The position numbers and the translations under genes are program-made. Positions 1 through 64,000 of a stretch of DNA of 64,000 bases are shown here, piece by piece. The notes below the pieces were generated by a model. That model was given only the letters and a program-made list of their open reading frames with translations. It did no database searches and was not told the origin of the DNA. Origin of the DNA: Streptomyces vietnamensis (GTDB lineage: Bacteria; Actinomycetota; Actinomycetes; Streptomycetales; Streptomycetaceae); the NCBI RefSeq assembly GCF_000830005.1, contig NZ_CP010407.1, positions 4,197,001 through 4,261,000 of the forward strand, read 5' to 3'. Positions within the stretch are counted from its first letter, which is position 1, and each line of letters starts with the position of its first letter.

Positions 1-495
1 CTTCGTGGTCTCGGGCAGGGTCTTGTAGACCTTGTAGACGTACCAGGTGTCCTTGGTCTCGAAGACGATCGCGTCCCCGGTCTTCACCTTGTGGATGTTG
101 TGGAACTTGGCGCCGTGCCCGTCCCGGTGCGCGGCGAGCGTGAAGTTGCCCTGCTTGTCCTGCGGCAGCCCGGACTTGATCGGGTCGGTGTAGTAGCCGG
201 CGACGCCGTGGTTGAGGACGTCGGTGCCGGTGCCCTGCTTCACCAGGACCTCGCCGTTCTGCATGGCGGGGACGTGGAGGAAGCCGATGCCGTCCTTGGT
301 GTCGAGCGCCCCCGGGCCCTGGTCGGCCCACTGGCCGCGGACCTGGGCGCCGTCCTTGTCGGCGGCCCGGTCGGCGAGGACGTTGGTCCACCACAGGGAG
401 TAGACGACGAAGAGGCCGAGCACCAGGCCCGCCGTGATGAGGAGTTCGCCGATGAGGCTGATGAGCCCGGCGATCCGGTTGCGCGCGCGTGCCAC
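1..495 (-). CDS. Class E sortase, C-terminus beyond window edge
   Basis: The visible 165 codons start at a GTG at 495 and run off the left edge. A short basic N-terminus is followed by one membrane segment (about residues 8-28) ending in a YSLWWTN motif, the same layout as the sortases at 533-1792 and 2650-3357. An AHRDGHG motif supplies the sortase histidine. The catalytic Cys and Arg lie outside the window. Class E sortases are membrane transpeptidases that anchor LAxTG proteins to the peptidoglycan. The gene follows the next sortase on the same strand with a gap of about 37 bp, so the two are probably co-transcribed. Confidence 0.85.
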   Translation of the reverse strand, partial: MARARNRIAGLISLIGELLITAGLVLGLFVVYSLWWTNVLADRAADKDGAQVRGQWADQGPGALDTKDGIGFLHVPAMQNGEVLVKQGTGTDVLNHGVAGYYTDPIKSGLPQDKQGNFTLAAHRDGHGAKFHNIHKVKTGDAIVFETKDTWYVYKVYKTLPETTK

Positions 496-532
496 TAGGT
501 CGTCCCGTCGTCCCGTCCGGAGGTGTGGGGGC

Positions 533-1792
533 TCAGCCTACGAGCGCTTTCGGCTTTCCCTTGCTGCGCGGGCGTTCCTCGACCAGCTTGCCCCACACGA
601 TCATGCGGTACGTGCTGGTGAACTCCGGCGTGCAGGTGGTCAAAGTGATGTACCTGCCGGGGCCCTTGAAGCCGGACTGCTTCGGTACGGGGTCGATCAC
701 CGAGACGTTGGAGGGCGAGGTCTGCGGCAGGATGCTGGCCATCTCGTACGTGTAGTACGCGCTCTGGGTCTCGACGACGATCGGGTCCCCGGGCTTCAAC
801 TGGTTGATGTACCGGAACGGTTCGCCGTGCGTGTTGCGGTGGCCGGCCACCGCGAAGTTGCCCTGCTTGTCGGCGGGCATGGCCGTCTTGAGCTTGCCCT
901 CGCCGTAGTGGCCGACCATGCCCTTGTCGAGGACCTTGGTCTTGCTGATGCCCTCGGCGATGGGGACGACGACGTCCAGCTTGGGGATGTACATGATGGC
1001 GAAGCCCTTGCCGGGCTCGAAGGCCTCGGGCTCGCTGGTGTCCCCGCCCTTGGACCAGGTGTCCTCGATCTGCTCCTTGGCCCGGTCCGTCTCCTGCCCG
1101 GCCCGGACGTTCGTCCACCACAGCTGGTAGGTGACGAAGAGCAGCATGACGACGCCGAAGGTGATGAAGAGTTCCCCGACGACGCGGCTGGCGACGACGC
1201 CGACGCTCTCCTTGGCGGCGCGGGCGGCCCGCCGGGCCTCGACGCGGGAGAGGGGCCGCCCCTCGGCAGCGGGAGTCGCGGGGGCGGCGGGGGCCGCGCC
1301 CCGGCCCTTGCCCCGGCCGCCCTTGGCGGCGCGCCGGCGCTCGGCCCTCCCCGGCCCCGGGGACGGCGGAGACGGCTCGGAGCCCCCCTCCACGACCGGG
1401 AGGGGCATCGTCCCGTCCCGCGGGGCCTGTGGGGCCTGCGGGGCCTGCGGGGGCTCCTCCGCCTCGTACGGGCCGTAGGAGGGCTCGTAGGGGCCCTCGT
1501 ACGCGTACGAGGGCTCGGGCGCGGGCGTGTACGGGTCCGCGGGGACGTACGGCTCGGCAGGCGGCGCGTACGGCTCGGGTGCGGGCGCGTACGGCTCGGG
1601 TGCGGGCGCGTACGGCTCGGCGGGCGCGTACGGTTCCCCGGCCCCGTACTGCTCGGCCGGTACGTACTGATCCGCCGGTACGTACTGCTCGGCCGGTACG
1701 TACGGTTCTGCGGACGGCGCGTACGGGTCACCGGGTATCGGCTCGGGCTCCGGTCCGTTCGTCGGCCGGAACCACGGCGAGCCCGTCGTCAC
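533..1792 (-). CDS. Class E sortase with long Pro/Tyr-rich N-terminal extension
   Basis: 419 residues from a GTG at 1792 that overlaps the stop of the upstream amidotransferase gene by 4 bp, which favours this start and suggests coupled translation. The N-terminal ~170 residues are low-complexity, with repeated EPYxPA units, then a basic stretch, then a membrane segment (ELFITFGVVMLLFVTYQLWW). The C-terminal sortase domain shows GHRNTHGEPF (catalytic His), TLTTCTPEF (catalytic Cys) and a downstream YRMIVWG (Arg). Members of the family transfer LAxTG substrates to the cell wall. The long cytoplasmic tail is unusual compared with the 235-residue sortase nearby and may mediate protein contacts (inference). 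Confidence 0.9.
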   Translation of the reverse strand: MTTGSPWFRPTNGPEPEPIPGDPYAPSAEPYVPAEQYVPADQYVPAEQYGAGEPYAPAEPYAPAPEPYAPAPEPYAPPAEPYVPADPYTPAPEPSYAYEGPYEPSYGPYEAEEPPQAPQAPQAPRDGTMPLPVVEGGSEPSPPSPGPGRAERRRAAKGGRGKGRGAAPAAPATPAAEGRPLSRVEARRAARAAKESVGVVASRVVGELFITFGVVMLLFVTYQLWWTNVRAGQETDRAKEQIEDTWSKGGDTSEPEAFEPGKGFAIMYIPKLDVVVPIAEGISKTKVLDKGMVGHYGEGKLKTAMPADKQGNFAVAGHRNTHGEPFRYINQLKPGDPIVVETQSAYYTYEMASILPQTSPSNVSVIDPVPKQSGFKGPGRYITLTTCTPEFTSTYRMIVWGKLVEERPRSKGKPKALVG

Positions 1793-2427
1793 GCGACGGC
1801 CTTGCCCACCACCGGCGCGAGCCCCGCCGACCGGCCGACCGCCCCCTTGTCGCCGCACTGCTCCAGCCAGTTGGCCAGCATCAGGTGCCCGTGCTCCGTG
1901 AGGACCGACTCGGGGTGGAACTGCACGCCCTCGACCGGGAGTTCACGGTGGCGCAGCCCCATGATGATGCCGTCCTCGGTCCGCGCGGTGACCTCGAGCT
2001 CGGTCGGCAGGGCGGCGGGCTCGGCGGCCAGCGAGTGGTAGCGGGTCGCGGTGAACGGCGAGGGGAGGCCCGCGAAGACGCCCTGGCCCTCGTGCGTGAC
2101 GAGGGAGGTCTTGCCGTGCAGCAGCTCGGGCGCACGGTCGACGACGCCGCCGTACGCCACGGCCATCGACTGCATGCCGAGGCAGACGCCGAAGACGGGC
2201 ACACCGGTGTCGGCGCAGTGGCGCACCATGTCGATGCACACGCCGGCCTGCTCGGGCGCGCCCGGCCCGGGCGACAGCAGCACGCCGTCGAAGCCGTCCT
2301 GCGCGTGGCTGAGCTCCACCTCGTCGTTGCGGAGCACTTCGCACTCGGCACCGAGCTGGTAGAGGTACTGAACGAGGTTGAAGACGAAGCTGTCGTAGTT
2401 GTCGACGACGAGAATTCGCGCGCTCAC
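1789..2427 (-). CDS. pabA: Glutamine amidotransferase, aminodeoxychorismate/anthranilate synthase component II
   Basis: 212 residues, class I glutamine amidotransferase. The N-terminus ILVVDNYDSFVFNLVQYL is characteristic of the PabA/TrpG family. The nucleophile elbow is GVCLGMQ, and the His-Glu pair appears as QFHPES. It supplies ammonia from glutamine to a chorismate-using partner for folate or tryptophan; no component I gene lies in the window, so the choice between PabA and TrpG is not settled here. The GTG start at 2427 overlaps the stop of the small membrane protein upstream by 4 bp, and its own stop overlaps the sortase start, giving a tightly coupled three-gene run. Confidence 0.88.
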   Translation of the reverse strand: MSARILVVDNYDSFVFNLVQYLYQLGAECEVLRNDEVELSHAQDGFDGVLLSPGPGAPEQAGVCIDMVRHCADTGVPVFGVCLGMQSMAVAYGGVVDRAPELLHGKTSLVTHEGQGVFAGLPSPFTATRYHSLAAEPAALPTELEVTARTEDGIIMGLRHRELPVEGVQFHPESVLTEHGHLMLANWLEQCGDKGAVGRSAGLAPVVGKAVA

Positions 2428-2585
2428 TGGCCGTCCACCGTCACATCGTTGAACGGAAGCAGAGGCTCCGCCCAGGGGAACACGTACTGGAAGAGGACGT
2501 AGACGACCGCGAGGACCAGCACGATCGAGATCAGCGCCCGTACCCACGCGTTGCCCGGCAGATGCCGCCAGATCCAGCCGTACAT
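2424..2585 (-). CDS. Small single-span membrane protein
   Basis: A 53-residue ORF starting at an ATG (2585). It opens with MYGWIWRHLPGN, followed by a hydrophobic segment (ALISIVLVLAVVYVLFQYVF, about residues 17-36) and a short polar tail ending VTVDGQ. Its stop overlaps the GTG of the amidotransferase gene by 4 bp, and it lies downstream of a sortase on the same strand. These features support a real gene despite its size. Function is unknown. Conserved small membrane proteins at this place next to pabA and the sortases are usual in Streptomyces (recalled, not checked). Confidence 0.75.
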   Translation of the reverse strand: MYGWIWRHLPGNAWVRALISIVLVLAVVYVLFQYVFPWAEPLLPFNDVTVDGQ

Positions 2586-2649
2586 GACGTGGACCGCCCC
2601 TTCCGTTCGTTACGGGGACCAGAGTACGGGGCGAGGGGGCCGTGAGGGG

Positions 2650-3357
2650 TCAGCTGTCCAAAGCCTGTGGACGACCGTCGGTCACCGGGCGGGTGGCGTC
2701 GAGGTGCGCCCACACGATCAACCGGTGGCTGCTGCCCCACTCGGGGTCGCAGGTGGTGAGGGTGAGGTAGCGGCCGGGCCCGTGGAAGCCGGACTTCCTG
2801 GGGACGGGGTCGACGACGGCGGTGTCGCCGGGGACGGTCCGGTAGGGCCCGCGGTCGATCCGGTACGTGAACCAGGTCGTCCCGTCGGTGAGGACGATCG
2901 CGTCGCCGGGGCGCAGCCGCGGGAAGTCCTTGAAGGGGTCGCCGTGGGTGCGGCGGTGGCCGGCGACGGCGAAGTTCCCGGTGCCGCCGAGCGTGGTGGT
3001 GCGGGTGTAGTGCCCGAGGCCCTTCTTGAGGATGTCGGGGCCGGTGCCTTCGAGGACGGGCCACTTCCAGTCGCGGCCGAGCCGGGGGACGTACATCACG
3101 GCGATGCCCTTGCCGGTGACGTACGGCTTCGGCTTCGGCTTCGGTACGCGCGCGGGGTCGGGTGCCGGGCCGGGTGCGGGGTCGGGTGCGGCGGCGACCG
3201 GCAGGTCGGCCCACTCGCGCTGGAGGGTGTCGATCTGGGCGGCGCTGGCGCTGTCGGCCTGGACGCCGGTCCAGTACAGGACGTACACGACGAAGAGGAC
3301 GATGAGGGTGCCGACGGTCAGGCACAGCTCGCTGAGGGTCCTCACGACGAGACGCAA
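2650..3357 (-). CDS. Class E sortase
   Basis: 235 residues. A membrane segment (LCLTVGTLIVLFVVYVLYW) is followed by a Pro/Lys-rich linker and a sortase domain with AGHRRTHGDPF (His), LTTCDPEW (Cys) and SSHRLIVWA (Arg). A TTG at 3357 is taken as start because GGAGGG stands five bases before it; a GTG at 3345 is the alternative. It is the third sortase of this type in 3.4 kb. It follows the DUF881 gene on the same strand with a gap of about 15 bp. Substrates would be LAxTG-tailed surface proteins; one possible small candidate is encoded at 44300-44449. Confidence 0.9.
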   Translation of the reverse strand: MRLVVRTLSELCLTVGTLIVLFVVYVLYWTGVQADSASAAQIDTLQREWADLPVAAAPDPAPGPAPDPARVPKPKPKPYVTGKGIAVMYVPRLGRDWKWPVLEGTGPDILKKGLGHYTRTTTLGGTGNFAVAGHRRTHGDPFKDFPRLRPGDAIVLTDGTTWFTYRIDRGPYRTVPGDTAVVDPVPRKSGFHGPGRYLTLTTCDPEWGSSHRLIVWAHLDATRPVTDGRPQALDS

Positions 3358-3372
3358 GCGGCCCTCCCGCTG

Positions 3373-4140
3373 TCAGCTCACCGGCTTCGCGTAGTGGAGG
3401 TCCACTGTGCCCGAGTACCCCGGAAGAGTCACCGCCCTGTGCTCGTCGACTTTCCAGCCGAGTCCGTACGCCTTGACGTACAGCTGGTAGTTCTGGAGCG
3501 CGGGGGAGGCGGCGAGCGCCTTGGTCAGCTTCCCCTGGTCACCGACAGCGGTGATCTTGTACGGCGGGGAGTAGACGCGGCCCTGGAGGATCAGGGTGTT
3601 GCCGACGCAGCGCACGGCGCTGGTGGAGATGAGCCGCTGGTCCATGACCCGGATGCCCTCGGCGCCGCCCCGCCAGAGGGCGTTGACGACGGCCTGGAGG
3701 TCCTGCTGGTGGATGACCAGGTCGTTGGCCTGCGGTTCGGGGTAGCCGGGGGCGGCCTGGGCGTTCGGCGGGGCGTCGTCGAGGGTGACGGTGAGGCCGG
3801 AGCCGGAGACCTCGGTGGTGCCCGCCTTCGCTTCGAGCGCGTCGAGTTCCTTGTCCTCCGCGCGCGTGGAGCCGTCGTCGCGGGCGGCGAGGGAGTCGAC
3901 CCGGGCGCGGAGGGCGGCAGTGGACTCGTCGAGGCCGGCGTTCTTGTGGCTGCGTTCCTCGATGAGGTCGGACAGCCTGAGGAGCGAGGCGTCCGTCCGG
4001 AGGTTGGTGCCCTTGGCCGTGTTGAAGCTCGTGACGAAGATCAGTCCGGCGAGGGCGAAAACGGCAAGGGTGAGCACCCGGACGGGGCGCCACCTCGTGG
4101 TGCGGCCCGGCCCTTCGGGAGTGTCGGCGGAATTGCTCAA
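3373..4140 (-). CDS. DUF881 family membrane-anchored protein
   Basis: 255 residues with a short basic N-terminus, one membrane segment ([18 protein letters not shown]), a coiled-coil-like stretch ([12 protein letters not shown] through LDALEAK) and the DUF881 extracytoplasmic domain ([14 protein letters not shown] and [18 protein letters not shown]). DUF881 genes stand beside crgA and the sortase genes in actinobacteria; the biochemical role is unknown. The start is a TTG at 4140 without a strong ribosome-binding site, so the N-terminus is uncertain by a few residues. It diverges from crgA, and the 140 bp between them should hold both promoters. Confidence 0.85.
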
Positions 4141-4280
4141 CGTACCCTGATCCCCTTCGGTGCCGCGGAACCACTACGCTAACGGACGCCTGGGGGACGC
4201 AGTCGTCCTCCTTCGTCACATCCCGGCGCCAGCCACAGTTCCCTGCGCGGTCACGCAGCGCATCGACAGGAGAGTCCCTC

Positions 4281-4535
4281 GTGCCGAAGTCACGGATCCG
4301 CAAGAAGGCCGACTTCACGCCTCCGCCCGCCAAGCAGGCCACCAACATCAAGCTGACCAACCGCGGCTGGGTGGCGCCGGTGATGCTGGCGCTGTTCGCC
4401 ATCGGTCTTGTGTGGATCGTGGTCTTCTACGTCACCGACGGCTCCATGCCGGTCGAGGCGATCCGGAACTGGAACATCGTGGTGGGCTTCGGCTTCATCG
4501 CGGCCGGCTTCGGCGTCTCCACGCAGTGGAAGTAG
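4281..4535 (+). CDS. crgA: Cell division protein CrgA
   Basis: 84 residues starting at a GTG preceded by an AGGAGA ribosome-binding site. The N-terminus [15 protein letters not shown] and two membrane segments ([21 protein letters not shown] and [13 protein letters not shown]) match CrgA. CrgA is a small actinobacterial membrane protein that influences Z-ring placement and, in Streptomyces, sporulation septation. Its location near the origin, beside DUF881 and the sortases, is the standard streptomycete arrangement. A strong hairpin lies about 170 bp downstream. Confidence 0.95.
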
Positions 4536-4601
4536 CCCGAGGAGCCGTGCTCCGGGCGATCTAGCGGTCGCGACAGGCCCTCGTCAAGCTCACCCCCGAG
4601 C

Positions 4602-4837
4602 TTATCCACAGCGTTGTGCACAGCACTGGATAACTTACGAAGATCTGTGGATAACTCACACGGGGTTGACGGCGGTATGACCGGAATCACCCTCGGCAGA
4701 ACACACAAAGCCCCTCGCCTCCCTGGAGAAACACCAGGTCAGAGGCGAGGGGCTTTGTCTTTCCCCACAGAGCGGGAAGGATTCGCCACACACTGTGGAT
4801 AACTCTGGGGAAAGCTTACGGAGAAGCTCTTCCACAG
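4602..4837. promoter_or_regulatory. Cluster of DnaA boxes outside oriC
   Basis: The 312-bp gap between crgA and the rhomboid gene holds three exact TTATCCACA DnaA boxes (4602-4610; inverted at 4646-4654 and 4794-4802) and several near matches: TTGTGCACA at 4614-4622, an inverted TTATCCAGT around 4625-4633, and TTCGCCACA and TCTTCCACA further right. The hairpin at 4705-4758 lies in the middle. The site is some 50 kb from oriC. A DnaA-titrating cluster like E. coli datA is the likely role (inference); non-oriC DnaA-box clusters have been reported in S. coelicolor. Confidence 0.75.
4705..4758 (+). terminator. Rho-independent-like hairpin after crgA
   Basis: Arms acaaagcccctcgcct (4705-4720) and aggcgaggggctttgt (4743-4758) pair perfectly over 16 bp, with a further CCTGG/CCAGG pair inside the loop. 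It lies downstream of crgA and, read on the other strand, downstream of the rhomboid gene, so it can serve both. Confidence 0.8.
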
Positions 4838-4847
4838 GTCCCTGTGC

Positions 4848-5717
4848 TCAGGTGAGCGCTGCCGAACGGGCGAGCACGATCCCCAGGTCGATCAGGAGCA
4901 CCAATCCACAGGCCCCGTACTGCACGAGGTCCCGCCGGGCCCGCGGCGCGTGCACCATCGCGTACGTCACCAGGACGCCGGCCACCAGACCGCCGATGTG
5001 CGCCTCCCAGGAGATCCCCGGACGGGTGAACGTGATGAGCAGGTTCAGCGCCACGAACAGGAGTGCCGGACGCATGTCCTGCCGCCTGCGCCGGGCCAGC
5101 ACGATCCAGGCGCCGATCAGGCCGTAGACCATGCCGGAGGCGCCGAGCGAGAACTGGGTGTGCGGGGAGAGCAGATAGGCCAGCGTGGAGCCGGAGAGCG
5201 CGGAGAGCAGACAGAGGGCCGCGTACCGGATCCTCCCCAGCTCGGGCTCGACGATCCCGCCGATCATCCACAGGCCCAGCATGTTGAAGAGGAAGTGCGG
5301 GAGCTCCTGGTGGAGGAAGGCGGAGGTCAGCAGGCGGTACCACTCGCCGTCCGCGACCCCGACCGGCTCACCGTTCGGGAGGACCACGTGGCCGCCGCCG
5401 ATGAGCGCGAGGTCGTCGAGGAGCCGGTCGCCCACCACCTGCACGGCGATGAACAGCGCCAGGTTGATCGCCATGAGGATCTTGGTGACGAGGCGCCCGT
5501 CCGCCGCCACCCGGCCGCCCGCGAGCGTCCGGGGCTGGTTGGCGCCGGCGGCGTGACCGGTGCCCGAGCCGTTCCGCACGCACTCGGGGCACTGGAAGCC
5601 GACGGACGCGGGGATCATGCACTGCGGACAGATGGGCCGCTCGCAGCGGGCGCAGCGGACGCCCGTCTCGGCCTCCGGGTGGCGGTAGCAGCGCAGCAGA
5701 CCGGGCTGCGTGTCCAT
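4848..5717 (-). CDS. Rhomboid family intramembrane serine protease with N-terminal zinc finger
   Basis: 289 residues. Residues 10-46 carry paired cysteines (CARCERPICPQCM, CPEC) of a B-box-like zinc-binding region. Six or seven membrane segments follow. The rhomboid catalytic dyad is visible as Ser194 in GASGMVYG and His240 in WEAHIGGL, with HFLFNMLGLW as the conserved loop. The protein cleaves membrane substrates inside the bilayer; its substrate here is unknown. It lies downstream of the cyclophilin gene on the same strand with about 20 bp between them. Confidence 0.9.
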   Translation of the reverse strand: MDTQPGLLRCYRHPEAETGVRCARCERPICPQCMIPASVGFQCPECVRNGSGTGHAAGANQPRTLAGGRVAADGRLVTKILMAINLALFIAVQVVGDRLLDDLALIGGGHVVLPNGEPVGVADGEWYRLLTSAFLHQELPHFLFNMLGLWMIGGIVEPELGRIRYAALCLLSALSGSTLAYLLSPHTQFSLGASGMVYGLIGAWIVLARRRRQDMRPALLFVALNLLITFTRPGISWEAHIGGLVAGVLVTYAMVHAPRARRDLVQYGACGLVLLIDLGIVLARSAALT

Positions 5718-5739
5718 GGGAGGTTCCGTCCCTTCCGCC

Positions 5740-6267
5740 TCAGCGCTTCTCGATCACCACGGACTCGACGACGACGTCCTGGAGCGGCCGCTCGGTGTGC
5801 GGGTCGGTCGGGGTGGCCGCGATCGCGTCGACGACCTTCCGGCTCTCCTGGTCGGCGACCTCGCCGAAGATGGTGTGCTTGCGGTTCAGCCAGGTCGCCG
5901 GGCCGACGGTGATGAAGAACTGCGAGCCGTTGGTGCCCGGGCCGGCGTTGGCCATGGCCAGCAGGTAGGGCCGGTCGAAGAAGAGCTCCGGGTGGAACTC
6001 GTCGGCGAACTCGTAGCCCGGTCCGCCCGTGCCGTTCCCCAGCGGGTCGCCGCCCTGGATCATGAAGCCCTTGATGACCCGGTGGAAGACCGTTCCGTCG
6101 TAGAGCGGGTCCGAGGAGACCGTGCCGGTGGCGGGGTGCGTCCACTCGCGCTCGCCGGAGGCGAGTTCGACGAAGTTCCGGACCGTCTTCGGAGCGTGGA
6201 ACGGCATCAGCCGCACCGTGATGTCACCCAGGCTCGTCTTGAGGATCGCGTACAGCTGCTCGGCCAC
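5740..6267 (-). CDS. ppiA: Peptidyl-prolyl cis-trans isomerase, cyclophilin type
   Basis: 175 residues, a single cyclophilin domain without signal peptide. Conserved motifs are FHRVIKGFMIQGGDP (catalytic Arg region), GPGTNGSQFFITVGPATWLNRKHTIFGEV (inhibitor-binding loop), and the C-terminal VVVESVVIEKR. It accelerates proline isomerisation during cytoplasmic protein folding. ATG start at 6267. A gene of this type beside the rhomboid and DUF5324 genes is the usual left flank of the origin region in Streptomyces (recalled). Confidence 0.93.
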   Translation of the reverse strand: MAEQLYAILKTSLGDITVRLMPFHAPKTVRNFVELASGEREWTHPATGTVSSDPLYDGTVFHRVIKGFMIQGGDPLGNGTGGPGYEFADEFHPELFFDRPYLLAMANAGPGTNGSQFFITVGPATWLNRKHTIFGEVADQESRKVVDAIAATPTDPHTERPLQDVVVESVVIEKR

Positions 6268-6514
6268 GGTCGGTCGCCTTCCGTCCCACGTCGTGTCGCG
6301 TCGTGCCGCGTCGTCCGGCGGCGGCTCGCGTCGTCTCGGATGGAATCGCGTCGAATCGCGCCGACTCGCGTCATGTCACGTCTGTCTCTGGCGTGTCCGA
6401 TCCTCGCATGCCCCGGATGCCAGCCCCGCATGCCGGACGCCGCTCCGGCGGGCATGATTCCGAAAAGGATGGAAAGGTGAAAAACCGACATCGCCACCGA
6501 GGAGGAGGAATCCC

Positions 6515-7213
6515 GTGACCCGCATGGACAGCGTGCGCGCCGCGACAGGTTCGGCGAAGGAGAGCGTCCTGCACGCCGCGGAAGTGGTGGCGCCGTACGC
6601 CGGCTCGGCCAGGGACCAGGCCACGCACTACGCACACGAGGCGCGGGCGGTGCTCGCGCCGAAGGTCTCGAAGGCCGCGTCCGCGGCCCGTACACAGGCT
6701 CGCGCGCAGTACGACTCGTATGTCGCGCCGCACGTACCGCCGCGGGTCGACGCGGCCGCACACCGTGCGGCGGTCAAGACCCGCCAGGCCGCCCGTCAGG
6801 CGGCCGACTACACCGTTCCGCGCGTCGAGAGCGCGGTCGCCGCGACCGGTCCCGTCCTCGAGGAGGCCGGGTCGCGTTCCACTGCCGCCTGGGCCGCGCT
6901 GCGCGGTCAGGTGACGCCGAAGGAAATCCGGAAGATCGTGAAGAAGCACGAGCGTCGGGTCAGGGCCGGACGCCTCGCCAAGGGACTCGTCGTCCTCGGC
7001 GTACTGGTCGGCGGCGCGTTCGCCGCCTGGAAGTGGTGGGACAAGCAGGCCAATCCCGACTGGCTGGTCGAGCCTCCCGCGCCCACCGAGATGGACGAGG
7101 GCTCCTCGCCGTCGTCCGTCGACGGCAGTGGGGCCTCCCTCGATGCGGAGGCGGAGACCGAGGCCGATGCCGCGGCCGCCGCAGAAGCCGCCGAACGCGA
7201 CGAGCGCCGCTGA
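6515..7213 (+). CDS. DUF5324 family protein
   Basis: 232 residues from a GTG with a GAGGAGGA ribosome-binding site. The long N-terminal part is Ala-rich and amphipathic (many HYAHEARAVLAPKV-like helical stretches, apolipoprotein-like), followed by a basic stretch (KEIRKIVKKHERRVRAGR), one membrane segment (GLVVLGVLVGGAFAAW), the motif KWWDKQANPDWLVEPP and an acidic Ala/Glu tail. The architecture matches the streptomycete DUF5324 family; function unknown. It diverges from the cyclophilin gene across 247 bp that hold many CGTCG repeats but no feature I can name. Confidence 0.8.
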   Translation: MTRMDSVRAATGSAKESVLHAAEVVAPYAGSARDQATHYAHEARAVLAPKVSKAASAARTQARAQYDSYVAPHVPPRVDAAAHRAAVKTRQAARQAADYTVPRVESAVAATGPVLEEAGSRSTAAWAALRGQVTPKEIRKIVKKHERRVRAGRLAKGLVVLGVLVGGAFAAWKWWDKQANPDWLVEPPAPTEMDEGSSPSSVDGSGASLDAEAETEADAAAAAEAAERDERR

Positions 7214-7225
7214 CCGACCGCCACT

Positions 7226-7472
7226 CCTGCCGAGGTCCTGCCGAGGTCCTGCTGGGGTCCTACCGGGTCCTGCTGGGGTCCTGCTGGGGTCCTGCTGGGG
7301 TTCTGTTGGGGTTCTGCTGGGGTCCTGCTGGGGTCCTGCTGGGGTTCTGCTGGGGTTCTTCTGACTCCTGGCTAGGTCCTGCTGGGACCTGCTGGGGCCC
7401 TCACCGGCTCCTGCCGGGGTCTGCCGGGACCCTCACCGGCTCCTGCCGGGGTCCTGCCGGGGTCCTGTGCGT
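7226..7472. repeat. 12-bp minisatellite (ggtcctgctggg units)
   Basis: After the DUF5324 stop, units close to ggtcctgctggg repeat at a 12-bp period, cleanest at about 7256-7360 with ggttctgctggg variants, then decaying into ctcaccggctcctgccgggg blocks up to 7472. The array fills most of the 324-bp gap before the convergent gene at 7538. Because 12 is a multiple of 3 it stays open in several frames, giving false ORFs of Gly/Leu/Trp repeats. Confidence 0.85.
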
Positions 7473-7537
7473 GAGGAACTGCGTGTGAGGTGCTGCGTGT
7501 GGGGTGTGGGGAGTACGCGTCGTCGGCTCCCCGCTCC

Positions 7538-7918
7538 CTACGCCGCCGCGGTGGCGGCGAGCGCCAGCTCCGTCAGCGCCGCCGGGTCGCTCTCGACGCC
7601 GGCGGTCGACGAGGACCGCTGCCGAGCGGAGGGCGAGGAACCGTGGGCCTCGGCGGCGATGCGCTGCTTGATGGTGGGCGGCAGGGAGCGGTCCCCGACG
7701 AGCGGCCACCGATGCGCCCGCTGTGCCGGTACGGAGACGAGGGCGCGCTCCCCGGCGACGGGGGCGGTGGCGGCGGCGGGCGCGGCCGGCTCCTCGGGCT
7801 GCTGGACGGCGGGCTGCCCGGCCGCGGCGGCGGTGTTCGCCAGACCGACGGAGGCGAGCAGGGCGAAGAGGACGGAGATGAAGGCGGTCCAGAACTGCTT
7901 GACCCTGGCGGTGGCCAT
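7538..7918 (-). CDS. Small secreted or membrane-anchored protein, DUF6344-like
   Basis: 126 residues. The N-terminus (MATARVKQFWTAFISVLFALLASVGLANTAAAA) looks like a signal peptide or an uncleaved anchor. The rest is Ala/Pro-rich and holds a short conserved-looking patch RWPLVGDRSLPPTIKQRIAAEAHGSSPS. The N-terminus resembles Streptomyces proteins annotated DUF6344 (from memory). Function unknown. The ATG is preceded by GTGAGGGG. This is the last gene that looks like ordinary left-flank chromosome before the biosynthetic cluster. Confidence 0.65.
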   Translation of the reverse strand: MATARVKQFWTAFISVLFALLASVGLANTAAAAGQPAVQQPEEPAAPAAATAPVAGERALVSVPAQRAHRWPLVGDRSLPPTIKQRIAAEAHGSSPSARQRSSSTAGVESDPAALTELALAATAAA

Positions 7919-8188
7919 GGCCCCTCACTTTCGTGATGTTCTCGGATGGTTCATTTCGGGTTGCGCGCTTTACGTACTTTTCTCATGATCTGGATGTGGG
8001 CCCGTTTTCCGCGGACCGACGCCGTCGTCGCGCCGTTCTTCCGATGAACACCACCCGTCCGGCCCAGGGCCGGGCATCTGCTTCTCCAGCGGGAGTCCAG
8101 ACGGCCTCCAGACCTCCCGCAGACGCTGTCAGAGCCCCGGGGGTCCGCCCCGGTGCTGCGCATGTGCGAGACGACGGCGGTGAGAGGC

Positions 8189-8722
8189 ATGGCTTTGGGG
8201 CCCGAGGCATTCCGCGACTTCTTCGGATCCGTACCGGCGGCCGTCGCGGTGGTGACCACGGCCGGCCCTGACGGCAGACCACTCGGCTTCACCTGCACCG
8301 CGTTCAGCGCGGTGTCCCTCGACCCGCCCCAGCTGCTGGTCTGCGTGGACGAGGGCTCCCGGACGCTGCCCGCGGTGCTCGGCGCGGAGGCCTTCGCGCT
8401 GCATCTGCTCGACGCCGAGGGGGGCGAGGAGCTCGCTCGTACCTTCGCGGGGCGCTCGGACCGGAAGTTCGACGGTGTGGCGTGGCGGCGCGGCGATTCC
8501 GTGCCCGCGTGCCCGGTGCTGCTCGACGGGGTGCTGGGCCACGCGGAGTGCACGCTGGAGCGGAGCCTGGTCGCCGGTGACCACCGGCTGCTGATCGGCC
8601 GCATGGAGCGGGTTCTGTTACGCGAGGAGGCCCGCCCGCTGCTTTACCGGCGGGGGGCCTTCGCCGCGTGGGACTCCTTGTCGGCCGCCGCGGCACCGGC
8701 ACAGATCGCCGCGGGCACGTGA
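8189..8722 (+). CDS. Flavin reductase, ActVB-like, partner of a two-component monooxygenase
   Basis: 177 residues from the ATG at 8189 (GAGAGG just upstream); in-frame GTG 8153 and ATG 8162 would lengthen it. The flavin reductase-like fold shows FFGSVPAAVAVVTT, GFTCTAFSAVSLDPP, FALHLLDAEG and the C-terminal LLYRRGAFAAWD. ActVB of actinorhodin is an NADH:FMN oxidoreductase that feeds reduced flavin to ActVA-ORF5; a matching ActVA-ORF5-like oxygenase lies at 26267-27424. A rare in-frame TTA codon occurs at 8618-8620, so translation should depend on bldA tRNA. It is the leftmost clear cluster gene. Confidence 0.88.
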   Translation: MALGPEAFRDFFGSVPAAVAVVTTAGPDGRPLGFTCTAFSAVSLDPPQLLVCVDEGSRTLPAVLGAEAFALHLLDAEGGEELARTFAGRSDRKFDGVAWRRGDSVPACPVLLDGVLGHAECTLERSLVAGDHRLLIGRMERVLLREEARPLLYRRGAFAAWDSLSAAAAPAQIAAGT

Positions 8723-8730
8723 CCGGGCGG

Positions 8731-8773
8731 CGGCGGGTTCCCCGCCCGGGGCGGCCGGGCGGGGAACCCGCCG
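8731..8773. terminator. Bidirectional hairpin between convergent genes
   Basis: Arms cggcgggttccccgccc (8731-8747) and gggcggggaacccgccg (8757-8773) pair perfectly over 17 bp. It sits between the flavin reductase stop and the stop of the cyclase gene on the opposite strand, so it can end both transcripts. Confidence 0.85.
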
Positions 8774-8778
8774 GGCGC

Positions 8779-9699
8779 TCAGGCGTGGCAGGTGGGCAGG
8801 CCGCCGTGGTAGTCGATCATGCGGGCGAAGAGTTCGCTCATGTCCACGTGGGAACCGCGGGGCTCGCCCTGTTTCTCGGCGTACGCGCGGAAGAGGTTGG
8901 GGACGAGCCGCTCGGCGTCGAGCCAGCGCGCGTACTCGCCCAGGTCGGTGCGGCGGGCCAGTTCGACCGGGTCGAGGGACTCGGCGAGCCCCTGCTCGGC
9001 GAGGTCCTGGAGCAGGCGCAGATAGCCCTCGGTCTCGTCGAACACGCCGGGGCCCGCGACCGGGCCGTGGCCGGGGACGACCACCTCCGGGGCGAGGGCG
9101 CGCATCGTGTCCAGGGCTTCGAGGGAGCCGGCGACCGAGCCCATGGGGCAGAACGGCGTCACCCCGTTCATCACCAGGTCGCCGGTGAACAGCACCCGTT
9201 CGGCCGGCAGCCAGAGCACCGTGTCGTTGCTGGTGTGCGCCGGGCCCAGGTGCAGCAGCTCGGCCGTCTTCTCGCCGATGTGCAGGGTGAGCCGGTCGCG
9301 GAAGGTCAGCGCCGGCGGGACGAGCCGCAGGTCGCCCCACTCCACGTCCGGCCACAGGCCGGTCATGTGCAGGCCCGTCTCGGTCATCTCCGTACGGGTG
9401 CGCTCGTGGCCGACGACGAGGGACTCCGGGAAGACGAAGTTGCCGAAGGTGTGGTCGCCGTGGAAGTGGGTGTTGACCAGGACCTGTGGGGCGGCCGGGG
9501 CGACCCGGAGCACCACCTCGCGCAGGGTCCTGGCGCGCGCCTCGGTGGCCGCGGTGTCCACGAGCGCGGCGCGGTCGCCCGAGACGACGAGACCGGCGTT
9601 GTTCAGGCACCAGCCCCCGTCCGGCTGGACGTGGGCGAACACCCCGTCGGCGACCTCCGTCAGCTCGGTCCGGACGGCGCCGGCGGTGATTCCGGTCAT
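8779..9699 (-). CDS. Metallo-beta-lactamase-fold polyketide cyclase, ActIV-like
   Basis: 306 residues from an ATG at 9699 preceded by GAGGAGGAG; an upstream ATG at 9735 is possible. The zinc site is NTHFHGDH (residues 76-83) with further ligands in GPAHTSNDTV and PGHGPV. The N-terminal EVADGVFAHVQPDGGWCLNNAG resembles ActIV of actinorhodin, a bifunctional second-ring cyclase/thioesterase that releases the bicyclic intermediate from the ACP. This pairing with the didomain aromatase at 11872 is typical of BIQ pathways. Last gene of a minus-strand run with the PPTase and the SnoaL-like gene. Confidence 0.85.
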   Translation of the reverse strand: MTGITAGAVRTELTEVADGVFAHVQPDGGWCLNNAGLVVSGDRAALVDTAATEARARTLREVVLRVAPAAPQVLVNTHFHGDHTFGNFVFPESLVVGHERTRTEMTETGLHMTGLWPDVEWGDLRLVPPALTFRDRLTLHIGEKTAELLHLGPAHTSNDTVLWLPAERVLFTGDLVMNGVTPFCPMGSVAGSLEALDTMRALAPEVVVPGHGPVAGPGVFDETEGYLRLLQDLAEQGLAESLDPVELARRTDLGEYARWLDAERLVPNLFRAYAEKQGEPRGSHVDMSELFARMIDYHGGLPTCHA

Positions 9700-9718
9700 G
9701 TGGGTCTCCTCCTCGACA

Positions 9719-10489
9719 TCATGGAACTGGCTCATCGTCGGCTGAGCGGCTGGAGCCCCGCTCGAACCCGATCGCGCTGACCACGCCGACCACCGTCCCG
9801 TCGGGCAGTGTGCGGGTGGCGGTGCTCAGGGTGCCGGGCAGCGTGGGCCTGCCGGCCGGGTCCGCCGGGTCGAGGCCGAAGGTGCGGGGCGGGTGCCGAA
9901 GTCCGGTGCCCAGCGCCTTGGCGTAGGCCTCCTTGAGGGTCCACAGGCGCAGCAGCTCCGCGTCGCGCGCCGTGCCGCGCAGCCCTCGTGCGTCGAGTCC
10001 GGCACGTTCATGGGGTGTGCACATCCGGTGCTCCAGTACGGACATGGGGCGGCCGGGCCGTTCCGCGTCCACGCCGACCCGGCCGCCGCGGACGACCGCG
10101 ACGGCCAGCAGGGAGCCGGTGTGGCTGAGGCTGAAGTCCAGCTCCGGCAGGTCGGGGGCGTAGGGGCGGCCCAGTGCGGTGCGGGCGAGCACGATCCCGT
10201 CGGGGTCGCGGTCCGCGAGCGCGCCGAGTGTGGTGCGCAGCAGCAGCCGGGAGGCCAGGAAGCGGCGGCGCAGCCGGTCGTCGCGCAGGGCCCGCAGGCG
10301 GGCGGTGTCACCGGGATGCGGCGGGGCCCGGCGGGATGCGGCGGCCCGCGCCCAGTCCTCGACGGTGCCGTGCACGAGCAACGGCCGCCCGGGTCGGGGG
10401 GTCGGCTCGGGGCCGGGGCTCGGGGCCGGCTCTGGGCCGGGGCGGGGATCGCGGCCGGGGTCCGGGCCTCGGCCCCGTGGTGTCCGCAC
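9719..10489 (-). CDS. Sfp-type 4'-phosphopantetheinyl transferase
   Basis: 256 residues from a GTG at 10489. The Pro/Gly-rich first ~35 residues are unlike the family and may mean a later start. Family motifs are RPYAPDLPELDFSLSHTG, the Mg-binding GVDAE (Asp141, Glu143) and LWTLKEAYAKALG (Trp183, Lys186, Glu187). The enzyme moves phosphopantetheine from CoA to Ser41 of the ACP encoded at 12991 (inference). A dedicated PPTase inside a type II PKS cluster is uncommon, since hosts usually supply one. It starts 15 bp after the SnoaL-like gene on the same strand. Confidence 0.9.
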   Translation of the reverse strand: MRTPRGRGPDPGRDPRPGPEPAPSPGPEPTPRPGRPLLVHGTVEDWARAAASRRAPPHPGDTARLRALRDDRLRRRFLASRLLLRTTLGALADRDPDGIVLARTALGRPYAPDLPELDFSLSHTGSLLAVAVVRGGRVGVDAERPGRPMSVLEHRMCTPHERAGLDARGLRGTARDAELLRLWTLKEAYAKALGTGLRHPPRTFGLDPADPAGRPTLPGTLSTATRTLPDGTVVGVVSAIGFERGSSRSADDEPVP

Positions 10490-10503
10490 GGCGGCGCGGC
10501 CGG

Positions 10504-10932
10504 TCAGACCAGCTGGTCGTGGGTGATCATGCGGGAGCGGGTCCGTACCCCCTCGTCGGTGACGAGCAGGACGTCGTGGACGACGCAGCTGGGCGCGATC
10601 TCGGGCTTTCCACCCGGCCGGACGGTGACGACGAGGGCGTACACGGTGGAGCGCAGCGAGCCGTCGGCCTGCGGCTCCAGGGCGATGTGGTTGAACCAGT
10701 GGCGGCGCTGGACCGGGTCGCCCTCGAAGCGCTTGTGGAACTCCACCAGTTCGGCGACGATCCCGGCCCGACCCACCGCCGGCTGTACGCCGGGGGAGTG
10801 CTGGAAGGTGCCGTCCTCGGTGAAGGTGGCCGCGTAGTCGGCGAAGCGGCCCCCGTCGAGGGCCTGCATCTGGTGGGCGTAGAAGTGCTGGACCTGGGCG
10901 TAGACCTCGGTACGGACGGCGGTGGCGGTCAT
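10504..10932 (-). CDS. SnoaL/NTF2-like or ring-hydroxylating dioxygenase beta-subunit-like protein
   Basis: 142 residues with the cone-shaped NTF2-like fold pattern: QVQHFYAHQMQALDGGRFADYAATFTEDG, HWFNHIAL, and SRMITHDQLV. Such small proteins act as polyketide cyclases, hydroxylases or dehydratases in aromatic pathways; the reaction here cannot be fixed from sequence. It is the first gene of the minus-strand run SnoaL-PPTase-cyclase and diverges from the DUF6081 gene at 11074 over about 140 bp. The strong ATTFTED motif resembles forms seen beside type II PKS genes rather than SnoaL itself (inference). Confidence 0.75.
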   Translation of the reverse strand: MTATAVRTEVYAQVQHFYAHQMQALDGGRFADYAATFTEDGTFQHSPGVQPAVGRAGIVAELVEFHKRFEGDPVQRRHWFNHIALEPQADGSLRSTVYALVVTVRPGGKPEIAPSCVVHDVLLVTDEGVRTRSRMITHDQLV

Positions 10933-11073
10933 CGGTTCCTCCGGAGCGCGGGACGGTCGGTGGCGTCACCCTCGCCGGGCGGGCTCGAAGGGGCCTCCAC
11001 TGCGGCTTGAGCCGGGGCGACGAACCTCGCTCCGTCACACCCCCTCGTCACCGAGCCGAGACAGGAGCCGGGC

Positions 11074-11856
11074 ATGCTGTTCGAGGACGATTTCCGCGAG
11101 GACTGGGCCGCGCCGGGGCGGGTGGCCCGCTGGCGGCTGCGACCGCTGCCGTGGCTCGCGCAGGGCGACGCCCGGGTGTGGACGCCCGGCGACGGCGACG
11201 GGCTGTGCGTGGCGTCGGGGTACGGCACGGGGCGCGGGGAGCGGCCCGCGTTCACCCGGGTGCCGGCGGGGCAGCAGGAGCCGCATCTGCGGTGGGCCGC
11301 GTTCGCGGAGCCGGAGGCGCGCGGGCCCGGGCCGTTCCGGGCGGAGGCGGACCTGTCGGCGCGTGTCCTTTCGGCGGACCGGCACCCGGAGGGGGACGGC
11401 CCCGCGTGCGCGATGGCCGCGCTGATCTGCGTGGACATGGTCTCGGGCCTGGCCTTCGACTTCGCGCTGACGAACGGGTTCGTGTGGGCGCTGTACGAAC
11501 GTCTGCCACGCCCCGGTGGGACCCACGGCTCGTTCGCGTACGCCGTTCCGGTGGCGCCGCGCACTCCGGAGGCGTGGCATCACTGTGCGGTCGAGGTGGA
11601 CGCGTCGGCGGGACGGGCCCGCTGGCTGCTCGCGGGCGAGGAGGTGTTCGCGGTGGACCGTACGGGCCTGGAGCTCGACGCCCGGTACGGCCACCGCCTG
11701 GAGCGCTCCACGCCGGGTCCGCGCACCGAGGTGGCTCCGGACCGGCTGACCGTCGGCATCGGGCTGCTCGCCGCGGCGGCGTACGGTCAGGGGGTGCGCC
11801 TGCGAGCCCGCCGCGTGGCGCTGGCGGCGGGCTCTCAGGGGAGTGACGCGCCCTGA
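11074..11856 (+). CDS. DUF6081 family protein, paralogue 1
   Basis: 260 residues, ATG with AGGAG upstream. It is homologous to the product of 18818-19567: both open with F-(E/H)-DDF, share a central FDFALTNG/LDFALTGG, then ALYERLP/ALYGRVP, (A/S)YAVP(V/L)AP, a segment like HHCAVEVDASAGRARWLL, and a VFAVD motif. The pattern fits DUF6081, a family with a LamG-like beta-sandwich feel and no known activity. No signal peptide or obvious metal site is seen. Its presence twice in one polyketide cluster suggests a pathway role, perhaps ring closure or intermediate binding (inference). Confidence 0.75.
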   Translation: MLFEDDFREDWAAPGRVARWRLRPLPWLAQGDARVWTPGDGDGLCVASGYGTGRGERPAFTRVPAGQQEPHLRWAAFAEPEARGPGPFRAEADLSARVLSADRHPEGDGPACAMAALICVDMVSGLAFDFALTNGFVWALYERLPRPGGTHGSFAYAVPVAPRTPEAWHHCAVEVDASAGRARWLLAGEEVFAVDRTGLELDARYGHRLERSTPGPRTEVAPDRLTVGIGLLAAAAYGQGVRLRARRVALAAGSQGSDAP

Positions 11857-11871
11857 TCCCGGGCGCGGCGG

Positions 11872-12858
11872 TCAGCCGGCCTCGGCCGCTTCCGCCGTCT
11901 CCGCCGCGTCGGACGCCCCGGCCGCGTGGCGCAGGGTCGTCAGACTGTTGCGGCCGAGAGCTTCGCGAACGTACGTACGGGCGTCGTCGAGTGTGGCCTC
12001 GGGGCCGAGCACCTCGGTGATGCCCGTCGGATCGACGGCGACCGTGTGACGTGCGGTCGCCACCGCCCCCTGCGGGGTCTGCGCGAACGTCCACTCGCCG
12101 CTGTGGCCGGACAGCAGCCGGGGGGTGCGCTGCTGCTTGTACGCGATCCACTCCGGCGCGCGGCAGATCCGCGCCGAGCGCGTGGTGTGGGCCGAGCCGT
12201 CGGCCGTGACGGTGTCCATCTCCAGCCACTGCAGGCCCGGTTCGGGCTCGGTCAGCGTGACGCGGGCGACGTGCGGCAGCAGCTCCGCCCAGCGTTCGGC
12301 GCGCTCGACGAAGGTGTAGGCGTCGTGGGCGGCTCCGGTGAGCGGGATCGTGTCGGTGAACGAGAAGACCAGGTCGTCCACGGGGTGGCCGGTCTCCGCG
12401 AGCGCCGCGAGGGCTCCCAGTTCGCGGGCGCTGTTGCGGTCGAGGGCCTCCTCGATCCGGGCTGCGGCGGCCGGGTCGTCGCCGGCGACCGTGAACCGGT
12501 GGCGCAGCACGATCTCGGTGCGGCTGTCGGCCAGCCGCCGGAAGAGCCAGCCGCCGGACATCGACGTGACGGGCGGCCTGCTGTGCTCCTGGCGGAAGGA
12601 CACGTACAACCGCCGCGGATCGAGGACGCGGCGCGAGCGCCAGTGCGCGATCTCGCCGTTCACCTCGGCCCAGATCTCGAACCGTTCGGTCCGGCCCTCC
12701 CGGGCGAGGTGCCGCACGTGCACGGTCGGCTCGAACACGGCGGGCCACCGCGTCACATCGGCGACGAGGGCGTACAGCGTCTCGGCGGGCGCGGCCACCG
12801 TCACGGAGTGCTCGCTGCGGTGGACGGTCGGGGAGGGGAGAGCGGCGGTGCGGGCCAT
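11872..12858 (-). CDS. Didomain SRPBCC aromatase/cyclase, ActVII-like
   Basis: 328 residues with two START/SRPBCC repeats: residues about 1-150 (HSVTVAAPAETLYALVADVTRWPAVFEPTVHV) and about 155-315 (FSFTDTIPLTGAAHDAYTFVERAERWAELLPHV). Didomain enzymes of this kind close and aromatise the first ring of C9-reduced polyketides, as ActVII does for actinorhodin; monodomain enzymes act on unreduced chains. It is the last gene of the minus-strand run KS-alpha, CLF, ACP, aromatase, but a strong hairpin separates it from the ACP gene. It converges on the DUF6081 gene at 11074. Confidence 0.92.
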   Translation of the reverse strand: MARTAALPSPTVHRSEHSVTVAAPAETLYALVADVTRWPAVFEPTVHVRHLAREGRTERFEIWAEVNGEIAHWRSRRVLDPRRLYVSFRQEHSRPPVTSMSGGWLFRRLADSRTEIVLRHRFTVAGDDPAAAARIEEALDRNSARELGALAALAETGHPVDDLVFSFTDTIPLTGAAHDAYTFVERAERWAELLPHVARVTLTEPEPGLQWLEMDTVTADGSAHTTRSARICRAPEWIAYKQQRTPRLLSGHSGEWTFAQTPQGAVATARHTVAVDPTGITEVLGPEATLDDARTYVREALGRNSLTTLRHAAGASDAAETAEAAEAG

Positions 12859-12910
12859 GGGGCGTACTCCTTGGACGGGGGATTCGTACGGGGGCGGCGT
12901 CGCCGGGATG

Positions 12911-12957
12911 CCCCGGGGGCACCTCGCGCACGGGTGGTGCTGGCCGTGCCCCCGGGG
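12911..12957 (-). terminator. Intercistronic hairpin between ACP and aromatase genes
   Basis: Arms ccccgggggcac (12911-12922) and gtgcccccgggg (12946-12957) form a perfect 12-bp stem within the 132-bp gap. It may attenuate transcription so that the aromatase is made in smaller amounts than the minimal PKS, or stabilise the upstream mRNA end. Confidence 0.65.
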
Positions 12958-12990
12958 CCGGCCGACCGGCCGACCGGTGGTGAGGTCGCG

Positions 12991-13248
12991 TCAGGCGGCC
13001 CGCACTTCCGAACCGTTGACGAGGTCGAGCAGGAGACGCGGGGTGAGCGCCTCGTTGACGTCGTCGTCGTCGAGGGTGACGCCGAACTCCCGCTCGATGC
13101 GGGCGGCGCTCTCCATGAGGGCCAGGGAGTCGTAGCCGAGGTCCTCGAACGTGATGTCGAGGATGTCGCCGGAGAGGTCGGCGCTGTCGTCCTCTCCGGC
13201 GCAGGCGACGAGGATGGTGCGCAGTGCGTCGAGGGTCAGTCGTGCCAT
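12991..13248 (-). CDS. Acyl carrier protein of type II PKS
   Basis: 85 residues. The phosphopantetheine site is LGYDSLALME with Ser41; acidic helix II and a hydrophobic core are as expected. ATG at 13248 with a GGAG-type site upstream. It carries the growing polyketide chain between KS/CLF, the ketoreductase and the cyclases. It stands 17 bp after the chain-length factor gene in the usual KS-CLF-ACP order. Activation is probably by the Sfp-type enzyme encoded at 9719. Confidence 0.96.
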   Translation of the reverse strand: MARLTLDALRTILVACAGEDDSADLSGDILDITFEDLGYDSLALMESAARIEREFGVTLDDDDVNEALTPRLLLDLVNGSEVRAA

Positions 13249-13265
13249 CGTGGGGCTCCTTGGGT

Positions 13266-14525
13266 TCAGGGTCGGTGGGTGGTGAGGACGACGGCCGAGT
13301 TGAAGCCGTGGCGGCCTCGGGCCAGAACCAGGGCGGTGCTCAGGGCGGCCTCGCGGGGCTGCCCGGTCACCAGGTCGAGCCGGTAGGCGTCCGGCACCCG
13401 CGCGGTCCGGCCGGTCGCGGGGATCACCTGGTCGCGCAGGGCGAGCAGGGCGGCCACGAGATCGGTGGGACCGCCGCCCGCGCACAGGCGCCCGGTGAGG
13501 GCCTTGGGCGCGGTCACGGGAACGCCGTGCGGTCCGAAGAGCCGGCTGATCGCCTCGGCCTCGGCCCGGTCGAGGTCCGGGACACCCGCGCCGTCGGCGA
13601 ACACCACGGAGACGTCGGCGGGCGTCAGACCCGCCTGCGCGAGGGCGAGTTCGGCGGCGCGGCCGAGGGCGGGCGGCCGGCCGGAGCCGGGCGCCGGGTC
13701 GAAGGTCGCGGCATAGCCGGCGATCTCGCCGTAGATCCGCTCGACGCCGCGCTCGCGCGCCGAGTCGGCGTTCTCGACGATGAGCACGGCGCCGCCCTCG
13801 CCGGGCACGTGGCCGGAGGCTTCGGCGTCGAAGGGCAGGTAGGCGCGCTCCGGGTCGGCGACCGTGCTGACCAGGCCGCCGGCGAGCTGGGAGGCGTACC
13901 CCCAGGGGTCGAGCGCGGAGTCGACGCCGCCGGTGAGCACGAGACGGGTGCCGCGGCGGACCGTGCGGCAGGCGTGTCCGATCGCGTCGAGGCCGCCGGC
14001 CTGCTCCCCGACCAGCGCGGCGCTGGGGCCGCGCATGGTGTTGCGGATGGAGATCTGACCGGTGTTGACGGCGTAGAACCAGGCGAACGACTCGTACACG
14101 CTGACGTACTGGGGTCCCTGGCTCCACAACTTGTGGAACTCCCGGTGGGTGAAGTCGAAGCCGCCCTGCGCGGTGGAGGTGACGACACCGAGGTCGTAGT
14201 CCTCGAAGCCCGCGTCGGGGCCCACGCCCGCGTCGGCGAGCGCCCAGTCCGCGGCGACGAGCGCGTAACGGGTGGACACGTCGGTCTGCGGCAGCAGCCG
14301 GCCGGGCAGGTGATCGGAGGCCTCGAAGTCGTCGATCTGGCCCGCCAGCCGGGACGGGTAGTGCGAGGCGTCGAACCGGGACAGCTCGCCGATGCCGTTC
14401 TCGCCGGTCAGCAGGGCCTTCCAGTAACGCTCGGTGCCGATGCCGCCGGGCGCGGTGACGCCGAGACCGGTGACGACGATCCGCTGTCCCGAGGCACCGG
14501 CCCCGGCGCTCGACGGCGTGCTCAT
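13266..14525 (-). CDS. Chain-length factor (KS-beta) of type II PKS
   Basis: 419 residues, a ketosynthase fold in which the nucleophilic Cys is Gln175 (LVGEQAGGLDA), diagnostic of a CLF. The stretch GGFDFTHREFHKLW contains Phe123, Thr126 and Phe130, with the same spacing as the act CLF gatekeepers Phe109, Thr112 and Phe116 that limit the product to 16 carbons, so an octaketide is predicted. The ATG overlaps the KS-alpha stop (ATGA), coupling translation of the heterodimer. Confidence 0.95.
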   Translation of the reverse strand: MSTPSSAGAGASGQRIVVTGLGVTAPGGIGTERYWKALLTGENGIGELSRFDASHYPSRLAGQIDDFEASDHLPGRLLPQTDVSTRYALVAADWALADAGVGPDAGFEDYDLGVVTSTAQGGFDFTHREFHKLWSQGPQYVSVYESFAWFYAVNTGQISIRNTMRGPSAALVGEQAGGLDAIGHACRTVRRGTRLVLTGGVDSALDPWGYASQLAGGLVSTVADPERAYLPFDAEASGHVPGEGGAVLIVENADSARERGVERIYGEIAGYAATFDPAPGSGRPPALGRAAELALAQAGLTPADVSVVFADGAGVPDLDRAEAEAISRLFGPHGVPVTAPKALTGRLCAGGGPTDLVAALLALRDQVIPATGRTARVPDAYRLDLVTGQPREAALSTALVLARGRHGFNSAVVLTTHRP

Positions 14526-15787
14526 GCGGCCACCTCCGGGCGGTGCAGGACCATCGCGCTCTGGAACCCGCCGAAGCCGCTGCCCACCGTGAGGACGGTG
14601 TCGACGCGCAGCTCACGCGCGGTGAGCGGCACGTAGTCCAGGTCGCACTCGGGGTCGGGGTTGTGCAGGTTCGCCGTCGGCGGGACGACGTTGTGCTCGA
14701 TGGCCAGGATCGACGCGGCGATCTCGATGGAGCCGATCGCACCGAGCGAGTGGCCCACCATGGACTTGATGGAGCTGACGGGCACCGCGTACGCCTGGTC
14801 GCCGAGGCTGCGCTTGAACGCGGCCGTCTCGTGGCGGTCGTTCTGCTTCGTGCCGGAGCCGTGCGCGTTGACGTAGTCGACGGCGGTGCGGTCGAGACGG
14901 GCCTCGTCGAGGGCCGCCCGGATGGACTCGGCCATCTCGCGGCCGTCCTTCTTCAGACCCGTCATGTGGTACGCGTTGCAGCGCGTGGCATAGCCGCCGA
15001 CCTCGGCGTAGATGTGCGCCCCGCGCCGCTTGGCGGCCTCGTACTCCTCGAGGACGAACATGGCGGCGCCCTCGGCGAGGACGAAGCCGTTGCGGGTGCC
15101 GTCGAAGGGCCGGGAGGCGTGCTCCGGGTCGTCGTTGCGGGGAGTCGTCGCCTTGATGGCGTCGAAGCAGGCGACGACGATCGGGGAGACGGGGGTGTCG
15201 GCCGCACCCGCGACCGCCACGTCCACACTGCCCTCGCGGATCAGCTGGACGGCGTAGCCGACCGAGTCCAGACCCGAGGTGCAGCCGTCGGACACCATGG
15301 TGACCGGCCCCTCGGCGCCGGCCGCCCAGGCGACCTCGGCGGCCATGACCCCCGGGCTGAGGTAGTCGAACATGTACGGCGACAGGTGCGCCGGATCCAC
15401 CACCCACTCACGGCCGGCGTCCGCCATCACGAGGTACTCGTTCTCCAGGCTGGTCGCGGAGGCGACGGCACTGCCCAGGGCGACGCCGATCCGGGAGGGA
15501 TCGAGCGCGCCCGTCTCCAGGCCGCTGTCGGCGAGCGCCTCCCGGGTGCAGGCGACGGCGAACTGGGTGGCGCGGTCCATGCGCCGGACCTCGCGCGGCG
15601 AGAAGCCCTCGGCCCGCGCGTCGAAGTCGACCTCGCCCGCGATCCGGGACCGGAACGGAGCGGCGTCGAAGAAGCTGATGGGCCGGGTGGCCGAGCGGCC
15701 CGCGGTGAGCAGGTCCCAGAACTCCTTCGTCCCCGAGCCGCCAGGGGCGCGCACCCCGACCCCGGTGATCACTACGCGTCGGGTCAC
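14522..15787 (-). CDS. Beta-ketoacyl synthase alpha (KS-alpha) of type II PKS
   Basis: 421 residues from a GTG at 15787 preceded by AGGAGGAC; upstream in-frame sequence is not coding-like. Catalytic residues are Cys169 (VSDGCTSGLDS), one His in NAHGSGTKQND and one in SMVGHSLGAIGS. Cys at position 169 is the same number as in ActI-ORF1. It condenses malonyl units on the ACP together with the CLF. First gene of the minus-strand PKS run, reading away from the ketoreductase gene. Confidence 0.96.
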   Translation of the reverse strand: MTRRVVITGVGVRAPGGSGTKEFWDLLTAGRSATRPISFFDAAPFRSRIAGEVDFDARAEGFSPREVRRMDRATQFAVACTREALADSGLETGALDPSRIGVALGSAVASATSLENEYLVMADAGREWVVDPAHLSPYMFDYLSPGVMAAEVAWAAGAEGPVTMVSDGCTSGLDSVGYAVQLIREGSVDVAVAGAADTPVSPIVVACFDAIKATTPRNDDPEHASRPFDGTRNGFVLAEGAAMFVLEEYEAAKRRGAHIYAEVGGYATRCNAYHMTGLKKDGREMAESIRAALDEARLDRTAVDYVNAHGSGTKQNDRHETAAFKRSLGDQAYAVPVSSIKSMVGHSLGAIGSIEIAASILAIEHNVVPPTANLHNPDPECDLDYVPLTARELRVDTVLTVGSGFGGFQSAMVLHRPEVAA

Positions 15788-16032
15788 CGTCGTCCTCCTG
15801 TGCTGCTGGGCATCGCGTGGGGCTCCTTTCGCCCGCCGTACCTCTCTGACACAGCGGCACACTCCCCCGCCCGGCTTGAGGGCGGCTCGTGGGCCGATGG
15901 TGCGCTCGCGGGCGCCCGCGAGCCGCCTTCCAGCCCCGCTCAAGGGGCCGCGGCCACGCTCTCGGGTGGACGGCGGGACGCCCCGCGACCCCGCCGTGCA
16001 CCCGCCCGAGGAACCCAAGGGAGACGAGCAGC
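15788..16032. promoter_or_regulatory. Divergent promoter region, PKS and ketoreductase
   Basis: This 245-bp gap separates the divergent KS-alpha and ketoreductase genes and must hold both promoters. The arrangement recalls the actIII-actI intergenic region, where the SARP activator ActII-ORF4 binds. I could not make out convincing heptamer repeats or -10/-35 hexamers by eye. The SARP gene at 39744 is the obvious candidate regulator. Confidence 0.55.
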
Positions 16033-16851
16033 ATGACGACGCAGACAGCCACGGACACGGCCGAGGCCGACGCTCCGGCGAAGCCGGTGGCGCTGGTGAC
16101 CGGTGCCACCAGCGGCATCGGTCTGGCGATCGCCAGGCGGCTCGCCGCACTCGGCGCGCGCACCTTCCTCTGCGCCCGGGACGAGGCGCGGCTCACGGAG
16201 ACGGTCAAGGAGCTCCAGGCCGAGGGCCTCGACGTGGACGGCACGGTGTGCGACGTGGCGGACCCGGCGCAGATCCGCGCCTATGTGGCGGCGGCCGTCC
16301 AACGGTACGGAACGGTCGACATCCTGGTGAACAACGCCGGCCGCAGCGGCGGCGGCGCCACCGCCGAGATCCCCGACGAGCTGTGGCTCGACGTCATCAA
16401 CACCAACCTGACGAGCGTCTTCCTCATGACGAAGGAGGTGCTGGGCGCCGGTGGGATGCTGGCCAAGAAGCGCGGCCGGATCATCAACATCGCGTCCACG
16501 GGCGGCAAGCAGGGCGTGGTGCACGCGGTGCCGTACTCGGCGTCCAAGCACGGTGTCGTCGGTCTGACCAAGGCCCTCGGCCTGGAGCTGGCCCGCACCG
16601 GCATCACCGTGAACGCCGTGTGCCCCGGCTTCGTGGAGACCCCGATGGCCGAGAAGGTGCGCGAGCACTACGCCGGCATCTGGCAGGTGTCCGAGCAGGA
16701 GACCTTCGACCGCATCACCGCCCGGGTGCCGATGGGCCGGTACGTCGAGACCCGCGAGGTCGCGGCGATGGTCGAGTACCTGGTGGCGGACGACGCGGCG
16801 GCGGTCACCGCGCAGGCGCTCAACGTCTGCGGCGGGCTGGGCAACTACTGA
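16033..16851 (+). CDS. Polyketide C9 ketoreductase, ActIII-like SDR
   Basis: 272 residues. The NADPH site is TGATSGIG, the catalytic set Ser155, Tyr168 and Lys172 (INIAST, PYSASKHG), and the C-terminus AQALNVCGGLGNY is typical of ActIII-type reductases. The XGG motif that governs stereochemistry appears as Ser105-Gly106-Gly107 where ActIII has Pro-Gly-Gly. It reduces the C9 carbonyl of the octaketide, fixing the first ring fold. ATG preceded by AAGGGAGAC. Its stop overlaps the next ATG by one base. Confidence 0.94.
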   Translation: MTTQTATDTAEADAPAKPVALVTGATSGIGLAIARRLAALGARTFLCARDEARLTETVKELQAEGLDVDGTVCDVADPAQIRAYVAAAVQRYGTVDILVNNAGRSGGGATAEIPDELWLDVINTNLTSVFLMTKEVLGAGGMLAKKRGRIINIASTGGKQGVVHAVPYSASKHGVVGLTKALGLELARTGITVNAVCPGFVETPMAEKVREHYAGIWQVSEQETFDRITARVPMGRYVETREVAAMVEYLVADDAAAVTAQALNVCGGLGNY

Positions 16852-17645
16852 TGGCCGCCGAAGCCCCCACGACACCGGACACGGCGCCCGCCCCCGTCGC
16901 ACGCGTGGCGGCCGTGGCACCCGTCGCGCTGGTCACCGGCTCCTCCTCCGGCATCGGGCAGACCGTCGCCCAGCGGCTGGCCGCCGCGGGCTACCGCGTG
17001 GTCGTCAACTCCGCCCGCTCCGTGGAGGAGGGCGAGAAGACGGCCGCCGCGCTGCCCGACGCCCTCTACGTCCGGGCGGACGTCTCCGACGAGGCGGACG
17101 CGCGCCGCCTCGTCGACACGGCCGTCACGCACTACGGCCGGCTGGACGTCCTGGTCAACAACGCCGGACGCACCCGCGCCATCCCGCACGCCGACCTGAC
17201 CGCCGCCACGCCCGAGGTGTGGCGGGAGATCCTCGACCTCAACGTGATCGGGACCTGGCAGACCACCGTCGCCGCGATGCCGCACCTGTCCCGCTCGGGC
17301 GCCGGCGCCGTGGTCAACGTGTCCTCCATCGCGGGCAGCCGCCCGGCCGGCAGCTCGATCCCGTACGCCGTGAGCAAGGCGGCCATCGAGCACATGACCC
17401 GGCTCCTCGCGAACACGGTGGGTCCGGCCGTCCGGGTCAACGCGGTCGCTCCCGGACTGATCGAGACGCCCTGGACACAGAACAGCGACTTCTTCGCTCC
17501 GATCGCCGAGCACGTCCGGCAGACCACTCCGCTGCGCCGCACGGGCCGCCCCGAGGACGTCGCGGAAGCCGTCCTGGGGCTGCTCCGCGCCACGTACACC
17601 ACCGGGCAGGTCCTGCTGGTGGACGGCGGCGCCCACCTGCTCTGA
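16851..17645 (+). CDS. Second SDR, candidate post-cyclisation ketoreductase (RED1-like)
   Basis: 264 residues. After a ~20-residue Ala/Pro leader come VTGSSSGIG (cofactor), NNAGRTR, NVSSIAGSRP and the catalytic YAVSKAA. The C-terminus GQVLLVDGGAHLL is ordinary for the family. In BIQ pathways a reduction sets C3 before the pyran ring forms: actinorhodin uses the 3-hydroxyacyl-CoA dehydrogenase-like ActVI-ORF1 (3S), while granaticin uses an SDR for the opposite configuration. No ActVI-ORF1-like gene is seen here, so this SDR is the best candidate for that step (inference). Confidence 0.8.
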   Translation: MAAEAPTTPDTAPAPVARVAAVAPVALVTGSSSGIGQTVAQRLAAAGYRVVVNSARSVEEGEKTAAALPDALYVRADVSDEADARRLVDTAVTHYGRLDVLVNNAGRTRAIPHADLTAATPEVWREILDLNVIGTWQTTVAAMPHLSRSGAGAVVNVSSIAGSRPAGSSIPYAVSKAAIEHMTRLLANTVGPAVRVNAVAPGLIETPWTQNSDFFAPIAEHVRQTTPLRRTGRPEDVAEAVLGLLRATYTTGQVLLVDGGAHLL

Positions 17646-17679
17646 ACCGTCCACCCCCGTCTCTCCGAGGAGTTCCACC

Positions 17680-18699
17680 GTGCGGCTCGCCGTGAACCTC
17701 GTCCACCAAGGTGCCGGTGAACTCGCCCGCGCCGCCGAACGGCTGGGCTACGCCGCCGCGCTGGCCCCCGAGGGCTACCGCTCCGACGCGGCCAGTGTGC
17801 TGGGCCTCGTGGCGGGGGTGACCGAACGCATCGCCCTGATCTCGGGCGTGATGCAGATCCCCGGCCGCCCGCCGGCCATGGCCGCCCTGACCGCCGCCAC
17901 GCTCGACTCGCTGAGCGGCGGCCGCTTCCGGCTCGGCCTCGGAGTGTCCAACCCCGATGTGTCGGTGGGCTGGTACGGCGTCGAGTTCACGCAGCCGCTC
18001 GAACGCACCCGGGAGTACGTCGACATCGTCCGCCGCGCCCTGGACGGCGAGCCCGTCACCCACCGGGGCACGCACTTCGAGGTCGGCGGACCCGCCCCCC
18101 TGCACCTGCTGACCGAGCGGCCCCCCGGCCGGCTGCCGGTGCTGCTCGCGGCGGTCGGCCCGCGCAACCTACGGCTCGCGGGCGAGATCGCGGACGGCTG
18201 GCTCGGGGTCTTCACCTCCCCGGAGGCCGTCACCCGGGCCGTCGCGGAGATCCGCAAGGGCCGGGGCACGGACGACCTGAGCGGATTCGAGGTGCTGCCC
18301 AGCCTGCCCACCGCCGTCGCGGACACCGCGGGCCAGGCGGCGGACACGCTGCGCGGCCAGTACGTGTACCTCATGGGCATCGGCGACCCCGAGCGCAACT
18401 TCTACTGCGCGATGGCCCGTTCGATGGGGTACGAGGCCGAGGTCGCCGCCTTCCTCGACCGGCTCGCGGCCGGCGACCGCGCGGGCGCCGGCGCGGCGCT
18501 CCCGCTCGGTTTCATCGACCGAACGGCGCTGATCGGCCCCGTCGACCGGATCGCGGACCGGATGCGCGCCTACGCGGACGCGGGCGTGACCACCCTCGGG
18601 GTGATGGTCTCGGCCGCCGCGACCGGCCTGGAGGGCCGTCTGGCCATCGTCGAAGCGGCCGCCCGGGCCCTGGAACGCTCCGGCCTGGCCACCGGCTGA
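17680..18699 (+). CDS. Luciferase-like (LLM class) flavin/F420 oxidoreductase
   Basis: 339 residues from a GTG preceded by CCGAGGAG. The bacterial-luciferase TIM-barrel pattern shows in ERLGYAAALAPEGY, GGRFRLGLGVSNP and RLAGEIADGWLGVF. LLM proteins use FMNH2 or reduced F420 for hydride transfer or oxygenation. BIQ pathways need an enoyl reduction that ActVI-ORF2 does in actinorhodin; no such enoyl reductase is present here, and this protein might fill the gap (inference). It follows the SDR by 34 bp in the same plus-strand run. Confidence 0.8.
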   Translation: MRLAVNLVHQGAGELARAAERLGYAAALAPEGYRSDAASVLGLVAGVTERIALISGVMQIPGRPPAMAALTAATLDSLSGGRFRLGLGVSNPDVSVGWYGVEFTQPLERTREYVDIVRRALDGEPVTHRGTHFEVGGPAPLHLLTERPPGRLPVLLAAVGPRNLRLAGEIADGWLGVFTSPEAVTRAVAEIRKGRGTDDLSGFEVLPSLPTAVADTAGQAADTLRGQYVYLMGIGDPERNFYCAMARSMGYEAEVAAFLDRLAAGDRAGAGAALPLGFIDRTALIGPVDRIADRMRAYADAGVTTLGVMVSAAATGLEGRLAIVEAAARALERSGLATG

Positions 18700-18709
18700 C
18701 TCCGGTCTC

Positions 18710-18763
18710 GTTTCACGTGAAGGTCTCGTTTCACGTGAAACGAGCCCCTGTTTCACGTGAAAC
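18710..18763. other. Three clustered parS sites within the cluster
   Basis: Two perfect gtttcacgtgaaac sites (18728-18741 and 18750-18763) and one degenerate copy (18710-18723, last two bases altered) lie in the 118-bp gap between the oxidoreductase and DUF6081 genes. The perfect sites extend to 20-bp palindromes (ctcgtttcacgtgaaacgag; cctgtttcacgtgaaacagg). The 14-mer is the streptomycete parS consensus bound by ParB and is identical to the two copies at parA in this window. Confidence 0.9.
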
Positions 18764-18817
18764 AGGGCCGCCCCCGTCGTCCCCTGTCCCCGCCCGGCTC
18801 ATCGCACGGAGAACGCC

Positions 18818-19567
18818 ATGACGATCCTCTTCCACGACGACTTCACCGAAGGGCTGCGAGCCCGGCCCGACGGCCCCTGGTCGCTGCGGCCCGCCGGCGC
18901 GCTGACGGCCGGGGACGGCATCACGCGCGCCACGGACGCCGGCCTGGTGGTGGAGCCGACCGGTACGGCCCCGGGTACCGGGCAGCCGGCCTTCGTGGTG
19001 CCGCCCGGCAATGAGCCCCTCGACCATCTGCGCTGGGCCGCCTTCGGCCCCGGGTGCCCGACCGGGGGCGCCACGCTGACCGTGTCCGCGACGCTCTCGG
19101 CCGAGCCGCTGGGGGAGGCGGCGGACGACGTACCGGACGGGGCGGGCGCCCTCGTCGTACTGGACCGTGACGCCGGTCTGATCCTGGACTTCGCGCTGAC
19201 CGGCGGCCGGGTGTGGGCGCTGTACGGCCGCGTGCCCGGCCCGGACGGCACACGGGGCGGCTTCTCGTACAGCGTGCCGCTCGCCCCGCGCGGCCCCCTG
19301 GACACACACCGCTGCGCACTCGTGGTGGACACGGCGGAGGCCGTGGCCCGCTGGTTCCTCGACGGCACCGAGGTGTTCTCCGTGGAACACCTCGGCCAGG
19401 GCCTGCCGGAGGGGGTACGACCGGACTCGGTGACCCCGGGCCCGCTCGGCCCCGTGCGGTCCACGACGCTCGTGCCCGGCCTGGCGCTGATCTGCGACCG
19501 TCCGCACGGACAGGGGCTGCGTCTCACCGTGGGCGCGCTGTCGGTCGCCGACGAGGTGGCGGCGTGA
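18818..19567 (+). CDS. DUF6081 family protein, paralogue 2
   Basis: 249 residues starting ATG with FHDDFTEGL. Collinear with the product of 11074-11856 over the whole length (DDF start, HLRWAAFGPG versus HLRWAAFAEP, LDFALTGG, ALYGRVPGPDGTRGGFSYSVPLAPRG, ARWFLDGTEVFSV). Similarity is moderate, so the duplication is old or the copies were acquired separately. No catalytic signature is recognisable. Its stop overlaps the GTG of the 2,3-dehydratase gene, tying its expression to the deoxysugar genes. Confidence 0.75.
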   Translation: MTILFHDDFTEGLRARPDGPWSLRPAGALTAGDGITRATDAGLVVEPTGTAPGTGQPAFVVPPGNEPLDHLRWAAFGPGCPTGGATLTVSATLSAEPLGEAADDVPDGAGALVVLDRDAGLILDFALTGGRVWALYGRVPGPDGTRGGFSYSVPLAPRGPLDTHRCALVVDTAEAVARWFLDGTEVFSVEHLGQGLPEGVRPDSVTPGPLGPVRSTTLVPGLALICDRPHGQGLRLTVGALSVADEVAA

Positions 19568-20913
19568 CGCACATCGAGGACGCGGCCGGCTTCCACTCCT
19601 GGTTCGCCGGCCGGAGCGCCGCCCACCGGTACCGCATCACCCCGACCCCCCTGCACGACCTGGACGGCTGGTACACCGACTCCGCCACGGGCGACGTCCG
19701 GCACCGCAGCGGCCGGTTCTTCTCGATCGAGGGCCTGCGGTTCGAGCCGGCCGCCCCGGACGCACCGGCCTGGACGCAGCCGATCATCCGGCAGCCGGAG
19801 ACCGGCATCCTCGGCGTGCTGCTCAAGCGGTTCGACGGGGTCCCCCATCTGCTGATGCAGGCCAAGATGGAGCCGGGCAACATCACCACGCTCCAGCTCT
19901 CGCCGACCGTGCAGGCCACCTTCAGCAACTACACGCGAGTGCACCGGGGCGCCGCCGTCCGCTACATCGACCATTTCCTCACCCCGGGCGCCGCGGACCG
20001 GGTCCACTACGACGCCCTGCAGAGCGAGCAGGGCTCGTGGTTCCTGGGCAAGCGCAACCGCAACATCGTCGTCGAGACGACCGCCGACGTCCCGGTCCAC
20101 GAGGACTTCTGCTGGGTGCCGCGCCCGGTGATGGCGGAGCTGCTGCGGGTCGACAACCTCGTCAACATGGACTCACGCACGGTGCTCGCGGGGCTGCCCG
20201 ACGAGGTGACCGGCGACGGCTCCGGCGAGGCTCCGCTCCCGGGGCGGGCGTCGGAGCAGCCGCTGCACGACACCGCGACGCTGCTGCACTGGTTCACCGG
20301 GGCCAAGATGCGTCACCGCTCCGAGCGCACGACGATCCCGCTGAGGCGGGTCGGCGGCTGGCACCGCGACGACCGGCGCGGCGAGATCGCCCACGAGGCG
20401 GGCCGGTACTTCCGGATCATCGGCGTCGACGTCGAGGCCGACAGCCGCGAGGTGCCCTCCTGGTCCCAGCCGATGCTGGCCCCGGCAGGACGCGGGGTCA
20501 TCGCCTTCGTGAGCAAGGAGATCCGCGGGGAGCGCCATCTGCTGGTGCAGGCCCGTGCGGAGGCGGGCACCTTCGACGTCGCCGAGATCGGGCCCAGCGT
20601 GCAGTGCAACCCGGGCAATCTCGCCGAGTCCGCGCGGCGGCCGCCGTACCTGGACGCCGTGCTGGCCGCCCGGCCCGAGCAGGTGCTGTTCGACACCGTG
20701 CACTCCGAGGAGGGCGGCCGGTTCTACCACGCGGAGAACCGCTACCTGGTGGTCGACGGGACCGACATCCCCCTGGACGTCCCCGAGGACTACACCTGGA
20801 TGACGGTCCGCCAGCTCACCCGGGCAGGCCGGATCGGCAACCTCGTCGACGTCGAGGCCCGCACCCTCCTGGCGTGCGTCCGTACCCTGCCCGGCCACGG
20901 GGCGTCCCGGTGA
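19564..20913 (+). CDS. NDP-hexose 2,3-dehydratase
   Basis: 449 residues built as two tandem repeats of the family unit (about 1-210 and 230-445), each with a FHSWF/LHWF start, a GRFFSIEGL/GRYFRIIGV motif, W(T/S)QP, a VPHLLMQAKMEPGN / ERHLLVQARAEAGT motif and N-L-x-x-x-x-R. Members such as those of granaticin and tylosin pathways remove the 2-hydroxyl of NDP-4-keto-6-deoxyglucose, giving a 3,4-diketo sugar that a 3-ketoreductase then reduces. That reductase is encoded next, with a 4-bp overlap. This step begins C2 deoxygenation. Confidence 0.94.
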   Translation: MTHIEDAAGFHSWFAGRSAAHRYRITPTPLHDLDGWYTDSATGDVRHRSGRFFSIEGLRFEPAAPDAPAWTQPIIRQPETGILGVLLKRFDGVPHLLMQAKMEPGNITTLQLSPTVQATFSNYTRVHRGAAVRYIDHFLTPGAADRVHYDALQSEQGSWFLGKRNRNIVVETTADVPVHEDFCWVPRPVMAELLRVDNLVNMDSRTVLAGLPDEVTGDGSGEAPLPGRASEQPLHDTATLLHWFTGAKMRHRSERTTIPLRRVGGWHRDDRRGEIAHEAGRYFRIIGVDVEADSREVPSWSQPMLAPAGRGVIAFVSKEIRGERHLLVQARAEAGTFDVAEIGPSVQCNPGNLAESARRPPYLDAVLAARPEQVLFDTVHSEEGGRFYHAENRYLVVDGTDIPLDVPEDYTWMTVRQLTRAGRIGNLVDVEARTLLACVRTLPGHGASR

Positions 20914-21911
20914 GCGCGCTGAGGATCGGTGTGGCGGGCTGTGCCGACATCGCGCTGCGCCGCATGCTGCCCGCCTTCGAGGCCTCCCCCCACACGGTCG
21001 TGACGGCGATCGCCAGCCGCACCGCCGACAAGGCCCGGGCCGCCGCCGACACCTTCGGCTGCGCGGCCGTCGTGGGATACGACGCCCTGCTCGAACGGTC
21101 CGACGTGGACGCCGTGTACGTACCGCTGCCGGTCGCCCTGCACGCCCGGTGGACCGAGCGCGCGCTGCGCGCGGGCAAGCACGTCCTGGCCGAGAAGCCG
21201 CTCACCGCACGGGCCGACGACACCGTCCGGCTGCTCGGCCTCGCCCGCGAGCACGGTGTCGTCCTCGCCGAGAACTACCTGTTCGTCCACCACAGCGCGT
21301 ACACGTCCGTACGGGACCTGGTGGCCCAGGGGGCGGTCGGCGAGGTACGGGCGCTGCACGCCTCGTTCACGATCCCGCCGCGCCCCGCCGACGACATCCG
21401 CTACCGCGCCGACCTGGACGGCGGGGCCCTTCTCGACATCGGCGTGTACCCGGTCCGGCTGGCCTCCCTGCTGCTCGGACCCGAGCTGCGCGTGCACGGC
21501 GCCGTCCTGCGCCACGACACCGCGCGCGGCGTCGACCTCGGCGGCAGCGCGCTGCTCGGCGATCCCGCCACGGGGGCGAGTGCCCAGCTGGTCTTCGGCA
21601 TGGAGCACGGGTACACGGCGGGCTGGCGGCTGCTCGGCAGCGAGGGCAGCCTGGCCCTCGACCGCGCCTACTCCCCGCCGGCGGGGCACCGCCCGGTGCT
21701 GCGGATCGAGCGTGCGGGCGGCGCCGAGGAACGCGTCCTGCCCGCCCACGACCAGGCGGCCACCGCGGTCGCCGCCTTCGCCGAGTCCGTACGGCACCGG
21801 CGCACGGGCGGCGCGGCCGACGCGGGCGACGCGGGCGACGCGGCAGCCGTGGTGCGCCAGGCCCGGCTGGTGGACGAGATCCGCCGGACCGCCCACCTCG
21901 TGAAGGTCTGA
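20910..21911 (+). CDS. NDP-hexose 3-ketoreductase, Gfo/Idh/MocA family
   Basis: 333 residues. The Rossmann fingerprint IGVAGCADIALRRMLPAF is followed by the family motif AGKHVLAEKPLTA (catalytic Lys) and a C-terminal beta-sheet domain with DIGVYPVRLASLLLG. It reduces the C3 ketone left by the 2,3-dehydratase, completing 2-deoxygenation. GTG start at 20910 overlaps the previous stop; 21 bp separate it from the epimerase gene. A GDAGDA repeat near the C-terminus is a local low-complexity stretch. Confidence 0.9.
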   Translation: MSALRIGVAGCADIALRRMLPAFEASPHTVVTAIASRTADKARAAADTFGCAAVVGYDALLERSDVDAVYVPLPVALHARWTERALRAGKHVLAEKPLTARADDTVRLLGLAREHGVVLAENYLFVHHSAYTSVRDLVAQGAVGEVRALHASFTIPPRPADDIRYRADLDGGALLDIGVYPVRLASLLLGPELRVHGAVLRHDTARGVDLGGSALLGDPATGASAQLVFGMEHGYTAGWRLLGSEGSLALDRAYSPPAGHRPVLRIERAGGAEERVLPAHDQAATAVAAFAESVRHRRTGGAADAGDAGDAAAVVRQARLVDEIRRTAHLVKV

Positions 21912-21932
21912 GCGGAGGAACGGACGACGGAC

Positions 21933-22544
21933 ATGGACATCCGAGAGATCCCGCAGGTCCCGGGCTCCTACGTGATCACCCCGCACCAGTGGCCCGATCC
22001 GCGCGGCACGTTCTTCGAGTCGCTCCGCACCGACCTGGTGGGCGAGGCCGTCGGGCGCCCCTTCGAGGTACGGCAGATCAACTACTCGACCTCGCGCCGC
22101 AACACCCTGCGCGGCATCCACGGCGTGCTCATCCCGCCCGGTCAGGCGAAGTACGTCACCTGCGTGCGCGGCGCGCTGCGCGACATGGTGGTGGACCTAC
22201 GGGTCGGCTCGCCGACCTTCGGGCAGAGCGCGAGCACCCTGCTCACCCCCGAGAACGGGATGGCCGTACACGTCACCGAAGGTCTCGGCCACGGCTTCCT
22301 CGCCCTCACCGACGACACCTGCATCTCCTACGCCCTGTCGACCGCGCACGTCCCGGGCACCCAGTTCGAGATCGACCCGCTCGACCCCGAACTGGCACTG
22401 CCCTGGGGCCATGAGGAACCGCCCCTGCTGTCCGAGAAGGACGCCCGGGCACCGTCGCTGCGCACCGCTCTGGAGCGCGGCATCCTCCCCCGCTGGCCCG
22501 GCACCGCGCCCGCCGGGGCCCACCGAAAGAACGGGACACCATGA
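21933..22544 (+). CDS. dTDP-4-keto-6-deoxyhexose 3,5- (or 5-) epimerase, RmlC-like
   Basis: 203 residues, cupin fold. Motifs are DPRGTFFESLR, QINYSTSRRNTLRGIH (active-site His), DMVVDLRVGSPTFGQ and VTEGLGHGFLALTDDTCISYAL. It inverts C5 and perhaps C3 of the keto-sugar, turning it into the L series; with 2,3-dideoxygenation, only C5 inversion matters in the end product. Together with the other enzymes this points to an L-sugar such as rhodinose or amicetose. The stop overlaps the next ATG by 4 bp. Confidence 0.9.
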   Translation: MDIREIPQVPGSYVITPHQWPDPRGTFFESLRTDLVGEAVGRPFEVRQINYSTSRRNTLRGIHGVLIPPGQAKYVTCVRGALRDMVVDLRVGSPTFGQSASTLLTPENGMAVHVTEGLGHGFLALTDDTCISYALSTAHVPGTQFEIDPLDPELALPWGHEEPPLLSEKDARAPSLRTALERGILPRWPGTAPAGAHRKNGTP

Positions 22545-23728
22545 AGCTGCTGTTCCTCGCGCCGGTCGTCGGCACCCACGGCGAGGTCACCACGGGTCTG
22601 GGCCTGGCCCGGCTCCTGGCACCCGCCGGCATCACCGCCCACTTCGTGGTGGACACCCACAACGCACCGCAGCTCAAGGCCGCCGGCGTGCCCGGCACCG
22701 TCATCGACGCGTCGATGGGTACGGGTGTCCGCGCGGTCGTCGAGGACACCGTACGGGCCGAGCGGCCCGACGTGATCGTGCTCAGCGACTACCTCTCGTA
22801 CTGGCTGATGATGCACCGCGTCTACCGCACCGACCCCTGGTTCGTGGAGCAGCTCGGCGTCCCGGTGATCCCGCTCGACCTGTACGAGTGGGAGAACACC
22901 GACTTCCGCGTCGACCACTTCGGGCTCGGCCTGGAGGTGGACCGGCGGATCCTCGGCATGCCGGTCGCGCTGCGGCCCGCGCCCTGGGCCCGCCCCGACC
23001 CGGGCCCCGGCAGCCGTGCCCTGGTCTACCCGTTCATGCGTCCGCTGCCCCGCCCCGGCGCCGGGGCGCGCCGCACCGTGCGGTCCGCCCTCGGACTGCG
23101 CGAGGAGGACCGGCTGCTCTCCCTGTCCGTCTCGGGCTGGCAACGCCACGCCCAGTCGGTCGAGGACCCGGTGACGCGCGGCCTCGCCCGGCGGGTGCCC
23201 GAGCGGGTCGCCGCCGCGCTGCGCCGGCTGCCCGACACCACCCGCTTCCTGGTCGTCGGGCCCGACCTGGACGGTCTCGAAGGGCTGCCCGCCGAGCGCA
23301 CCCTCCGGGTGCCGTCCTGCCCGCCCGACCGCTACCAGGACCTCCTGGACGCCTCGGACGCCGTGCTCTCGCTGCACGTACCCGCCTCGGCACTGGTCCG
23401 CTCGGTCTTCTCGGACCTGCCCGCCGTGCACGTCGGCCACAGCGGCCCGCACACCGAGGAGCCGGACGCCCTCGCCCCGTACAGCATGTGGCCGCTGCGC
23501 TGGAACTCCGTCGTCCGGCCGCTGCTCGCGGACAACCCTCTGACCGGCACCTTCCGGCAGGCCGAACTCCTCGACACCGACGGGATGGTGGCGGCCGTCG
23601 ACGCCGTCCTGAACGACCCCGGGGAGCGCGCCCGGCTCGCGGAGGGACGCGCCCGCTATCTGGCCCTGCTCGACGCGCTGCCCGCCGTACCCGAGATCTT
23701 CGCGGAGGCCGTCCGCCGCCTGGGCTGA
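22541..23728 (+). CDS. Glycosyltransferase-like protein, DUF6365-like
   Basis: 395 residues with a GT-B-like outline: MKLLFLAPVVGTHGEVTTGLGLARLL at the N-terminus, a middle DYLSYWLM/DLYEWENTDFR region and a C-terminal part with FLVVGPDL and SVFSDLPAVHVGHSGPH. The usual GT1 C-terminal donor motif is not seen. The pattern resembles a small family annotated DUF6365 near type II PKS clusters (from memory). By position at the end of the deoxysugar run it is a candidate sugar transferase; a non-catalytic helper role is equally possible. It converges with the 3-dehydratase gene, 26 bp apart. Confidence 0.7.
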   Translation: MKLLFLAPVVGTHGEVTTGLGLARLLAPAGITAHFVVDTHNAPQLKAAGVPGTVIDASMGTGVRAVVEDTVRAERPDVIVLSDYLSYWLMMHRVYRTDPWFVEQLGVPVIPLDLYEWENTDFRVDHFGLGLEVDRRILGMPVALRPAPWARPDPGPGSRALVYPFMRPLPRPGAGARRTVRSALGLREEDRLLSLSVSGWQRHAQSVEDPVTRGLARRVPERVAAALRRLPDTTRFLVVGPDLDGLEGLPAERTLRVPSCPPDRYQDLLDASDAVLSLHVPASALVRSVFSDLPAVHVGHSGPHTEEPDALAPYSMWPLRWNSVVRPLLADNPLTGTFRQAELLDTDGMVAAVDAVLNDPGERARLAEGRARYLALLDALPAVPEIFAEAVRRLG

Positions 23729-23754
23729 ACCCGCGGGACCGGGCCCCGTACGGC

Positions 23755-25056
23755 TCACCGCGCCGAGGCGGCGAACTCCCGGATGCTGCCCGTCACATGG
23801 TCGATCATCGCGTCCGTCAGGCTCGGGTGGACGCCCACCCACAGGGTGTGCTCGGTGATGACGTCGGAGTTGGCCAGCTCGCCCACCACCCGGAACTCAC
23901 GGCCCTGGTAGGCAGGGTGGCGCGTCAGATTGCCGCCGAACAGCCGCCGGGTGCCGATGGCCCGGGAGGCCAGGAAGCCCTCCAGATCGCGCCGGGTGAA
24001 CGGCGCGTCGGGCAGCACGGTGAGCACGAAACCGAACCAGCTGGGGTCGCTGTGCTCCGTCGCCCGGGGCAGCAGCAGCCCGGGGACCTCCGCGAGCCCC
24101 TCGTACATCCGCTGCCAGTTGGCCCGGCGGGCCTTGCCGAACGAGTCGAGCCTGGTCAGCTGGCTGACGCCGAGCGCCGCCTGGATGTCGGTGGCCTTCA
24201 GGTTGTAGCCGAGGTGCGTGAAGATGTACTTGTGGTCGTAGCCGTGCGGCAGCGTCCCCAGCTGGTAGTCGAAGCGTTTGAAGCAGGTGTTGTCCTGGCC
24301 CGGCTCGCACCAGCAGTCCCGGCCCCAGTCCCGCAGCTGCTCCACGATCCGCGCCAGCGCCAGGTTCCGGGTCAGGACGCAGCCGCCCTCGCCCGTGGTG
24401 ATGTGGTGCGCCGGGTAGAAGCTGGTCGTCGTCAGATCGCCGAAGGTGCCGGTCAGCCGGCCGCGGTGGTACGAGCCGACCGCGTCGCAGTTGTCCTCCA
24501 CGAGGTACAGGCCGTGTTCGGCGGCGATCGCGGCGATGTCGGCCACCGGGAAGGGGTTGCCCAGCGCGTGCGCGATCATGATCGCCTTCGTCCGCGGGCC
24601 GACCGCGGCGAGGACCCGCTCCGCGGTCGTGTTGTACGTACCGAGCTCGACGTCGACGAAGACGGGGACCAGGCCGTTCTGGATGATCGGGTTGACCGTC
24701 GTCGGGAATCCGGCCGCCACGGTGATCACCTCGTCACCGGGGCGCAGTCTGCGCTCGCCCAGCGTGTGGGAGGTGAGCGAGGTCAGGGCGAGGAGGTTCG
24801 CCGACGAACCGGAGTTGGTCATGTGCGCCTTGCGCAGGCCGAAGTAGCGGGCGAAGTCGCGCTCGAAGCGCCGGCTGCTGGGCCCGGCCGCGATCCGCAG
24901 GTCGAGCGCCGCCTCGACGAGCGCCACCCGGTCGTTCGCGTCGAGTGTCGCGCCCGCCGGCTGCACCGGCGTCACTCCCGGCACGAACTCCAGGTCCTCC
25001 GTGGCCCGGTGGTACTCGCGCACCTTCGCCAGGATGTGCGTCTTCTCCGCGTCCAT
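23755..25056 (-). CDS. NDP-4-keto-6-deoxyhexose 3-dehydratase (E1-like, PMP-dependent)
   Basis: 433 residues, DegT/DnrJ/EryC1 fold. The key stretch SFYPAHHITTGEGG has His218 where aminotransferases have the PLP-binding Lys, as in E1 (RfbH/AscC) of 3,6-dideoxysugar synthesis. The protein should therefore remove the C3 hydroxyl and not transaminate. Conserved cysteines in DCWCEPGQDNTC may bind the [2Fe-2S] cluster typical of E1 enzymes. No E3 reductase gene is nearby, as in rhodinose pathways where cellular reductases are thought to serve. ATG at 25056; a GTG at 25065 is possible. Confidence 0.92.
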   Translation of the reverse strand: MDAEKTHILAKVREYHRATEDLEFVPGVTPVQPAGATLDANDRVALVEAALDLRIAAGPSSRRFERDFARYFGLRKAHMTNSGSSANLLALTSLTSHTLGERRLRPGDEVITVAAGFPTTVNPIIQNGLVPVFVDVELGTYNTTAERVLAAVGPRTKAIMIAHALGNPFPVADIAAIAAEHGLYLVEDNCDAVGSYHRGRLTGTFGDLTTTSFYPAHHITTGEGGCVLTRNLALARIVEQLRDWGRDCWCEPGQDNTCFKRFDYQLGTLPHGYDHKYIFTHLGYNLKATDIQAALGVSQLTRLDSFGKARRANWQRMYEGLAEVPGLLLPRATEHSDPSWFGFVLTVLPDAPFTRRDLEGFLASRAIGTRRLFGGNLTRHPAYQGREFRVVGELANSDVITEHTLWVGVHPSLTDAMIDHVTGSIREFAASAR

Positions 25057-25150
25057 CGGATCCACTGGCCTTTCGCTGGGCTGACAGGGAGCGCGGCGCG
25101 GACGTGCCACCGCGGACCCCGTCACCCTGGGGCCGTCCGCTAGCCGCCGA

Positions 25151-26116
25151 CTAGCCGGTCGCTAGCCCGCCGCTGGGCCCCTGCTCGAGCCCCGCTGGAA
25201 GCCCGCTGGAAGCCCCGGCCACCGCCTCCCACAGCCCCCGCAGCGATTCCTCCGGGTCGCGCACCGCCCGCCAGCCGAGGAGCTCCCCGGCGACCTCGTG
25301 GGACGGTCCCGGCTCCACCCCGGACAGGCCGCCGGGCGGTGTGTGACCCGGCTCCGGGAGGCGCTCCTCCACGCGCGCGGGCACCCCGCTGAGCCGGATG
25401 AGCGTGTCGAGGAGCTCCCGTACGTCGACCGGGCGGCCCGTGCCCAGATCGAGGGACCGGCCGCCCGTCCGCGAGGCGGCGGGCGGCGCGGTGGACGCGA
25501 GCACGGCGTCGGCGGCGTCCCGTACGTCGAGGAACTCACGGCGCTCGCGCACCGCGAGGGTCGTCACGGTCACGGCTTCGCCGGTGCGCGCGGCCCGGGC
25601 GAGCCGCGCGGCGACCCCGCCCAGGAAACTGCCCTCGGGGGTGCCCGGACCCAGCAGGTTCGGCAGCCGCAGCACCGTACCGCCCGCCGCCGTCACACAC
25701 GCGGTGGCCGCCGCCTTCGTACGGCCGTAGACGGTCGTCGCCGCGTGCTCGTGCACGCTGCCGAGCTGGACGAACCGGGGCGCGAGGGCTCCCAGAGCGG
25801 TCACGGCCGTCATGAGCCGGAGCACCGCTTCCTCGTTGGCCCGGGCCATCTCCTCCTCGCTCGCGCCCCACACCGCGCCGGCGGCGTTGACCACCACCCG
25901 CGGCGCCAGCGCGGCCAGTTCGTCCGTCAGCCGTCCCGGCCCGGCCCGCACCAGGTCGACGGTGTGCGCCGTGACCCCTCTGGGTGCCCGGGCGCGCCGG
26001 GACCAGGCGTGCACCTCCCAGCCGGCGGCCAGGAACGCGGCGCACACATGCCCTCCGACGAATCCGCTGCCGCCGAGGACGAGCACACACGGCGCGGAGC
26101 GGGGACGGGATGCCAT
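25151..26116 (-). CDS. NDP-hexose 4-ketoreductase, extended SDR
   Basis: 321 residues from the ATG at 26116 with GGAAGG upstream. The cofactor motif is LVLGGSGFVGGHV and the catalytic pair sits in VYGRTKAAATA (Tyr, Lys), with LGSVHEHA before it. The family reduces the 4-keto group of deoxysugars late in the pathway; its face selectivity would decide between rhodinose and amicetose and cannot be read from sequence. The C-terminus is Gly/Ser-rich. It precedes the 3-dehydratase gene on the minus strand with a gap of about 94 bp. Confidence 0.88.
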   Translation of the reverse strand: MASRPRSAPCVLVLGGSGFVGGHVCAAFLAAGWEVHAWSRRARAPRGVTAHTVDLVRAGPGRLTDELAALAPRVVVNAAGAVWGASEEEMARANEEAVLRLMTAVTALGALAPRFVQLGSVHEHAATTVYGRTKAAATACVTAAGGTVLRLPNLLGPGTPEGSFLGGVAARLARAARTGEAVTVTTLAVRERREFLDVRDAADAVLASTAPPAASRTGGRSLDLGTGRPVDVRELLDTLIRLSGVPARVEERLPEPGHTPPGGLSGVEPGPSHEVAGELLGWRAVRDPEESLRGLWEAVAGASSGLPAGLEQGPSGGLATG

Positions 26117-26266
26117 GTCAGGGCCTTCCTTCAGGGCTGCTGCCGGGGCCCGAGCCTTCCAGGGCGGCCTGTAGTCCCGCTCGAGCGGTCCGCGTGAGGC
26201 TGGCGCGAGGAGCACAGGACCGGGCGACCGGCACCGGCCGCAGGCACTCACAAGGAGCAGACCAGG

Positions 26267-27424
26267 ATGCCGACTCAGCAGTTGACGGCACGGCAGACGT
26301 CGTCCCGCATCGATTCCGCGGCCGTGGTGGTCGCGGCCGCCGGTGTCGCGAAGATCGCCGCGGAGCACGCGCGGGACGCCGAGCGTGATCGCCGGCTCGC
26401 CCCGGAGGTGGTGCGGTCCATGCTGGACGCCGGTTTCGCGCGCCATTTCGTACCGCGTCGGCACGGCGGCGGGTCCGGGACCTTCGAGGAGATCGTGCGG
26501 GCGGTGTCCGTGGTCGGCGAGGGCTGCACCTCGGCCGCCTGGGCGGCGTCGCTGACCGCCTCCCTCGGCCGGATGGCCGCCTACCTTCCCGAGGAGGGAC
26601 AGCGGCGGATCTGGGCAGGGGGCCCGGACGCCCTGATCGTGGGCGCGCTCATGCCGCTGGGCCGGGCCCGGCGTGAGGAGGGCGGCTGGCGGATCGGCGG
26701 CACCTGGCCGTACGTGAGCGTCGTGGACTACGCGGACTGGGCGCTGGTGTGCGCGATGACGACCGAGGACCGGCCGACCGCCCGGTTCTTCGCCGTGCCG
26801 CGCGGCGACTGGCGCACCGAGGACACGTGGTCGTCGGTCGGGATGCGCGGGACCGGCAGCAACACGCTGTCGGTGGAGGGGGTGTTCGTGCCGGACGAGC
26901 TGACCTTCACCCGTGACGCCATCGCCGGCGGTGTCGCCGAGGGCGGGGACGCGCCCTGCCACCGTGTGCCCCTCAAGGCCGTCAACGGGCTGTGCTTCGC
27001 GGCCCCTGTCCTCGGCGCCGCGCGGGCCGCCCTGGCGGCCTGGCGGGAGGGCACGGCACCCCGCCACACCTCGGCGTCCGGCGGTCTGGACAGTGCGGCG
27101 GCGGTCGTCCTCGGCCGCGCGGCGGGCGAGGCGGACGCGGCGGCGCTGCTCCTGGAGGCGGCGGCCCGTGCCGCCGACAGCGGAGAGGTCACCGCCTTCG
27201 ACGTGGCCCGCAGCGGCCGGGACTGCGCGCTCGCGGCCGAACTCGCCACGTCCGCCGTGGACCGCCTGTTCGCCTCCGCGGGGACCCGCGCCCACCAGGA
27301 CGCGGCCCCGCTCCAGCGCCACTGGCGGGACGCGCACACGGCGTCCGGCCACGTGGTGCTGGCCTTCTCCGCCGCGGCCGAGTCGTACGCCCGCGAACTC
27401 CACCCGCCGCAGCCCGCGAACTGA
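26267..27424 (+). CDS. Two-component flavin-dependent monooxygenase, ActVA-ORF5-like
   Basis: 385 residues with an acyl-CoA dehydrogenase fold. Diagnostic stretches are GFARHFVPRRHGG, AAWAASLTASLGRMAAYLPEEGQ, ALIVGALMPLGRA, GTWPYVSVVDYADWALVC and GMRGTGSNTLSVEGVFVPD, and the C-terminal RFWRD-like QRHWRDAHTASGHV. These match my recollection of ActVA-ORF5, which hydroxylates C6 and C8 of the actinorhodin precursor with FMNH2 from ActVB. The matching reductase is at the far left of the cluster (8189-8722). ATG with AAGGAG upstream. Confidence 0.92.
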   Translation: MPTQQLTARQTSSRIDSAAVVVAAAGVAKIAAEHARDAERDRRLAPEVVRSMLDAGFARHFVPRRHGGGSGTFEEIVRAVSVVGEGCTSAAWAASLTASLGRMAAYLPEEGQRRIWAGGPDALIVGALMPLGRARREEGGWRIGGTWPYVSVVDYADWALVCAMTTEDRPTARFFAVPRGDWRTEDTWSSVGMRGTGSNTLSVEGVFVPDELTFTRDAIAGGVAEGGDAPCHRVPLKAVNGLCFAAPVLGAARAALAAWREGTAPRHTSASGGLDSAAAVVLGRAAGEADAAALLLEAAARAADSGEVTAFDVARSGRDCALAAELATSAVDRLFASAGTRAHQDAAPLQRHWRDAHTASGHVVLAFSAAAESYARELHPPQPAN

Positions 27425-27515
27425 CCCCGGTCGGCGCCCGCCGCCGCGGGCGCCCTCACCACCCCGGTCGGCGCCCGCCGCCGCGGGCGCCCTCACCACC
27501 CCGGTCCCGCGCCCG
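27425..27515. repeat. Tandemly duplicated hairpin terminator
   Basis: A 37-bp unit occurs twice without gap (27425-27461 and 27462-27498), and a third partial copy begins at 27499. Each full unit contains ggcgcccgc-cgcc-gcgggcgcc, a perfect 9-bp stem. The array lies between the convergent monooxygenase and soxR genes and probably ends both transcripts; it arose by local duplication. Confidence 0.85.
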
Positions 27516-27564
27516 CGCCCGCTCCAGCACCCGCCGCCCCGGTCCCGCGCCCGCCCCGTTCCCC

Positions 27565-28122
27565 TCAGTCCTGCGGGCCGTCCTGGCAGCTGGGGCTCGT
27601 GCCGCCGCACGGGTCCGCCGTGGGGGCGCGGTGCCGGCGGCCGCGGGCCGCCGCCCCCGTCGGCTCGCGCAGGAGCCTGCGCGGCCCGGGGCCCTCCTCG
27701 CCGAGCTCGTCGTACGGGTTCGTCAGCGGGCAGTCCCGTACCGAGAGACAGCCGCAGCCGATGCAGTCCTCCAGGCCGTCGCGCAGCGCGAGGAGCTGCT
27801 CGATGCGCGCGTTGAGATCCGCGCGCCAGCGCTGCGAGAGCCGCGCCCAGTCGTCCCGGTTGGGCGTGCGCCCCTCGGGCAGCTCGGCCAGCGCGTCGGC
27901 GACCGTGCTCAGGGGGATGCCCATGCGCTGGGCGACCCGGATCACCGAGATGCGGCGCAGCGTGTCCCGGGTGTAGCGGCGCTGGTTGCCGGGCGTGCGG
28001 CGGCTCTTGATGAGCCCCTTGGACTCGTAGAAGTGCAGGGCCGTGACCGCGACGCCGCTGCGTGCCGACAGCTGTCCGACGGTGAGCTCGGTGAGGTGGT
28101 ACGCGGGCCGGGCGACGGTCAT
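27565..28122 (-). CDS. soxR: Redox-sensing MerR-family activator SoxR
   Basis: 185 residues. MerR helix-turn-helix ([26 protein letters not shown]), dimerisation helix, and the [2Fe-2S] ligands Cys120, Cys123, Cys125 and Cys131 in [12 protein letters not shown]. Streptomyces SoxR is known to be switched on by redox-active quinones such as actinorhodin, driving export and detoxification genes. Here it sits inside a BIQ-type cluster. The ATG follows the frnE stop by one base, so the two form an operon behind the SoxR box at 28790. The C-terminal ~50 residues are a variable Pro/Arg tail. Confidence 0.96.
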
Positions 28123-28123
28123 G

Positions 28124-28747
28124 TCAGCCGGCCTCCACCAGGGCCTGGTGCAGCTGGTCCACCGAGGGGACGCCGGTGGTGACCCGTACGCCGTCGACGA
28201 AGATCGTCGGAACGCCGGTGACCCCGCGGCGGACAGCGAGCCGCTCGTCCTCGCGTACGTCCTCGCCGTAGGCGTCCGTCGCCAGGACCTCCGTGACGCG
28301 GTCGGCGTCGAGCCCGGCGGCGGTCGCGGTGCGCAGCAGGACCTCGTGGTCCGCCACGTTCTGCTGTTCCGTCAGATAGGTGCGGAACAGCTCGCTCTTC
28401 ATCCGGTGCGAGAGACCGTCCTCGGCCGCCAGGTGCACCAGGCGCTGCGCGTCGAAGGAGTTCACGGGGCGTACGCCGGTGAGGCGGATGTCGAGCCCCT
28501 CGGCCTCGCCCAGGATCCGGATCTTCTCGAACAGCTCGACCGTCTCCCCGGGTTGGAGTCCGAGCTTCTCCCGCATCATCTCGCCGAGCGTAGCACCGGG
28601 CGTACGGGGCTGGTCGGGACGGAGTTCGAAGCTTCGCCACACCACCTGGGCCTCACGGTCCTCCAGGCGCGCGACCGCCTTGTCGAGGCGCGCTTTGCCG
28701 ATGTAGCACCACGGGCACATGATGTCGGACCAGATCTCGATCTTCAC
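28124..28747 (-). CDS. frnE: FrnE-like DsbA-family thiol oxidoreductase
   Basis: 207 residues from a GTG at 28747. Thioredoxin-like fold with the active site CPWC (Cys11-Cys14) in [15 protein letters not shown], an inserted helical domain and the cis-Pro motif [12 protein letters not shown]. FrnE was first named in the frenolicin cluster, itself a BIQ pathway. A role in thiol/disulfide balance or quinone handling under redox stress is likely (inference). It is the first gene of the frnE-soxR operon and has a SoxR box in its promoter. Confidence 0.92.
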
Positions 28748-28789
28748 GGACGCTCTCTCCCCACTTCCGGTAATACCTCTCAGGCTGCA

Positions 28790-28809
28790 ACCTCGAGTGC
28801 GCTGGAGGT
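28790..28809 (-). promoter_or_regulatory. SoxR box in the frnE-soxR promoter
   Basis: acctcgagtgcgctggaggt is a near-perfect 20-bp palindrome with one mismatch between its arms, in the form of SoxR boxes (CCTCxAG-N4-CTxGAGG). Read on the minus strand it begins at a TTGACC -35 element and occupies the long spacer, as in classic SoxR/MerR promoters. The frnE start codon lies about 45 bp downstream. Confidence 0.88.
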
Positions 28810-28893
28810 CAAGCGCGCTCGAGGTCCGTGCACCGAAAACGCGCCGGCCGGCCCCGTTCGGGGACCGGCCGGCGCGGCGCACGCGCGGAACCG

Positions 28894-29502
28894 CTACTTG
28901 ACGAGCGTCTTGGCGAGCGCGATCGGCTGGTCGGGCCAGCAGGCGAGCTGGGCCTCGCCGTTCCAGTTCGGGGAGAGGAAGGTCCAGCTGAAGCCCGGGT
29001 CGTCGTGCGAGGTGCCGCCGAAGCGGGTCTCCAGGGTGGTCCGGGTGGAGGGGGCCTTCAGCTTGATGGTGATCTTGGGCAGGTCGAACGGGGTGTTGGC
29101 GACGTACGGGCCGGCGGCGCGCAGCACGGCCTTGGTGCCGTCTATCTGCAGCTCCGGGGTGCCCGCGGCGCCGCCGTCGGCGACCTGGTAGGAGACGACC
29201 GTCGCGCCGGCCGGCAGCTTGAACTGCAGGGCGACGTTCTTGACCTCCTTGTTGTAGGCCGGGTTCGGGGTGATCGGGGCCGGGTCGAGGGTGACGTCGA
29301 AGGTCGCCCCCGGGCGGACGGTCTCAGGGGCCACTGCGTCCACGTAGACGGAGTAGGCGAGGCCGGTCACGGTGCCGACCCGGCAGTCGAAGTAGGTCTT
29401 CACCGGAGCGGCCTGGGCGCCGGACGTGGTGGCCGCGACACCGGCCAGGGCCAGCGGGACGGCGATCGCGGCGGTGCGGGCACGGCTGCGCAGTGCGGAC
29501 AT
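28894..29502 (-). CDS. Secreted protein of unknown function
   Basis: 202 residues. A clear signal peptide (ARTAAIAVPLALAGVAATTSGAQA, cleavage near residue 31) leads into a ~170-residue extracellular domain rich in beta-strand patterns (YFDCRVGTVTGLAYSVYVD, ATFDVTLDPAPITPNP, FDLPKITIKLKAP). Two Cys residues (in FDCRVG and LACWPD) near its ends could form a disulfide. No known domain is recognised. It lies between frnE and rmlB on the same strand, but 112 bp from rmlB and 146 bp from frnE. A secreted protein inside a polyketide cluster is unusual. Confidence 0.7.
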   Translation of the reverse strand: MSALRSRARTAAIAVPLALAGVAATTSGAQAAPVKTYFDCRVGTVTGLAYSVYVDAVAPETVRPGATFDVTLDPAPITPNPAYNKEVKNVALQFKLPAGATVVSYQVADGGAAGTPELQIDGTKAVLRAAGPYVANTPFDLPKITIKLKAPSTRTTLETRFGGTSHDDPGFSWTFLSPNWNGEAQLACWPDQPIALAKTLVK

Positions 29503-29614
29503 GGTGATGGGGTTCCGTTCTCGTCGACGGTGTTCCGCCGGCCGGGTGCCGGCGGCTGGGTGGATGGTGCGGAAGGCGCGCCGGTGCCGACCGACGGCAC
29601 ACGGCGTCCCGTTG

Positions 29615-30580
29615 TCAGGAGACGGGGGCGCGCCAGAATTCGGGGTGGTCGCGGTACCAGTCCACGACCGCCCCCAGTCCGCTCTCGATCGACCAGCGAG
29701 GCGCGTAACCCAGCTCATCGCGGATCTTGGAGTCGTCGATCGCGTAGCGGAAGTCGTGTCCGAGGCGGTCCTCGACATGGCGCACCATGTCCCAGTCCGC
29801 GCCCAGGAGGTCGAGCAGGCGGGCGGTCATCTCGCGGTTGCTCATGCCGCTGCCGCCGCCGATGTTGTAGATCTCGCCGGCCCGGCCCTTGGTGAGGACC
29901 AGGTGCAGGGCCCGGCAGTGGTCGTCCACGTGCAGCCATTCGCGCACGTTGCGGCCGTCGCCGTACAGCGGGACCTTCCGGCCGGTCAGCAGCCGCGTCA
30001 CGAAGTGGGGGATGAGCTTCTCGGGGTGCTGACGGGGCCCGTAGTTGTTGGAGCAGCGGGTGACGCGGACGTCGAGCCCGTGCGTACGGTGGTAGGCCCG
30101 GGCGATCAGGTCGCTGGAGGCCTTGGACGCGGCGTAGGGCGAGTTGGGCAGCAGCGGGCTGTCCTCGGTCCAGGTGCCGCTGTCCACCGAGCCGTACACC
30201 TCGTCGGTGGAGACGTGCAGGACCCGGTCCACCCCGGTGTGCAGGGCGGCGTCGAGCAGCTGCTGGGTGCCCATGACGTTCGTACGGACGAACTCGCCGG
30301 GGCCGGTGAGGGAGCGGTCGACGTGGGACTCGGCCGCGAAGTGCACGATCGCGTCGTGGCCCGGGAGGACGCGGTCGAGGAGGCCCCGGTCGCAGATGTC
30401 GCCCCGGACGAAGTCGAGCCGGCCGTGCTCCTCGGGGAGGTTGTCGCGGCGGCCCGCGTAGGTGAGCCGGTCGACGACCGTGACGTGGACGTCCTCGGTC
30501 TCGGGGTAGGCGCCCGCGAGGATCTGGCGGACGTAGTGCGAGCCGATGAACCCGGCGGCGCCGGTGACCAGGAGCCTCAT
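29615..30580 (-). CDS. rmlB: dTDP-glucose 4,6-dehydratase
   Basis: 321 residues, extended SDR. NAD site GAAGFIGSHYV; family motifs HFAAESHVDRS, STDEVYGS, the catalytic YAASKASSD and RCSNNYGPRQHPEKLIP. It converts dTDP-glucose to dTDP-4-keto-6-deoxyglucose, the common precursor of the deoxysugar. The ATG at 30580 overlaps the thymidylyltransferase stop by 4 bp, so the two opening steps of the sugar pathway are translated together. Confidence 0.96.
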   Translation of the reverse strand: MRLLVTGAAGFIGSHYVRQILAGAYPETEDVHVTVVDRLTYAGRRDNLPEEHGRLDFVRGDICDRGLLDRVLPGHDAIVHFAAESHVDRSLTGPGEFVRTNVMGTQQLLDAALHTGVDRVLHVSTDEVYGSVDSGTWTEDSPLLPNSPYAASKASSDLIARAYHRTHGLDVRVTRCSNNYGPRQHPEKLIPHFVTRLLTGRKVPLYGDGRNVREWLHVDDHCRALHLVLTKGRAGEIYNIGGGSGMSNREMTARLLDLLGADWDMVRHVEDRLGHDFRYAIDDSKIRDELGYAPRWSIESGLGAVVDWYRDHPEFWRAPVS

Positions 30581-31638
30581 GCGGCCACCTCCGCCCGGGT
30601 GTGGTCGCCGATGATGAGCCGGCGGCCGGTGGCCTCGCCGCCGCGCACGTCGGCCGAGCGGCCGATGAGCGAGCCGGACAGGCCGCGCACGCCCTGGATG
30701 GACACGCCGTCGAGGACGATCGAGTCGCGGATGCCGGCGTCCTCGAGCACGCAGTCGCGGCCGAGGGCGGTGTACGGGCCGAGCTCGCTGTCGCGCACGA
30801 CGCTGCCCGCCCCCACCACGAGCGGGCCGACGAGGTGCGAGCGCTCCACGAGGGCCCCGGCCTCGACGACCACGTGCCCTTCGAGGGTGCTGGCCGCGTC
30901 GACCTCGCCCCGGACACCGGGGTGGAGTCCGCGCAGCAGCACCCGGTTGCAGTCGAGCAGGTCGTCGGGGCTGCCGGTGTCCTTCCAGTAGCCGGAGTAC
31001 TCGCCGGCGACGACGCGGTCGCCGCGTTCCACCAGGTACTGGATCGCGTCGGTGATCTCCAGCTCGCCCCGGGCGCTCGGCTCGATGGCGCGGACCGCCT
31101 CGTGCACGGCGGCGGTGAAGAAGTACACGCCGATCACGGCGAGGTCGCTGCGCGGCTGCTGCGGCTTCTCGACCAGCGCGCGGACCCGGCCCTCGGCGTC
31201 GACCTCGGCGACGCCGTAGGCGCGCGGGTCGTCCACCTTGGTGAGCAGCAGCCGGGCGGCGGGACGGTCGGCCAGGAAATCGCGGGCGGGCTCGGCGATC
31301 CCGTCGGCGAGGACGTTGTCGCCCAGGTACATCACGAAGTCCTCGTCGCCGAGGAACTCCTCGGCGATGGCGACGGCGTGCGCCAGGCCGAGCGGGGCCT
31401 CCTGCTGGAGGTAGGTGACGTTCAGCCCGTAGGCGGAGCCGTCTCCGACGACGGCGCGGATGTCCTCGGCGCGGTCGCCGACGACGACGGCGACGTCCTC
31501 GACGCCGATGGCGCGGACGTTCTCCAGGCAGTGCGTCAGGATCGGCTTGTTGGCGACGGGCACCAGCTGTTTGGGCATGGAATAGGTGAAGGGACGCAGT
31601 CTGGTCCCCATCCCTCCGGACAGAATCAGTGCCTTCAT
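30577..31638 (-). CDS. rmlA: Glucose-1-phosphate thymidylyltransferase, long (StrD-like) type
   Basis: 353 residues. Nucleotidyltransferase signature LSGGMGTRLRPFTYSMPKQLVPVANKPI, then DVAVVVGD, YLGDNVL and EKPQQPRSDLAVIGVYFF, followed by a left-handed beta-helix C-terminal domain (hexapeptide-like LVGPLVVGAGSVV). The long form with the beta-helix tail is typical of secondary-metabolite pathways. It makes dTDP-glucose from glucose-1-phosphate and dTTP. First gene of the rmlA-rmlB pair. Confidence 0.96.
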   Translation of the reverse strand: MKALILSGGMGTRLRPFTYSMPKQLVPVANKPILTHCLENVRAIGVEDVAVVVGDRAEDIRAVVGDGSAYGLNVTYLQQEAPLGLAHAVAIAEEFLGDEDFVMYLGDNVLADGIAEPARDFLADRPAARLLLTKVDDPRAYGVAEVDAEGRVRALVEKPQQPRSDLAVIGVYFFTAAVHEAVRAIEPSARGELEITDAIQYLVERGDRVVAGEYSGYWKDTGSPDDLLDCNRVLLRGLHPGVRGEVDAASTLEGHVVVEAGALVERSHLVGPLVVGAGSVVRDSELGPYTALGRDCVLEDAGIRDSIVLDGVSIQGVRGLSGSLIGRSADVRGGEATGRRLIIGDHTRAEVAA

Positions 31639-31776
31639 GGCAACCCTTCACTCCCGCCTTGGGCCCTTGCCTCGGTTACGGGGACGATTCTGCGAAGCCG
31701 ACCTAGAGGGCCGGTCCAATCCAGCTGGACCCGGCGCGGGACCTTCCCGTACGAGCGTGCCCGGGCGAACACGGAG

Positions 31777-31804
31777 AAGGGGGCCGGCACGGGCCGGCCC
31801 CCTT
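31777..31804 (-). terminator. Hairpin downstream of the MFS exporter gene
   Basis: aagggggccgg (31777 on) and ccggccccctt (to 31804) form an 11-bp stem with a short loop. It lies in the 299-bp gap between the MFS stop and the rmlA start, isolating the SoxR-controlled exporter transcript from the sugar genes downstream. Nothing else I can name is visible in this gap. Confidence 0.75.
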
Positions 31805-31937
31805 CGTGGACGCGCGCGACGGGGGAATGGCGCGCGTCCGTACGGGGGCGTGCTCGCCCGCCGGTGGGGCGGGCGGCACGCGGGTGCGCGGCGGGGGTCC
31901 CGGGGTGCTGGCCCCGAGGTCCCGGCGCGGTGATCGG

Positions 31938-33620
31938 TCAGTTCTTGCCCGCGGGCTGCTTCCCCTGCTCCTTGGCGCCGCCCGGCGCACCGGCGGCGGG
32001 CTCACGGCGCTTCTCCTTCGGCACGGCCGCGAGGACGAGGGCGATCAGCAGCATGACCGCGCTGACCACGAAGACGGTCTGCATCGCCTCGGCCAGGCCC
32101 TCCAGGAACGGCTTGGCGAGCCGCGGGTCGGCGTGGTCGAGGAAGGAGCTGTCGTCCATCGGTACGGCACCGTCCCGGGCCCCGAGCAGCACCTTGTTGG
32201 CTGCCTGCCCGGTCACGGACGGGTCGTTCAGGGCCGCCGCGAAGGCGGGGTCGGAGGCGGCGTCGCGGTAGGCGGCGGCGACCTTCTCGCCGACCGCGCC
32301 GAAGAACATCGACAGGAAGACGGCGATGCCGGCGGTGCCCCCGATCTGCCGGAAGAAGGTGAACGAGCCCATGCCGGCGCCCATGTACTGAGGCGCGACA
32401 CCCGTCTGGATCGCGATGAGCATGACCTGCCAGCACAGGCCGATTCCGAAGCCCATCAGTCCGGCGGCGACGCCCGTCAGCCACAGCGAGGTGTCCACGG
32501 TGAGCGTCCCGAACCAGAGGGTCGCGGCGACCATCAGGACGAGGCCGGTCAGCAGGACCACCTTGTAGCGGCCGGTCTTGGTGACGTACGGACCGGCGAT
32601 CCGGCCCGCCACGACGATGCCCAGCGTCTGAGGCAGCATCATCAGGCCGGCCTCGGTGGGGGACAGGCCCTTGACCATCTGGAAGTACAGCGGCAGGACG
32701 GACAGCGCGCCGAACACGGCGGCGCCGATGAGGACGTTGACGCCGTTGTAGACGGAGAAGAGCGGGTTGCGGAACATCGGCGTGGGCAGCAGGGCCGCGT
32801 CGGCCGCCCGCTTCTGCGCCAGCAGGAACAGCACCAGGCCGACCGCGCCCAGACCGAACAGCAGAAGCGTTCCCTGGTCGGTCCAGCCCCACTTCGGGCC
32901 CTGTTCGACCGCGAAGAGCAGCGGCAGCAGGCAGGCGATCAGCGCGAGCAGGCCCGCGATGTCGAACTTGTGCCGGGTGCGGTTCGGCTGGACGCGCACC
33001 AGCGTGCCGATGAGGAGCGCGGCGGCCAGGCCGATCGGCACGTTGACGAAGAAGGCCCAGCGCCAGCCGGTCGCGCCGAGGAAGGAGTCGAGCCCGGCGA
33101 AGAAGCCGCCCGCGACGGGGCCGATGACGGCCGAGACGCCGAAGACCGCGCCGAACCACGCCTGGTAGCGGCTGCGTTCGGTCAGCGGCACCAGGTCGGT
33201 GAGGATCGCGAAGGCGAGACTCATCAGACCGCCGGCGCCGAGGCCCTGGATGCCGCGGAACACGGCGAGCGTCGTCATGGACTGGGCGAGGCCGGAGAGC
33301 ACGGAGCCGAGGATGAAGATGCCGACGGCGCTGACGTAGACGGGCCGGCGGCCGTAGATGTCCGAGAGCTTGCCGTAGAGCGCCGTCGTGATCACCGAGG
33401 TGATCATGTACGAGGTGTTCGCCCAGGCCTGCTCCGAGAGACCGTCCAGGTCGTCGGCGATGGTACGCAGCGCCGCGGAGATGATCGTCTGGTCGAGCGC
33501 GGCCATGAACAGGCCGAGCAGCAGACCCGTCATGATCAGCCGGATCCTGCGCTTGTCCACCGTCCCGGCGTCGGCACCGGAATCGGGCGCGGGGGAATCC
33601 GGCTTCGCTGTGTCTGTCAT
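31938..33620 (-). CDS. MFS multidrug/antibiotic exporter, DHA2 (14-TMS) type
   Basis: 560 residues starting MTDTAK at 33620. Fourteen membrane segments; motif A is YGKLSDIYGRRPVY and motif C-like segments GVSAVIGPVAGGFF; TM1 holds FMAALDQTIISAALRTI typical of DHA2 transporters. It should export the pathway product by proton antiport and give self-resistance, like the actII exporters of actinorhodin (inference). A SoxR box lies in its promoter, so expression probably follows the appearance of the redox-active product. Confidence 0.93.
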   Translation of the reverse strand: MTDTAKPDSPAPDSGADAGTVDKRRIRLIMTGLLLGLFMAALDQTIISAALRTIADDLDGLSEQAWANTSYMITSVITTALYGKLSDIYGRRPVYVSAVGIFILGSVLSGLAQSMTTLAVFRGIQGLGAGGLMSLAFAILTDLVPLTERSRYQAWFGAVFGVSAVIGPVAGGFFAGLDSFLGATGWRWAFFVNVPIGLAAALLIGTLVRVQPNRTRHKFDIAGLLALIACLLPLLFAVEQGPKWGWTDQGTLLLFGLGAVGLVLFLLAQKRAADAALLPTPMFRNPLFSVYNGVNVLIGAAVFGALSVLPLYFQMVKGLSPTEAGLMMLPQTLGIVVAGRIAGPYVTKTGRYKVVLLTGLVLMVAATLWFGTLTVDTSLWLTGVAAGLMGFGIGLCWQVMLIAIQTGVAPQYMGAGMGSFTFFRQIGGTAGIAVFLSMFFGAVGEKVAAAYRDAASDPAFAAALNDPSVTGQAANKVLLGARDGAVPMDDSSFLDHADPRLAKPFLEGLAEAMQTVFVVSAVMLLIALVLAAVPKEKRREPAAGAPGGAKEQGKQPAGKN

Positions 33621-33690
33621 CGGGAGTTTCTTCCTTCGGATTCGGAAGGGACGTCGGGAGGGGTGGCCGCTGCGTCCGGACCAGGATGAA

Positions 33691-33710
33691 ACCTCTAGCG
33701 CACTGGAGGT
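33691..33710 (-). promoter_or_regulatory. SoxR box in the MFS exporter promoter
   Basis: acctctagcgcactggaggt differs from the frnE box at few positions and has one mismatch between its arms. On the minus strand it again starts at TTGACC (-35) and is followed by gtttcatcctg, parallel to the frnE promoter (gttgcagcctg). The exporter start lies about 70 bp downstream. Confidence 0.88.
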
Positions 33711-33834
33711 CAAGGGGAATCGTGCGGCGCCCGGCTAGGGCCCGACTACAGAGCCCCTCGACCGCGCCCGCCCCCGTACCCCTTCGAGGAGCGCTCCAGG
33801 AGCGCTCGACCCCCGCTCCCTAGCGTCCGCGGCC

Positions 33835-34986
33835 ATGAGATTCCTTTTTGTGTCCGGAGGAAGCGCGGGGGCGGTCTTCCCCATCACCCCGCTGGCGCTC
33901 GCGGCGCGCAACGCCGGCCACGAGGTGATCGTCGGGGCCACGGAGAACGTGATGCCGCTGGTCGCCGCGACGGGCCTGCCCGGCGCCCCGATCACCTCGC
34001 GCACCATGTACGACTTCATGCAGCGCGACCGGCACGGCAATCCGCTGGAGATCCCCAAGGACCCCCACGAGCGGAACCTGTTCAACGGCCGGGGCATGGC
34101 CCGCCTCGCCCTGGGCAGCATGGAAGGCCTCGTCCCGCTGGTCGAGCGCTGGCGGCCCGACGTCCTGGTCGCCGGAGCCCTCTCGTACGCCGCCCCGCTC
34201 GTCGCCCACCGCTTCGGCCTGCCCTGGGTGCGGCACGCCCTCAACATGGGCGAGCCGTCCATCATCGACCTGTCCGCCGCCGCCGAACTGGCGCCGGAGC
34301 TGGAGGAGATGGGCCTGCCCGCGATCCCCGACCCGGACATGTACGTGGAGATCTGCCCGCCCGGCGCCCGCCGCCCGGACGCGGGGCCCGCACAGTTCAT
34401 GGGGTACGTGCCCTTCAACACCCAGCGGGCGCTCGAACCCTGGATGTACTCCAGGAGCGGCGACCGGCCGCGCGTCCTGGTCTCGGCCGGCAGCCGGGTG
34501 ACCGCCGACTACGAGGCCGACGCCCTGTCCGCCCTGGTGGAGAAGGTCGCCGGGCTCGACGTGGAGCTGCTCATCGCGGCGCCGCAGGAGATCGCGGACG
34601 CCCTGGGCGACCTTCCGGAGAACGTACGGGCGGGCTGGCTGCCGCTCGACGTCGTGCTGCGCACCTGCGACCTGCTCGTGCACCGGGCCGGCGGCAACAC
34701 GATGCTGCACGCGATCGTGTGCGGCGTCCCCCAGCTGCTGATCCCGGCGATGCCGAAGCAGGTGGGGATGTCGGCCCGGCTCGCGGAGTACGGCGCCGCG
34801 ATCATGCTGACGGCGGGACAGGACGACTCCCCCGAGAACGTCGCCAAGATGTGCCGGGAGCTGCTCGAAGACCCGTCCTACAAGGCCAGGACCGAGGAGC
34901 TGAGCAGGGAGATCGCGGGGCTGCCCACCCCCCACGACGTGACGGTCGCCATCGCCGACATGGTCCGCGCGCGCGGGGGGATGTGA
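33835..34986 (+). CDS. GT1-family glycosyltransferase (EryCIII/DesVII-like)
   Basis: 383 residues, GT-B fold. N-terminal FLFVSGGSAGAVFPITPLALAARNAGHEV and C-terminal donor motif HRAGGNTMLHAIVCGVPQLLIPAMPKQVGMSARLAEYGAAIML are characteristic of antibiotic sugar transferases using dTDP-deoxysugars. It is the clearest transferase for the trideoxyhexose; O- or C-linkage cannot be read from sequence. It diverges from the exporter gene over a 214-bp gap. The next gene on the strand is the small peptide gene, 141 bp later. Confidence 0.92.
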   Translation: MRFLFVSGGSAGAVFPITPLALAARNAGHEVIVGATENVMPLVAATGLPGAPITSRTMYDFMQRDRHGNPLEIPKDPHERNLFNGRGMARLALGSMEGLVPLVERWRPDVLVAGALSYAAPLVAHRFGLPWVRHALNMGEPSIIDLSAAAELAPELEEMGLPAIPDPDMYVEICPPGARRPDAGPAQFMGYVPFNTQRALEPWMYSRSGDRPRVLVSAGSRVTADYEADALSALVEKVAGLDVELLIAAPQEIADALGDLPENVRAGWLPLDVVLRTCDLLVHRAGGNTMLHAIVCGVPQLLIPAMPKQVGMSARLAEYGAAIMLTAGQDDSPENVAKMCRELLEDPSYKARTEELSREIAGLPTPHDVTVAIADMVRARGGM

Positions 34987-35127
34987 ATCCGTCACATCCG
35001 ATTCGTGACGGGAGCACTGGTCGGCGATCATCAGGTGTTCGCACAATCCAGCGAGGCGCTGCGTCAACCGCGCCCACCGTTCGAACGTCCTCTTGTGAAG
35101 ACTCGAAGGCTCCTGGAAGGAACCCCC

Positions 35128-35301
35128 ATGAACCACGTCCTCGCCGAGAACCCCGCCTGGGCCGCCGTCCTCACCGCGGCCCCCGAGGAGTCCCCGGCCA
35201 CGCTGTCGATCGAGGACCTGGACACGATCCCCGCCGACGCGGCGGCGCTGTTCACCCTCTGCGTCCTGGCTCCCGAGCCGGCCGAGGCCGTCGCGGCCTG
35301 A
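35128..35301 (+). CDS. Putative RiPP (TOMM) precursor peptide
   Basis: 57 residues, ATG preceded by GGAAGGAA. The peptide is acidic, with an amphipathic leader-like part containing SIEDLDTIPADAAALF, then a short C-terminus with TLCVLAPEPAEA. Heterocyclisable residues after the leader are only Thr43 and Cys45. It ends 7 bp before the fused cyclodehydratase gene, the normal place for a TOMM precursor. Leader motifs of the EDLD type are common in azole-forming RiPPs. No similarity to a named precursor is recognised. It could instead be a small carrier or regulatory peptide. Confidence 0.7.
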   Translation: MNHVLAENPAWAAVLTAAPEESPATLSIEDLDTIPADAAALFTLCVLAPEPAEAVAA

Positions 35302-35308
35302 CACCCCG

Positions 35309-37615
35309 GTGCACGAGCAGGGGGGACCGGTGGCCGTGGACGGCGGACCGCGGATCGGCTGGCGCAGCCATCTGCGCAGCCTCGTCGTGCCCGGCGAGGC
35401 GGTCTACCTCGTCTCCGCACGGGGCGTCCGCGCCGTGCGCGGCGCCCCGGCCGAGGCCCTGGCCCCCCTGCTCGACGGCAGCCGCACCCCGGACCAGGTG
35501 CTGCGGGAGGCCGCCGCCACCGGTACCGACCCGGAGGACCTGCGCCGCGCGCTCGCCGAACTCTGGTCCGCGCACCTCCTGCGCGCACACGCCCACCCGT
35601 CCCCGAGCGCGCCCACCGCCCCCGATCCTTCCGCCGAGGCCTTCTGGGACCTGGCCGGAGCGACGGCTCCGCCCGCCACGGCGGTCGTACGGCTCGTCGT
35701 CCTCGACGGCCCGGTCTCCCCGGAAGAGGCACGGGACGCCTGCACCGCCTCCGGGTTCGTCCTCGCGCCCCCCACCGCGGAAGCGGAGGACGCCGACCTC
35801 ACCCTGGTGCTCTGCGCCGACTACCTGGACCCCCGGCTCGCCGGCGTCGACGCGCGACAGCGGGCGGCCGGCCGACCCTGGATCCTCGCCAGTCCCGGCG
35901 GACCCGAGGCGTGGACCGGCCCCGTCCTGCGTCCCGGCGACGGCCCCTGCTGGCACTGCCTCGCCGAACGCCTGCGCCTCCAGCGCGGCTCCGAGGCGCC
36001 CCTGCACCGTGTGCTGGGCAGTACGGCCCCGGTGTCCCGCCCCGACGCCTCGATCGCCGCGAACCGGGCGGCCGGCCTGCACACCGCCGTCCTGGAGACC
36101 GCCAAGTGGCTGGCCGGCGTGCCGGGCCCCACCCGCGACGCCATCCACACCTTCGACGCCCTCACCCTCGCCGGTGAGCTGCATCCGGTGACCCGCCGCC
36201 CCCAGTGCCCGGCCTGCGGCGACCCCGGACTCGTGGGCGCCCGGGTGCGCGAGCCCTTCGTCCCCCGGCCCCGCCCCAAGGCGACGGACGGCGGAAACGG
36301 CCACCGCTCCCTGTCCCCCCGTCAGATGCTGGAGCGGTACGGCCATCTGGTCGGCCGCGTCACCGGCGTCGTACGCGAGGTGCGGCGCGACCCGCGCAGC
36401 CCCGCCTTCACCCACAGCTTCCTGTCCGGGCACAACCTGGCGATGCGGGCGTCGACCCTGGACGGGCACAGCGCAGGGCTGCGCGCGCTCAGCGGCGGCA
36501 AGGGCCTCACGGCCGAGGAGGCCACGGTCAGCGCCCTGTGCGAGGCCGTCGAGCGGTACAGCGGCTCGCGGCACGGCGACGAGCCCGTGGTCCGCGACAG
36601 CTACCGCGCGCTCGGCCCCGCCGCCGTCCACCCGGACGCGGTGCGGCTGTACGACCCCCGGCAGTTGCGTGAGCGGGACGTCTGGAACGCGGCCGGCTCG
36701 CCCTTCCAGTACGTCGGCCGCCCCTTCGACGAGGAGGCGCCGCTCGACTGGACCCCCGTGTGGTCGCTCACCGGGAACACCCAGCGGCTGCTGCCCACTT
36801 CCCTCCTCTACTTCGACGCCGACCCCGCGGCCCCGCTGCGCGCGGACTCCAACGGCAACGCCGCCGGTTCCAGCCGCGAGGACGCCTTCGTGCAGGGCTT
36901 CCTCGAACTCGTGGAACGCGATGCGGTGGCCCTGTGGTGGTACAACCGCACGCTCGCCCCCGCCTGCGATCTCGACGCCTTCGTCGCCGCGGGCGACACG
37001 TGGATCGAGCCGCTGCGCGCGGGCTACCGCTCGCTCGGCCGCGAGGTCTGGGCCCTGGACCTGACCTCCGACTTCGGCATCCCGGTGGTGGCCGCCCTGT
37101 CCCGGCGCACCGACCGCCCCGCCGAGGACGTCCTGTTCGGCTTCGGCGCCCATCCCGACCCGCGCATCGCGGTACGCCGCGCGCTCACCGAGATGGGTCA
37201 GCTGCTGCCGGCGGTCGTCGACGCGCGCCCGGACGGCTCGGGCTACACCGTGGACGATCCCCAGGCGGTGGCCTGGTGGCGCACCGCGACCGTCGCGGGC
37301 CAGCCCCATCTGCTGCCGGACCCGCGGCTCGCCCCGAGCGGCCCCGGCAGCCACCCGTACACCCCGCGCGCGGACCTCGCCGACGATGTGGCGGCGCTCA
37401 CCGCGCTCGCCGCCGAGCGGGGTCTGGAGGTCCTGGTCCTGGACCAGACGCGACCGGACATCGGGCTTCCTGTGATGAAGGTCATCGTTCCCGGCATGCG
37501 CCAGTTCTGGCCACGTTTCGCGCCGGGCCGTCTCTTCGACGTGCCGGTCGCGCTGGGCCGGCTGGCCGCCCCCACCCCGTACGAACTCCTCAACCCCGTA
37601 CCGCTGTTCGTCTGA
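35309..37615 (+). CDS. Fused TOMM cyclodehydratase (E1-like plus YcaO domains)
   Basis: 768 residues. N-terminal ~95 residues resemble a leader-recognition (RRE-like) wing; about 110-310 is an ocin/ThiF-like E1 domain with a zinc tetrathiolate (Cys214/Cys217 in CWHC, Cys300/Cys303 in CPAC); about 345-768 is the YcaO ATPase with LSGGKGLTAEEATVSALCEAVERYSG and GFLELVERDAVALWWYNR. Length and order match the TruD/PatD type that converts Cys/Ser/Thr of a peptide to azolines using ATP. The C-terminus NPVPLFV is a shortened form of the usual Pro-rich end. No azoline dehydrogenase gene is adjacent. Confidence 0.9.
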   Translation: MHEQGGPVAVDGGPRIGWRSHLRSLVVPGEAVYLVSARGVRAVRGAPAEALAPLLDGSRTPDQVLREAAATGTDPEDLRRALAELWSAHLLRAHAHPSPSAPTAPDPSAEAFWDLAGATAPPATAVVRLVVLDGPVSPEEARDACTASGFVLAPPTAEAEDADLTLVLCADYLDPRLAGVDARQRAAGRPWILASPGGPEAWTGPVLRPGDGPCWHCLAERLRLQRGSEAPLHRVLGSTAPVSRPDASIAANRAAGLHTAVLETAKWLAGVPGPTRDAIHTFDALTLAGELHPVTRRPQCPACGDPGLVGARVREPFVPRPRPKATDGGNGHRSLSPRQMLERYGHLVGRVTGVVREVRRDPRSPAFTHSFLSGHNLAMRASTLDGHSAGLRALSGGKGLTAEEATVSALCEAVERYSGSRHGDEPVVRDSYRALGPAAVHPDAVRLYDPRQLRERDVWNAAGSPFQYVGRPFDEEAPLDWTPVWSLTGNTQRLLPTSLLYFDADPAAPLRADSNGNAAGSSREDAFVQGFLELVERDAVALWWYNRTLAPACDLDAFVAAGDTWIEPLRAGYRSLGREVWALDLTSDFGIPVVAALSRRTDRPAEDVLFGFGAHPDPRIAVRRALTEMGQLLPAVVDARPDGSGYTVDDPQAVAWWRTATVAGQPHLLPDPRLAPSGPGSHPYTPRADLADDVAALTALAAERGLEVLVLDQTRPDIGLPVMKVIVPGMRQFWPRFAPGRLFDVPVALGRLAAPTPYELLNPVPLFV

Positions 37616-37812
37616 CACCGGGACGCCGGGCCACGCCCGACCTCCCCTCTCGGCCATCGCCCTCCCCGCGGCGGGGAACCGCCGCTGTTCGGAGACCGTT
37701 CACCGAGGTCGGAGCCGATGATGACCCGGACAGCGCGGTCCGATATTTCCATGATCGGCATCGTTGTACCTTCCGGTGTGTCTCTTCCCCCACAGAGAGG
37801 TCGTCACCTCTG

Positions 37813-39066
37813 ATGAACTCGACGGAACGACAGTCCGACGATCCGAACGGCGCCGCGCCGCACCTCCCCCACGACGGATCCACCGTGCCCGCCCCCCGCC
37901 TGGCACGCTCGGTCCTGCTGGCCACGATGGCCGGATACTCCCTGGTCACCGCCGTGAACATCCTCGACGCCGGGGCCTCCCCCCGCGAGAGCGGCGCCGG
38001 TTTCCTCGCCCTGCTCGTGATATTCGGCCTCCAGCTCGTGCACTCCAGGCCGAACGCCCGGCAGAGCTCGTACACATGCCGCGTCACCACGCTCACCCTG
38101 CAGGCCGTGTTCTGCTTCTTACCGCTCGCGCTGTTCCACCTGGCATGGGGAGCGATGTGCGGCTTCCTGGCCGGCTCCGTCCTCCTGCTCCTCCCGGCCC
38201 GGGCGGCCTGGCCGCTGTACGTGGCGATCGGACTCTCCCTCTACGGGTACGCGGCGTTCATCGCCGACCGCGGCCTCTTCGACAGCGTCTACACACTGGA
38301 GACCACCCTCGTCACCGGGCTCGTGGTGTTCGGTCTCAGCAGCCTGACCGGTCTGGTGACGCGCCTGCACGCGCAGCGTTCCGACCTGGCCAGGCTGGCC
38401 GTGGCCGAGGAGCGGCTCCGCTTCTCCCGTGACCTCCACGACCTGCTCGGCTACAACCTGTCCGCGATCACCCTGAAGACCGAGCTGGTCCGCCGGCTGG
38501 TGCCGGACATGCCGGCCCCCGCCAGGGTGGAGACCGACTCCGTCCTCGCCCTGTCCCGCCAGTCGCTCGCCGATGTGCGCAAGGTCGCGACCGGCTACCG
38601 CGACATGTCACTGCGTGAGGAGGCGGCCGCCACCCGCTCGATGCTGGAGGCCGCAGGCATCAAGGTGGTGACGGCCATCGACACGGCCCCGCTGCCGCCG
38701 CAGATCGACACGGTGCTCGCCACCGTGCTGCGCGAGGCCGTCACCAACGCGCTGCGGCACAGCCACGTCCACCGGTGCACGATCCGGTGCGGGGAGGAGG
38801 ACGGCGTGGTCACGCTCAGTATCGACAACGACGGCGTGGAGCCCGCCGACCGGCATCCCGGTGGTGTGGGGCCCCTGCCCCGGCAGGGGGCGGACGAGCC
38901 CGGCGGCACCGGCCTGGGCAACCTCACCCACCGCCTCGGCCGCCTCGGCGGCAGCCTCACCACCGAACTGGGCGACGACGGTTGGTTCCGGATGACCGCA
39001 CGCGCACCGCTGTCCGCTCGACCTGACAAAGTCACCCTTAACCGGAAGGAGACCGCACAGAAATAA
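37813..39066 (+). CDS. NarL/DesK-type sensor histidine kinase with a TTA codon
   Basis: 417 residues. Five or six membrane segments (about 30-185) without a large sensor loop, then HisKA_3 with RDLHDLLGYNLSAITLK (phosphoacceptor His) and an HATPase domain (REAVTNALRHS N-box, DNDG, GGTGLGNLTHRLG). It phosphorylates the response regulator encoded 47 bp downstream. An in-frame TTA at 38119-38121 (CFLPLALF) makes translation depend on bldA Leu-tRNA, linking it to development. ATG at 37813; the ribosome site is weak. The 197-bp gap before it should hold its promoter. Confidence 0.92.
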   Translation: MNSTERQSDDPNGAAPHLPHDGSTVPAPRLARSVLLATMAGYSLVTAVNILDAGASPRESGAGFLALLVIFGLQLVHSRPNARQSSYTCRVTTLTLQAVFCFLPLALFHLAWGAMCGFLAGSVLLLLPARAAWPLYVAIGLSLYGYAAFIADRGLFDSVYTLETTLVTGLVVFGLSSLTGLVTRLHAQRSDLARLAVAEERLRFSRDLHDLLGYNLSAITLKTELVRRLVPDMPAPARVETDSVLALSRQSLADVRKVATGYRDMSLREEAAATRSMLEAAGIKVVTAIDTAPLPPQIDTVLATVLREAVTNALRHSHVHRCTIRCGEEDGVVTLSIDNDGVEPADRHPGGVGPLPRQGADEPGGTGLGNLTHRLGRLGGSLTTELGDDGWFRMTARAPLSARPDKVTLNRKETAQK

Positions 39067-39112
39067 ACAATTGTAGTCTAAATACAGTCGAACCACGGGG
39101 GGATTGACCACA

Positions 39113-39721
39113 GTGATACGGATATTGCTGGCCGAGGACATGGGCATGGTCCGCGGCGCGCTGGTGGCGCTGCTGGGCCTGGAGGACGACCTCGAGGTGG
39201 TCGCGCAGGTCGAGCGCGGCGACAGGATCCTCCCGACCGCCCTGGAGCACCGCCCCGACGTGGCGATCATCGACATCGGGCTCCCCGGCATCGACGGCCT
39301 GACGGCGGCGGCACTGCTCGCCGAGGAACTCCCCTCCTGCCGCACCCTCATCCTGACGAGCCTCAGCCGCCCCGGAGTCCTGCGACGGGCACTGGACGCC
39401 AAGGTGGCCGGTTTCCTGCCGAAGGACGCGTCCCCCCAGGACCTCGCCGAGGCCATCCGCCGGATCGCGGCCGGTCACCGCGCCATCGACCTCCAGCTCG
39501 CCCTCGCGGCCTGGGACGGCGCCGAGAGCCCGCTCACCAAACGGGAGCTGGAGGTACTCCGCCTCACCGCCGCGGGCGACGAGGCCCCGGAGATCGCCGC
39601 CCGGCTGCACCTGTCCACGGGGACCGTCCGCAACTACCTGACCTCGGTCGTCACCAAGCTGAACGCCCGCAACCGCGTCGACGCGGTGCGCATCGCGCAC
39701 GAGTCCGGCTGGCTGGTCTGA
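39113..39721 (+). CDS. NarL/LuxR-type response regulator
   Basis: 202 residues from a GTG with GGGGGGA nine bases upstream (a TTG at 39104 is less likely). The receiver domain has Asp54 (AIIDIGLPGIDG) and Lys in FLPKDAS; the C-terminal LuxR HTH reads LTKRELEVLRLTAAGDEAPEIAARLHLSTGTVRNYL. Partner of the kinase upstream. The 46-bp gap between them is notably AT-rich (acaattgtagtctaaatac), perhaps an internal promoter. It converges with the SARP gene, 22 bp apart. Confidence 0.92.
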   Translation: MIRILLAEDMGMVRGALVALLGLEDDLEVVAQVERGDRILPTALEHRPDVAIIDIGLPGIDGLTAAALLAEELPSCRTLILTSLSRPGVLRRALDAKVAGFLPKDASPQDLAEAIRRIAAGHRAIDLQLALAAWDGAESPLTKRELEVLRLTAAGDEAPEIAARLHLSTGTVRNYLTSVVTKLNARNRVDAVRIAHESGWLV

Positions 39722-39743
39722 CACCCGGCCGGACCCGTACGCG

Positions 39744-40586
39744 TCAGGTGCGCATCAGAGAGGGGCCGGCGTACTGCGCCCGCTCCCACTCCAGCTCAAG
39801 CCCGGGCTCACCGGAGAGCACCGCCTGGTGCAGCCGCTGCAGACGGTGCGAGGGCTCCACCCCCAGCTCCTCGATGAGGGTCCTGCGCAGCTCCTGGAAC
39901 ACCTCGAGCGCCCGCCACACCCCGCCCGACCGGTACAGCGCCGTCATCAGCTGCGCGGCCAGGTTCTCGTTCATCGGATGCCGGGCGACCAGCATCCGCA
40001 GCTCGGCCAGGAGCGAGGCGTGCCGTCCGAGCAGCAGATCCGCCTCGATCCGCTGTTCGAGCACCCGGGTGCGCTGCTCCTCCATCCCGAGCACCTCGAC
40101 CCCCAGAACCCGCCCGACCGGCACGTCCACCAGTGCGGGCCCCCGCCAGAGCCCGAGCGCCCGCTCCAGCGTCACGGACGCGGCCCGCGGGTCGCCCGCC
40201 TCGAGCGCCGTCGATCCGCGGACCGCGAGCGACTGGAACTCCCGCAGATCACTGTCCTCGGGACGCACGGCGAGCCGGTACCCCCCGAAGCAGGTCGTGA
40301 GCACCTCCTTGGCGTCCCCGTCCCGGCCCGGCCCACAGCCCGGCCCGTCGGCACGCAGCGCCGCGGTCACCTTCCGGCGCAGATGAAGGATGTACGTCTG
40401 CAGCGTGGTGGCCGCGCTCTTGGGGATCGCGTCCCCCCAGATCTCCTCCATCAGCGTCGGCACGGTCACCACCCGCTCCGCTCTGATGGCGAGCAGCGCG
40501 AGCAGTTGGCGCGGCTTGCCCGCACTGGGAACGATCGACTGTCCGTTCAGACGGACCGTGAGCGGCCCGAGAATCCCCACATCCAT
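39744..40586 (-). CDS. SARP family transcriptional activator, ActII-ORF4-like
   Basis: 280 residues from the ATG at 40586 (GGGGGAG upstream). N-terminal OmpR-like winged helix (MDVGILGPLTVRLNGQSIVPSAGKPRQLLALLAIRAERVV through TTLQTYILHLRRKV) and a C-terminal BTAD domain (EFQSLAVRGSTALEAGD, LALMTALYRSG-like). This two-domain size is that of pathway-specific activators such as ActII-ORF4. It probably turns on the PKS genes from the 15788-16032 region (inference). Unlike actII-ORF4 it has no TTA codon; the developmental brake appears moved to the kinase and flavin reductase. Confidence 0.93.
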   Translation of the reverse strand: MDVGILGPLTVRLNGQSIVPSAGKPRQLLALLAIRAERVVTVPTLMEEIWGDAIPKSAATTLQTYILHLRRKVTAALRADGPGCGPGRDGDAKEVLTTCFGGYRLAVRPEDSDLREFQSLAVRGSTALEAGDPRAASVTLERALGLWRGPALVDVPVGRVLGVEVLGMEEQRTRVLEQRIEADLLLGRHASLLAELRMLVARHPMNENLAAQLMTALYRSGGVWRALEVFQELRRTLIEELGVEPSHRLQRLHQAVLSGEPGLELEWERAQYAGPSLMRT

Positions 40587-40759
40587 GAAACTCCCCCGGA
40601 GTGACTCGATATCGGTGGGACTGACCAGCGATGTCGGTATCGACGATGACACGCCTCGTCCGTGCCTCCCAGGGCCGTCGTCATGGATCGCCATATGACC
40701 GGTTCACTCGAGCGAGCCCCGAGCCGGAGTCCAGCGACCACACCCCCCGCGCACACCAA

Positions 40760-40802
40760 AAATGCCCCCCGACCTGGGCTTTCCACAGGTCGGGGGGCAT
40801 TT
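40760..40802 (-). terminator. Hairpin downstream of tRNA-Ala
   Basis: Arms aaatgccccccgacctg (40760-40776) and caggtcggggggcattt (40786-40802) pair over 17 bp. It lies just beyond the tRNA-Ala 3' end on the minus strand and ends in a T-run in that direction. The remaining ~170 bp up to the SARP start hold imperfect cgatatcg/cgatgtcgg inverted repeats and probably the SARP promoter. Confidence 0.85.
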
Positions 40803-40808
40803 CACGGG

Positions 40809-40881
40809 TGGAGCCTAGGGGAGTCGAACCCCTGACATCTGCCATGCAAAGACAGCGCTCTACCAACTGAGCTAAGGCCCC
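40809..40881 (-). tRNA. tRNA-Ala (TGC anticodon)
   Basis: 73 nt without encoded CCA. The acceptor stem pairs GGGGCCT with AGGCTCC, discriminator A; the D arm is TAGCTCAGTTGGTAGAGC, the anticodon loop CTTTGCATG and the T arm AGGGGTTCGACTCCCCT. It marks the right border of the accessory cluster. Confidence 0.97.
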
Positions 40882-41011
40882 GGAACGAGGACAGCGTACC
40901 GGGTCACCCCCCATGTCCGGCAAAAGGATTGGGACTCCCGGTCAGCGACCACTCTCCGTAAGATGCTGACCGGGGTTCGCAGTGGCGAACCCAAGGGATG
41001 GGGAGTAAGCA

Positions 41012-41560
41012 ATGGACGCAGCGCAGCAGGAAGCCACGGCAAGAGCCAGAGAGCTTCAGCGCAGTTGGTACGGAGAGCCGCTGGGGGCGCTCTTCCGTCG
41101 CCTGATCGACGATCTCGGGCTCAATCAGGCCAGGCTCGCGGCCGTGCTCGGGCTCTCCGCGCCCATGCTGTCCCAGCTGATGAGCGGCCAGCGGGCCAAG
41201 ATCGGCAACCCGGCCGTCGTCCAGCGCGTCCAGGCCCTCCAGGAGCTCGCCGTCCAGGTCGCCGACGGCAGCGTCAGCGCCGCCGAGGCCACCGACCGGA
41301 TGGACGAGGTCAAGAAGTCGCAGGGCGGCTCCGTCCTCACCAGCTCGGGTCAGACCACCACCGGTTCCGGTGCGCCGACCGTGCGCCGCGTGGTCCGCGA
41401 GATCCAGTCGCTGCTGCGCTCCGTGGCGGCCGCCGGCGACATCATCGACGCCGCCGACTCGCTCGCCCCAGCCCACCCGGAGCTGGCAGAGTTCCTCCGG
41501 GTGTACGGCGCCGGGCGCACGGCCGACGCGGTCGCCCACTACGAGTCGCACCAGAACTGA
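41012..41560 (+). CDS. XRE-like DNA-binding protein
   Basis: 182 residues. A Cro/CI-type helix-turn-helix (LGLNQARLAAVLGLSAPMLSQLMSGQRAKIGNPAVVQRVQAL, about residues 31-72) is followed by a variable Ser/Thr/Gly linker and a C-terminal helical region (VVREIQSLLRSVAAAGDIIDAADSLAPAHPELAEFLRVYG). ATG with GGGGAG upstream. Genes of this form precede a Ser/Thr kinase near gyrA in Streptomyces (recalled). It may act on its own operon or be a kinase substrate (inference). Confidence 0.85.
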   Translation: MDAAQQEATARARELQRSWYGEPLGALFRRLIDDLGLNQARLAAVLGLSAPMLSQLMSGQRAKIGNPAVVQRVQALQELAVQVADGSVSAAEATDRMDEVKKSQGGSVLTSSGQTTTGSGAPTVRRVVREIQSLLRSVAAAGDIIDAADSLAPAHPELAEFLRVYGAGRTADAVAHYESHQN

Positions 41561-41624
41561 CGCGGGCCCGGCAGCCGGCCGGGACCGCGGAGAGACGACG
41601 CAGACGGGGAGCGGGCGCAGCGCG

Positions 41625-42971
41625 ATGGGTGAGGTCTTCGCTGGTCGGTACGAGCTGGTCGACCCGATCGGACGCGGCGGGGCGGGCGCCGTCTGGCGCG
41701 CCTGGGACCACCGGCGGCGCCGCTACGTGGCGGCCAAGGTTCTCCTGCAGAGCGATGCGCACACGCTGCTCCGCTTCGTCCGTGAGCAGGCGCTGCGGAT
41801 CGACCATCCGCACGTCCTCGCCCCGGCCAGCTGGGCCGCCGACGACGACAAGGTCCTGTTCACCATGGACCTGGTGGCCGGCGGCTCGCTGGCCCACGTC
41901 ATCGGGGACTACGGTCCGCTGCCGCCCCGCTTCGTCTGCACGCTGCTCGACCAGCTGCTGTCGGGCCTGGCCACGGTGCACGCCGAGGGGGTCGTGCACC
42001 GGGACATCAAGCCCGCCAACATCCTCATGGAGGTCACCGGCACCGGGCGGCCGCACCTGCGGCTCTCCGACTTCGGCATCTCCATGCGCAAGGGCGAACC
42101 CCGCCTCACCGAGACCGACTACGTGGTGGGGACGCCCGGTTACTTCGCGCCCGAGCAGCTGCTCGGCGCCGAGCCGGACTTCACCGCCGACCTGTTCGCC
42201 GTCGGCCTGGTCGCGCTCTATCTGCTCAAGGGCGTCAAGCCGGACTCCCAGGCCCTGGTCGAGCACTTCCTCGCGCACGGCACCCCGGGCGCCCCCGAGG
42301 GCGTCCCCGAGCCCCTGTGGCAGGTGCTGGCCGGTCTGCTCCAGCCCGATCCGCAGGCCCGGTTCCGGACGGCCACGGGAGCGCGGAAGGCGCTGAGCGC
42401 CGCCGTCGAGATGCTGCCCGAGCCGGAGGCCGGCGAGGAGCCGGTCGAGATCCTCGACCACCTGGGCCCGCTGCCGACCGGCTTCGGCCCCGAGGGCCCC
42501 ATGGCCCCCACGAGCCCCACAGGCCCCACCGCGTCGGTACCGGCGCCCGCGCCCGTACCGGCCCAGGAACAGCCCATACAGGCCGTACAGCAGCCCGTAC
42601 AGGCCGTACAGGCCGTACAGCAGCCCGTACAGCCCACAGCACAGCCCGTACAGCCCACGGCGCAGCCCGTACGGCCACAGCACCCGCCGTACCAGCCCAC
42701 CGCTCACGTCCCGGCGGCCCCGCCGGTGCCCGGCCCCTCCGAGACGGGCAGCTTCCACCTGCCCCCGCCGGTCACCCGGCCGGTGGGGTACGGACCGGCC
42801 CCCGCGCAGCCGTACGCCCCTCCGCCCGTCACGGCACCCACGGCACCCACCGCCCCCACGGCACTCGCCCCGGTACGGCGGCCGGGACCGCCCCCGAAGG
42901 TCGCGGTCCCGGTGCTGCTGCTCGCGCTGGTGTCGCTCGCGGTCGGCTTCTGGGCCCTGACGCAGGTCTGA
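41625..42971 (+). CDS. Membrane-anchored Ser/Thr protein kinase with Val-Gln/Pro repeats
   Basis: 448 residues. PknB-like kinase domain (about 1-265): GRGGAGAVWRAWD loop, AAKVLL Lys, VVHRDIKPANIL catalytic loop, DFG and a GTPGYFAPEQ activation segment. A ~150-residue low-complexity linker with QPVQAVQ and QPTAQPVQ repeats leads to a C-terminal membrane anchor (VAVPVLLLALVSLAVGFWAL) with almost no extracellular part, so it lacks PASTA-type sensing. It follows the HTH gene by 64 bp. Substrates are unknown. Confidence 0.93.
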   Translation: MGEVFAGRYELVDPIGRGGAGAVWRAWDHRRRRYVAAKVLLQSDAHTLLRFVREQALRIDHPHVLAPASWAADDDKVLFTMDLVAGGSLAHVIGDYGPLPPRFVCTLLDQLLSGLATVHAEGVVHRDIKPANILMEVTGTGRPHLRLSDFGISMRKGEPRLTETDYVVGTPGYFAPEQLLGAEPDFTADLFAVGLVALYLLKGVKPDSQALVEHFLAHGTPGAPEGVPEPLWQVLAGLLQPDPQARFRTATGARKALSAAVEMLPEPEAGEEPVEILDHLGPLPTGFGPEGPMAPTSPTGPTASVPAPAPVPAQEQPIQAVQQPVQAVQAVQQPVQPTAQPVQPTAQPVRPQHPPYQPTAHVPAAPPVPGPSETGSFHLPPPVTRPVGYGPAPAQPYAPPPVTAPTAPTAPTALAPVRRPGPPPKVAVPVLLLALVSLAVGFWALTQV

Positions 42972-42983
42972 GCCCGAAGGGTT

Positions 42984-44303
42984 CTAGGCCCCGCGCCTGG
43001 CCAGCAGGGTCCAGGCCCCGAGCCCCAGGAGCAGTACGGTCCCGGTGCCGAGGCCGGCCGCCGCGACGATCCGCATGGAGCCGCTCCGCTCGGCGGCCTG
43101 CTCCACCTGCGCGCCGCTGGAGCCGCTCGCGGCCGCCTCCTTGTCACCGGCGGTCACGGTGAAGGGGCCGGGGTCCCCGTCGTACCCGGGACCGGGCTTC
43201 GCCTTGTTCATCACGCTCACCCGCAGCGTCAGCGGCACCGGCTTGTCGCCGTAGTCCTTGGCGACCGTCGGGTTGAGGGTGGCCGACAGGTAGTACCAGC
43301 CGGCGAACCGCATGCCGTTGGTGGCGTCGTCGTACGAGGTGCGGTTCTCGTGGGCCACCGGCCGCTGCGGACCGAGCGTCACCGTCGCGGGCTTCCCGTC
43401 GTAGGTGACGGTGTTCTCGTCGACGTGGCCGAGCGCCGGGTTCTCCAGGGAGAGCACCAGCGCGTTGGAGACGTACGCGTCGGAGGCGGAGCTGCTGCCG
43501 AGCTCGGCGGTGGTGAAGAGCTGCTGTCCCCAGTCGACCGGCACCCGGTAGAAGAGCGTCTGGCCGGGCCGGATGTCGGAGCGCCATTCGCCCTGCGTCA
43601 GCGAGGCGGCGTCGTGGATGCCGGAGCCGCCCTGCCGGGGCTTGGGGCCGCCCGTGGGCGGCGGGGGCGTGGCGGAGGGCCAGGCGGACGGGAGCTCGGT
43701 CGGCCCGGCCTTCTTCAGCGGCGGCTCGGACAGGTGGCGGATCTCGAGCCCCCAGTCGTCCGGGCTGGAGGTCTCCTTCGAGGAGCGCTCGACGAGCACG
43801 TAGAAGGCCCCCGCCTGCTGGCAGCTGGAACTGTCCGCGTCGACGATCCGGCGGGCGTACCCGGCGAGGGGGCGCGGGTAGTCGGCCGACCCGAAGTTGA
43901 CCTGCTGGTAGCTGCATTCGGCGCCGGAGCCGTCCTGCATGGTCACCTTGAAGCCGTCGCCGTACTCGACCTTCCCGCCCGGCTTCGGCACGGCGACCAC
44001 GGACACGTACGCGTTCCGTCTGGTGTCGAGGTCGACCCGGTAGTAGACCTTGCCGTCCTTCTTGAGGGTGTCCCGGTACGTCTGGCCGGTCTTCAGGGGC
44101 TTCGCGTCCAGGCTGGAGGCGGCGCCCTGGATCCGCTGGGCCGAGCCGTCGAAGGCGTACGGGGGCACCGCCGCCCCCTCGGCGCCTTCGGCCGCCCGGG
44201 CCTGGACGGGCAGTGCCGTCACCGCACCCACCGCCGCGGCCGCCGCGATCAGGGCTCCCGCCCTCCGGCCGATCCCGGTCCGCCTCCCGGCCTGCGTGCT
44301 CAC
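42984..44303 (-). CDS. Secreted, C-terminally membrane-anchored protein of unknown function
   Basis: 439 residues from a GTG at 44303. A signal peptide (GALIAAAAAVGAVTALPVQARA) precedes an extracellular region of two beta-rich halves (KTGQTYRDTLKKDGKVYYRVDLDTRRNAYVSVVAVP and RPGQTLFYRVPVDWGQQLFTTAEL), separated by a Pro-rich stretch, and a final membrane segment (IVAAAGLGTGTVLLLGLGAWTLLA). The halves look like repeats of one fold. No named domain recognised. It converges with the kinase gene and follows the small membrane protein gene with a 4-bp overlap. Confidence 0.8.
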   Translation of the reverse strand: MSTQAGRRTGIGRRAGALIAAAAAVGAVTALPVQARAAEGAEGAAVPPYAFDGSAQRIQGAASSLDAKPLKTGQTYRDTLKKDGKVYYRVDLDTRRNAYVSVVAVPKPGGKVEYGDGFKVTMQDGSGAECSYQQVNFGSADYPRPLAGYARRIVDADSSSCQQAGAFYVLVERSSKETSSPDDWGLEIRHLSEPPLKKAGPTELPSAWPSATPPPPTGGPKPRQGGSGIHDAASLTQGEWRSDIRPGQTLFYRVPVDWGQQLFTTAELGSSSASDAYVSNALVLSLENPALGHVDENTVTYDGKPATVTLGPQRPVAHENRTSYDDATNGMRFAGWYYLSATLNPTVAKDYGDKPVPLTLRVSVMNKAKPGPGYDGDPGPFTVTAGDKEAAASGSSGAQVEQAAERSGSMRIVAAAGLGTGTVLLLGLGAWTLLARRGA

Positions 44304-44449
44304 GCGTCCCTCCCGTTCCTTCCCGCCCTGCGCCGCGCCCGTCCGAGGGCGATCAGCACTCCGGCGAGCAGCACCGGCGCCCCGCCGCCCACCGCGACGG
44401 CCGTGGTGCCGGTCCATCCTGCCCCGCCCGCACCTCCGGTGTCCGCCAA
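44300..44449 (-). CDS. Small LAxTG-like, single-span membrane protein
   Basis: About 49 residues if the TTG at 44449 (GGGGGA upstream) is the start; the frame stays open further upstream without a better site. It reads ADTGGAGGAGWTG, then a hydrophobic span (TTAVAVGGGAPVLLAGVLIAL) and a basic tail ([12 protein letters not shown]). LADTG plus span plus basic tail is the layout of a class E sortase sorting signal, so this may be a truncated remnant of a larger anchored protein or a small protein in its own right. Its stop overlaps the next GTG. Confidence 0.55.
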   Translation of the reverse strand: MADTGGAGGAGWTGTTAVAVGGGAPVLLAGVLIALGRARRRAGRNGRDA

Positions 44450-44546
44450 GCGTCCCCCTTGTCCGCGACCACTCGACTTTGCTTCAGCAAGCCATTGAGT
44501 TGCTCTAGCGAATCCAAGGGGACCCGTGTCACGGCCCCGGAACAGC

Positions 44547-44582
44547 GAAACCCCGGCGGCGCTCATGCGCTGCCGGGGCTTC
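44547..44582. terminator. Hairpin between the DLW-39 and small LAxTG-like genes
   Basis: A ccccggc/gccgggg stem with an inner ggcgc/tgcgct pairing lies directly after the DLW-39 gene on the minus strand, followed by ttc. It probably ends that transcript. Confidence 0.7.
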
Positions 44583-44602
44583 ACCCACAGAGTGTGTGTC
44601 TC

Positions 44603-44737
44603 TCAGACACCGGAACCTGCGGGCACGGAGTCGGTCGCCTCCGTCCACAGATCCTGCTCGGCGCGATCCGCCTGGATCTGGCGGTACACGAGGAGCCCGC
44701 CGATGGCGGCCAGTGCGACCAGGAGAAGCTTCTTCAC
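44603..44737 (-). CDS. DLW-39 family small membrane protein
   Basis: 44 residues from a GTG at 44737. The sequence begins VKKLLLVALAAIGGLLVYRQ (membrane segment), continues with QADRAEQDLWTEATDSV and contains the Asp-Leu-Trp triplet that names the family. It is found beside tRNA-Ile and DUF3566 upstream of gyrA in actinobacteria. Function unknown. Probably transcribed from a promoter in the 160 bp between it and the tRNA-Ile terminator. Confidence 0.88.
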   Translation of the reverse strand: MKKLLLVALAAIGGLLVYRQIQADRAEQDLWTEATDSVPAGSGV

Positions 44738-44855
44738 CGCGCGACCTCGTCTTTCGTTGACGTAGGAGACTTCTGACGCCCACTCTACACATCGACCGAT
44801 ACCGATCGGTGACCTGTGCGGTCTTCGCACCCCTGCTTCAAACCTCACACAAACA

Positions 44856-44889
44856 GATCGACCCGGATGGAGTACCATCCGGGTCGATC
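44856..44889 (-). terminator. tRNA-Ile terminator
   Basis: gatcgacccggatgg (44856-44870) and ccatccgggtcgatc (44875-44889) form a perfect 15-bp stem with a 4-base loop, just past the tRNA-Ile 3' end on the minus strand. Confidence 0.9.
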
Positions 44890-44896
44890 CGATCTG

Positions 44897-44970
44897 TGGG
44901 GCTAACAGGATTTGAACCTGTGGCCTCATCCTTATCAGGGATGCGCTCTAACCAACTGAGCTATAGCCCC
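44897..44970 (-). tRNA. tRNA-Ile (GAT anticodon)
   Basis: 74 nt without encoded CCA. Acceptor stem GGGGCTA with TAGCCCC, discriminator A; D arm TAGCTCAGTTGGTTAGAGC, anticodon loop CTGATAAG and T arm ACAGGTTCAAATCCTGT. The tRNA-Ile/gyrA neighbourhood is conserved in actinobacteria. Confidence 0.97.
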
Positions 44971-45072
44971 GCCGCGCTCTGCGGTTTTTCGTGTCCGCCG
45001 CGCTGACTCCTGAACATTAGCGCACGTGGGGGCCAGTCCCAAAATCGGTTCCTTCCCCGGCCCCCTCGCAGG

Positions 45073-45735
45073 TCACTCGTCCTCGGCCAGCGTCAGCTCC
45101 ACACCGCCCACGAAACCGGCCGACAGGTTGTAGATGAAGGCGCCCAGCGTCGCGAGGGCGGTCATCAGGACCACGTCGATCACGGCGATCACCGAGGTGA
45201 ACATCAGCACCCGCGGCAGCGACAGGAACGACTGCAGGTCGAAGCCGTTGGACTCGTTCGAGCCCGTGGCCTCGCTGATCGTGCCGCCGACCGTCGAGAA
45301 GACGCCCATGGCGTCCATGACCATCCACAGCACCGCCGCGGCCACGACCGTGCAGATGCCCAGCGCGATGGAGAGCAGGAAGCTCACCTTCATCACCGAC
45401 CACGGATCGGCCTTGGCCACCCGCAGCCGCGCCTTGCGCGTCCTGGGCGTCGTGCGCGCCCCGGTCCGCGGCCGGCGCACGGCCCCGGTCTGCCCGCCCT
45501 GCGTACCGCCCGCGGGGGCGCCGTACGCCTGCGGCGGGTGGTAGGGCCCGCCCGGCTGCCCCTGGGGGCGCTCGCCGGGCAGCGGCCCGTTGTAGGTCTC
45601 GTACGAGGGCTGCTGCCCCCGAGTGTCCGTCACCGCAACCCCCTGGGAGTCCGTGGCGGGGCCACGGGCGCCGTTCGCTCCCGCACCGGCAGAAGCTCCG
45701 GCAGCCGCCGATCCGGCGCCCGTGGCTCCACTCAC
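45073..45735 (-). CDS. DUF3566 transmembrane protein
   Basis: 220 residues from a GTG at 45735, four bases after gyrA. A disordered Gly/Pro/Gln-rich first half (QPGGPYHPPQAYGAPAGG) leads to the DUF3566 domain with KADPWSVMKVSFLLSIALGI, a Gly/Ser/Asn-rich outer loop, and MTALATLGAFIYNLSAGFVGGVELTLAEDE; two or three membrane segments. Always found downstream of gyrA in actinobacteria; function unknown. Confidence 0.92.
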   Translation of the reverse strand: MSGATGAGSAAAGASAGAGANGARGPATDSQGVAVTDTRGQQPSYETYNGPLPGERPQGQPGGPYHPPQAYGAPAGGTQGGQTGAVRRPRTGARTTPRTRKARLRVAKADPWSVMKVSFLLSIALGICTVVAAAVLWMVMDAMGVFSTVGGTISEATGSNESNGFDLQSFLSLPRVLMFTSVIAVIDVVLMTALATLGAFIYNLSAGFVGGVELTLAEDE

Positions 45736-45739
45736 GCTC

Positions 45740-48337
<2,598 letters not shown>

Positions 48338-48378
48338 TGCTGGTCGTCAGTCCTTTCGTACGGTCAGCTGAGACCGAC

Positions 48379-50779
<2,401 letters not shown>

Positions 50780-51334
50780 CTACCCGTACGTGTCCCCGGG
50801 CCCCACACTGCCGGGCGCCCGAAGCGGCCCGTACCCCCGGCGGGGACCCCCCGGCCCAAGCACCTTGATCATCCGCACGGTCCCGTGCCCGAGGTCCTCG
50901 TTCAGCCGGGCCACGAGCCGAGGCGCAAGCAGCCGCAGCTGCGTGGCCCACGCCGTCGAGTCGCACTGCACCGTCAGCACCCGCGCGTCCGGCTCCTCGT
51001 CGAACTTCACCGGTACGCAGTGCTTGGCGAGGTCCTCGCCCACGATCTGCGGCCACCGCCCCATCACGCCGCCGACCGCCGCCGGGGTCTCCCAGCCCCG
51101 CTCGGTGATCAGCCGGTTGATCGCGGCGCCGAGCGCCATCGGGTCGCGTCCGTCGGCGCGCGCGCCGGAGCGCAGCCCGCCCCCGCGCCGGGCCTGCTTC
51201 TTCTGCTGGGCGGCGGCGCCCTTCGCGCGGGCCTGCTCCTTGGCGGCGCGCAGCGCGACCCGGGCGAGGTCCACACCCGACGGCTCGGGCGCCGCGGGCC
51301 TGTCCACAGACTGTGGAGAGTTTTCCTCGCTCAT
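50780..51334 (-). CDS. DUF721 (DciA-like) protein
   Basis: 184 residues from the ATG at 51334. A charged N-terminal half (AKEQARAKGAAAQQKKQARRGGG) is followed by the DUF721 core LGAAINRLITERGWETPAAVGGVMGRWPQIVGEDLAKHCVPVKF and VLTVQCDSTAWATQLRLLAPRLVARLN. The family includes DciA, the ancestral replicative-helicase loader, consistent with its position between recF and gyrB. The Gly/Pro-rich tail is variable. Confidence 0.92.
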   Translation of the reverse strand: MSEENSPQSVDRPAAPEPSGVDLARVALRAAKEQARAKGAAAQQKKQARRGGGLRSGARADGRDPMALGAAINRLITERGWETPAAVGGVMGRWPQIVGEDLAKHCVPVKFDEEPDARVLTVQCDSTAWATQLRLLAPRLVARLNEDLGHGTVRMIKVLGPGGPRRGYGPLRAPGSVGPGDTYG

Positions 51335-51356
51335 ACCGTCACACCTGCCACATCCG

Positions 51357-52478
51357 TCACACCCGTTCCACCGTTCCGCCGGACACCGCGTACCGGGTGC
51401 CCGTGAGCACGCCCGGCACGTCGTCGTCCACCGCCGCCGTGACGAGCACCTGCTCGCCCGGCGCCACCAGCTCCGCGAGCCGCTCGCGACGCCGCGCGTC
51501 CAGTTCGGCGAAGACGTCGTCGAGGACGAGGACCGGCTCGTTGCCCTCGGCCCGCAGCAGGTCGTACGAGGCGAGCCGCAGCGCCAGCGCGTACGACCAG
51601 GACTCGCCGTGGCTGGCGTACCCCTTCGCGGGGAGGTCGCCGAGCTTGAGGAGGAGCTCGTCCCGGTGGGGTCCGACGAGCGTGACGCCCCGCTCGATCT
51701 CCTGCTTGCGGACCTCGGCGAGGGCGGCGAGCAGCTGCTCGTACAGCTCCTCGCGGGTGTGCCCGGTGCCGGGCGCGGAAGGCCGGTACTCAAGGAGGAT
51801 CGGTCCGCCGCCGGGCGCGAGCTGCTCGTACGCCTTGTCGGCGAGCGGCCGCAGGACGCCGATGAGGTCGAGCCGCTGGGCGAGCAGCTCGGCGCCCGCC
51901 CTGGCCAGGTGCTGGTCCCAGACGTCCAGGGTGGACAGGTCCATGCCGCGGCCGCCGTGCCGCCGTGCCATCGCCGCCGACTTCAGGAGCGTGTTGCGCT
52001 GCTTGAGCACGCGCTCGTAGTCGGAGCGCACGCCCGCCATGCGCGGCGTGCGCGCCGTGATCAGCTCGTCGAGGAAGCGCCGGCGCTCGCCGGGGTCGCC
52101 CTTGATCAGCGCCAGGTCCTCGGGGGCGAACAGCACGGTCCGCACGATGCCGAGCACATCACGCGGTCTGACCTGCGAGGACCTGTTGATACGGGCACGG
52201 TTGGCCCGGCCCGGGTTGAGTTCGAGCTCGATCAGCTGGGAGCGCTCGCCCTGGGTGACCGCGGCCCGGATGACGGCCCGCTCGGCGCCCATCCGGACGA
52301 GCGGGGCGTCGGAGGCGACGCGGTGGCTGCCGAGGGTCGCGAGATAGCCGACGGCCTCGACCAGATTGGTCTTGCCCTGGCCGTTTGCGCCCACGAAAGC
52401 GGTGACGCCCGGGTCGAGCGGGACCTCGACCCGGGCGTAGGAGCGGAAGTCGGCCAGCGAGAGATGCGTGACGTGCAT
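51357..52478 (-). CDS. recF: DNA replication and repair protein RecF
   Basis: 373 residues. SMC-like ATPase: Walker [11 protein letters not shown], Walker [15 protein letters not shown], and the N-terminal [19 protein letters not shown]. It works with RecO and RecR to load RecA at gaps. It lies 22 bp upstream of the DUF721 start on the same strand and downstream of gnd, in the usual order. Confidence 0.97.
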
Positions 52479-52537
52479 GGTGGGCGCCGACCTTCTTCCC
52501 CCGGCGGCTGTGCACCGCGGGGTGCACAGCCTGTGGA

Positions 52538-53416
52538 TTACTTCTTCGTCTCGACCGCGTGGCCACCGAACTGGTTGCGCAGCGCGGCGATCATCTTCAT
52601 CTGCGGGGAGTCGTCCTGACGGGAGGCGAACCGCGCGAACAGCGACGCGGTGATCGCCGGCAGCGGGACGGCGTTGTCGATGGCGGCCTCGACCGTCCAC
52701 CGGCCCTCGCCGGAGTCCGACGCGTAGCCCCGCAGCTTGTCCAGGTGCTCGTCCTCGTCCAGCGCGTTCACCGCGAGGTCGAGCAGCCAGGAGCGGATGA
52801 CCGTGCCCTCCTGCCAGGAGCGGAAGACCTCGCGCACGTCGGTGACGGAGTCGACCTTCTCCAGGAGCTCCCAGCCCTCGGCGTAGGCCTGCATCATCGC
52901 GTACTCGATGCCGTTGTGGACCATCTTCGCGAAGTGGCCGGCGCCGACCTTGCCCGCGTGGACCGAGCCGAACTCGCCCTCGGGCTTGAGCGCGTCGAAG
53001 ATCGGCTGGACCTTCGCCACGTCCTCGGCGGAGCCGCCGTACATCAGCGCGTAGCCGTTCTCCAGGCCCCACACGCCGCCGGAGACGCCGCAGTCGACGA
53101 AGCCGATGCCCTTGGCGGCGAGCTCCTCGGCGTGCTTCTCGTCGTCCGTCCAGCGCGAGTTCCCGCCGTCCACGACGATGTCGCCGGGGGAGAGCAGGTC
53201 GGCCAGCTCGTCGATGGTGGACTGGGTCGCGGCACCGGCCGGGACCATGACCCACACGACGCGCGGACCCTTGAGCTTGCTCACAAGCTCTTCGAGGCTG
53301 TGGACATCGGCGAGGTCCGGATTGCGGTCGTATCCGATGACGGTGTGGCCTGCGCGGCGGATGCGCTCGCGCATGTTGCCGCCCATCTTGCCGAGACCGA
53401 CGAGACCGAGCTCCAT
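52538..53416 (-). CDS. gnd: 6-phosphogluconate dehydrogenase, decarboxylating (short form)
   Basis: 292 residues. N-terminal [16 protein letters not shown](P) fold, [28 protein letters not shown] and [21 protein letters not shown] are family motifs. The short 290-300-residue form is typical of Gram-positive GndA/YqeC enzymes and often prefers NAD. It makes ribulose-5-phosphate in the pentose phosphate pathway. Insertion of gnd between dnaN and recF is usual in Streptomyces. Confidence 0.96.
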
Positions 53417-53526
53417 CAGAGATTCCTTAAGCGTCGTGTGCGGTTTACCCGGGTCCGAGCCTACGCCCGGACCCGGGTGCACACCTGTGGGGTCAGCCGC
53501 TCAGGCGATGCCCCTGTTTCCGGCTG

Positions 53527-53551
53527 ATCAGCCGGAGAGCCGCACCGGCAT
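53527..53551. repeat. 25-bp copy of the dnaN 3' end
   Basis: atcagccggagagccgcacc and the five following bases repeat, with one mismatch, at 53627-53651, exactly 100 bp away. The second copy spans the last codons and stop of dnaN (encoding MPVRLSG). The first lies downstream in the dnaN-gnd gap, a relic of a local duplication. Confidence 0.8.
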
Positions 53552-53627
53552 ACTGCGTCTTCCCGGGCCGGTGACATCAGCGGCTGGCGCCGCGGGCCCC
53601 CGGACCCCCGGCACGAACAGCCAGGCA

Positions 53628-54758
53628 TCAGCCCGAGAGCCGCACCGGCATGATCAGGTACTTGTAGGCCTCGTCCGCCTCGGCGTCGAGCGCGGGCTTG
53701 CCGCTCAGCAGCGCCGGCTTGGTCGACGTCGTGAAGGAGAGCTGGGCGACCGGGGAGTCGATCGCGCTCAGGCCGTCCAGCAGGAAGGTCGGGTTGAAGG
53801 CGATCGAGATGTCGTCGCCGTCCAGCTGCGCGTCCACGCGCTCCACAGCCTGTGCATCGTCGCTGGAGCCGGCCTCCAGGATGAGGACGCCCTGCTCGAA
53901 GCTCAGCCGGACCGGGGTGTTGCGCTCGGCCACCAGGGCCACACGCTTCACGGCCTCCACGAAGGGGGCGGTCTCGATCACCGCGACCGAGTTGAACTCG
54001 GTGGGGAAGAGCGTCCGGTACTTCGGGAGGTCGCCCTCCAGGAGGCGGGTGGTGGTGCGGCGGCCCGCCCCCTCGAAGCCGATGAGGCCCTCGCCCTTGC
54101 CGGAGCCCGAGAGCGCCAGGGTCACCGTGTCGCCGCTGGTGAGCGCCTTGGCGGTGTCCAGGAGGGTCTTCGCGGGCACCAGGGCGACCGCGGAGGCGTC
54201 CGGGGACTCCGGCTTCCACAGGAACTCGCGGACCGCGAAGCGGTAGCGGTCGGTGGAGGCCAGGGTGACCGTGTCGCCCTCGATCTCGATGCGCACGCCG
54301 GTGAGGACGGGCAGCGTGTCGTCACGGCCGGCGGCGATGGCCACCTGCGCGGCGGCGGAGGCGAAGACCTCACCGGGGACCGTGCCGGTCGCGGTGGGCA
54401 TCTCCGGCAGCGCCGGGTACTCCTCCACAGGCAGGGTGTGGAGAGTGAAGCGGGAGGAGCCGCAGACCACGGTCGCCCGTACACCGTCTGTGGAGATCTC
54501 CACGGGACGGTTGGGGAGGGCGCGGCAGATGTCGGCGAGCAGCCGGCCGGAGACGAGGACGGTGCCGTCCTCCTCGACCTCGGCCTCGACCGAGACCCGC
54601 GCGGAGACCTCGTAGTCGAAGCTCGAGAAGCTCAGGGCTCCGTCCTCGGCCTTCAGGAGAAGGCCCGCGAGCACGGGCGCCGGCGGACGGGCCGGGAGGC
54701 TGCGGGCCACCCAGGCCACCGCCTCCGCGAGTACATCGCGCTCCACCCGGATCTTCAC
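53628..54758 (-). CDS. dnaN: DNA polymerase III sliding clamp (beta)
   Basis: 376 residues from a GTG at 54758. N-terminus MKIRVERDVLAEAVAWVARSLPARPP and the C-terminal KYLIMPVRLSG are typical; three clamp domains of about 125 residues. The in-frame sequence upstream belongs to oriC and is not coding. The ring-shaped dimer holds the polymerase on DNA. It lies between oriC and gnd on the minus strand, like dnaA on the other side of the origin. Confidence 0.98.
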   Translation of the reverse strand: MKIRVERDVLAEAVAWVARSLPARPPAPVLAGLLLKAEDGALSFSSFDYEVSARVSVEAEVEEDGTVLVSGRLLADICRALPNRPVEISTDGVRATVVCGSSRFTLHTLPVEEYPALPEMPTATGTVPGEVFASAAAQVAIAAGRDDTLPVLTGVRIEIEGDTVTLASTDRYRFAVREFLWKPESPDASAVALVPAKTLLDTAKALTSGDTVTLALSGSGKGEGLIGFEGAGRRTTTRLLEGDLPKYRTLFPTEFNSVAVIETAPFVEAVKRVALVAERNTPVRLSFEQGVLILEAGSSDDAQAVERVDAQLDGDDISIAFNPTFLLDGLSAIDSPVAQLSFTTSTKPALLSGKPALDAEADEAYKYLIMPVRLSG

Positions 54759-54859
54759 CGGAACCGCCTCCTGCTGTTGCTGGCTCTTCGTCGACTGCGG
54801 GAACCAGTCTGACGTACGCCACCGACACTCGGTGCGGCTCGGGGTCAAGTCGAGACGAG

Positions 54860-55450
54860 AGTGCGACGGAGCTCCGGCGCCGAGTTGTGCACAGGTCCCA
54901 CTTCGAAGCGAATTCCGGGCTAACTCTATGTGGGAGTAGTAGTAGGGCCTGTGGAAACCGTGGATAACGTCGTTTGCGCAGGTCAGATCCGGTTTTTTGT
55001 CCACCGCGCCTGTGGGTGGAACCCGTGGACAACCGGGGGTATCTGTGGACACCCGAAAGTTCTGCACAGCCGGTACACAGGCCATGGGGAGTTCTCCCCA
55101 GCGCTGTCCCCAGCTTTCCCCAGGTTCCCCACAGCCCAAACGTCTCCCTTGGTGTGACCGCTTTCACTCGTCCCAGTGAGCAGACGTGTTTCGTTGCCGA
55201 ACAGTGGACAGCCGTGTGGAGAAGCTGTGGGCAACCGACTCCTCCCTGTGGGCAGCCGGTGGACAACCTTCGGGACACCCTGTGGACGAAAGATTCATCC
55301 ACAGCCTGTGGAAATCGTTTGCCAACAATTCCACAAGGGTCTGACCTGGGGTGATGAACTGTCACCAGGCAGCCCTGTGGACACAATCCGGATAACTTGG
55401 CAGTCCCCACCCTGTGGACGGGAGATCATCCCGCAATCTGTGGAGAACCT
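54860..55450. other. oriC: Chromosomal replication origin oriC
   Basis: The 871-bp dnaN-dnaA gap is dense in DnaA-box-like 9-mers on both strands: ttgtgcaca (54885), cgtggataa (54959), ttgtccacc (54997), cgtggacaa (55024), and many tgtggac(a/g) and tccacag repeats up to about 55450. Streptomyces origins have around twenty such boxes spread over several hundred base pairs and lack an obvious AT-rich 13-mer array. Limits given here are those of the box-rich part. ORFs called across it are not genes. The stretch 55480-55600 holds only ggtcggccgggg repeats. Confidence 0.95.
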
Positions 55451-55629
55451 GCCACCGGAACGGGGGAATCGAACAGCCCGGGGTCACAGGCAGGAGTCGG
55501 CCGGGGTCGGCCGGGGTCGGTTGGGGGCCGGCCAGGGCCGGTTGGGGCCTCCGGGAACGCCGAAGGGCGCCCCGGGAGGTGTCCCTGAGCGCCCTTCGAG
55601 AGGCCCTGAAGCCGGCCTGGCGGCCCGCG

Positions 55630-57429
55630 TCAGCCGTTCTTGATGCGGTTGGTGAGTTCGGTGACCTGGTTGTAGATGGAGCGCCGCTCCGCCATCAGGG
55701 CACGGATCTTCCGGTCCGCGTGCATCACCGTCGTGTGGTCGCGGCCGCCGAACTGCGCGCCGATCTTCGGCAGCGACAGGTCCGTGAGCTCGCGGCACAG
55801 GTACATGGCGATCTGTCGGGCCGTCACCAGGACGCGGCTGCGCGAGGATCCACAGAGGTCCTCCACCGTCAGACCGAAGTAGTCGGCAGTGGCCGCCATG
55901 ATGGCGGGAGCGGTGATCTCCGGCGAGCTGTCCTCGCCCCCGGGGATCAGGTCCTTGAGGACGATCTCGGTCAGCCCGAGGTCCACCGGCTGCCGGTTGA
56001 GGCTCGCGAAGGCCGTCACCCGGATCAGCGCGCCCTCCAGCTCGCGGATGTTCCGCGAGATCCGGGACGCGATGAACTCCAGTACCTCCGGCGGGGCGTT
56101 GAGCTGCTCCTGCACCGCCTTCTTGCGGAGGATCGCGATGCGCGTCTCCAGCTCGGGCGGCTGCACGTCGGTGGTGAGGCCCCACTCGAAGCGGTTGCGG
56201 AGCCGGTCCTCCAGGGTCACCAGCTGCTTGGGCGGCCGGTCCGAGGAGAGCACGATCTGCTTGTTCGCGTTGTGCAGGGTGTTGAAGGTGTGGAAGAACT
56301 CCTCCTGCGTCGACTCCTTGCTCGCCAGGAACTGGATGTCGTCGACGAGCAGGATGTCCACGTCGCGGTAGCGCTTGCGGAAGGCGTCGCCCTTGCCGTC
56401 GCGGATCGAGTTGATGAACTCGTTGGTGAACTCCTCGGAGCTCACGTACCGCACGCGCGTGCCCGGGTAGAGGCTCCGCGCGTAGTGTCCGATCGCGTGC
56501 AGCAGGTGGGTCTTGCCGAGGCCCGACTCGCCGTAGATGAAGAGCGGGTTGTACGCCTTCGCCGGCGCCTCGGCGACCGCGACGGCGGCCGCGTGCGCGA
56601 AGCGGTTCGAGGAACCGATGACGAAGGTGTCGAAGAGGTATTTGGGGTTCAGGCGCGCGTGCTGCTCGTTCGGGCCGCCGGCGCCCTGCCCGGAGGACGA
56701 GGAGCCGTGACCGCCGCCCGGCACGCCGCCGGGCCCGGGGACCGGACCGCCGGGGCGGGGACCGGGACGGGGGACGTGGTTCTGCGGCTCGGGCAGCTCG
56801 GCGCGCTCGGGCCGCTGCTGCTCGTAGCCGCGGGCCGGCTCGTCGTAGCGGGTCGCCCGGGACTGCTCGGGTCCCGTCGGGCTGCTGGGGCCGGTGTAGG
56901 GGGCGCGCTCCTGGTAGCCGCCGAGCCGCTGCTGCTGCCAGGAGAGGTCCTCCTGGGTGCGCGGCCAGGAGCCGGGGTCGGGCCGCTGCGGCTGCTGGTA
57001 GTCCGGGTAGGCCGGTCGGGCGGTGGGCAGGCCGTCGTCGGGCATCGGCCGGTGGCCGTAGCCCTCGTACTTCTCGTACGGCTCGGGCTGCGGGCGCTCG
57101 TCGTAGCGCGGCTGCTGCGGCTGCTGCACCGGGGGCGCCGGGGGCGTCGGCTCTCCGACGGAGTCGTCGACGGTGATCGCGATCCGGATCGGCCGGCCGC
57201 ACTCACGGCTGAGGGTCTCGCTGATCAACGGGGCGAGCCGGCCCTCCAGGACCCGCTTGCCCCATTCGTTGGGCACGGCGAGCAGCGCCGTGTCCGCGAC
57301 CAGGGCGAGCGGCTGGCAGCGCTCGATCCACTGTTTGTCCTTGGGTTCGATCCCCTGCTGGCCCTCGGCGAGCAGTTGCTCGAGGACACGCGGCCACACT
57401 GCGGCAAGATCAGCAGGTACGTCAGCCAC
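55630..57429 (-). CDS. dnaA: Chromosomal replication initiator DnaA
   Basis: 599 residues from a GTG at 57429 ([25 protein letters not shown]). Domain I to about residue 90; domain II a very long Pro/Gln/Tyr/Gly-rich linker (about 95-265) typical of Streptomyces; domain III AAA+ with Walker [12 protein letters not shown] and Walker [11 protein letters not shown]; domain IV HTH with [15 protein letters not shown], which binds DnaA boxes. Two facing DnaA boxes upstream indicate autoregulation. Confidence 0.98.
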
Positions 57430-57587
57430 AGGGCACGCTTTCTCGCAGGTCCCACGATGGTGTGGTTCTCGGGGACAGTGGGTCGAAGTCCGTGAGGACG
57501 GGTCCGCCCGGGACAGGTGAGGACAGAACGGAAAAAGATTACGGAGACCGTCCACGGTAGTCGGGCCGGATGACGTGGTTCAAGTTG

Positions 57588-57608
57588 TTGTCCACAGCCT
57601 GTGCACAA
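57588..57608 (-). promoter_or_regulatory. Pair of DnaA boxes upstream of dnaA
   Basis: ttgtccaca (57588-57596) and the inverted tgtgcacaa (57600-57608) stand 3 bp apart in the 397-bp divergent gap between dnaA and rpmH. The pair lies about 160 bp upstream of the dnaA start and is suited to repress its own promoter. The rpmH promoter should lie further right (around ggtcagtgatcgtgtag, 57718-57734). Confidence 0.82.
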
Positions 57609-57826
57609 TGGGGGGTGGCGACAGGTCGGTTTGACCGGATGGCGTAGCCGCGCGTACCGTAACCAGGTCGAGTTGTCGATGGCTGCTGCCGCCTGCCTCC
57701 GATGGGCAAAGATCACGGTCAGTGATCGTGTAGCGGTGCACTCGGGCGTATTGCGAGCTACTCGTGGGCGCACGGTGACAGCCAGGCGATGTCCCGCCAT
57801 CTACGAATCATTTCTGGAGCCCCCGA

Positions 57827-57964
57827 GTGAGCAAGCGCACCTTCCAGCCGAACAACCGTCGTCGCGCGAAGACCCACGGCTTCCGCCTGCGCATGCGCAC
57901 CCGTGCCGGCCGCGCCATCCTGGCGAACCGCCGTGCCAAGGGTCGCGCGAGCCTGTCCGCCTGA
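57827..57964 (+). CDS. rpmH: 50S ribosomal protein L34
   Basis: 45 residues from a [23 protein letters not shown], then [19 protein letters not shown] and the end SLSA. Very basic; the whole sequence is the L34 signature. It diverges from dnaA and starts the conserved rpmH-rnpA-yidD-yidC-jag-rsmG run. Ribosome-binding site TCTGGAG upstream. Confidence 0.98.
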
Positions 57965-57985
57965 TCCACTTAAACAGGTCATGAC

Positions 57986-58357
57986 GTGCTGCCTACCGAG
58001 AATCGGCTGAGGCGGCGCGAGGACTTCGCAACCGCGGTACGCCGAGGTCGCCGGGCCGGTCGCCCGCTCCTCGTCGTCCACCTACGCAGCGGTGCAACGG
58101 ACCCGCACGCGCCTGGGGAGAGCGCTCCCCCGACGCGTGCGGGTTTCGTCGTGAGCAAGGCCGTGGGCGGTGCGGTCGTACGCAACCAGGTGAAGCGACG
58201 CCTGCGCCATCTCGTCCGCGACCGCATCGACGAGCTGCCCCCCGGTAGCCTGGTGGTCGTACGGGCGTTGCCCGGAGCCGGTGACGCCGACCACGCACAG
58301 CTGGCCCGAGACCTGGACGCCGCTCTCCAGCGGCTGCTGGGAGGGGGCACGCGATGA
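57986..58357 (+). CDS. rnpA: Ribonuclease P protein component
   Basis: 123 residues from a GTG. N-terminal [22 protein letters not shown], then the RNR-type motif [16 protein letters not shown] that binds the RNase P RNA. It matures tRNA 5' ends. Starts 21 bp after rpmH and overlaps yidD by 4 bp. Confidence 0.97.
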
Positions 58358-58680
58358 AGTACCCGCTGCTGGCTCTCATCAAGCTGTACCAGTGGACGAT
58401 CAGCCCTCTCCTGGGCCCCGTCTGCCGGTACTACCCGTCGTGTTCCCACTACGGATTCACGGCCATCGACCGGCATGGCGCGATCAAGGGCACGGCCCTG
58501 ACCGCCTGGCGCATCCTGCGGTGCAACCCGTGGTCGCCCGGCGGCGTGGATCACGTCCCCCCGCGCAAGCGCCCCCGCTGGCACGAGATGCTGCGGAACG
58601 CGCTGCGCGGCGACAAGGGCGGATCCCCCACCGAGACGAGCCCGGCCGCCGAGACCTCGCCCAATGCTCAAGGAGCCTGA
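58354..58680 (+). CDS. yidD: Membrane protein insertion efficiency factor YidD
   Basis: 108 residues: [37 protein letters not shown], with the conserved Cys residues, and [16 protein letters not shown] small amphipathic protein assisting YidC-mediated insertion. ATG overlaps the rnpA stop; the yidC GTG follows the stop by three bases. Confidence 0.97.
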
Positions 58681-58683
58681 TTA

Positions 58684-59979
58684 GTGGACACGATTGCCAG
58701 TCTGTTCAGCTTCATCACCTGGCCCGTTTCCTGGGTCATCGTCCAGTTCCACAAGATGTACGGGGCGATCTTCGGCCCTGACACGGGCTGGGCCTGGGGT
58801 CTGTCCATCGTGTCCCTGGTGGTGCTGATCCGCATCTGCCTGATCCCGCTCTTCGTGAAGCAGATCAAGTCGACGCGGAACATGCAGGCGCTCCAGCCGA
58901 AGATGAAGGCGATCCAGGAGCGCTACAAGAGCGACAAGCAGCGTCAGTCCGAAGAGATGATGAAGCTGTACAAGGAGACGGGCACCAACCCGCTCTCCTC
59001 GTGCCTTCCCATCCTGGCGCAGTCGCCGTTCTTCTTCGCGCTGTACCACGTGCTGTCGGCCATCGCCAACGGCCAGACCATCGGCGTCATCAACCAGTCG
59101 CTGCTCGAGAGCGCCCGCCAGGCCCACATCTTCGGTGCCCCGCTGGCCGCCAAGTTCACGAACAGCGCCGCCGAGGTCCAGGCCCTCGGTGCCTCGATCA
59201 CCGACGTGCGCATCGTCACCGCGGTCATGATCATCATGATGTCGGCCTCGCAGTTCTTCACCCAGCGCCAGCTGATGATGAAGAACGTCGACCTCTCGGT
59301 GAAGACCCCGTACATGCAGCAGCAGAAGATGCTCATGTACATCTTCCCGCTGATCTTCGCCGGCATGGGCATCAACTTCCCCGTCGGTGTCCTCGTCTAC
59401 TGGCTGACCACCAACGTGTGGACCATGGGCCAGCAGATGTACGTGATCAACCAGAACCCGACGCCGGGCAGCAAGGCCCAGGACGCCTACCTCCAGCGCC
59501 TGCTGAAGAGCGTCACGCACAGCGGTGAGGTCAAGGGCCGCCGCCGGAAGAACATCGTCAAGGTCATCGTCGCCAAGGGCAGTGACCGCAACGAGAACGA
59601 GCGCCGCTTCTTCGCGGGCCTCTCCAAGGCCGGCTTCGCCGCCCAGGCGGACGGCACCGTGATCAAGAGCGACACGATCGTGGCCGAGGCCGAGGGCGGT
59701 GCCGCCGCCAAGCGCCAGCAGCCCAAGCGCCAGACCAAGGCCCAGCGCCAGGCCGGCACGGCCCAGCAGGCGAAGGACACCGAGGCCGAGGAGTCGGCGG
59801 AGACCACCGAGAAGAGCGCCTCGGACACCGAGTCGAAGACCTCGCTGGAGAAGAAGCCGGAGACCCCCGCCAAGGGCGGCACGCAGGGTCAGTCCTCCGG
59901 CCGCAGCCGCGCCAGCTCGGGCGGCAACCGCCAGCGCAAGGGCCAGCAGCGGCCCAAGCACCCGTCCTCCAAGAAGTAA
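58684..59979 (+). CDS. yidC: Membrane protein insertase YidC
   Basis: 431 residues from a GTG. The 60K-IMP domain has five membrane segments with the hydrophilic groove Arg in [51 protein letters not shown] and [22 protein letters not shown]-terminal tail of about 150 residues rich in Lys/Glu/Gln ([14 protein letters not shown]) probably binds ribosomes. It inserts proteins alone or with SecYEG. Confidence 0.97.
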
Positions 59980-60009
59980 GCCCTCCCAGAAGCAAGAAGG
60001 AGTCCATCC

Positions 60010-60522
60010 GTGACGGAAGGCACCACCTCCGCCGCCGCCGAGGGTGGCGACACCCTGACCCGCCTGGAGCAGGAGGGTGAGATCGCGGCCGACTACCTCG
60101 AGGGCCTGCTCGACATCGCCGACCTCGACGGCGACATCGACATGGACGTCGAGGCGGACCGGGCCGCGGTCTCGATCATCAGCGACTCCAGCAGCCGCGA
60201 CCTGCAGAAGCTCGTGGGCCGCGACGGTGAGGTCCTGGAGGCGCTCCAGGAGCTGACGCGCCTTGCCGTGCACCGGGAGACCGGTGACCGCAGCCGTCTG
60301 ATGCTCGACATCGCCGGCTTCCGGGCCAAGAAGCGCGCCGAGCTCGCCGAGCTGGGCGCCAAGGCCGCGGCCGAGGTGAAGTCCACCGGCCAGCCGGTCA
60401 AGCTGGACCCGATGACGCCGTTCGAGCGCAAGGTCGTGCACGACGCGATCGCCGCCGCCGGTCTGCGCAGCGAGTCCGAGGGCGAGGAGCCGCAGCGCTT
60501 CGTCGTCGTGCTCCCGGCCTGA
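60010..60522 (+). CDS. jag: Jag/KhpB single-stranded nucleic-acid-binding protein
   Basis: 170 residues, GTG start with AGAAGGAG upstream. An acidic N-terminus is followed by a KH domain (DSSSRDLQKLVGRDGEVLEALQELTRLAV) and an R3H domain (MTPFERKVVHDAIAAAGLRSESEGEEPQRFVVVLPA). Lacks the N-terminal Jag domain of firmicute homologues, as usual in actinobacteria. Probably an RNA chaperone. A hairpin terminator follows. Confidence 0.95.
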   Translation: MTEGTTSAAAEGGDTLTRLEQEGEIAADYLEGLLDIADLDGDIDMDVEADRAAVSIISDSSSRDLQKLVGRDGEVLEALQELTRLAVHRETGDRSRLMLDIAGFRAKKRAELAELGAKAAAEVKSTGQPVKLDPMTPFERKVVHDAIAAAGLRSESEGEEPQRFVVVLPA

Positions 60523-60536
60523 ACCCTCACGTAGTG

Positions 60537-60566
60537 TCGGCCCCGTCTGTTCGCAGGCGGGGCCGA
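60537..60566 (+). terminator. Terminator after jag
   Basis: tcggccccg (60537-60545) and cggggccga (60558-60566) pair over 9 bp and are followed by tctttgt. It ends the rpmH-jag transcript and separates it from rsmG. Confidence 0.85.
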
Positions 60567-60640
60567 TCTTTGTCAGCCTTGATAGTCAGCCACCACAGTG
60601 CGCTCGCACGCGAGTCGTGCGGTACGGAAGGACGGTTCCC

Positions 60641-61357
60641 GTGACGGAGGCAGCGGAGCTCCCCGAGGCGCCGGAGCAGGCGCGGACAGTCTTCGGTGAG
60701 TACTTCCCGGAGGCCGTGCGGTACGCCGAGCTGCTCGCGGACGCGGGTGTGAAGCGCGGTCTGATCGGCCCGCGCGAGGTCCCGCGTCTCTGGGAGCGCC
60801 ACCTGCTGAACTGTGCCGTCCTCTCGGAGGTCGTCCCCGAGGGCGTCACCGTCTGCGACGTGGGCTCGGGCGCCGGTCTGCCCGGCATCCCGCTGGCTCT
60901 GGTCCGGCCCGATCTGAAGATCACGCTCCTGGAGCCGCTCCTGCGCCGGACGAACTTCCTCCAGGAGGTCGTCGAGCTCCTCGGCCTCGACCACGTGACG
61001 GTGGTCCGGGGGCGCGCGGAGGAGATGCTCGGCAAGATCACGCCCGTGCACGTGGTGACCGCCCGCGCGGTGGCCCCGCTCGACCGACTGGCCGGCTGGG
61101 GCGTCCCCCTGCTGCGTCCGTACGGAGAGATGCTGGCGCTCAAGGGCGACACCGCCGAGGAGGAGATCAACGGTGCTCGCGCCGCGCTCTCCCGGCTCGG
61201 TGTGGTGGAGGCCTCGGTGCTTCAGGTGGGCGAGGGGATCGTCGATCCGATGACCACGGTCGTCCGGGTGGAGGTCGGCGAGAGCCCCGGCGGCGTGCGG
61301 TTCGCGGCCAAGCGGGCCAAGGCCGCGCGTACGAGCAAGACCCGTCGACGCCGCTGA
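60641..61357 (+). CDS. rsmG: 16S rRNA (guanine527-N7)-methyltransferase RsmG
   Basis: 238 residues from a GTG at 60641 (TEAAELPEAPEQARTVFGEYF). SAM site CDVGSGAGLPGIPLALVRPDL; RRTNFLQEVVELLGL and VTARAVAPLDRL are family motifs; the basic tail KRAKAARTSKTRRRR is typical of Streptomyces. Loss of this enzyme gives low-level streptomycin resistance and can raise antibiotic output in Streptomyces. An upstream in-frame start at 60617 is less likely. Confidence 0.96.
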   Translation: MTEAAELPEAPEQARTVFGEYFPEAVRYAELLADAGVKRGLIGPREVPRLWERHLLNCAVLSEVVPEGVTVCDVGSGAGLPGIPLALVRPDLKITLLEPLLRRTNFLQEVVELLGLDHVTVVRGRAEEMLGKITPVHVVTARAVAPLDRLAGWGVPLLRPYGEMLALKGDTAEEEINGARAALSRLGVVEASVLQVGEGIVDPMTTVVRVEVGESPGGVRFAAKRAKAARTSKTRRRR

Positions 61358-61418
61358 GCGTCCCATACGTACCATTTCGGAGTGTCGAACGGTCCCGGCC
61401 GGGCGGCGGCGGCATGGT

Positions 61419-61432
61419 GTTTCACGTGAAAC
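61419..61432. other. parS site upstream of parA
   Basis: A perfect gtttcacgtgaaac lies 62 bp after the rsmG stop, in the parA leader. It is a ParB loading site and may contribute to parAB autoregulation. Confidence 0.93.
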
Positions 61433-61593
61433 GTCGCTCACTGCTGCAAGGGATCATCAGCCGCGGTCGCGCGGCTGCCACGCCCCGGGACCGTAGACCC
61501 CGCGTGAAGCCACTCGCGAGGGTTACGGAGTTGTCCACAGAGGTGGATTCACCCACAGAACCACCGACCTCGCTGGTTCACGACCCCGAAAGC

Positions 61594-62670
61594 ATGGCAG
61601 GCTCTCCTCATCGCGAGCCTGAAGCCGAGGAGAGTGAATCCTTGCGGTCCGACGCCAACATCGCGGGACCGATGACCGATCCGGTCCCCGGTCCCCGAAC
61701 CGAATCGGTGGGGGAGGATGTTTCACGTGAAACACCGCCCCCGATGGACGACACCCCCATCGGTCGTGCTGCCCAGCTGGCAGTAGAGGCGCTGGGTCGT
61801 GCCGGTGAGGGACTTCCCCGCCCGGCCCAGACACGCGTCATGGTGGTCGCCAATCAGAAGGGCGGCGTGGGCAAGACGACCACGACGGTCAACCTTGCCG
61901 CCTCCCTGGCACTGCACGGCGCCCGGGTCCTGGTCATCGACCTGGACCCGCAGGGCAACGCCTCGACGGCGCTCGGCATCGACCACCACGCCGAGGTCCC
62001 CTCGATCTACGACGTCCTGGTGGACAGCAAGCCGCTCTCCGATGTGGTGCAGCCGGTCATGGACGTCGAGGGCCTCTTCTGCGCCCCCGCGACCATCGAC
62101 CTGGCCGGCGCGGAGATCGAGCTGGTGTCGCTTGTGGCGCGCGAGAGCCGTCTGCAGCGGGCGATCCAGGCCTATGAGCAGCCGCTGGACTACATCCTCA
62201 TCGACTGCCCGCCCTCGCTCGGCCTCCTCACGGTCAACGCCATGGTGGCGGGCGCGGAGGTGCTGATCCCGATCCAGTGCGAGTACTACGCGCTGGAGGG
62301 GCTCGGACAGCTCCTGCGGAACGTCGACCTGGTGCGGGGGCACCTCAACCCGGCGCTCCACGTCTCGACGATCCTGCTCACCATGTACGACGGCAGGACG
62401 AGGCTCGCCTCCCAGGTCGCCGACGAGGTGCGCAGCCACTTCGCCGAGGAGGTGCTGCGGACCAGCATTCCGAGGTCCGTCCGCATCTCGGAGGCGCCGA
62501 GCTACGGGCAGACGGTCCTCACGTACGACCCGGGCTCCAGCGGCGCCCTGTCGTACCTCGAAGCGGCCCGTGAGATCGCACTGCGGGGGGTCGCCGTGCA
62601 CTACGACCCGCAGCACGCCCATGTAGGGCACCAGAACAACCAGCGCAGCATGTCGGAGGGGATCCAGTGA
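61594..62670 (+). CDS. parA: Chromosome-partitioning ATPase ParA
   Basis: 358 residues from the ATG at 61594 (MAGSPHREPEAEESESLRSD); the frame is open to an ATG at 61414, which would add 60 less conserved residues and place a parS inside the gene start, so the start is not certain. Deviant Walker A NQKGGVGKTTTTVNLAASL, then DLDPQGNASTALG and IDCPPSLGLLTVNA. Binds DNA non-specifically as an ATP dimer and segregates origins with ParB, mainly at sporulation. Stop overlaps parB by 4 bp. Confidence 0.96.
   Translation: MAGSPHREPEAEESESLRSDANIAGPMTDPVPGPRTESVGEDVSRETPPPMDDTPIGRAAQLAVEALGRAGEGLPRPAQTRVMVVANQKGGVGKTTTTVNLAASLALHGARVLVIDLDPQGNASTALGIDHHAEVPSIYDVLVDSKPLSDVVQPVMDVEGLFCAPATIDLAGAEIELVSLVARESRLQRAIQAYEQPLDYILIDCPPSLGLLTVNAMVAGAEVLIPIQCEYYALEGLGQLLRNVDLVRGHLNPALHVSTILLTMYDGRTRLASQVADEVRSHFAEEVLRTSIPRSVRISEAPSYGQTVLTYDPGSSGALSYLEAAREIALRGVAVHYDPQHAHVGHQNNQRSMSEGIQ
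61720..61733. other. parS site within parA coding sequence
   Basis: A perfect gtttcacgtgaaac inside parA, coding for VSRET in EDVSRETPPP. Sequence and protein constraint coincide; I recall the same motif in S. coelicolor ParA. Confidence 0.93.
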
Positions 62671-63698
62671 GCGAGCGACGTAGGGGATTGGGGCGTGGGC
62701 TCGGTGCCCTGATTCCTGCTGCTCCCCAGGAACGGCAGGTGGAGCGAGGGGTGGCCGCCGCGAAGCTGGCGACGCTGCCGCAGAGCCCGCAGGCCCCGGA
62801 GTCGTCGCCGACGTGGAACGAGCCCGAGCCGGTGGCCCTGCCGGAGCCTCCGGCCGGTGCCTACTTCACCGAGCTTCCGATCGATGCCATCGTTCCCAAC
62901 CGGCATCAGCCCCGTGAGGTCTTCGACGAGGACGCGCTGGCGGAGCTCGTCACCTCCATCAAGGAGGTCGGCCTGCTCCAGCCCGTGGTCGTGCGCAAGA
63001 TCGAGGCCGACCGCTACGAGCTCGTCATGGGTGAGCGTCGTCTGCGGGCCTCGACGACGGCGGGCCTTGAGCGGATCCCGGCGATCGTCCGGGACACCGA
63101 CGACGAGAAGATGCTCCTGGACGCCCTCTTGGAGAACCTTCACCGGGCCCAGCTGAACGCGATCGAAGAGGCCCACGCCTACGAGCAGCTGCTCAAGGAC
63201 TTCGGCTGCACCCATGACCAGCTCGCGGAGCGGATCGGGCGCTCCCGCCCGCAGATCTCCAACACGCTGCGTCTGCTGCGCCTCTCGCTGCCGGTGCAGC
63301 GCCGGGTCGCCGCCGGAGTGCTCTCCGCCGGCCATGCGCGGGCCCTGCTCGGCGTGGAGGACCCGGACGCCCAGGACAAGCTGGCGTACCGGATCGTCTC
63401 CGAAGGCCTCTCGGTGCGCAGCGTCGAGGAGATCGTCAGTCTCATGGGCTCCGAGGAGCCCGCGTCGGCGGTCAAGCCGAAGGGCCCGCGTGCCGGCGGC
63501 CGTGTCTCGCCCGCGCTGACGGATCTCGCCACCCGGCTCTCGGACCGCTTCGAGACCCGGGTGAAGGTCGACCTGGGACAGAAGAAGGGCAAGATCGTCG
63601 TCGAGTTCGCCTCGATGGACGATCTGGACCGGATCCTCTCGACCCTGGCTCCCGGCGAGGGACGGGTCATGGACCACAAGAACGCCGAGCAGAGCTGA
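62667..63698 (+). CDS. parB: Chromosome-partitioning protein ParB
   Basis: 343 residues from a GTG. N-terminal ParA-activating RRGLGRGLGALIP, CTPase motifs VPNRHQPREVF and GERRLRAS with ENLHRAQLNAIEEA, the central HTH (TQEQLA-like HDQLAERIGRSRPQISNTLRLLRL) that reads parS, and a C-terminal dimerisation domain (GKIVVEFASMDDLDRILSTL). It spreads from parS sites to condense and segregate the origin. Sites are at parA and within the polyketide cluster. Confidence 0.97.
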   Translation: MSERRRGLGRGLGALIPAAPQERQVERGVAAAKLATLPQSPQAPESSPTWNEPEPVALPEPPAGAYFTELPIDAIVPNRHQPREVFDEDALAELVTSIKEVGLLQPVVVRKIEADRYELVMGERRLRASTTAGLERIPAIVRDTDDEKMLLDALLENLHRAQLNAIEEAHAYEQLLKDFGCTHDQLAERIGRSRPQISNTLRLLRLSLPVQRRVAAGVLSAGHARALLGVEDPDAQDKLAYRIVSEGLSVRSVEEIVSLMGSEEPASAVKPKGPRAGGRVSPALTDLATRLSDRFETRVKVDLGQKKGKIVVEFASMDDLDRILSTLAPGEGRVMDHKNAEQS

Positions 63699-63723
63699 TC
63701 CCTCCCGCTCGCTGAGGCCGCCC

Positions 63724-63767
63724 AGGGCGGGCCGTGCTCCGGTCTTCACCGGAACGCGGCCCGCCCT
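63724..63767 (+). terminator. Terminator after parB
   Basis: agggcgggccg (63724-63734) and cggcccgccct (63757-63767) pair over 11 bp, with an inner tccggt/accgga stem, followed by ttg. Ends the parAB transcript. Confidence 0.82.
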
Positions 63768-63858
63768 TTGCCTATGAGCGGTATCGCCCCGATCGCCCGA
63801 TCGATACGATTCCGAGAAGCGTATGCGTGCTCGATGGCGAGGGAAACGAGGAGCAGCC

Positions 63859-64000
63859 GTGGGGCGTCGGCTCGTACCGCTCACGCTGGACAACCTTCCG
63901 GATCTCCCCAAGCGGTGTCGCTCCTGTGTCTTCTGGGAGCTCGACCCGGTCAGCGGTGAGGCGGCGGTGAAGGCGGGGCGCCCGGAGCTGGAGAAGGAGG
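63859..64000 (+). CDS. N-terminus of a GNAT-like acetyltransferase, cut by window edge
   Basis: 47 codons visible from a GTG at 63859 preceded by ACGAGGAG. The sequence GRRLVPLTLDNLPDLPKRCRSCVFWELDPVSG, with a Cys-x-x-Cys pair, resembles the start of the GNAT-type acetyltransferase that follows parB in Streptomyces (recalled). The acetyl-CoA site lies beyond the window, so the assignment rests on position and these residues. Confidence 0.6.
   Translation, partial: MGRRLVPLTLDNLPDLPKRCRSCVFWELDPVSGEAAVKAGRPELEKE

What the first reader, a model, noticed from the sequence alone, without database searches (positions are those of the whole stretch)
8189..40586. BIQ-type (actinorhodin/granaticin-like) glycosylated type II PKS cluster within about 15-50 kb of oriC
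KS-alpha, CLF, ACP, ActIII-like KR, didomain aromatase, ActIV-like cyclase, ActVA-ORF5/ActVB-like pair and frnE are all present. That is the toolkit for a C9-reduced octaketide made into a benzoisochromanequinone-type skeleton. Streptomyces biosynthetic clusters are more often on the arms, yet this one sits between the conserved crgA block and tRNA-Ala/gyrA. The combination with a 2,3,6-trideoxyhexose pathway, an own PPTase and an embedded RiPP unit is one I do not recognise as a known compound's cluster.
Basis: partly seen in the sequence, partly recalled or inferred. Interest (0 to 1): 0.82.

Follow-up and report, generated by a model that had tools for sequence, protein, structure and literature searches.

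The report
Known granaticin antibiotic gene cluster
The 32-gene block beside the replication origin is the known gene cluster for the antibiotic granaticin, not a new compound's cluster, but it carries two overlooked parts: a small modified-peptide and sensor module that recurs beside other Streptomyces antibiotic genes, and a second protein with a glycosyltransferase fold.

Summary
In detail: the named genes are present at 8249-40586, 14-47 kb from oriC. The novelty claim does not: this is the granaticin (gra) cluster. A homologue of the 57-aa peptide is named Gra-orf13, published numbers (Gra-ORF6, 10, 20, 29, 32) fall on the right genes, and two proteins of the proven producer PTY087I2 are 78% and 90% identical. 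G573 has 32 of 32 genes at the same locus; S. litmocidini has 18 of 18 in reach, with the crgA-side flank. The site is usually about 9 kb, so it is not genus-wide. MIBiG was not available; the host (probably S. vietnamensis) rests on memory. Two parts deserve attention. (1) Peptide-YcaO-HK-RR: in an unbiased sample of 14 other YcaO loci, HK relatives lie within about 10 kb in 14 and RR relatives in 14 (13 at 62-73% identity; in 81 loci without YcaO, one RR at 60% or more), a SARP in 7, beside type II PKS, NRPS or halogenase genes. This looks like a modified-peptide signalling module, reminiscent of ComQXPA. (2) DUF6365 (22541-23728) has a GT-B fold (low-confidence models), while a 2025 paper counts one glycosyltransferase and calls double C-glycosylation unexplained.

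The parts
8249..8722 (+). flavin reductase (ActVB-like), by count gra-orf34
   Evidence: PF01613 E 2e-31
8779..9735 (-). ActIV-like metallo-beta-lactamase-fold cyclase, by count gra-orf33
   Evidence: PF00753 E 3e-27
9719..10375 (-). Sfp-type PPTase = Gra-ORF32
   Evidence: PF01648 E 9e-13; PMC9813960 describes Gra-ORF32
10504..10932 (-). SnoaL-like protein
   Evidence: PF13577 E 8e-19
11074..11856 (+). DUF6081 (ActVA-3/NcnN family oxidase)
   Evidence: PF19559 E 1e-56; family role in PMC10697411
11872..12858 (-). didomain aromatase/cyclase
   Evidence: PF03364, 2 stretches
12991..13248 (-). ACP
   Evidence: PF00550
13266..14525 (-). CLF (KS-beta)
   Evidence: best PDB match actinorhodin CLF 1tqy_B E 2e-172; 97% in S. 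litmocidini
14522..15787 (-). KS-alpha
   Evidence: PF00109/PF02801
16033..16851 (+). ActIII-like ketoreductase (Gra-ORF5)
   Evidence: ActIII structures E 7e-118
16851..17645 (+). SDR 3-ketoreductase (Gra-ORF6)
   Evidence: PF13561; 90% to granaticin producer PTY087I2; role of Gra-ORF6 in PMC4498746
17680..18699 (+). luciferase-like oxygenase (Gra29)
   Evidence: PF00296 E 8e-71; Gra29 in PMC10697411
18818..19567 (+). second DUF6081 protein
   Evidence: PF19559 E 2e-54
19564..20913 (+). NDP-hexose 2,3-dehydratase, by count gra-orf27
   Evidence: PF03559 E 5e-147
20931..21911 (+). NDP-hexose 3-ketoreductase (Gfo/Idh), by count gra-orf26
   Evidence: PF01408
21933..22544 (+). NDP-sugar 3(,5)-epimerase
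   Evidence: PF00908 E 2e-46
22541..23728 (+). DUF6365, GT-B-fold protein, by count gra-orf24: candidate second glycosyltransferase
   Evidence: PF19892 E 3e-130; Foldseek and VIA lists of GT-B-fold proteins for its own model and that of a 43% identical relative
23755..25056 (-). NDP-hexose 3,4-dehydratase (RfbH/SpnQ type)
   Evidence: NF011936 643 bits, cut-off 423
25151..26047 (-). NAD-dependent 4-ketoreductase-like protein
   Evidence: PF01370 E 5e-20
26267..27424 (+). ActVA-ORF5-like flavin monooxygenase
   Evidence: PF08028 E 6e-26; two-component monooxygenases in PDB
27565..28122 (-). SoxR/MerR-type regulator = Gra-ORF20
   Evidence: PF13411, PF09278; PMC8733708
28124..28747 (-). FrnE-like DsbA-fold protein
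   Evidence: PF01323 E 8e-51
28894..29502 (-). 202-aa protein of unknown family (signal-like N-terminus by eye)
   Evidence: no Pfam match; relatives in other type II PKS loci
29615..30580 (-). dTDP-glucose 4,6-dehydratase
   Evidence: PF16363 E 9e-75
30577..31578 (-). glucose-1-phosphate thymidylyltransferase
   Evidence: PF00483 E 3e-46
31938..33620 (-). MFS exporter
   Evidence: PF07690 E 4e-50
33850..34986 (+). EryCIII/UrdGT2-like glycosyltransferase (by count Gra-ORF14)
   Evidence: PF06722; UrdGT2 2p6p E 9e-91; best hit 4rig E 4e-99, of the LanGT2 set by the titles of 4rif/4rih
35128..35301 (+). 57-aa TOMM-like precursor peptide = Gra-ORF13
   Evidence: P0005 named 'Gra-orf13 protein', 79% identity
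35330..37615 (+). YcaO cyclodehydratase fused to leader-binding domain, by count Gra-ORF12
   Evidence: TIGR03604 254 bits, TIGR03882 148 bits, both over cut-off
37813..39066 (+). HisKA_3 histidine kinase with about six hydrophobic segments, by count Gra-ORF11
   Evidence: PF07730 at 200-266; hydropathy
39146..39721 (+). LuxR-type response regulator = Gra-ORF10
   Evidence: PF00072, PF00196; Gra-orf10 named in PMC10697411
39744..40586 (-). SARP activator (by count Gra-ORF9)
   Evidence: PF03704 E 6e-44
40807..40881 (-). tRNA-Ala(TGC), right border of the cluster
   Evidence: ARAGORN, Rfam

Best explanation
This is the granaticin biosynthetic gene cluster (gra-orf1 to 6 and 9 to 34 in published numbering), 32 genes at 8249-40586. 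KS-alpha/CLF/ACP, activated by the in-cluster PPTase, build an octaketide. KR, aromatase and ActIV-like cyclase fold it; the SDR (Gra-ORF6) sets the 3R centre; flavin oxygenases hydroxylate and oxidise the rings. The NDP-sugar genes supply a 2,6-dideoxyhexose, joined twice by C-C bonds, and L-rhodinose, the extra sugar of granaticin B. SARP, HK/RR and a SoxR-type regulator control it; an MFS pump exports. Shown here: gene content and order, identity to two proteins of a proven producer, the same block at the same locus in G573 and, for the part in reach, in S. litmocidini. Inferred: the product, the role of each tailoring gene, the functions of the peptide/YcaO pair and of DUF6365.
For: P0005, a homologue of the 57-aa peptide, is named Gra-orf13 (79%). 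Counting genes from the SARP as orf9 puts RR at 10, the peptide at 13, the SoxR-like gene at 20, the LLM oxygenase at 29 and the PPTase at 32, with the PKS block as 1-6: as named in PMC10697411, UniRef, PMC8733708 and PMC9813960 (genes). Streptomyces sp. [quoted passage not shown] PMC5026429), has a YcaO 78% and an SDR 90% identical. S. litmocidini has 18 of the 18 cluster genes in reach, at 92-99%, next to DUF5324-ppiA-crgA. G573 has 32 of 32 genes in the same order between gyrA-DUF3566 and DUF5324-crgA. The genome has two further type II KS/CLF pairs at 6.36 and 7.96 Mb, as PMC9813960 reports for S. vietnamensis. Contig 1 is 8,867,142 bp, which I recall as the S. vietnamensis chromosome length. 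A paper title in the reference list of PMC12190653 equates litmomycin with granaticin A; that litmomycin comes from S. litmocidini is my inference from the name.
Against: No metabolite data. The Tu22 and S. vietnamensis cluster sequences and Ichinose 1998, Deng 2011 and Deng 2015 could not be opened here, so identity to the published cluster rests on the P0005 name, numbering anchors and a producer strain. The numbering was partly recalled before the anchors were checked. Only 2 PTY087I2 proteins were compared, and PMC5577605 counts 22 of 37 gra genes there. L013 ends before the left half of the cluster.
Confidence: 0.96

Rival explanations
1. A close relative of the granaticin cluster that makes a different glycosylated BIQ (altered sugar or oxidation) because of sequence differences in tailoring genes.
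For: Identity of the 57-aa peptide to P0005 (Gra-orf13) is 79% and of the YcaO to PTY087I2 78%; no chemistry was tested.
Against: All 32 genes are kept in G573 in the same order; the gene set accounts for granaticin A and B, and no extra tailoring gene was seen inside the block.
Confidence: 0.03
2. An uncharacterised new compound's cluster near oriC.
For: None of the 80 CLF loci shows PPTase, YcaO and sugar dehydratase genes together, though those loci reach at most 10 kb to each side and L013, the S. litmocidini copy, is cut off before the YcaO.
Against: Gra-orf13 name, the numbering anchors, PTY087I2.
Confidence: 0.01
3. For the peptide/YcaO/HK/RR part only: the peptide is itself an antibiotic or a passenger operon, and HK/RR regulate only its own making (as nisin does, recalled), without control of granaticin.
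For: 7 of 14 other YcaO loci have no SARP at 50% or more within about 10 kb, and a SagB/ThcOx-type oxidase sits beside the YcaO of L132, as for a self-standing azole peptide.
Against: The module recurs beside type II PKS, NRPS and halogenase genes, and a SARP is next to it in 7 of 14 sampled loci.
Confidence: 0.45

Closest known systems
granaticin cluster of Streptomyces violaceoruber Tu22 and S. vietnamensis GIMV4.0001
   Same: PKS block, PPTase (Gra-ORF32), SoxR-like Gra-ORF20, response regulator Gra-ORF10, LLM Gra29, Gra-ORF6-type SDR and the Gra-ORF13 peptide occur at matching positions
   Different: nothing found; probably the S. vietnamensis cluster itself (chromosome length recalled, not checked by a call)
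S. litmocidini JCM 4394 (L013) and G573 (contig length equal to that of P0003's S. vilmorinianum contig)
   Same: same genes and order at the same origin-proximal locus
   Different: 79-99% protein identity; L013 covers only 18 of the 32 genes and the crgA-side flank
medermycin and actinorhodin clusters
   Same: BIQ type II PKS logic; medermycin is C-glycosylated
   Different: ActVI-ORF1/Med-ORF12 (3HAD family, 3S) instead of the SDR Gra-ORF6 (3R) according to PMC4498746
naphthocyclinone cluster (S. arenae; S. humi proteins are its best hits in PMC10697411)
   Same: Gra-6-type SDR, LLM, DUF6081, flavin reductase (PMC10697411)
   Different: dimeric; no sugar gene relatives within the S. humi stretch L015
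ComQXPA peptide signalling of Bacillus (recalled, no call)
   Same: peptide gene, peptide-modifying enzyme, multi-segment HisKA_3 kinase and LuxR-type response regulator in a row
   Different: YcaO instead of the isoprenyl transferase ComQ; signalling not shown; SARP and antibiotic genes adjoin

Membership tests
granaticin biosynthetic gene cluster | gra gene set and order (PKS 1-6, 9-34) | tested here: met
   32 genes in order; anchors 6, 10, 13, 20, 29, 32 fit (PMC4498746, PMC10697411, PMC8733708, PMC9813960); the remaining numbers follow by count
granaticin biosynthetic gene cluster | close sequence identity to a proven producer's genes | tested here: met
   YcaO 78% and SDR 90% to PTY087I2; only 2 of 32 genes could be compared
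granaticin biosynthetic gene cluster | production of granaticin A/B | not testable with these tools
   no metabolite data
actinorhodin/medermycin-type BIQ cluster (3S) | 3HAD-family ketoreductase ActVI-ORF1/Med-ORF12 | tested here: not met
   none of the 40 proteins scanned between 4848 and 45633 gave a 3HAD Pfam match; the SDR is present instead
TOMM-type RiPP | YcaO cyclodehydratase with leader-binding domain | tested here: met
   TIGR03604 and TIGR03882 over cut-off
TOMM-type RiPP | precursor peptide just upstream with a recurring leader motif | tested here: met
   57-aa ORF 28 bases before the YcaO; P0001-P0005 are alike. An ORF with I(E/D)(D/E/S)...C lies upstream of the YcaO in 11 of 14 other loci (pattern written after seeing them; 31 of 5491 small control ORFs). 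Against: no such match in L048, L050, L067, L076, and the G573 copy has 10 of 12 codon changes nonsynonymous
TOMM-type RiPP | modified peptide product | not testable with these tools
   needs mass spectrometry
ComQXPA-like peptide signalling system | peptide, modifying enzyme, HisKA_3 kinase with several membrane segments and LuxR-type RR side by side | tested here: met
   35128-39721; HK and RR relatives in 14 of 14 sampled YcaO loci, one of them (L142) only distant
ComQXPA-like peptide signalling system | isoprenyl transferase ComQ | tested here: not met
   the modifying enzyme is a YcaO; so it may work like ComQXPA but is not a member
ComQXPA-like peptide signalling system | secreted peptide activates the kinase | not testable with these tools
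   needs deletion and complementation
GT-B glycosyltransferase (DUF6365 protein) | GT-B fold | tested here: met
GT-B glycosyltransferase (DUF6365 protein) | canonical GT1 donor-phosphate motif (recalled) | tested here: not met
   by eye, at the position of AGGNT in the 33850-34986 GT it has VPASA/LPSFA
GT-B glycosyltransferase (DUF6365 protein) | sugar transfer activity | not testable with these tools
   needs enzyme assay or gene deletion

The most novel reading that the evidence does not exclude
gra-orf13-12-11-10 (35128-39721) is a peptide-hormone module: a YcaO-modified ribosomal peptide is released and sensed by the multi-segment HisKA_3 kinase, whose LuxR-type regulator switches on the SARP and so the antibiotic genes, ComQXPA-like. 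The same peptide-YcaO-HK-RR set, found in about a quarter of sampled Streptomyces genomes beside type II PKS, NRPS and other product genes, would be a widespread peptide signal for antibiotic production in a genus known for small-molecule hormones. A second, separate case: DUF6365 is the overlooked second glycosyltransferase of the granaticin pathway (double C-glycosylation or rhodinosyl transfer; probability about 0.4, interest 0.68).
Probability: 0.35. Interest if true: 0.8.

Novelty: already known. Interest (0 to 1): 0.5.

Why it matters
As a cluster it is dereplicated: no new compound should be expected. What matters is inside. A peptide-YcaO-HK-RR module that travels with antibiotic clusters of several classes would, if it signals, add modified peptides to the Streptomyces hormones and give a handle to wake silent clusters. 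And a 2025 paper (PMC12190653) states that only a single glycosyltransferase homologue is known in the gra cluster and that double C-glycosylation is unexplained; DUF6365 is a second candidate that one deletion would test.

Tried and rejected
Rejected: new compound's cluster (see rivals). Rejected: cluster fixed at this locus throughout the genus. Tried: att-like repeats of tRNA-Ala or tRNA-Ile elsewhere in the window, no exact match of 13 bases or more. Tried: profile-profile comparison of 12 DUF6365 sequences with 17 protein families: the GT family gives E 0.0014 over 321 columns but a probability of only 18%, and KR has the same E and probability over 84 columns, so this alone decides nothing. 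PDB sequence search with DUF6365: no match up to E 1. The VIA lists hold GTs and UDP-GlcNAc 2-epimerases, which share the fold, so the fold does not show transferase activity; UrdGT2 and LanGT2 are not among the 50 rows for the window's own model. DUF6365 is not confined to BIQ clusters: L112 (other type II PKS with methyltransferases), L113 (two copies with deoxysugar genes) and L099 (radical SAM cluster) also hold it.

Changed at the self-check: answered, so the YcaO module was tested on an unbiased sample and became the first novel case; VIA was run for the window's own model too, since one search is that of the L023 relative; the aminotransferase and GT genes of L096-L098 were checked by Pfam; interest was raised from 0.35 to 0.5 for these.


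Full report
What is there. A codon-usage gene call and Pfam/NCBIfam scans give 32 genes between the flavin reductase at 8249 and the SARP start at 40586. They are bordered by DUF6344/DUF5324/ppiA/rhomboid/crgA on one side and tRNA-Ala, an HTH protein, a protein kinase, tRNA-Ile, DUF3566 and gyrA on the other. The window is G000:C1:4197001-4261000 of a 9.15-Mb genome. Ten DnaA-box-like sites cluster at 54885-55447, so the PKS cluster is about 14-47 kb from oriC.

Which cluster it is. The search with the 57-aa peptide listed five proteins, all 57 aa (one, P0001, without a named source); P0005 (79%) is named 'Gra-orf13 protein'. That pointed to granaticin. Counting outward with the SARP as orf9, RR is 10, HK 11, YcaO 12, peptide 13, GT 14, MFS 15, NTT 16, 4,6-dehydratase 17, the 202-aa protein 18, FrnE 19, the SoxR-like gene 20, the flavin monooxygenase 21, 4-ketoreductase 22, 3,4-dehydratase 23, DUF6365 24, epimerase 25, 3-ketoreductase 26, 2,3-dehydratase 27, DUF6081 28 and the LLM oxygenase 29. 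After the PKS block (6, 5, 1, 2, 3, 4) come DUF6081 30, SnoaL 31, PPTase 32, cyclase 33 and flavin reductase 34. The papers name Gra-ORF20 as SoxR-like (PMC8733708, passages), Gra-ORF32 as the PPTase (PMC9813960, abstract, outline and passages), Gra29 as an FMN monooxygenase of the LLM class and Gra-orf10 beside a response regulator (PMC10697411, passages), and Gra-ORF6 as the 3R-setting SDR (PMC4498746, passages). All fall on the right gene. Part of the numbering (for example orf14, 26, 27, 33) was recalled and is not from a call.

Sequence support. Streptomyces sp. PTY087I2 makes granaticin and relatives (PMC5026429 and PMC5577605, passages); its YcaO is 78% (P0012) and its SDR 90% (P0129) identical to the window's, both listed with a longest contig of 274,862 bases. 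PMC8733708 states that the only granaticin cluster of S. vietnamensis has the same organisation as that of S. violaceoruber Tu22. No call confirms the species name, and a plasmid comparison found no close record. Two further KS/CLF pairs lie at 6.36 and 7.96 Mb, in line with the two additional type II PKS clusters that PMC9813960 reports for S. vietnamensis.

Locus. S. litmocidini (L013) has 18 of the 18 cluster genes in reach of the fetched stretch, at 92-99%, beside DUF6344-DUF5324-ppiA-rhomboid-crgA; the other side lies beyond the stretch. G573 has 32 of 32 genes at 79-97% in the same order, between dnaA-gyrA-DUF3566 and DUF5324-ppiA-crgA. In a genus sample of 101 genomes, DUF5324 was found in 101 and DUF3566 in 99. 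In 88 both lie on one contig (11 on different contigs, 2 missing). Without the own genome (38.6 kb) the interval has a median of 9.0 kb; it is at most 15 kb in 60 of 87 and above 15 kb in 27 of 87, one of these 6.4 Mb and so a rearrangement or assembly case. The site is therefore usually small but variable, and the granaticin cluster is one of its fillings. No integrase was among the Pfam matches of the 40 proteins scanned, and no exact att-like tRNA repeat of 13 bases or more was found.

Peptide, YcaO, kinase, regulator. The YcaO protein has both TOMM domains over cut-off and 1480 relatives at E up to 1e-40. In the CLF-chosen loci, YcaO relatives lie beside a SARP in L048, L050, L067 and L076 (53-57%), and a cut-off copy in L061; HK and RR relatives accompany it in L048 and L076, and in L061 with the RR about 16 kb away. 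An unbiased sample followed: 15 of 61 genus genomes, own included, have the YcaO at E up to 1e-60. Of the 14 others, fetched with up to about 10 kb on each side (two cut short by contig ends), 14 have a relative of the HK (37-51%) and 14 of the RR (13 at 62-73%; L142 at 42%, with HK and RR 7-8 kb off), 7 a SARP at 53-63%, 3 clear KS/CLF genes and a fourth (L141) a CLF at 48% and KS at 32%. Control: over the 19 YcaO loci from both sets, RR at 60% or more in 16, HK at 37% or more in 16, SARP at 50% or more in 12; over the 81 other loci of 9 kb or more, 1, 0 and 6. The gra copies L013 and L109-L111 and the plasmid stretch L095 were left out of both groups. The two further misses for RR among the 19, L050 and L067, have the YcaO within 1.2 kb of the stretch's end.

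Precursors and neighbours. Upstream of the YcaO, 11 of 14 sampled loci have an ORF that fits I(E/D)(D/E/S) followed after 4-32 residues by Cys (counted by eye on the output); L136 has a near form, L141 and L142 none. The pattern was written after seeing these sequences; 31 of 5491 small ORFs in up to 60 control loci fit it. The gra peptides fit it. L048 has IEDLD but no Cys after it, L050 and L067 a Cys without the motif, L076 neither. One of two genes tested in L132 encodes a ThcOx/nitroreductase-type oxidase between YcaO and HK, as azole-forming TOMM operons have (recalled); the 40 scanned window proteins include none. Other neighbours tested are acyltransferase, AMP-binding and carboxyltransferase genes (L138), an FAD enzyme and a GGDEF/EAL protein (L140), a tryptophan halogenase and an ATP-grasp enzyme (L130), an EF-Tu-type GTPase (L132) and an NRPS condensation domain (L143) (ten genes of five loci only). 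The window's kinase has a HisKA_3 domain after about six hydrophobic segments. Peptide, modifying enzyme, such a kinase and a LuxR-type regulator in a row recall ComQXPA (from memory). That the peptide signals, and to what, is inference. 'YcaO' + 'SARP' + 'type II polyketide' gave no paper and 'granaticin' + 'YcaO' one (listing only); no paper search was left, so I do not claim that the module is undescribed.

Where DUF6365 occurs. L023, L047 (the same Frankia contig, by length, as L114) and L097 are type II PKS loci; L096 and L098 have sugar and type II PKS tailoring relatives but no KS in the 20 kb fetched. All five have a DegT aminotransferase gene, and four of five (not seen in L023) an EryCIII/UrdGT2-like GT, in L098 about 8 kb off. 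L112, L113 and L099 have other contexts. PMC12190653 (passages) says that only a single GT homologue is known in the gra cluster and that double C-glycosylation is unexplained. Three searches of the open-access library showed no paper linking DUF6365 to it: 'DUF6365' 0 papers, 'granaticin' + 'glycosyltransferase' + 'double C-glycos' 1, 'granaticin' + 'C-glycosyltransferase' 3 (one opened for passages). Subscription papers, Ichinose 1998 among them, were not seen. The second-GT role is a hypothesis.

Verdict. What is left of interest is the peptide-YcaO-HK-RR module and the second GT candidate.

Noticed in passing
4602-4802: Four DnaA boxes (three TTATCCACA, one TTGTGCACA) between crgA and the rhomboid gene, about 50 kb from oriC; five and four such boxes at the same place in L013 and L111. 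Recalled: a DnaA-box cluster of this sort is described in S. coelicolor.
   Followed up: partly
interval 7213-45073 (DUF5324 to DUF3566): The interval is over 15 kb in 27 of 87 other genus genomes and 72-101 kb in three: a variable region next to oriC whose contents were not examined.
   Followed up: partly
28894-29502: 202-aa protein without Pfam match; relatives (26-40%) occur in other type II PKS or sugar loci (L015, L029, L032, L037, L042, L044, L096-L098).
   Followed up: no
L113:8059-11784: Two DUF6365 genes in opposite directions, separated by an acyltransferase-domain gene, with deoxysugar genes nearby.
   Followed up: partly
L099:1-19901: DUF6365 gene in a cluster with three radical SAM proteins (one B12-binding) and an ABC transporter; no type II PKS relatives found.
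   Followed up: partly
   Followed up: partly
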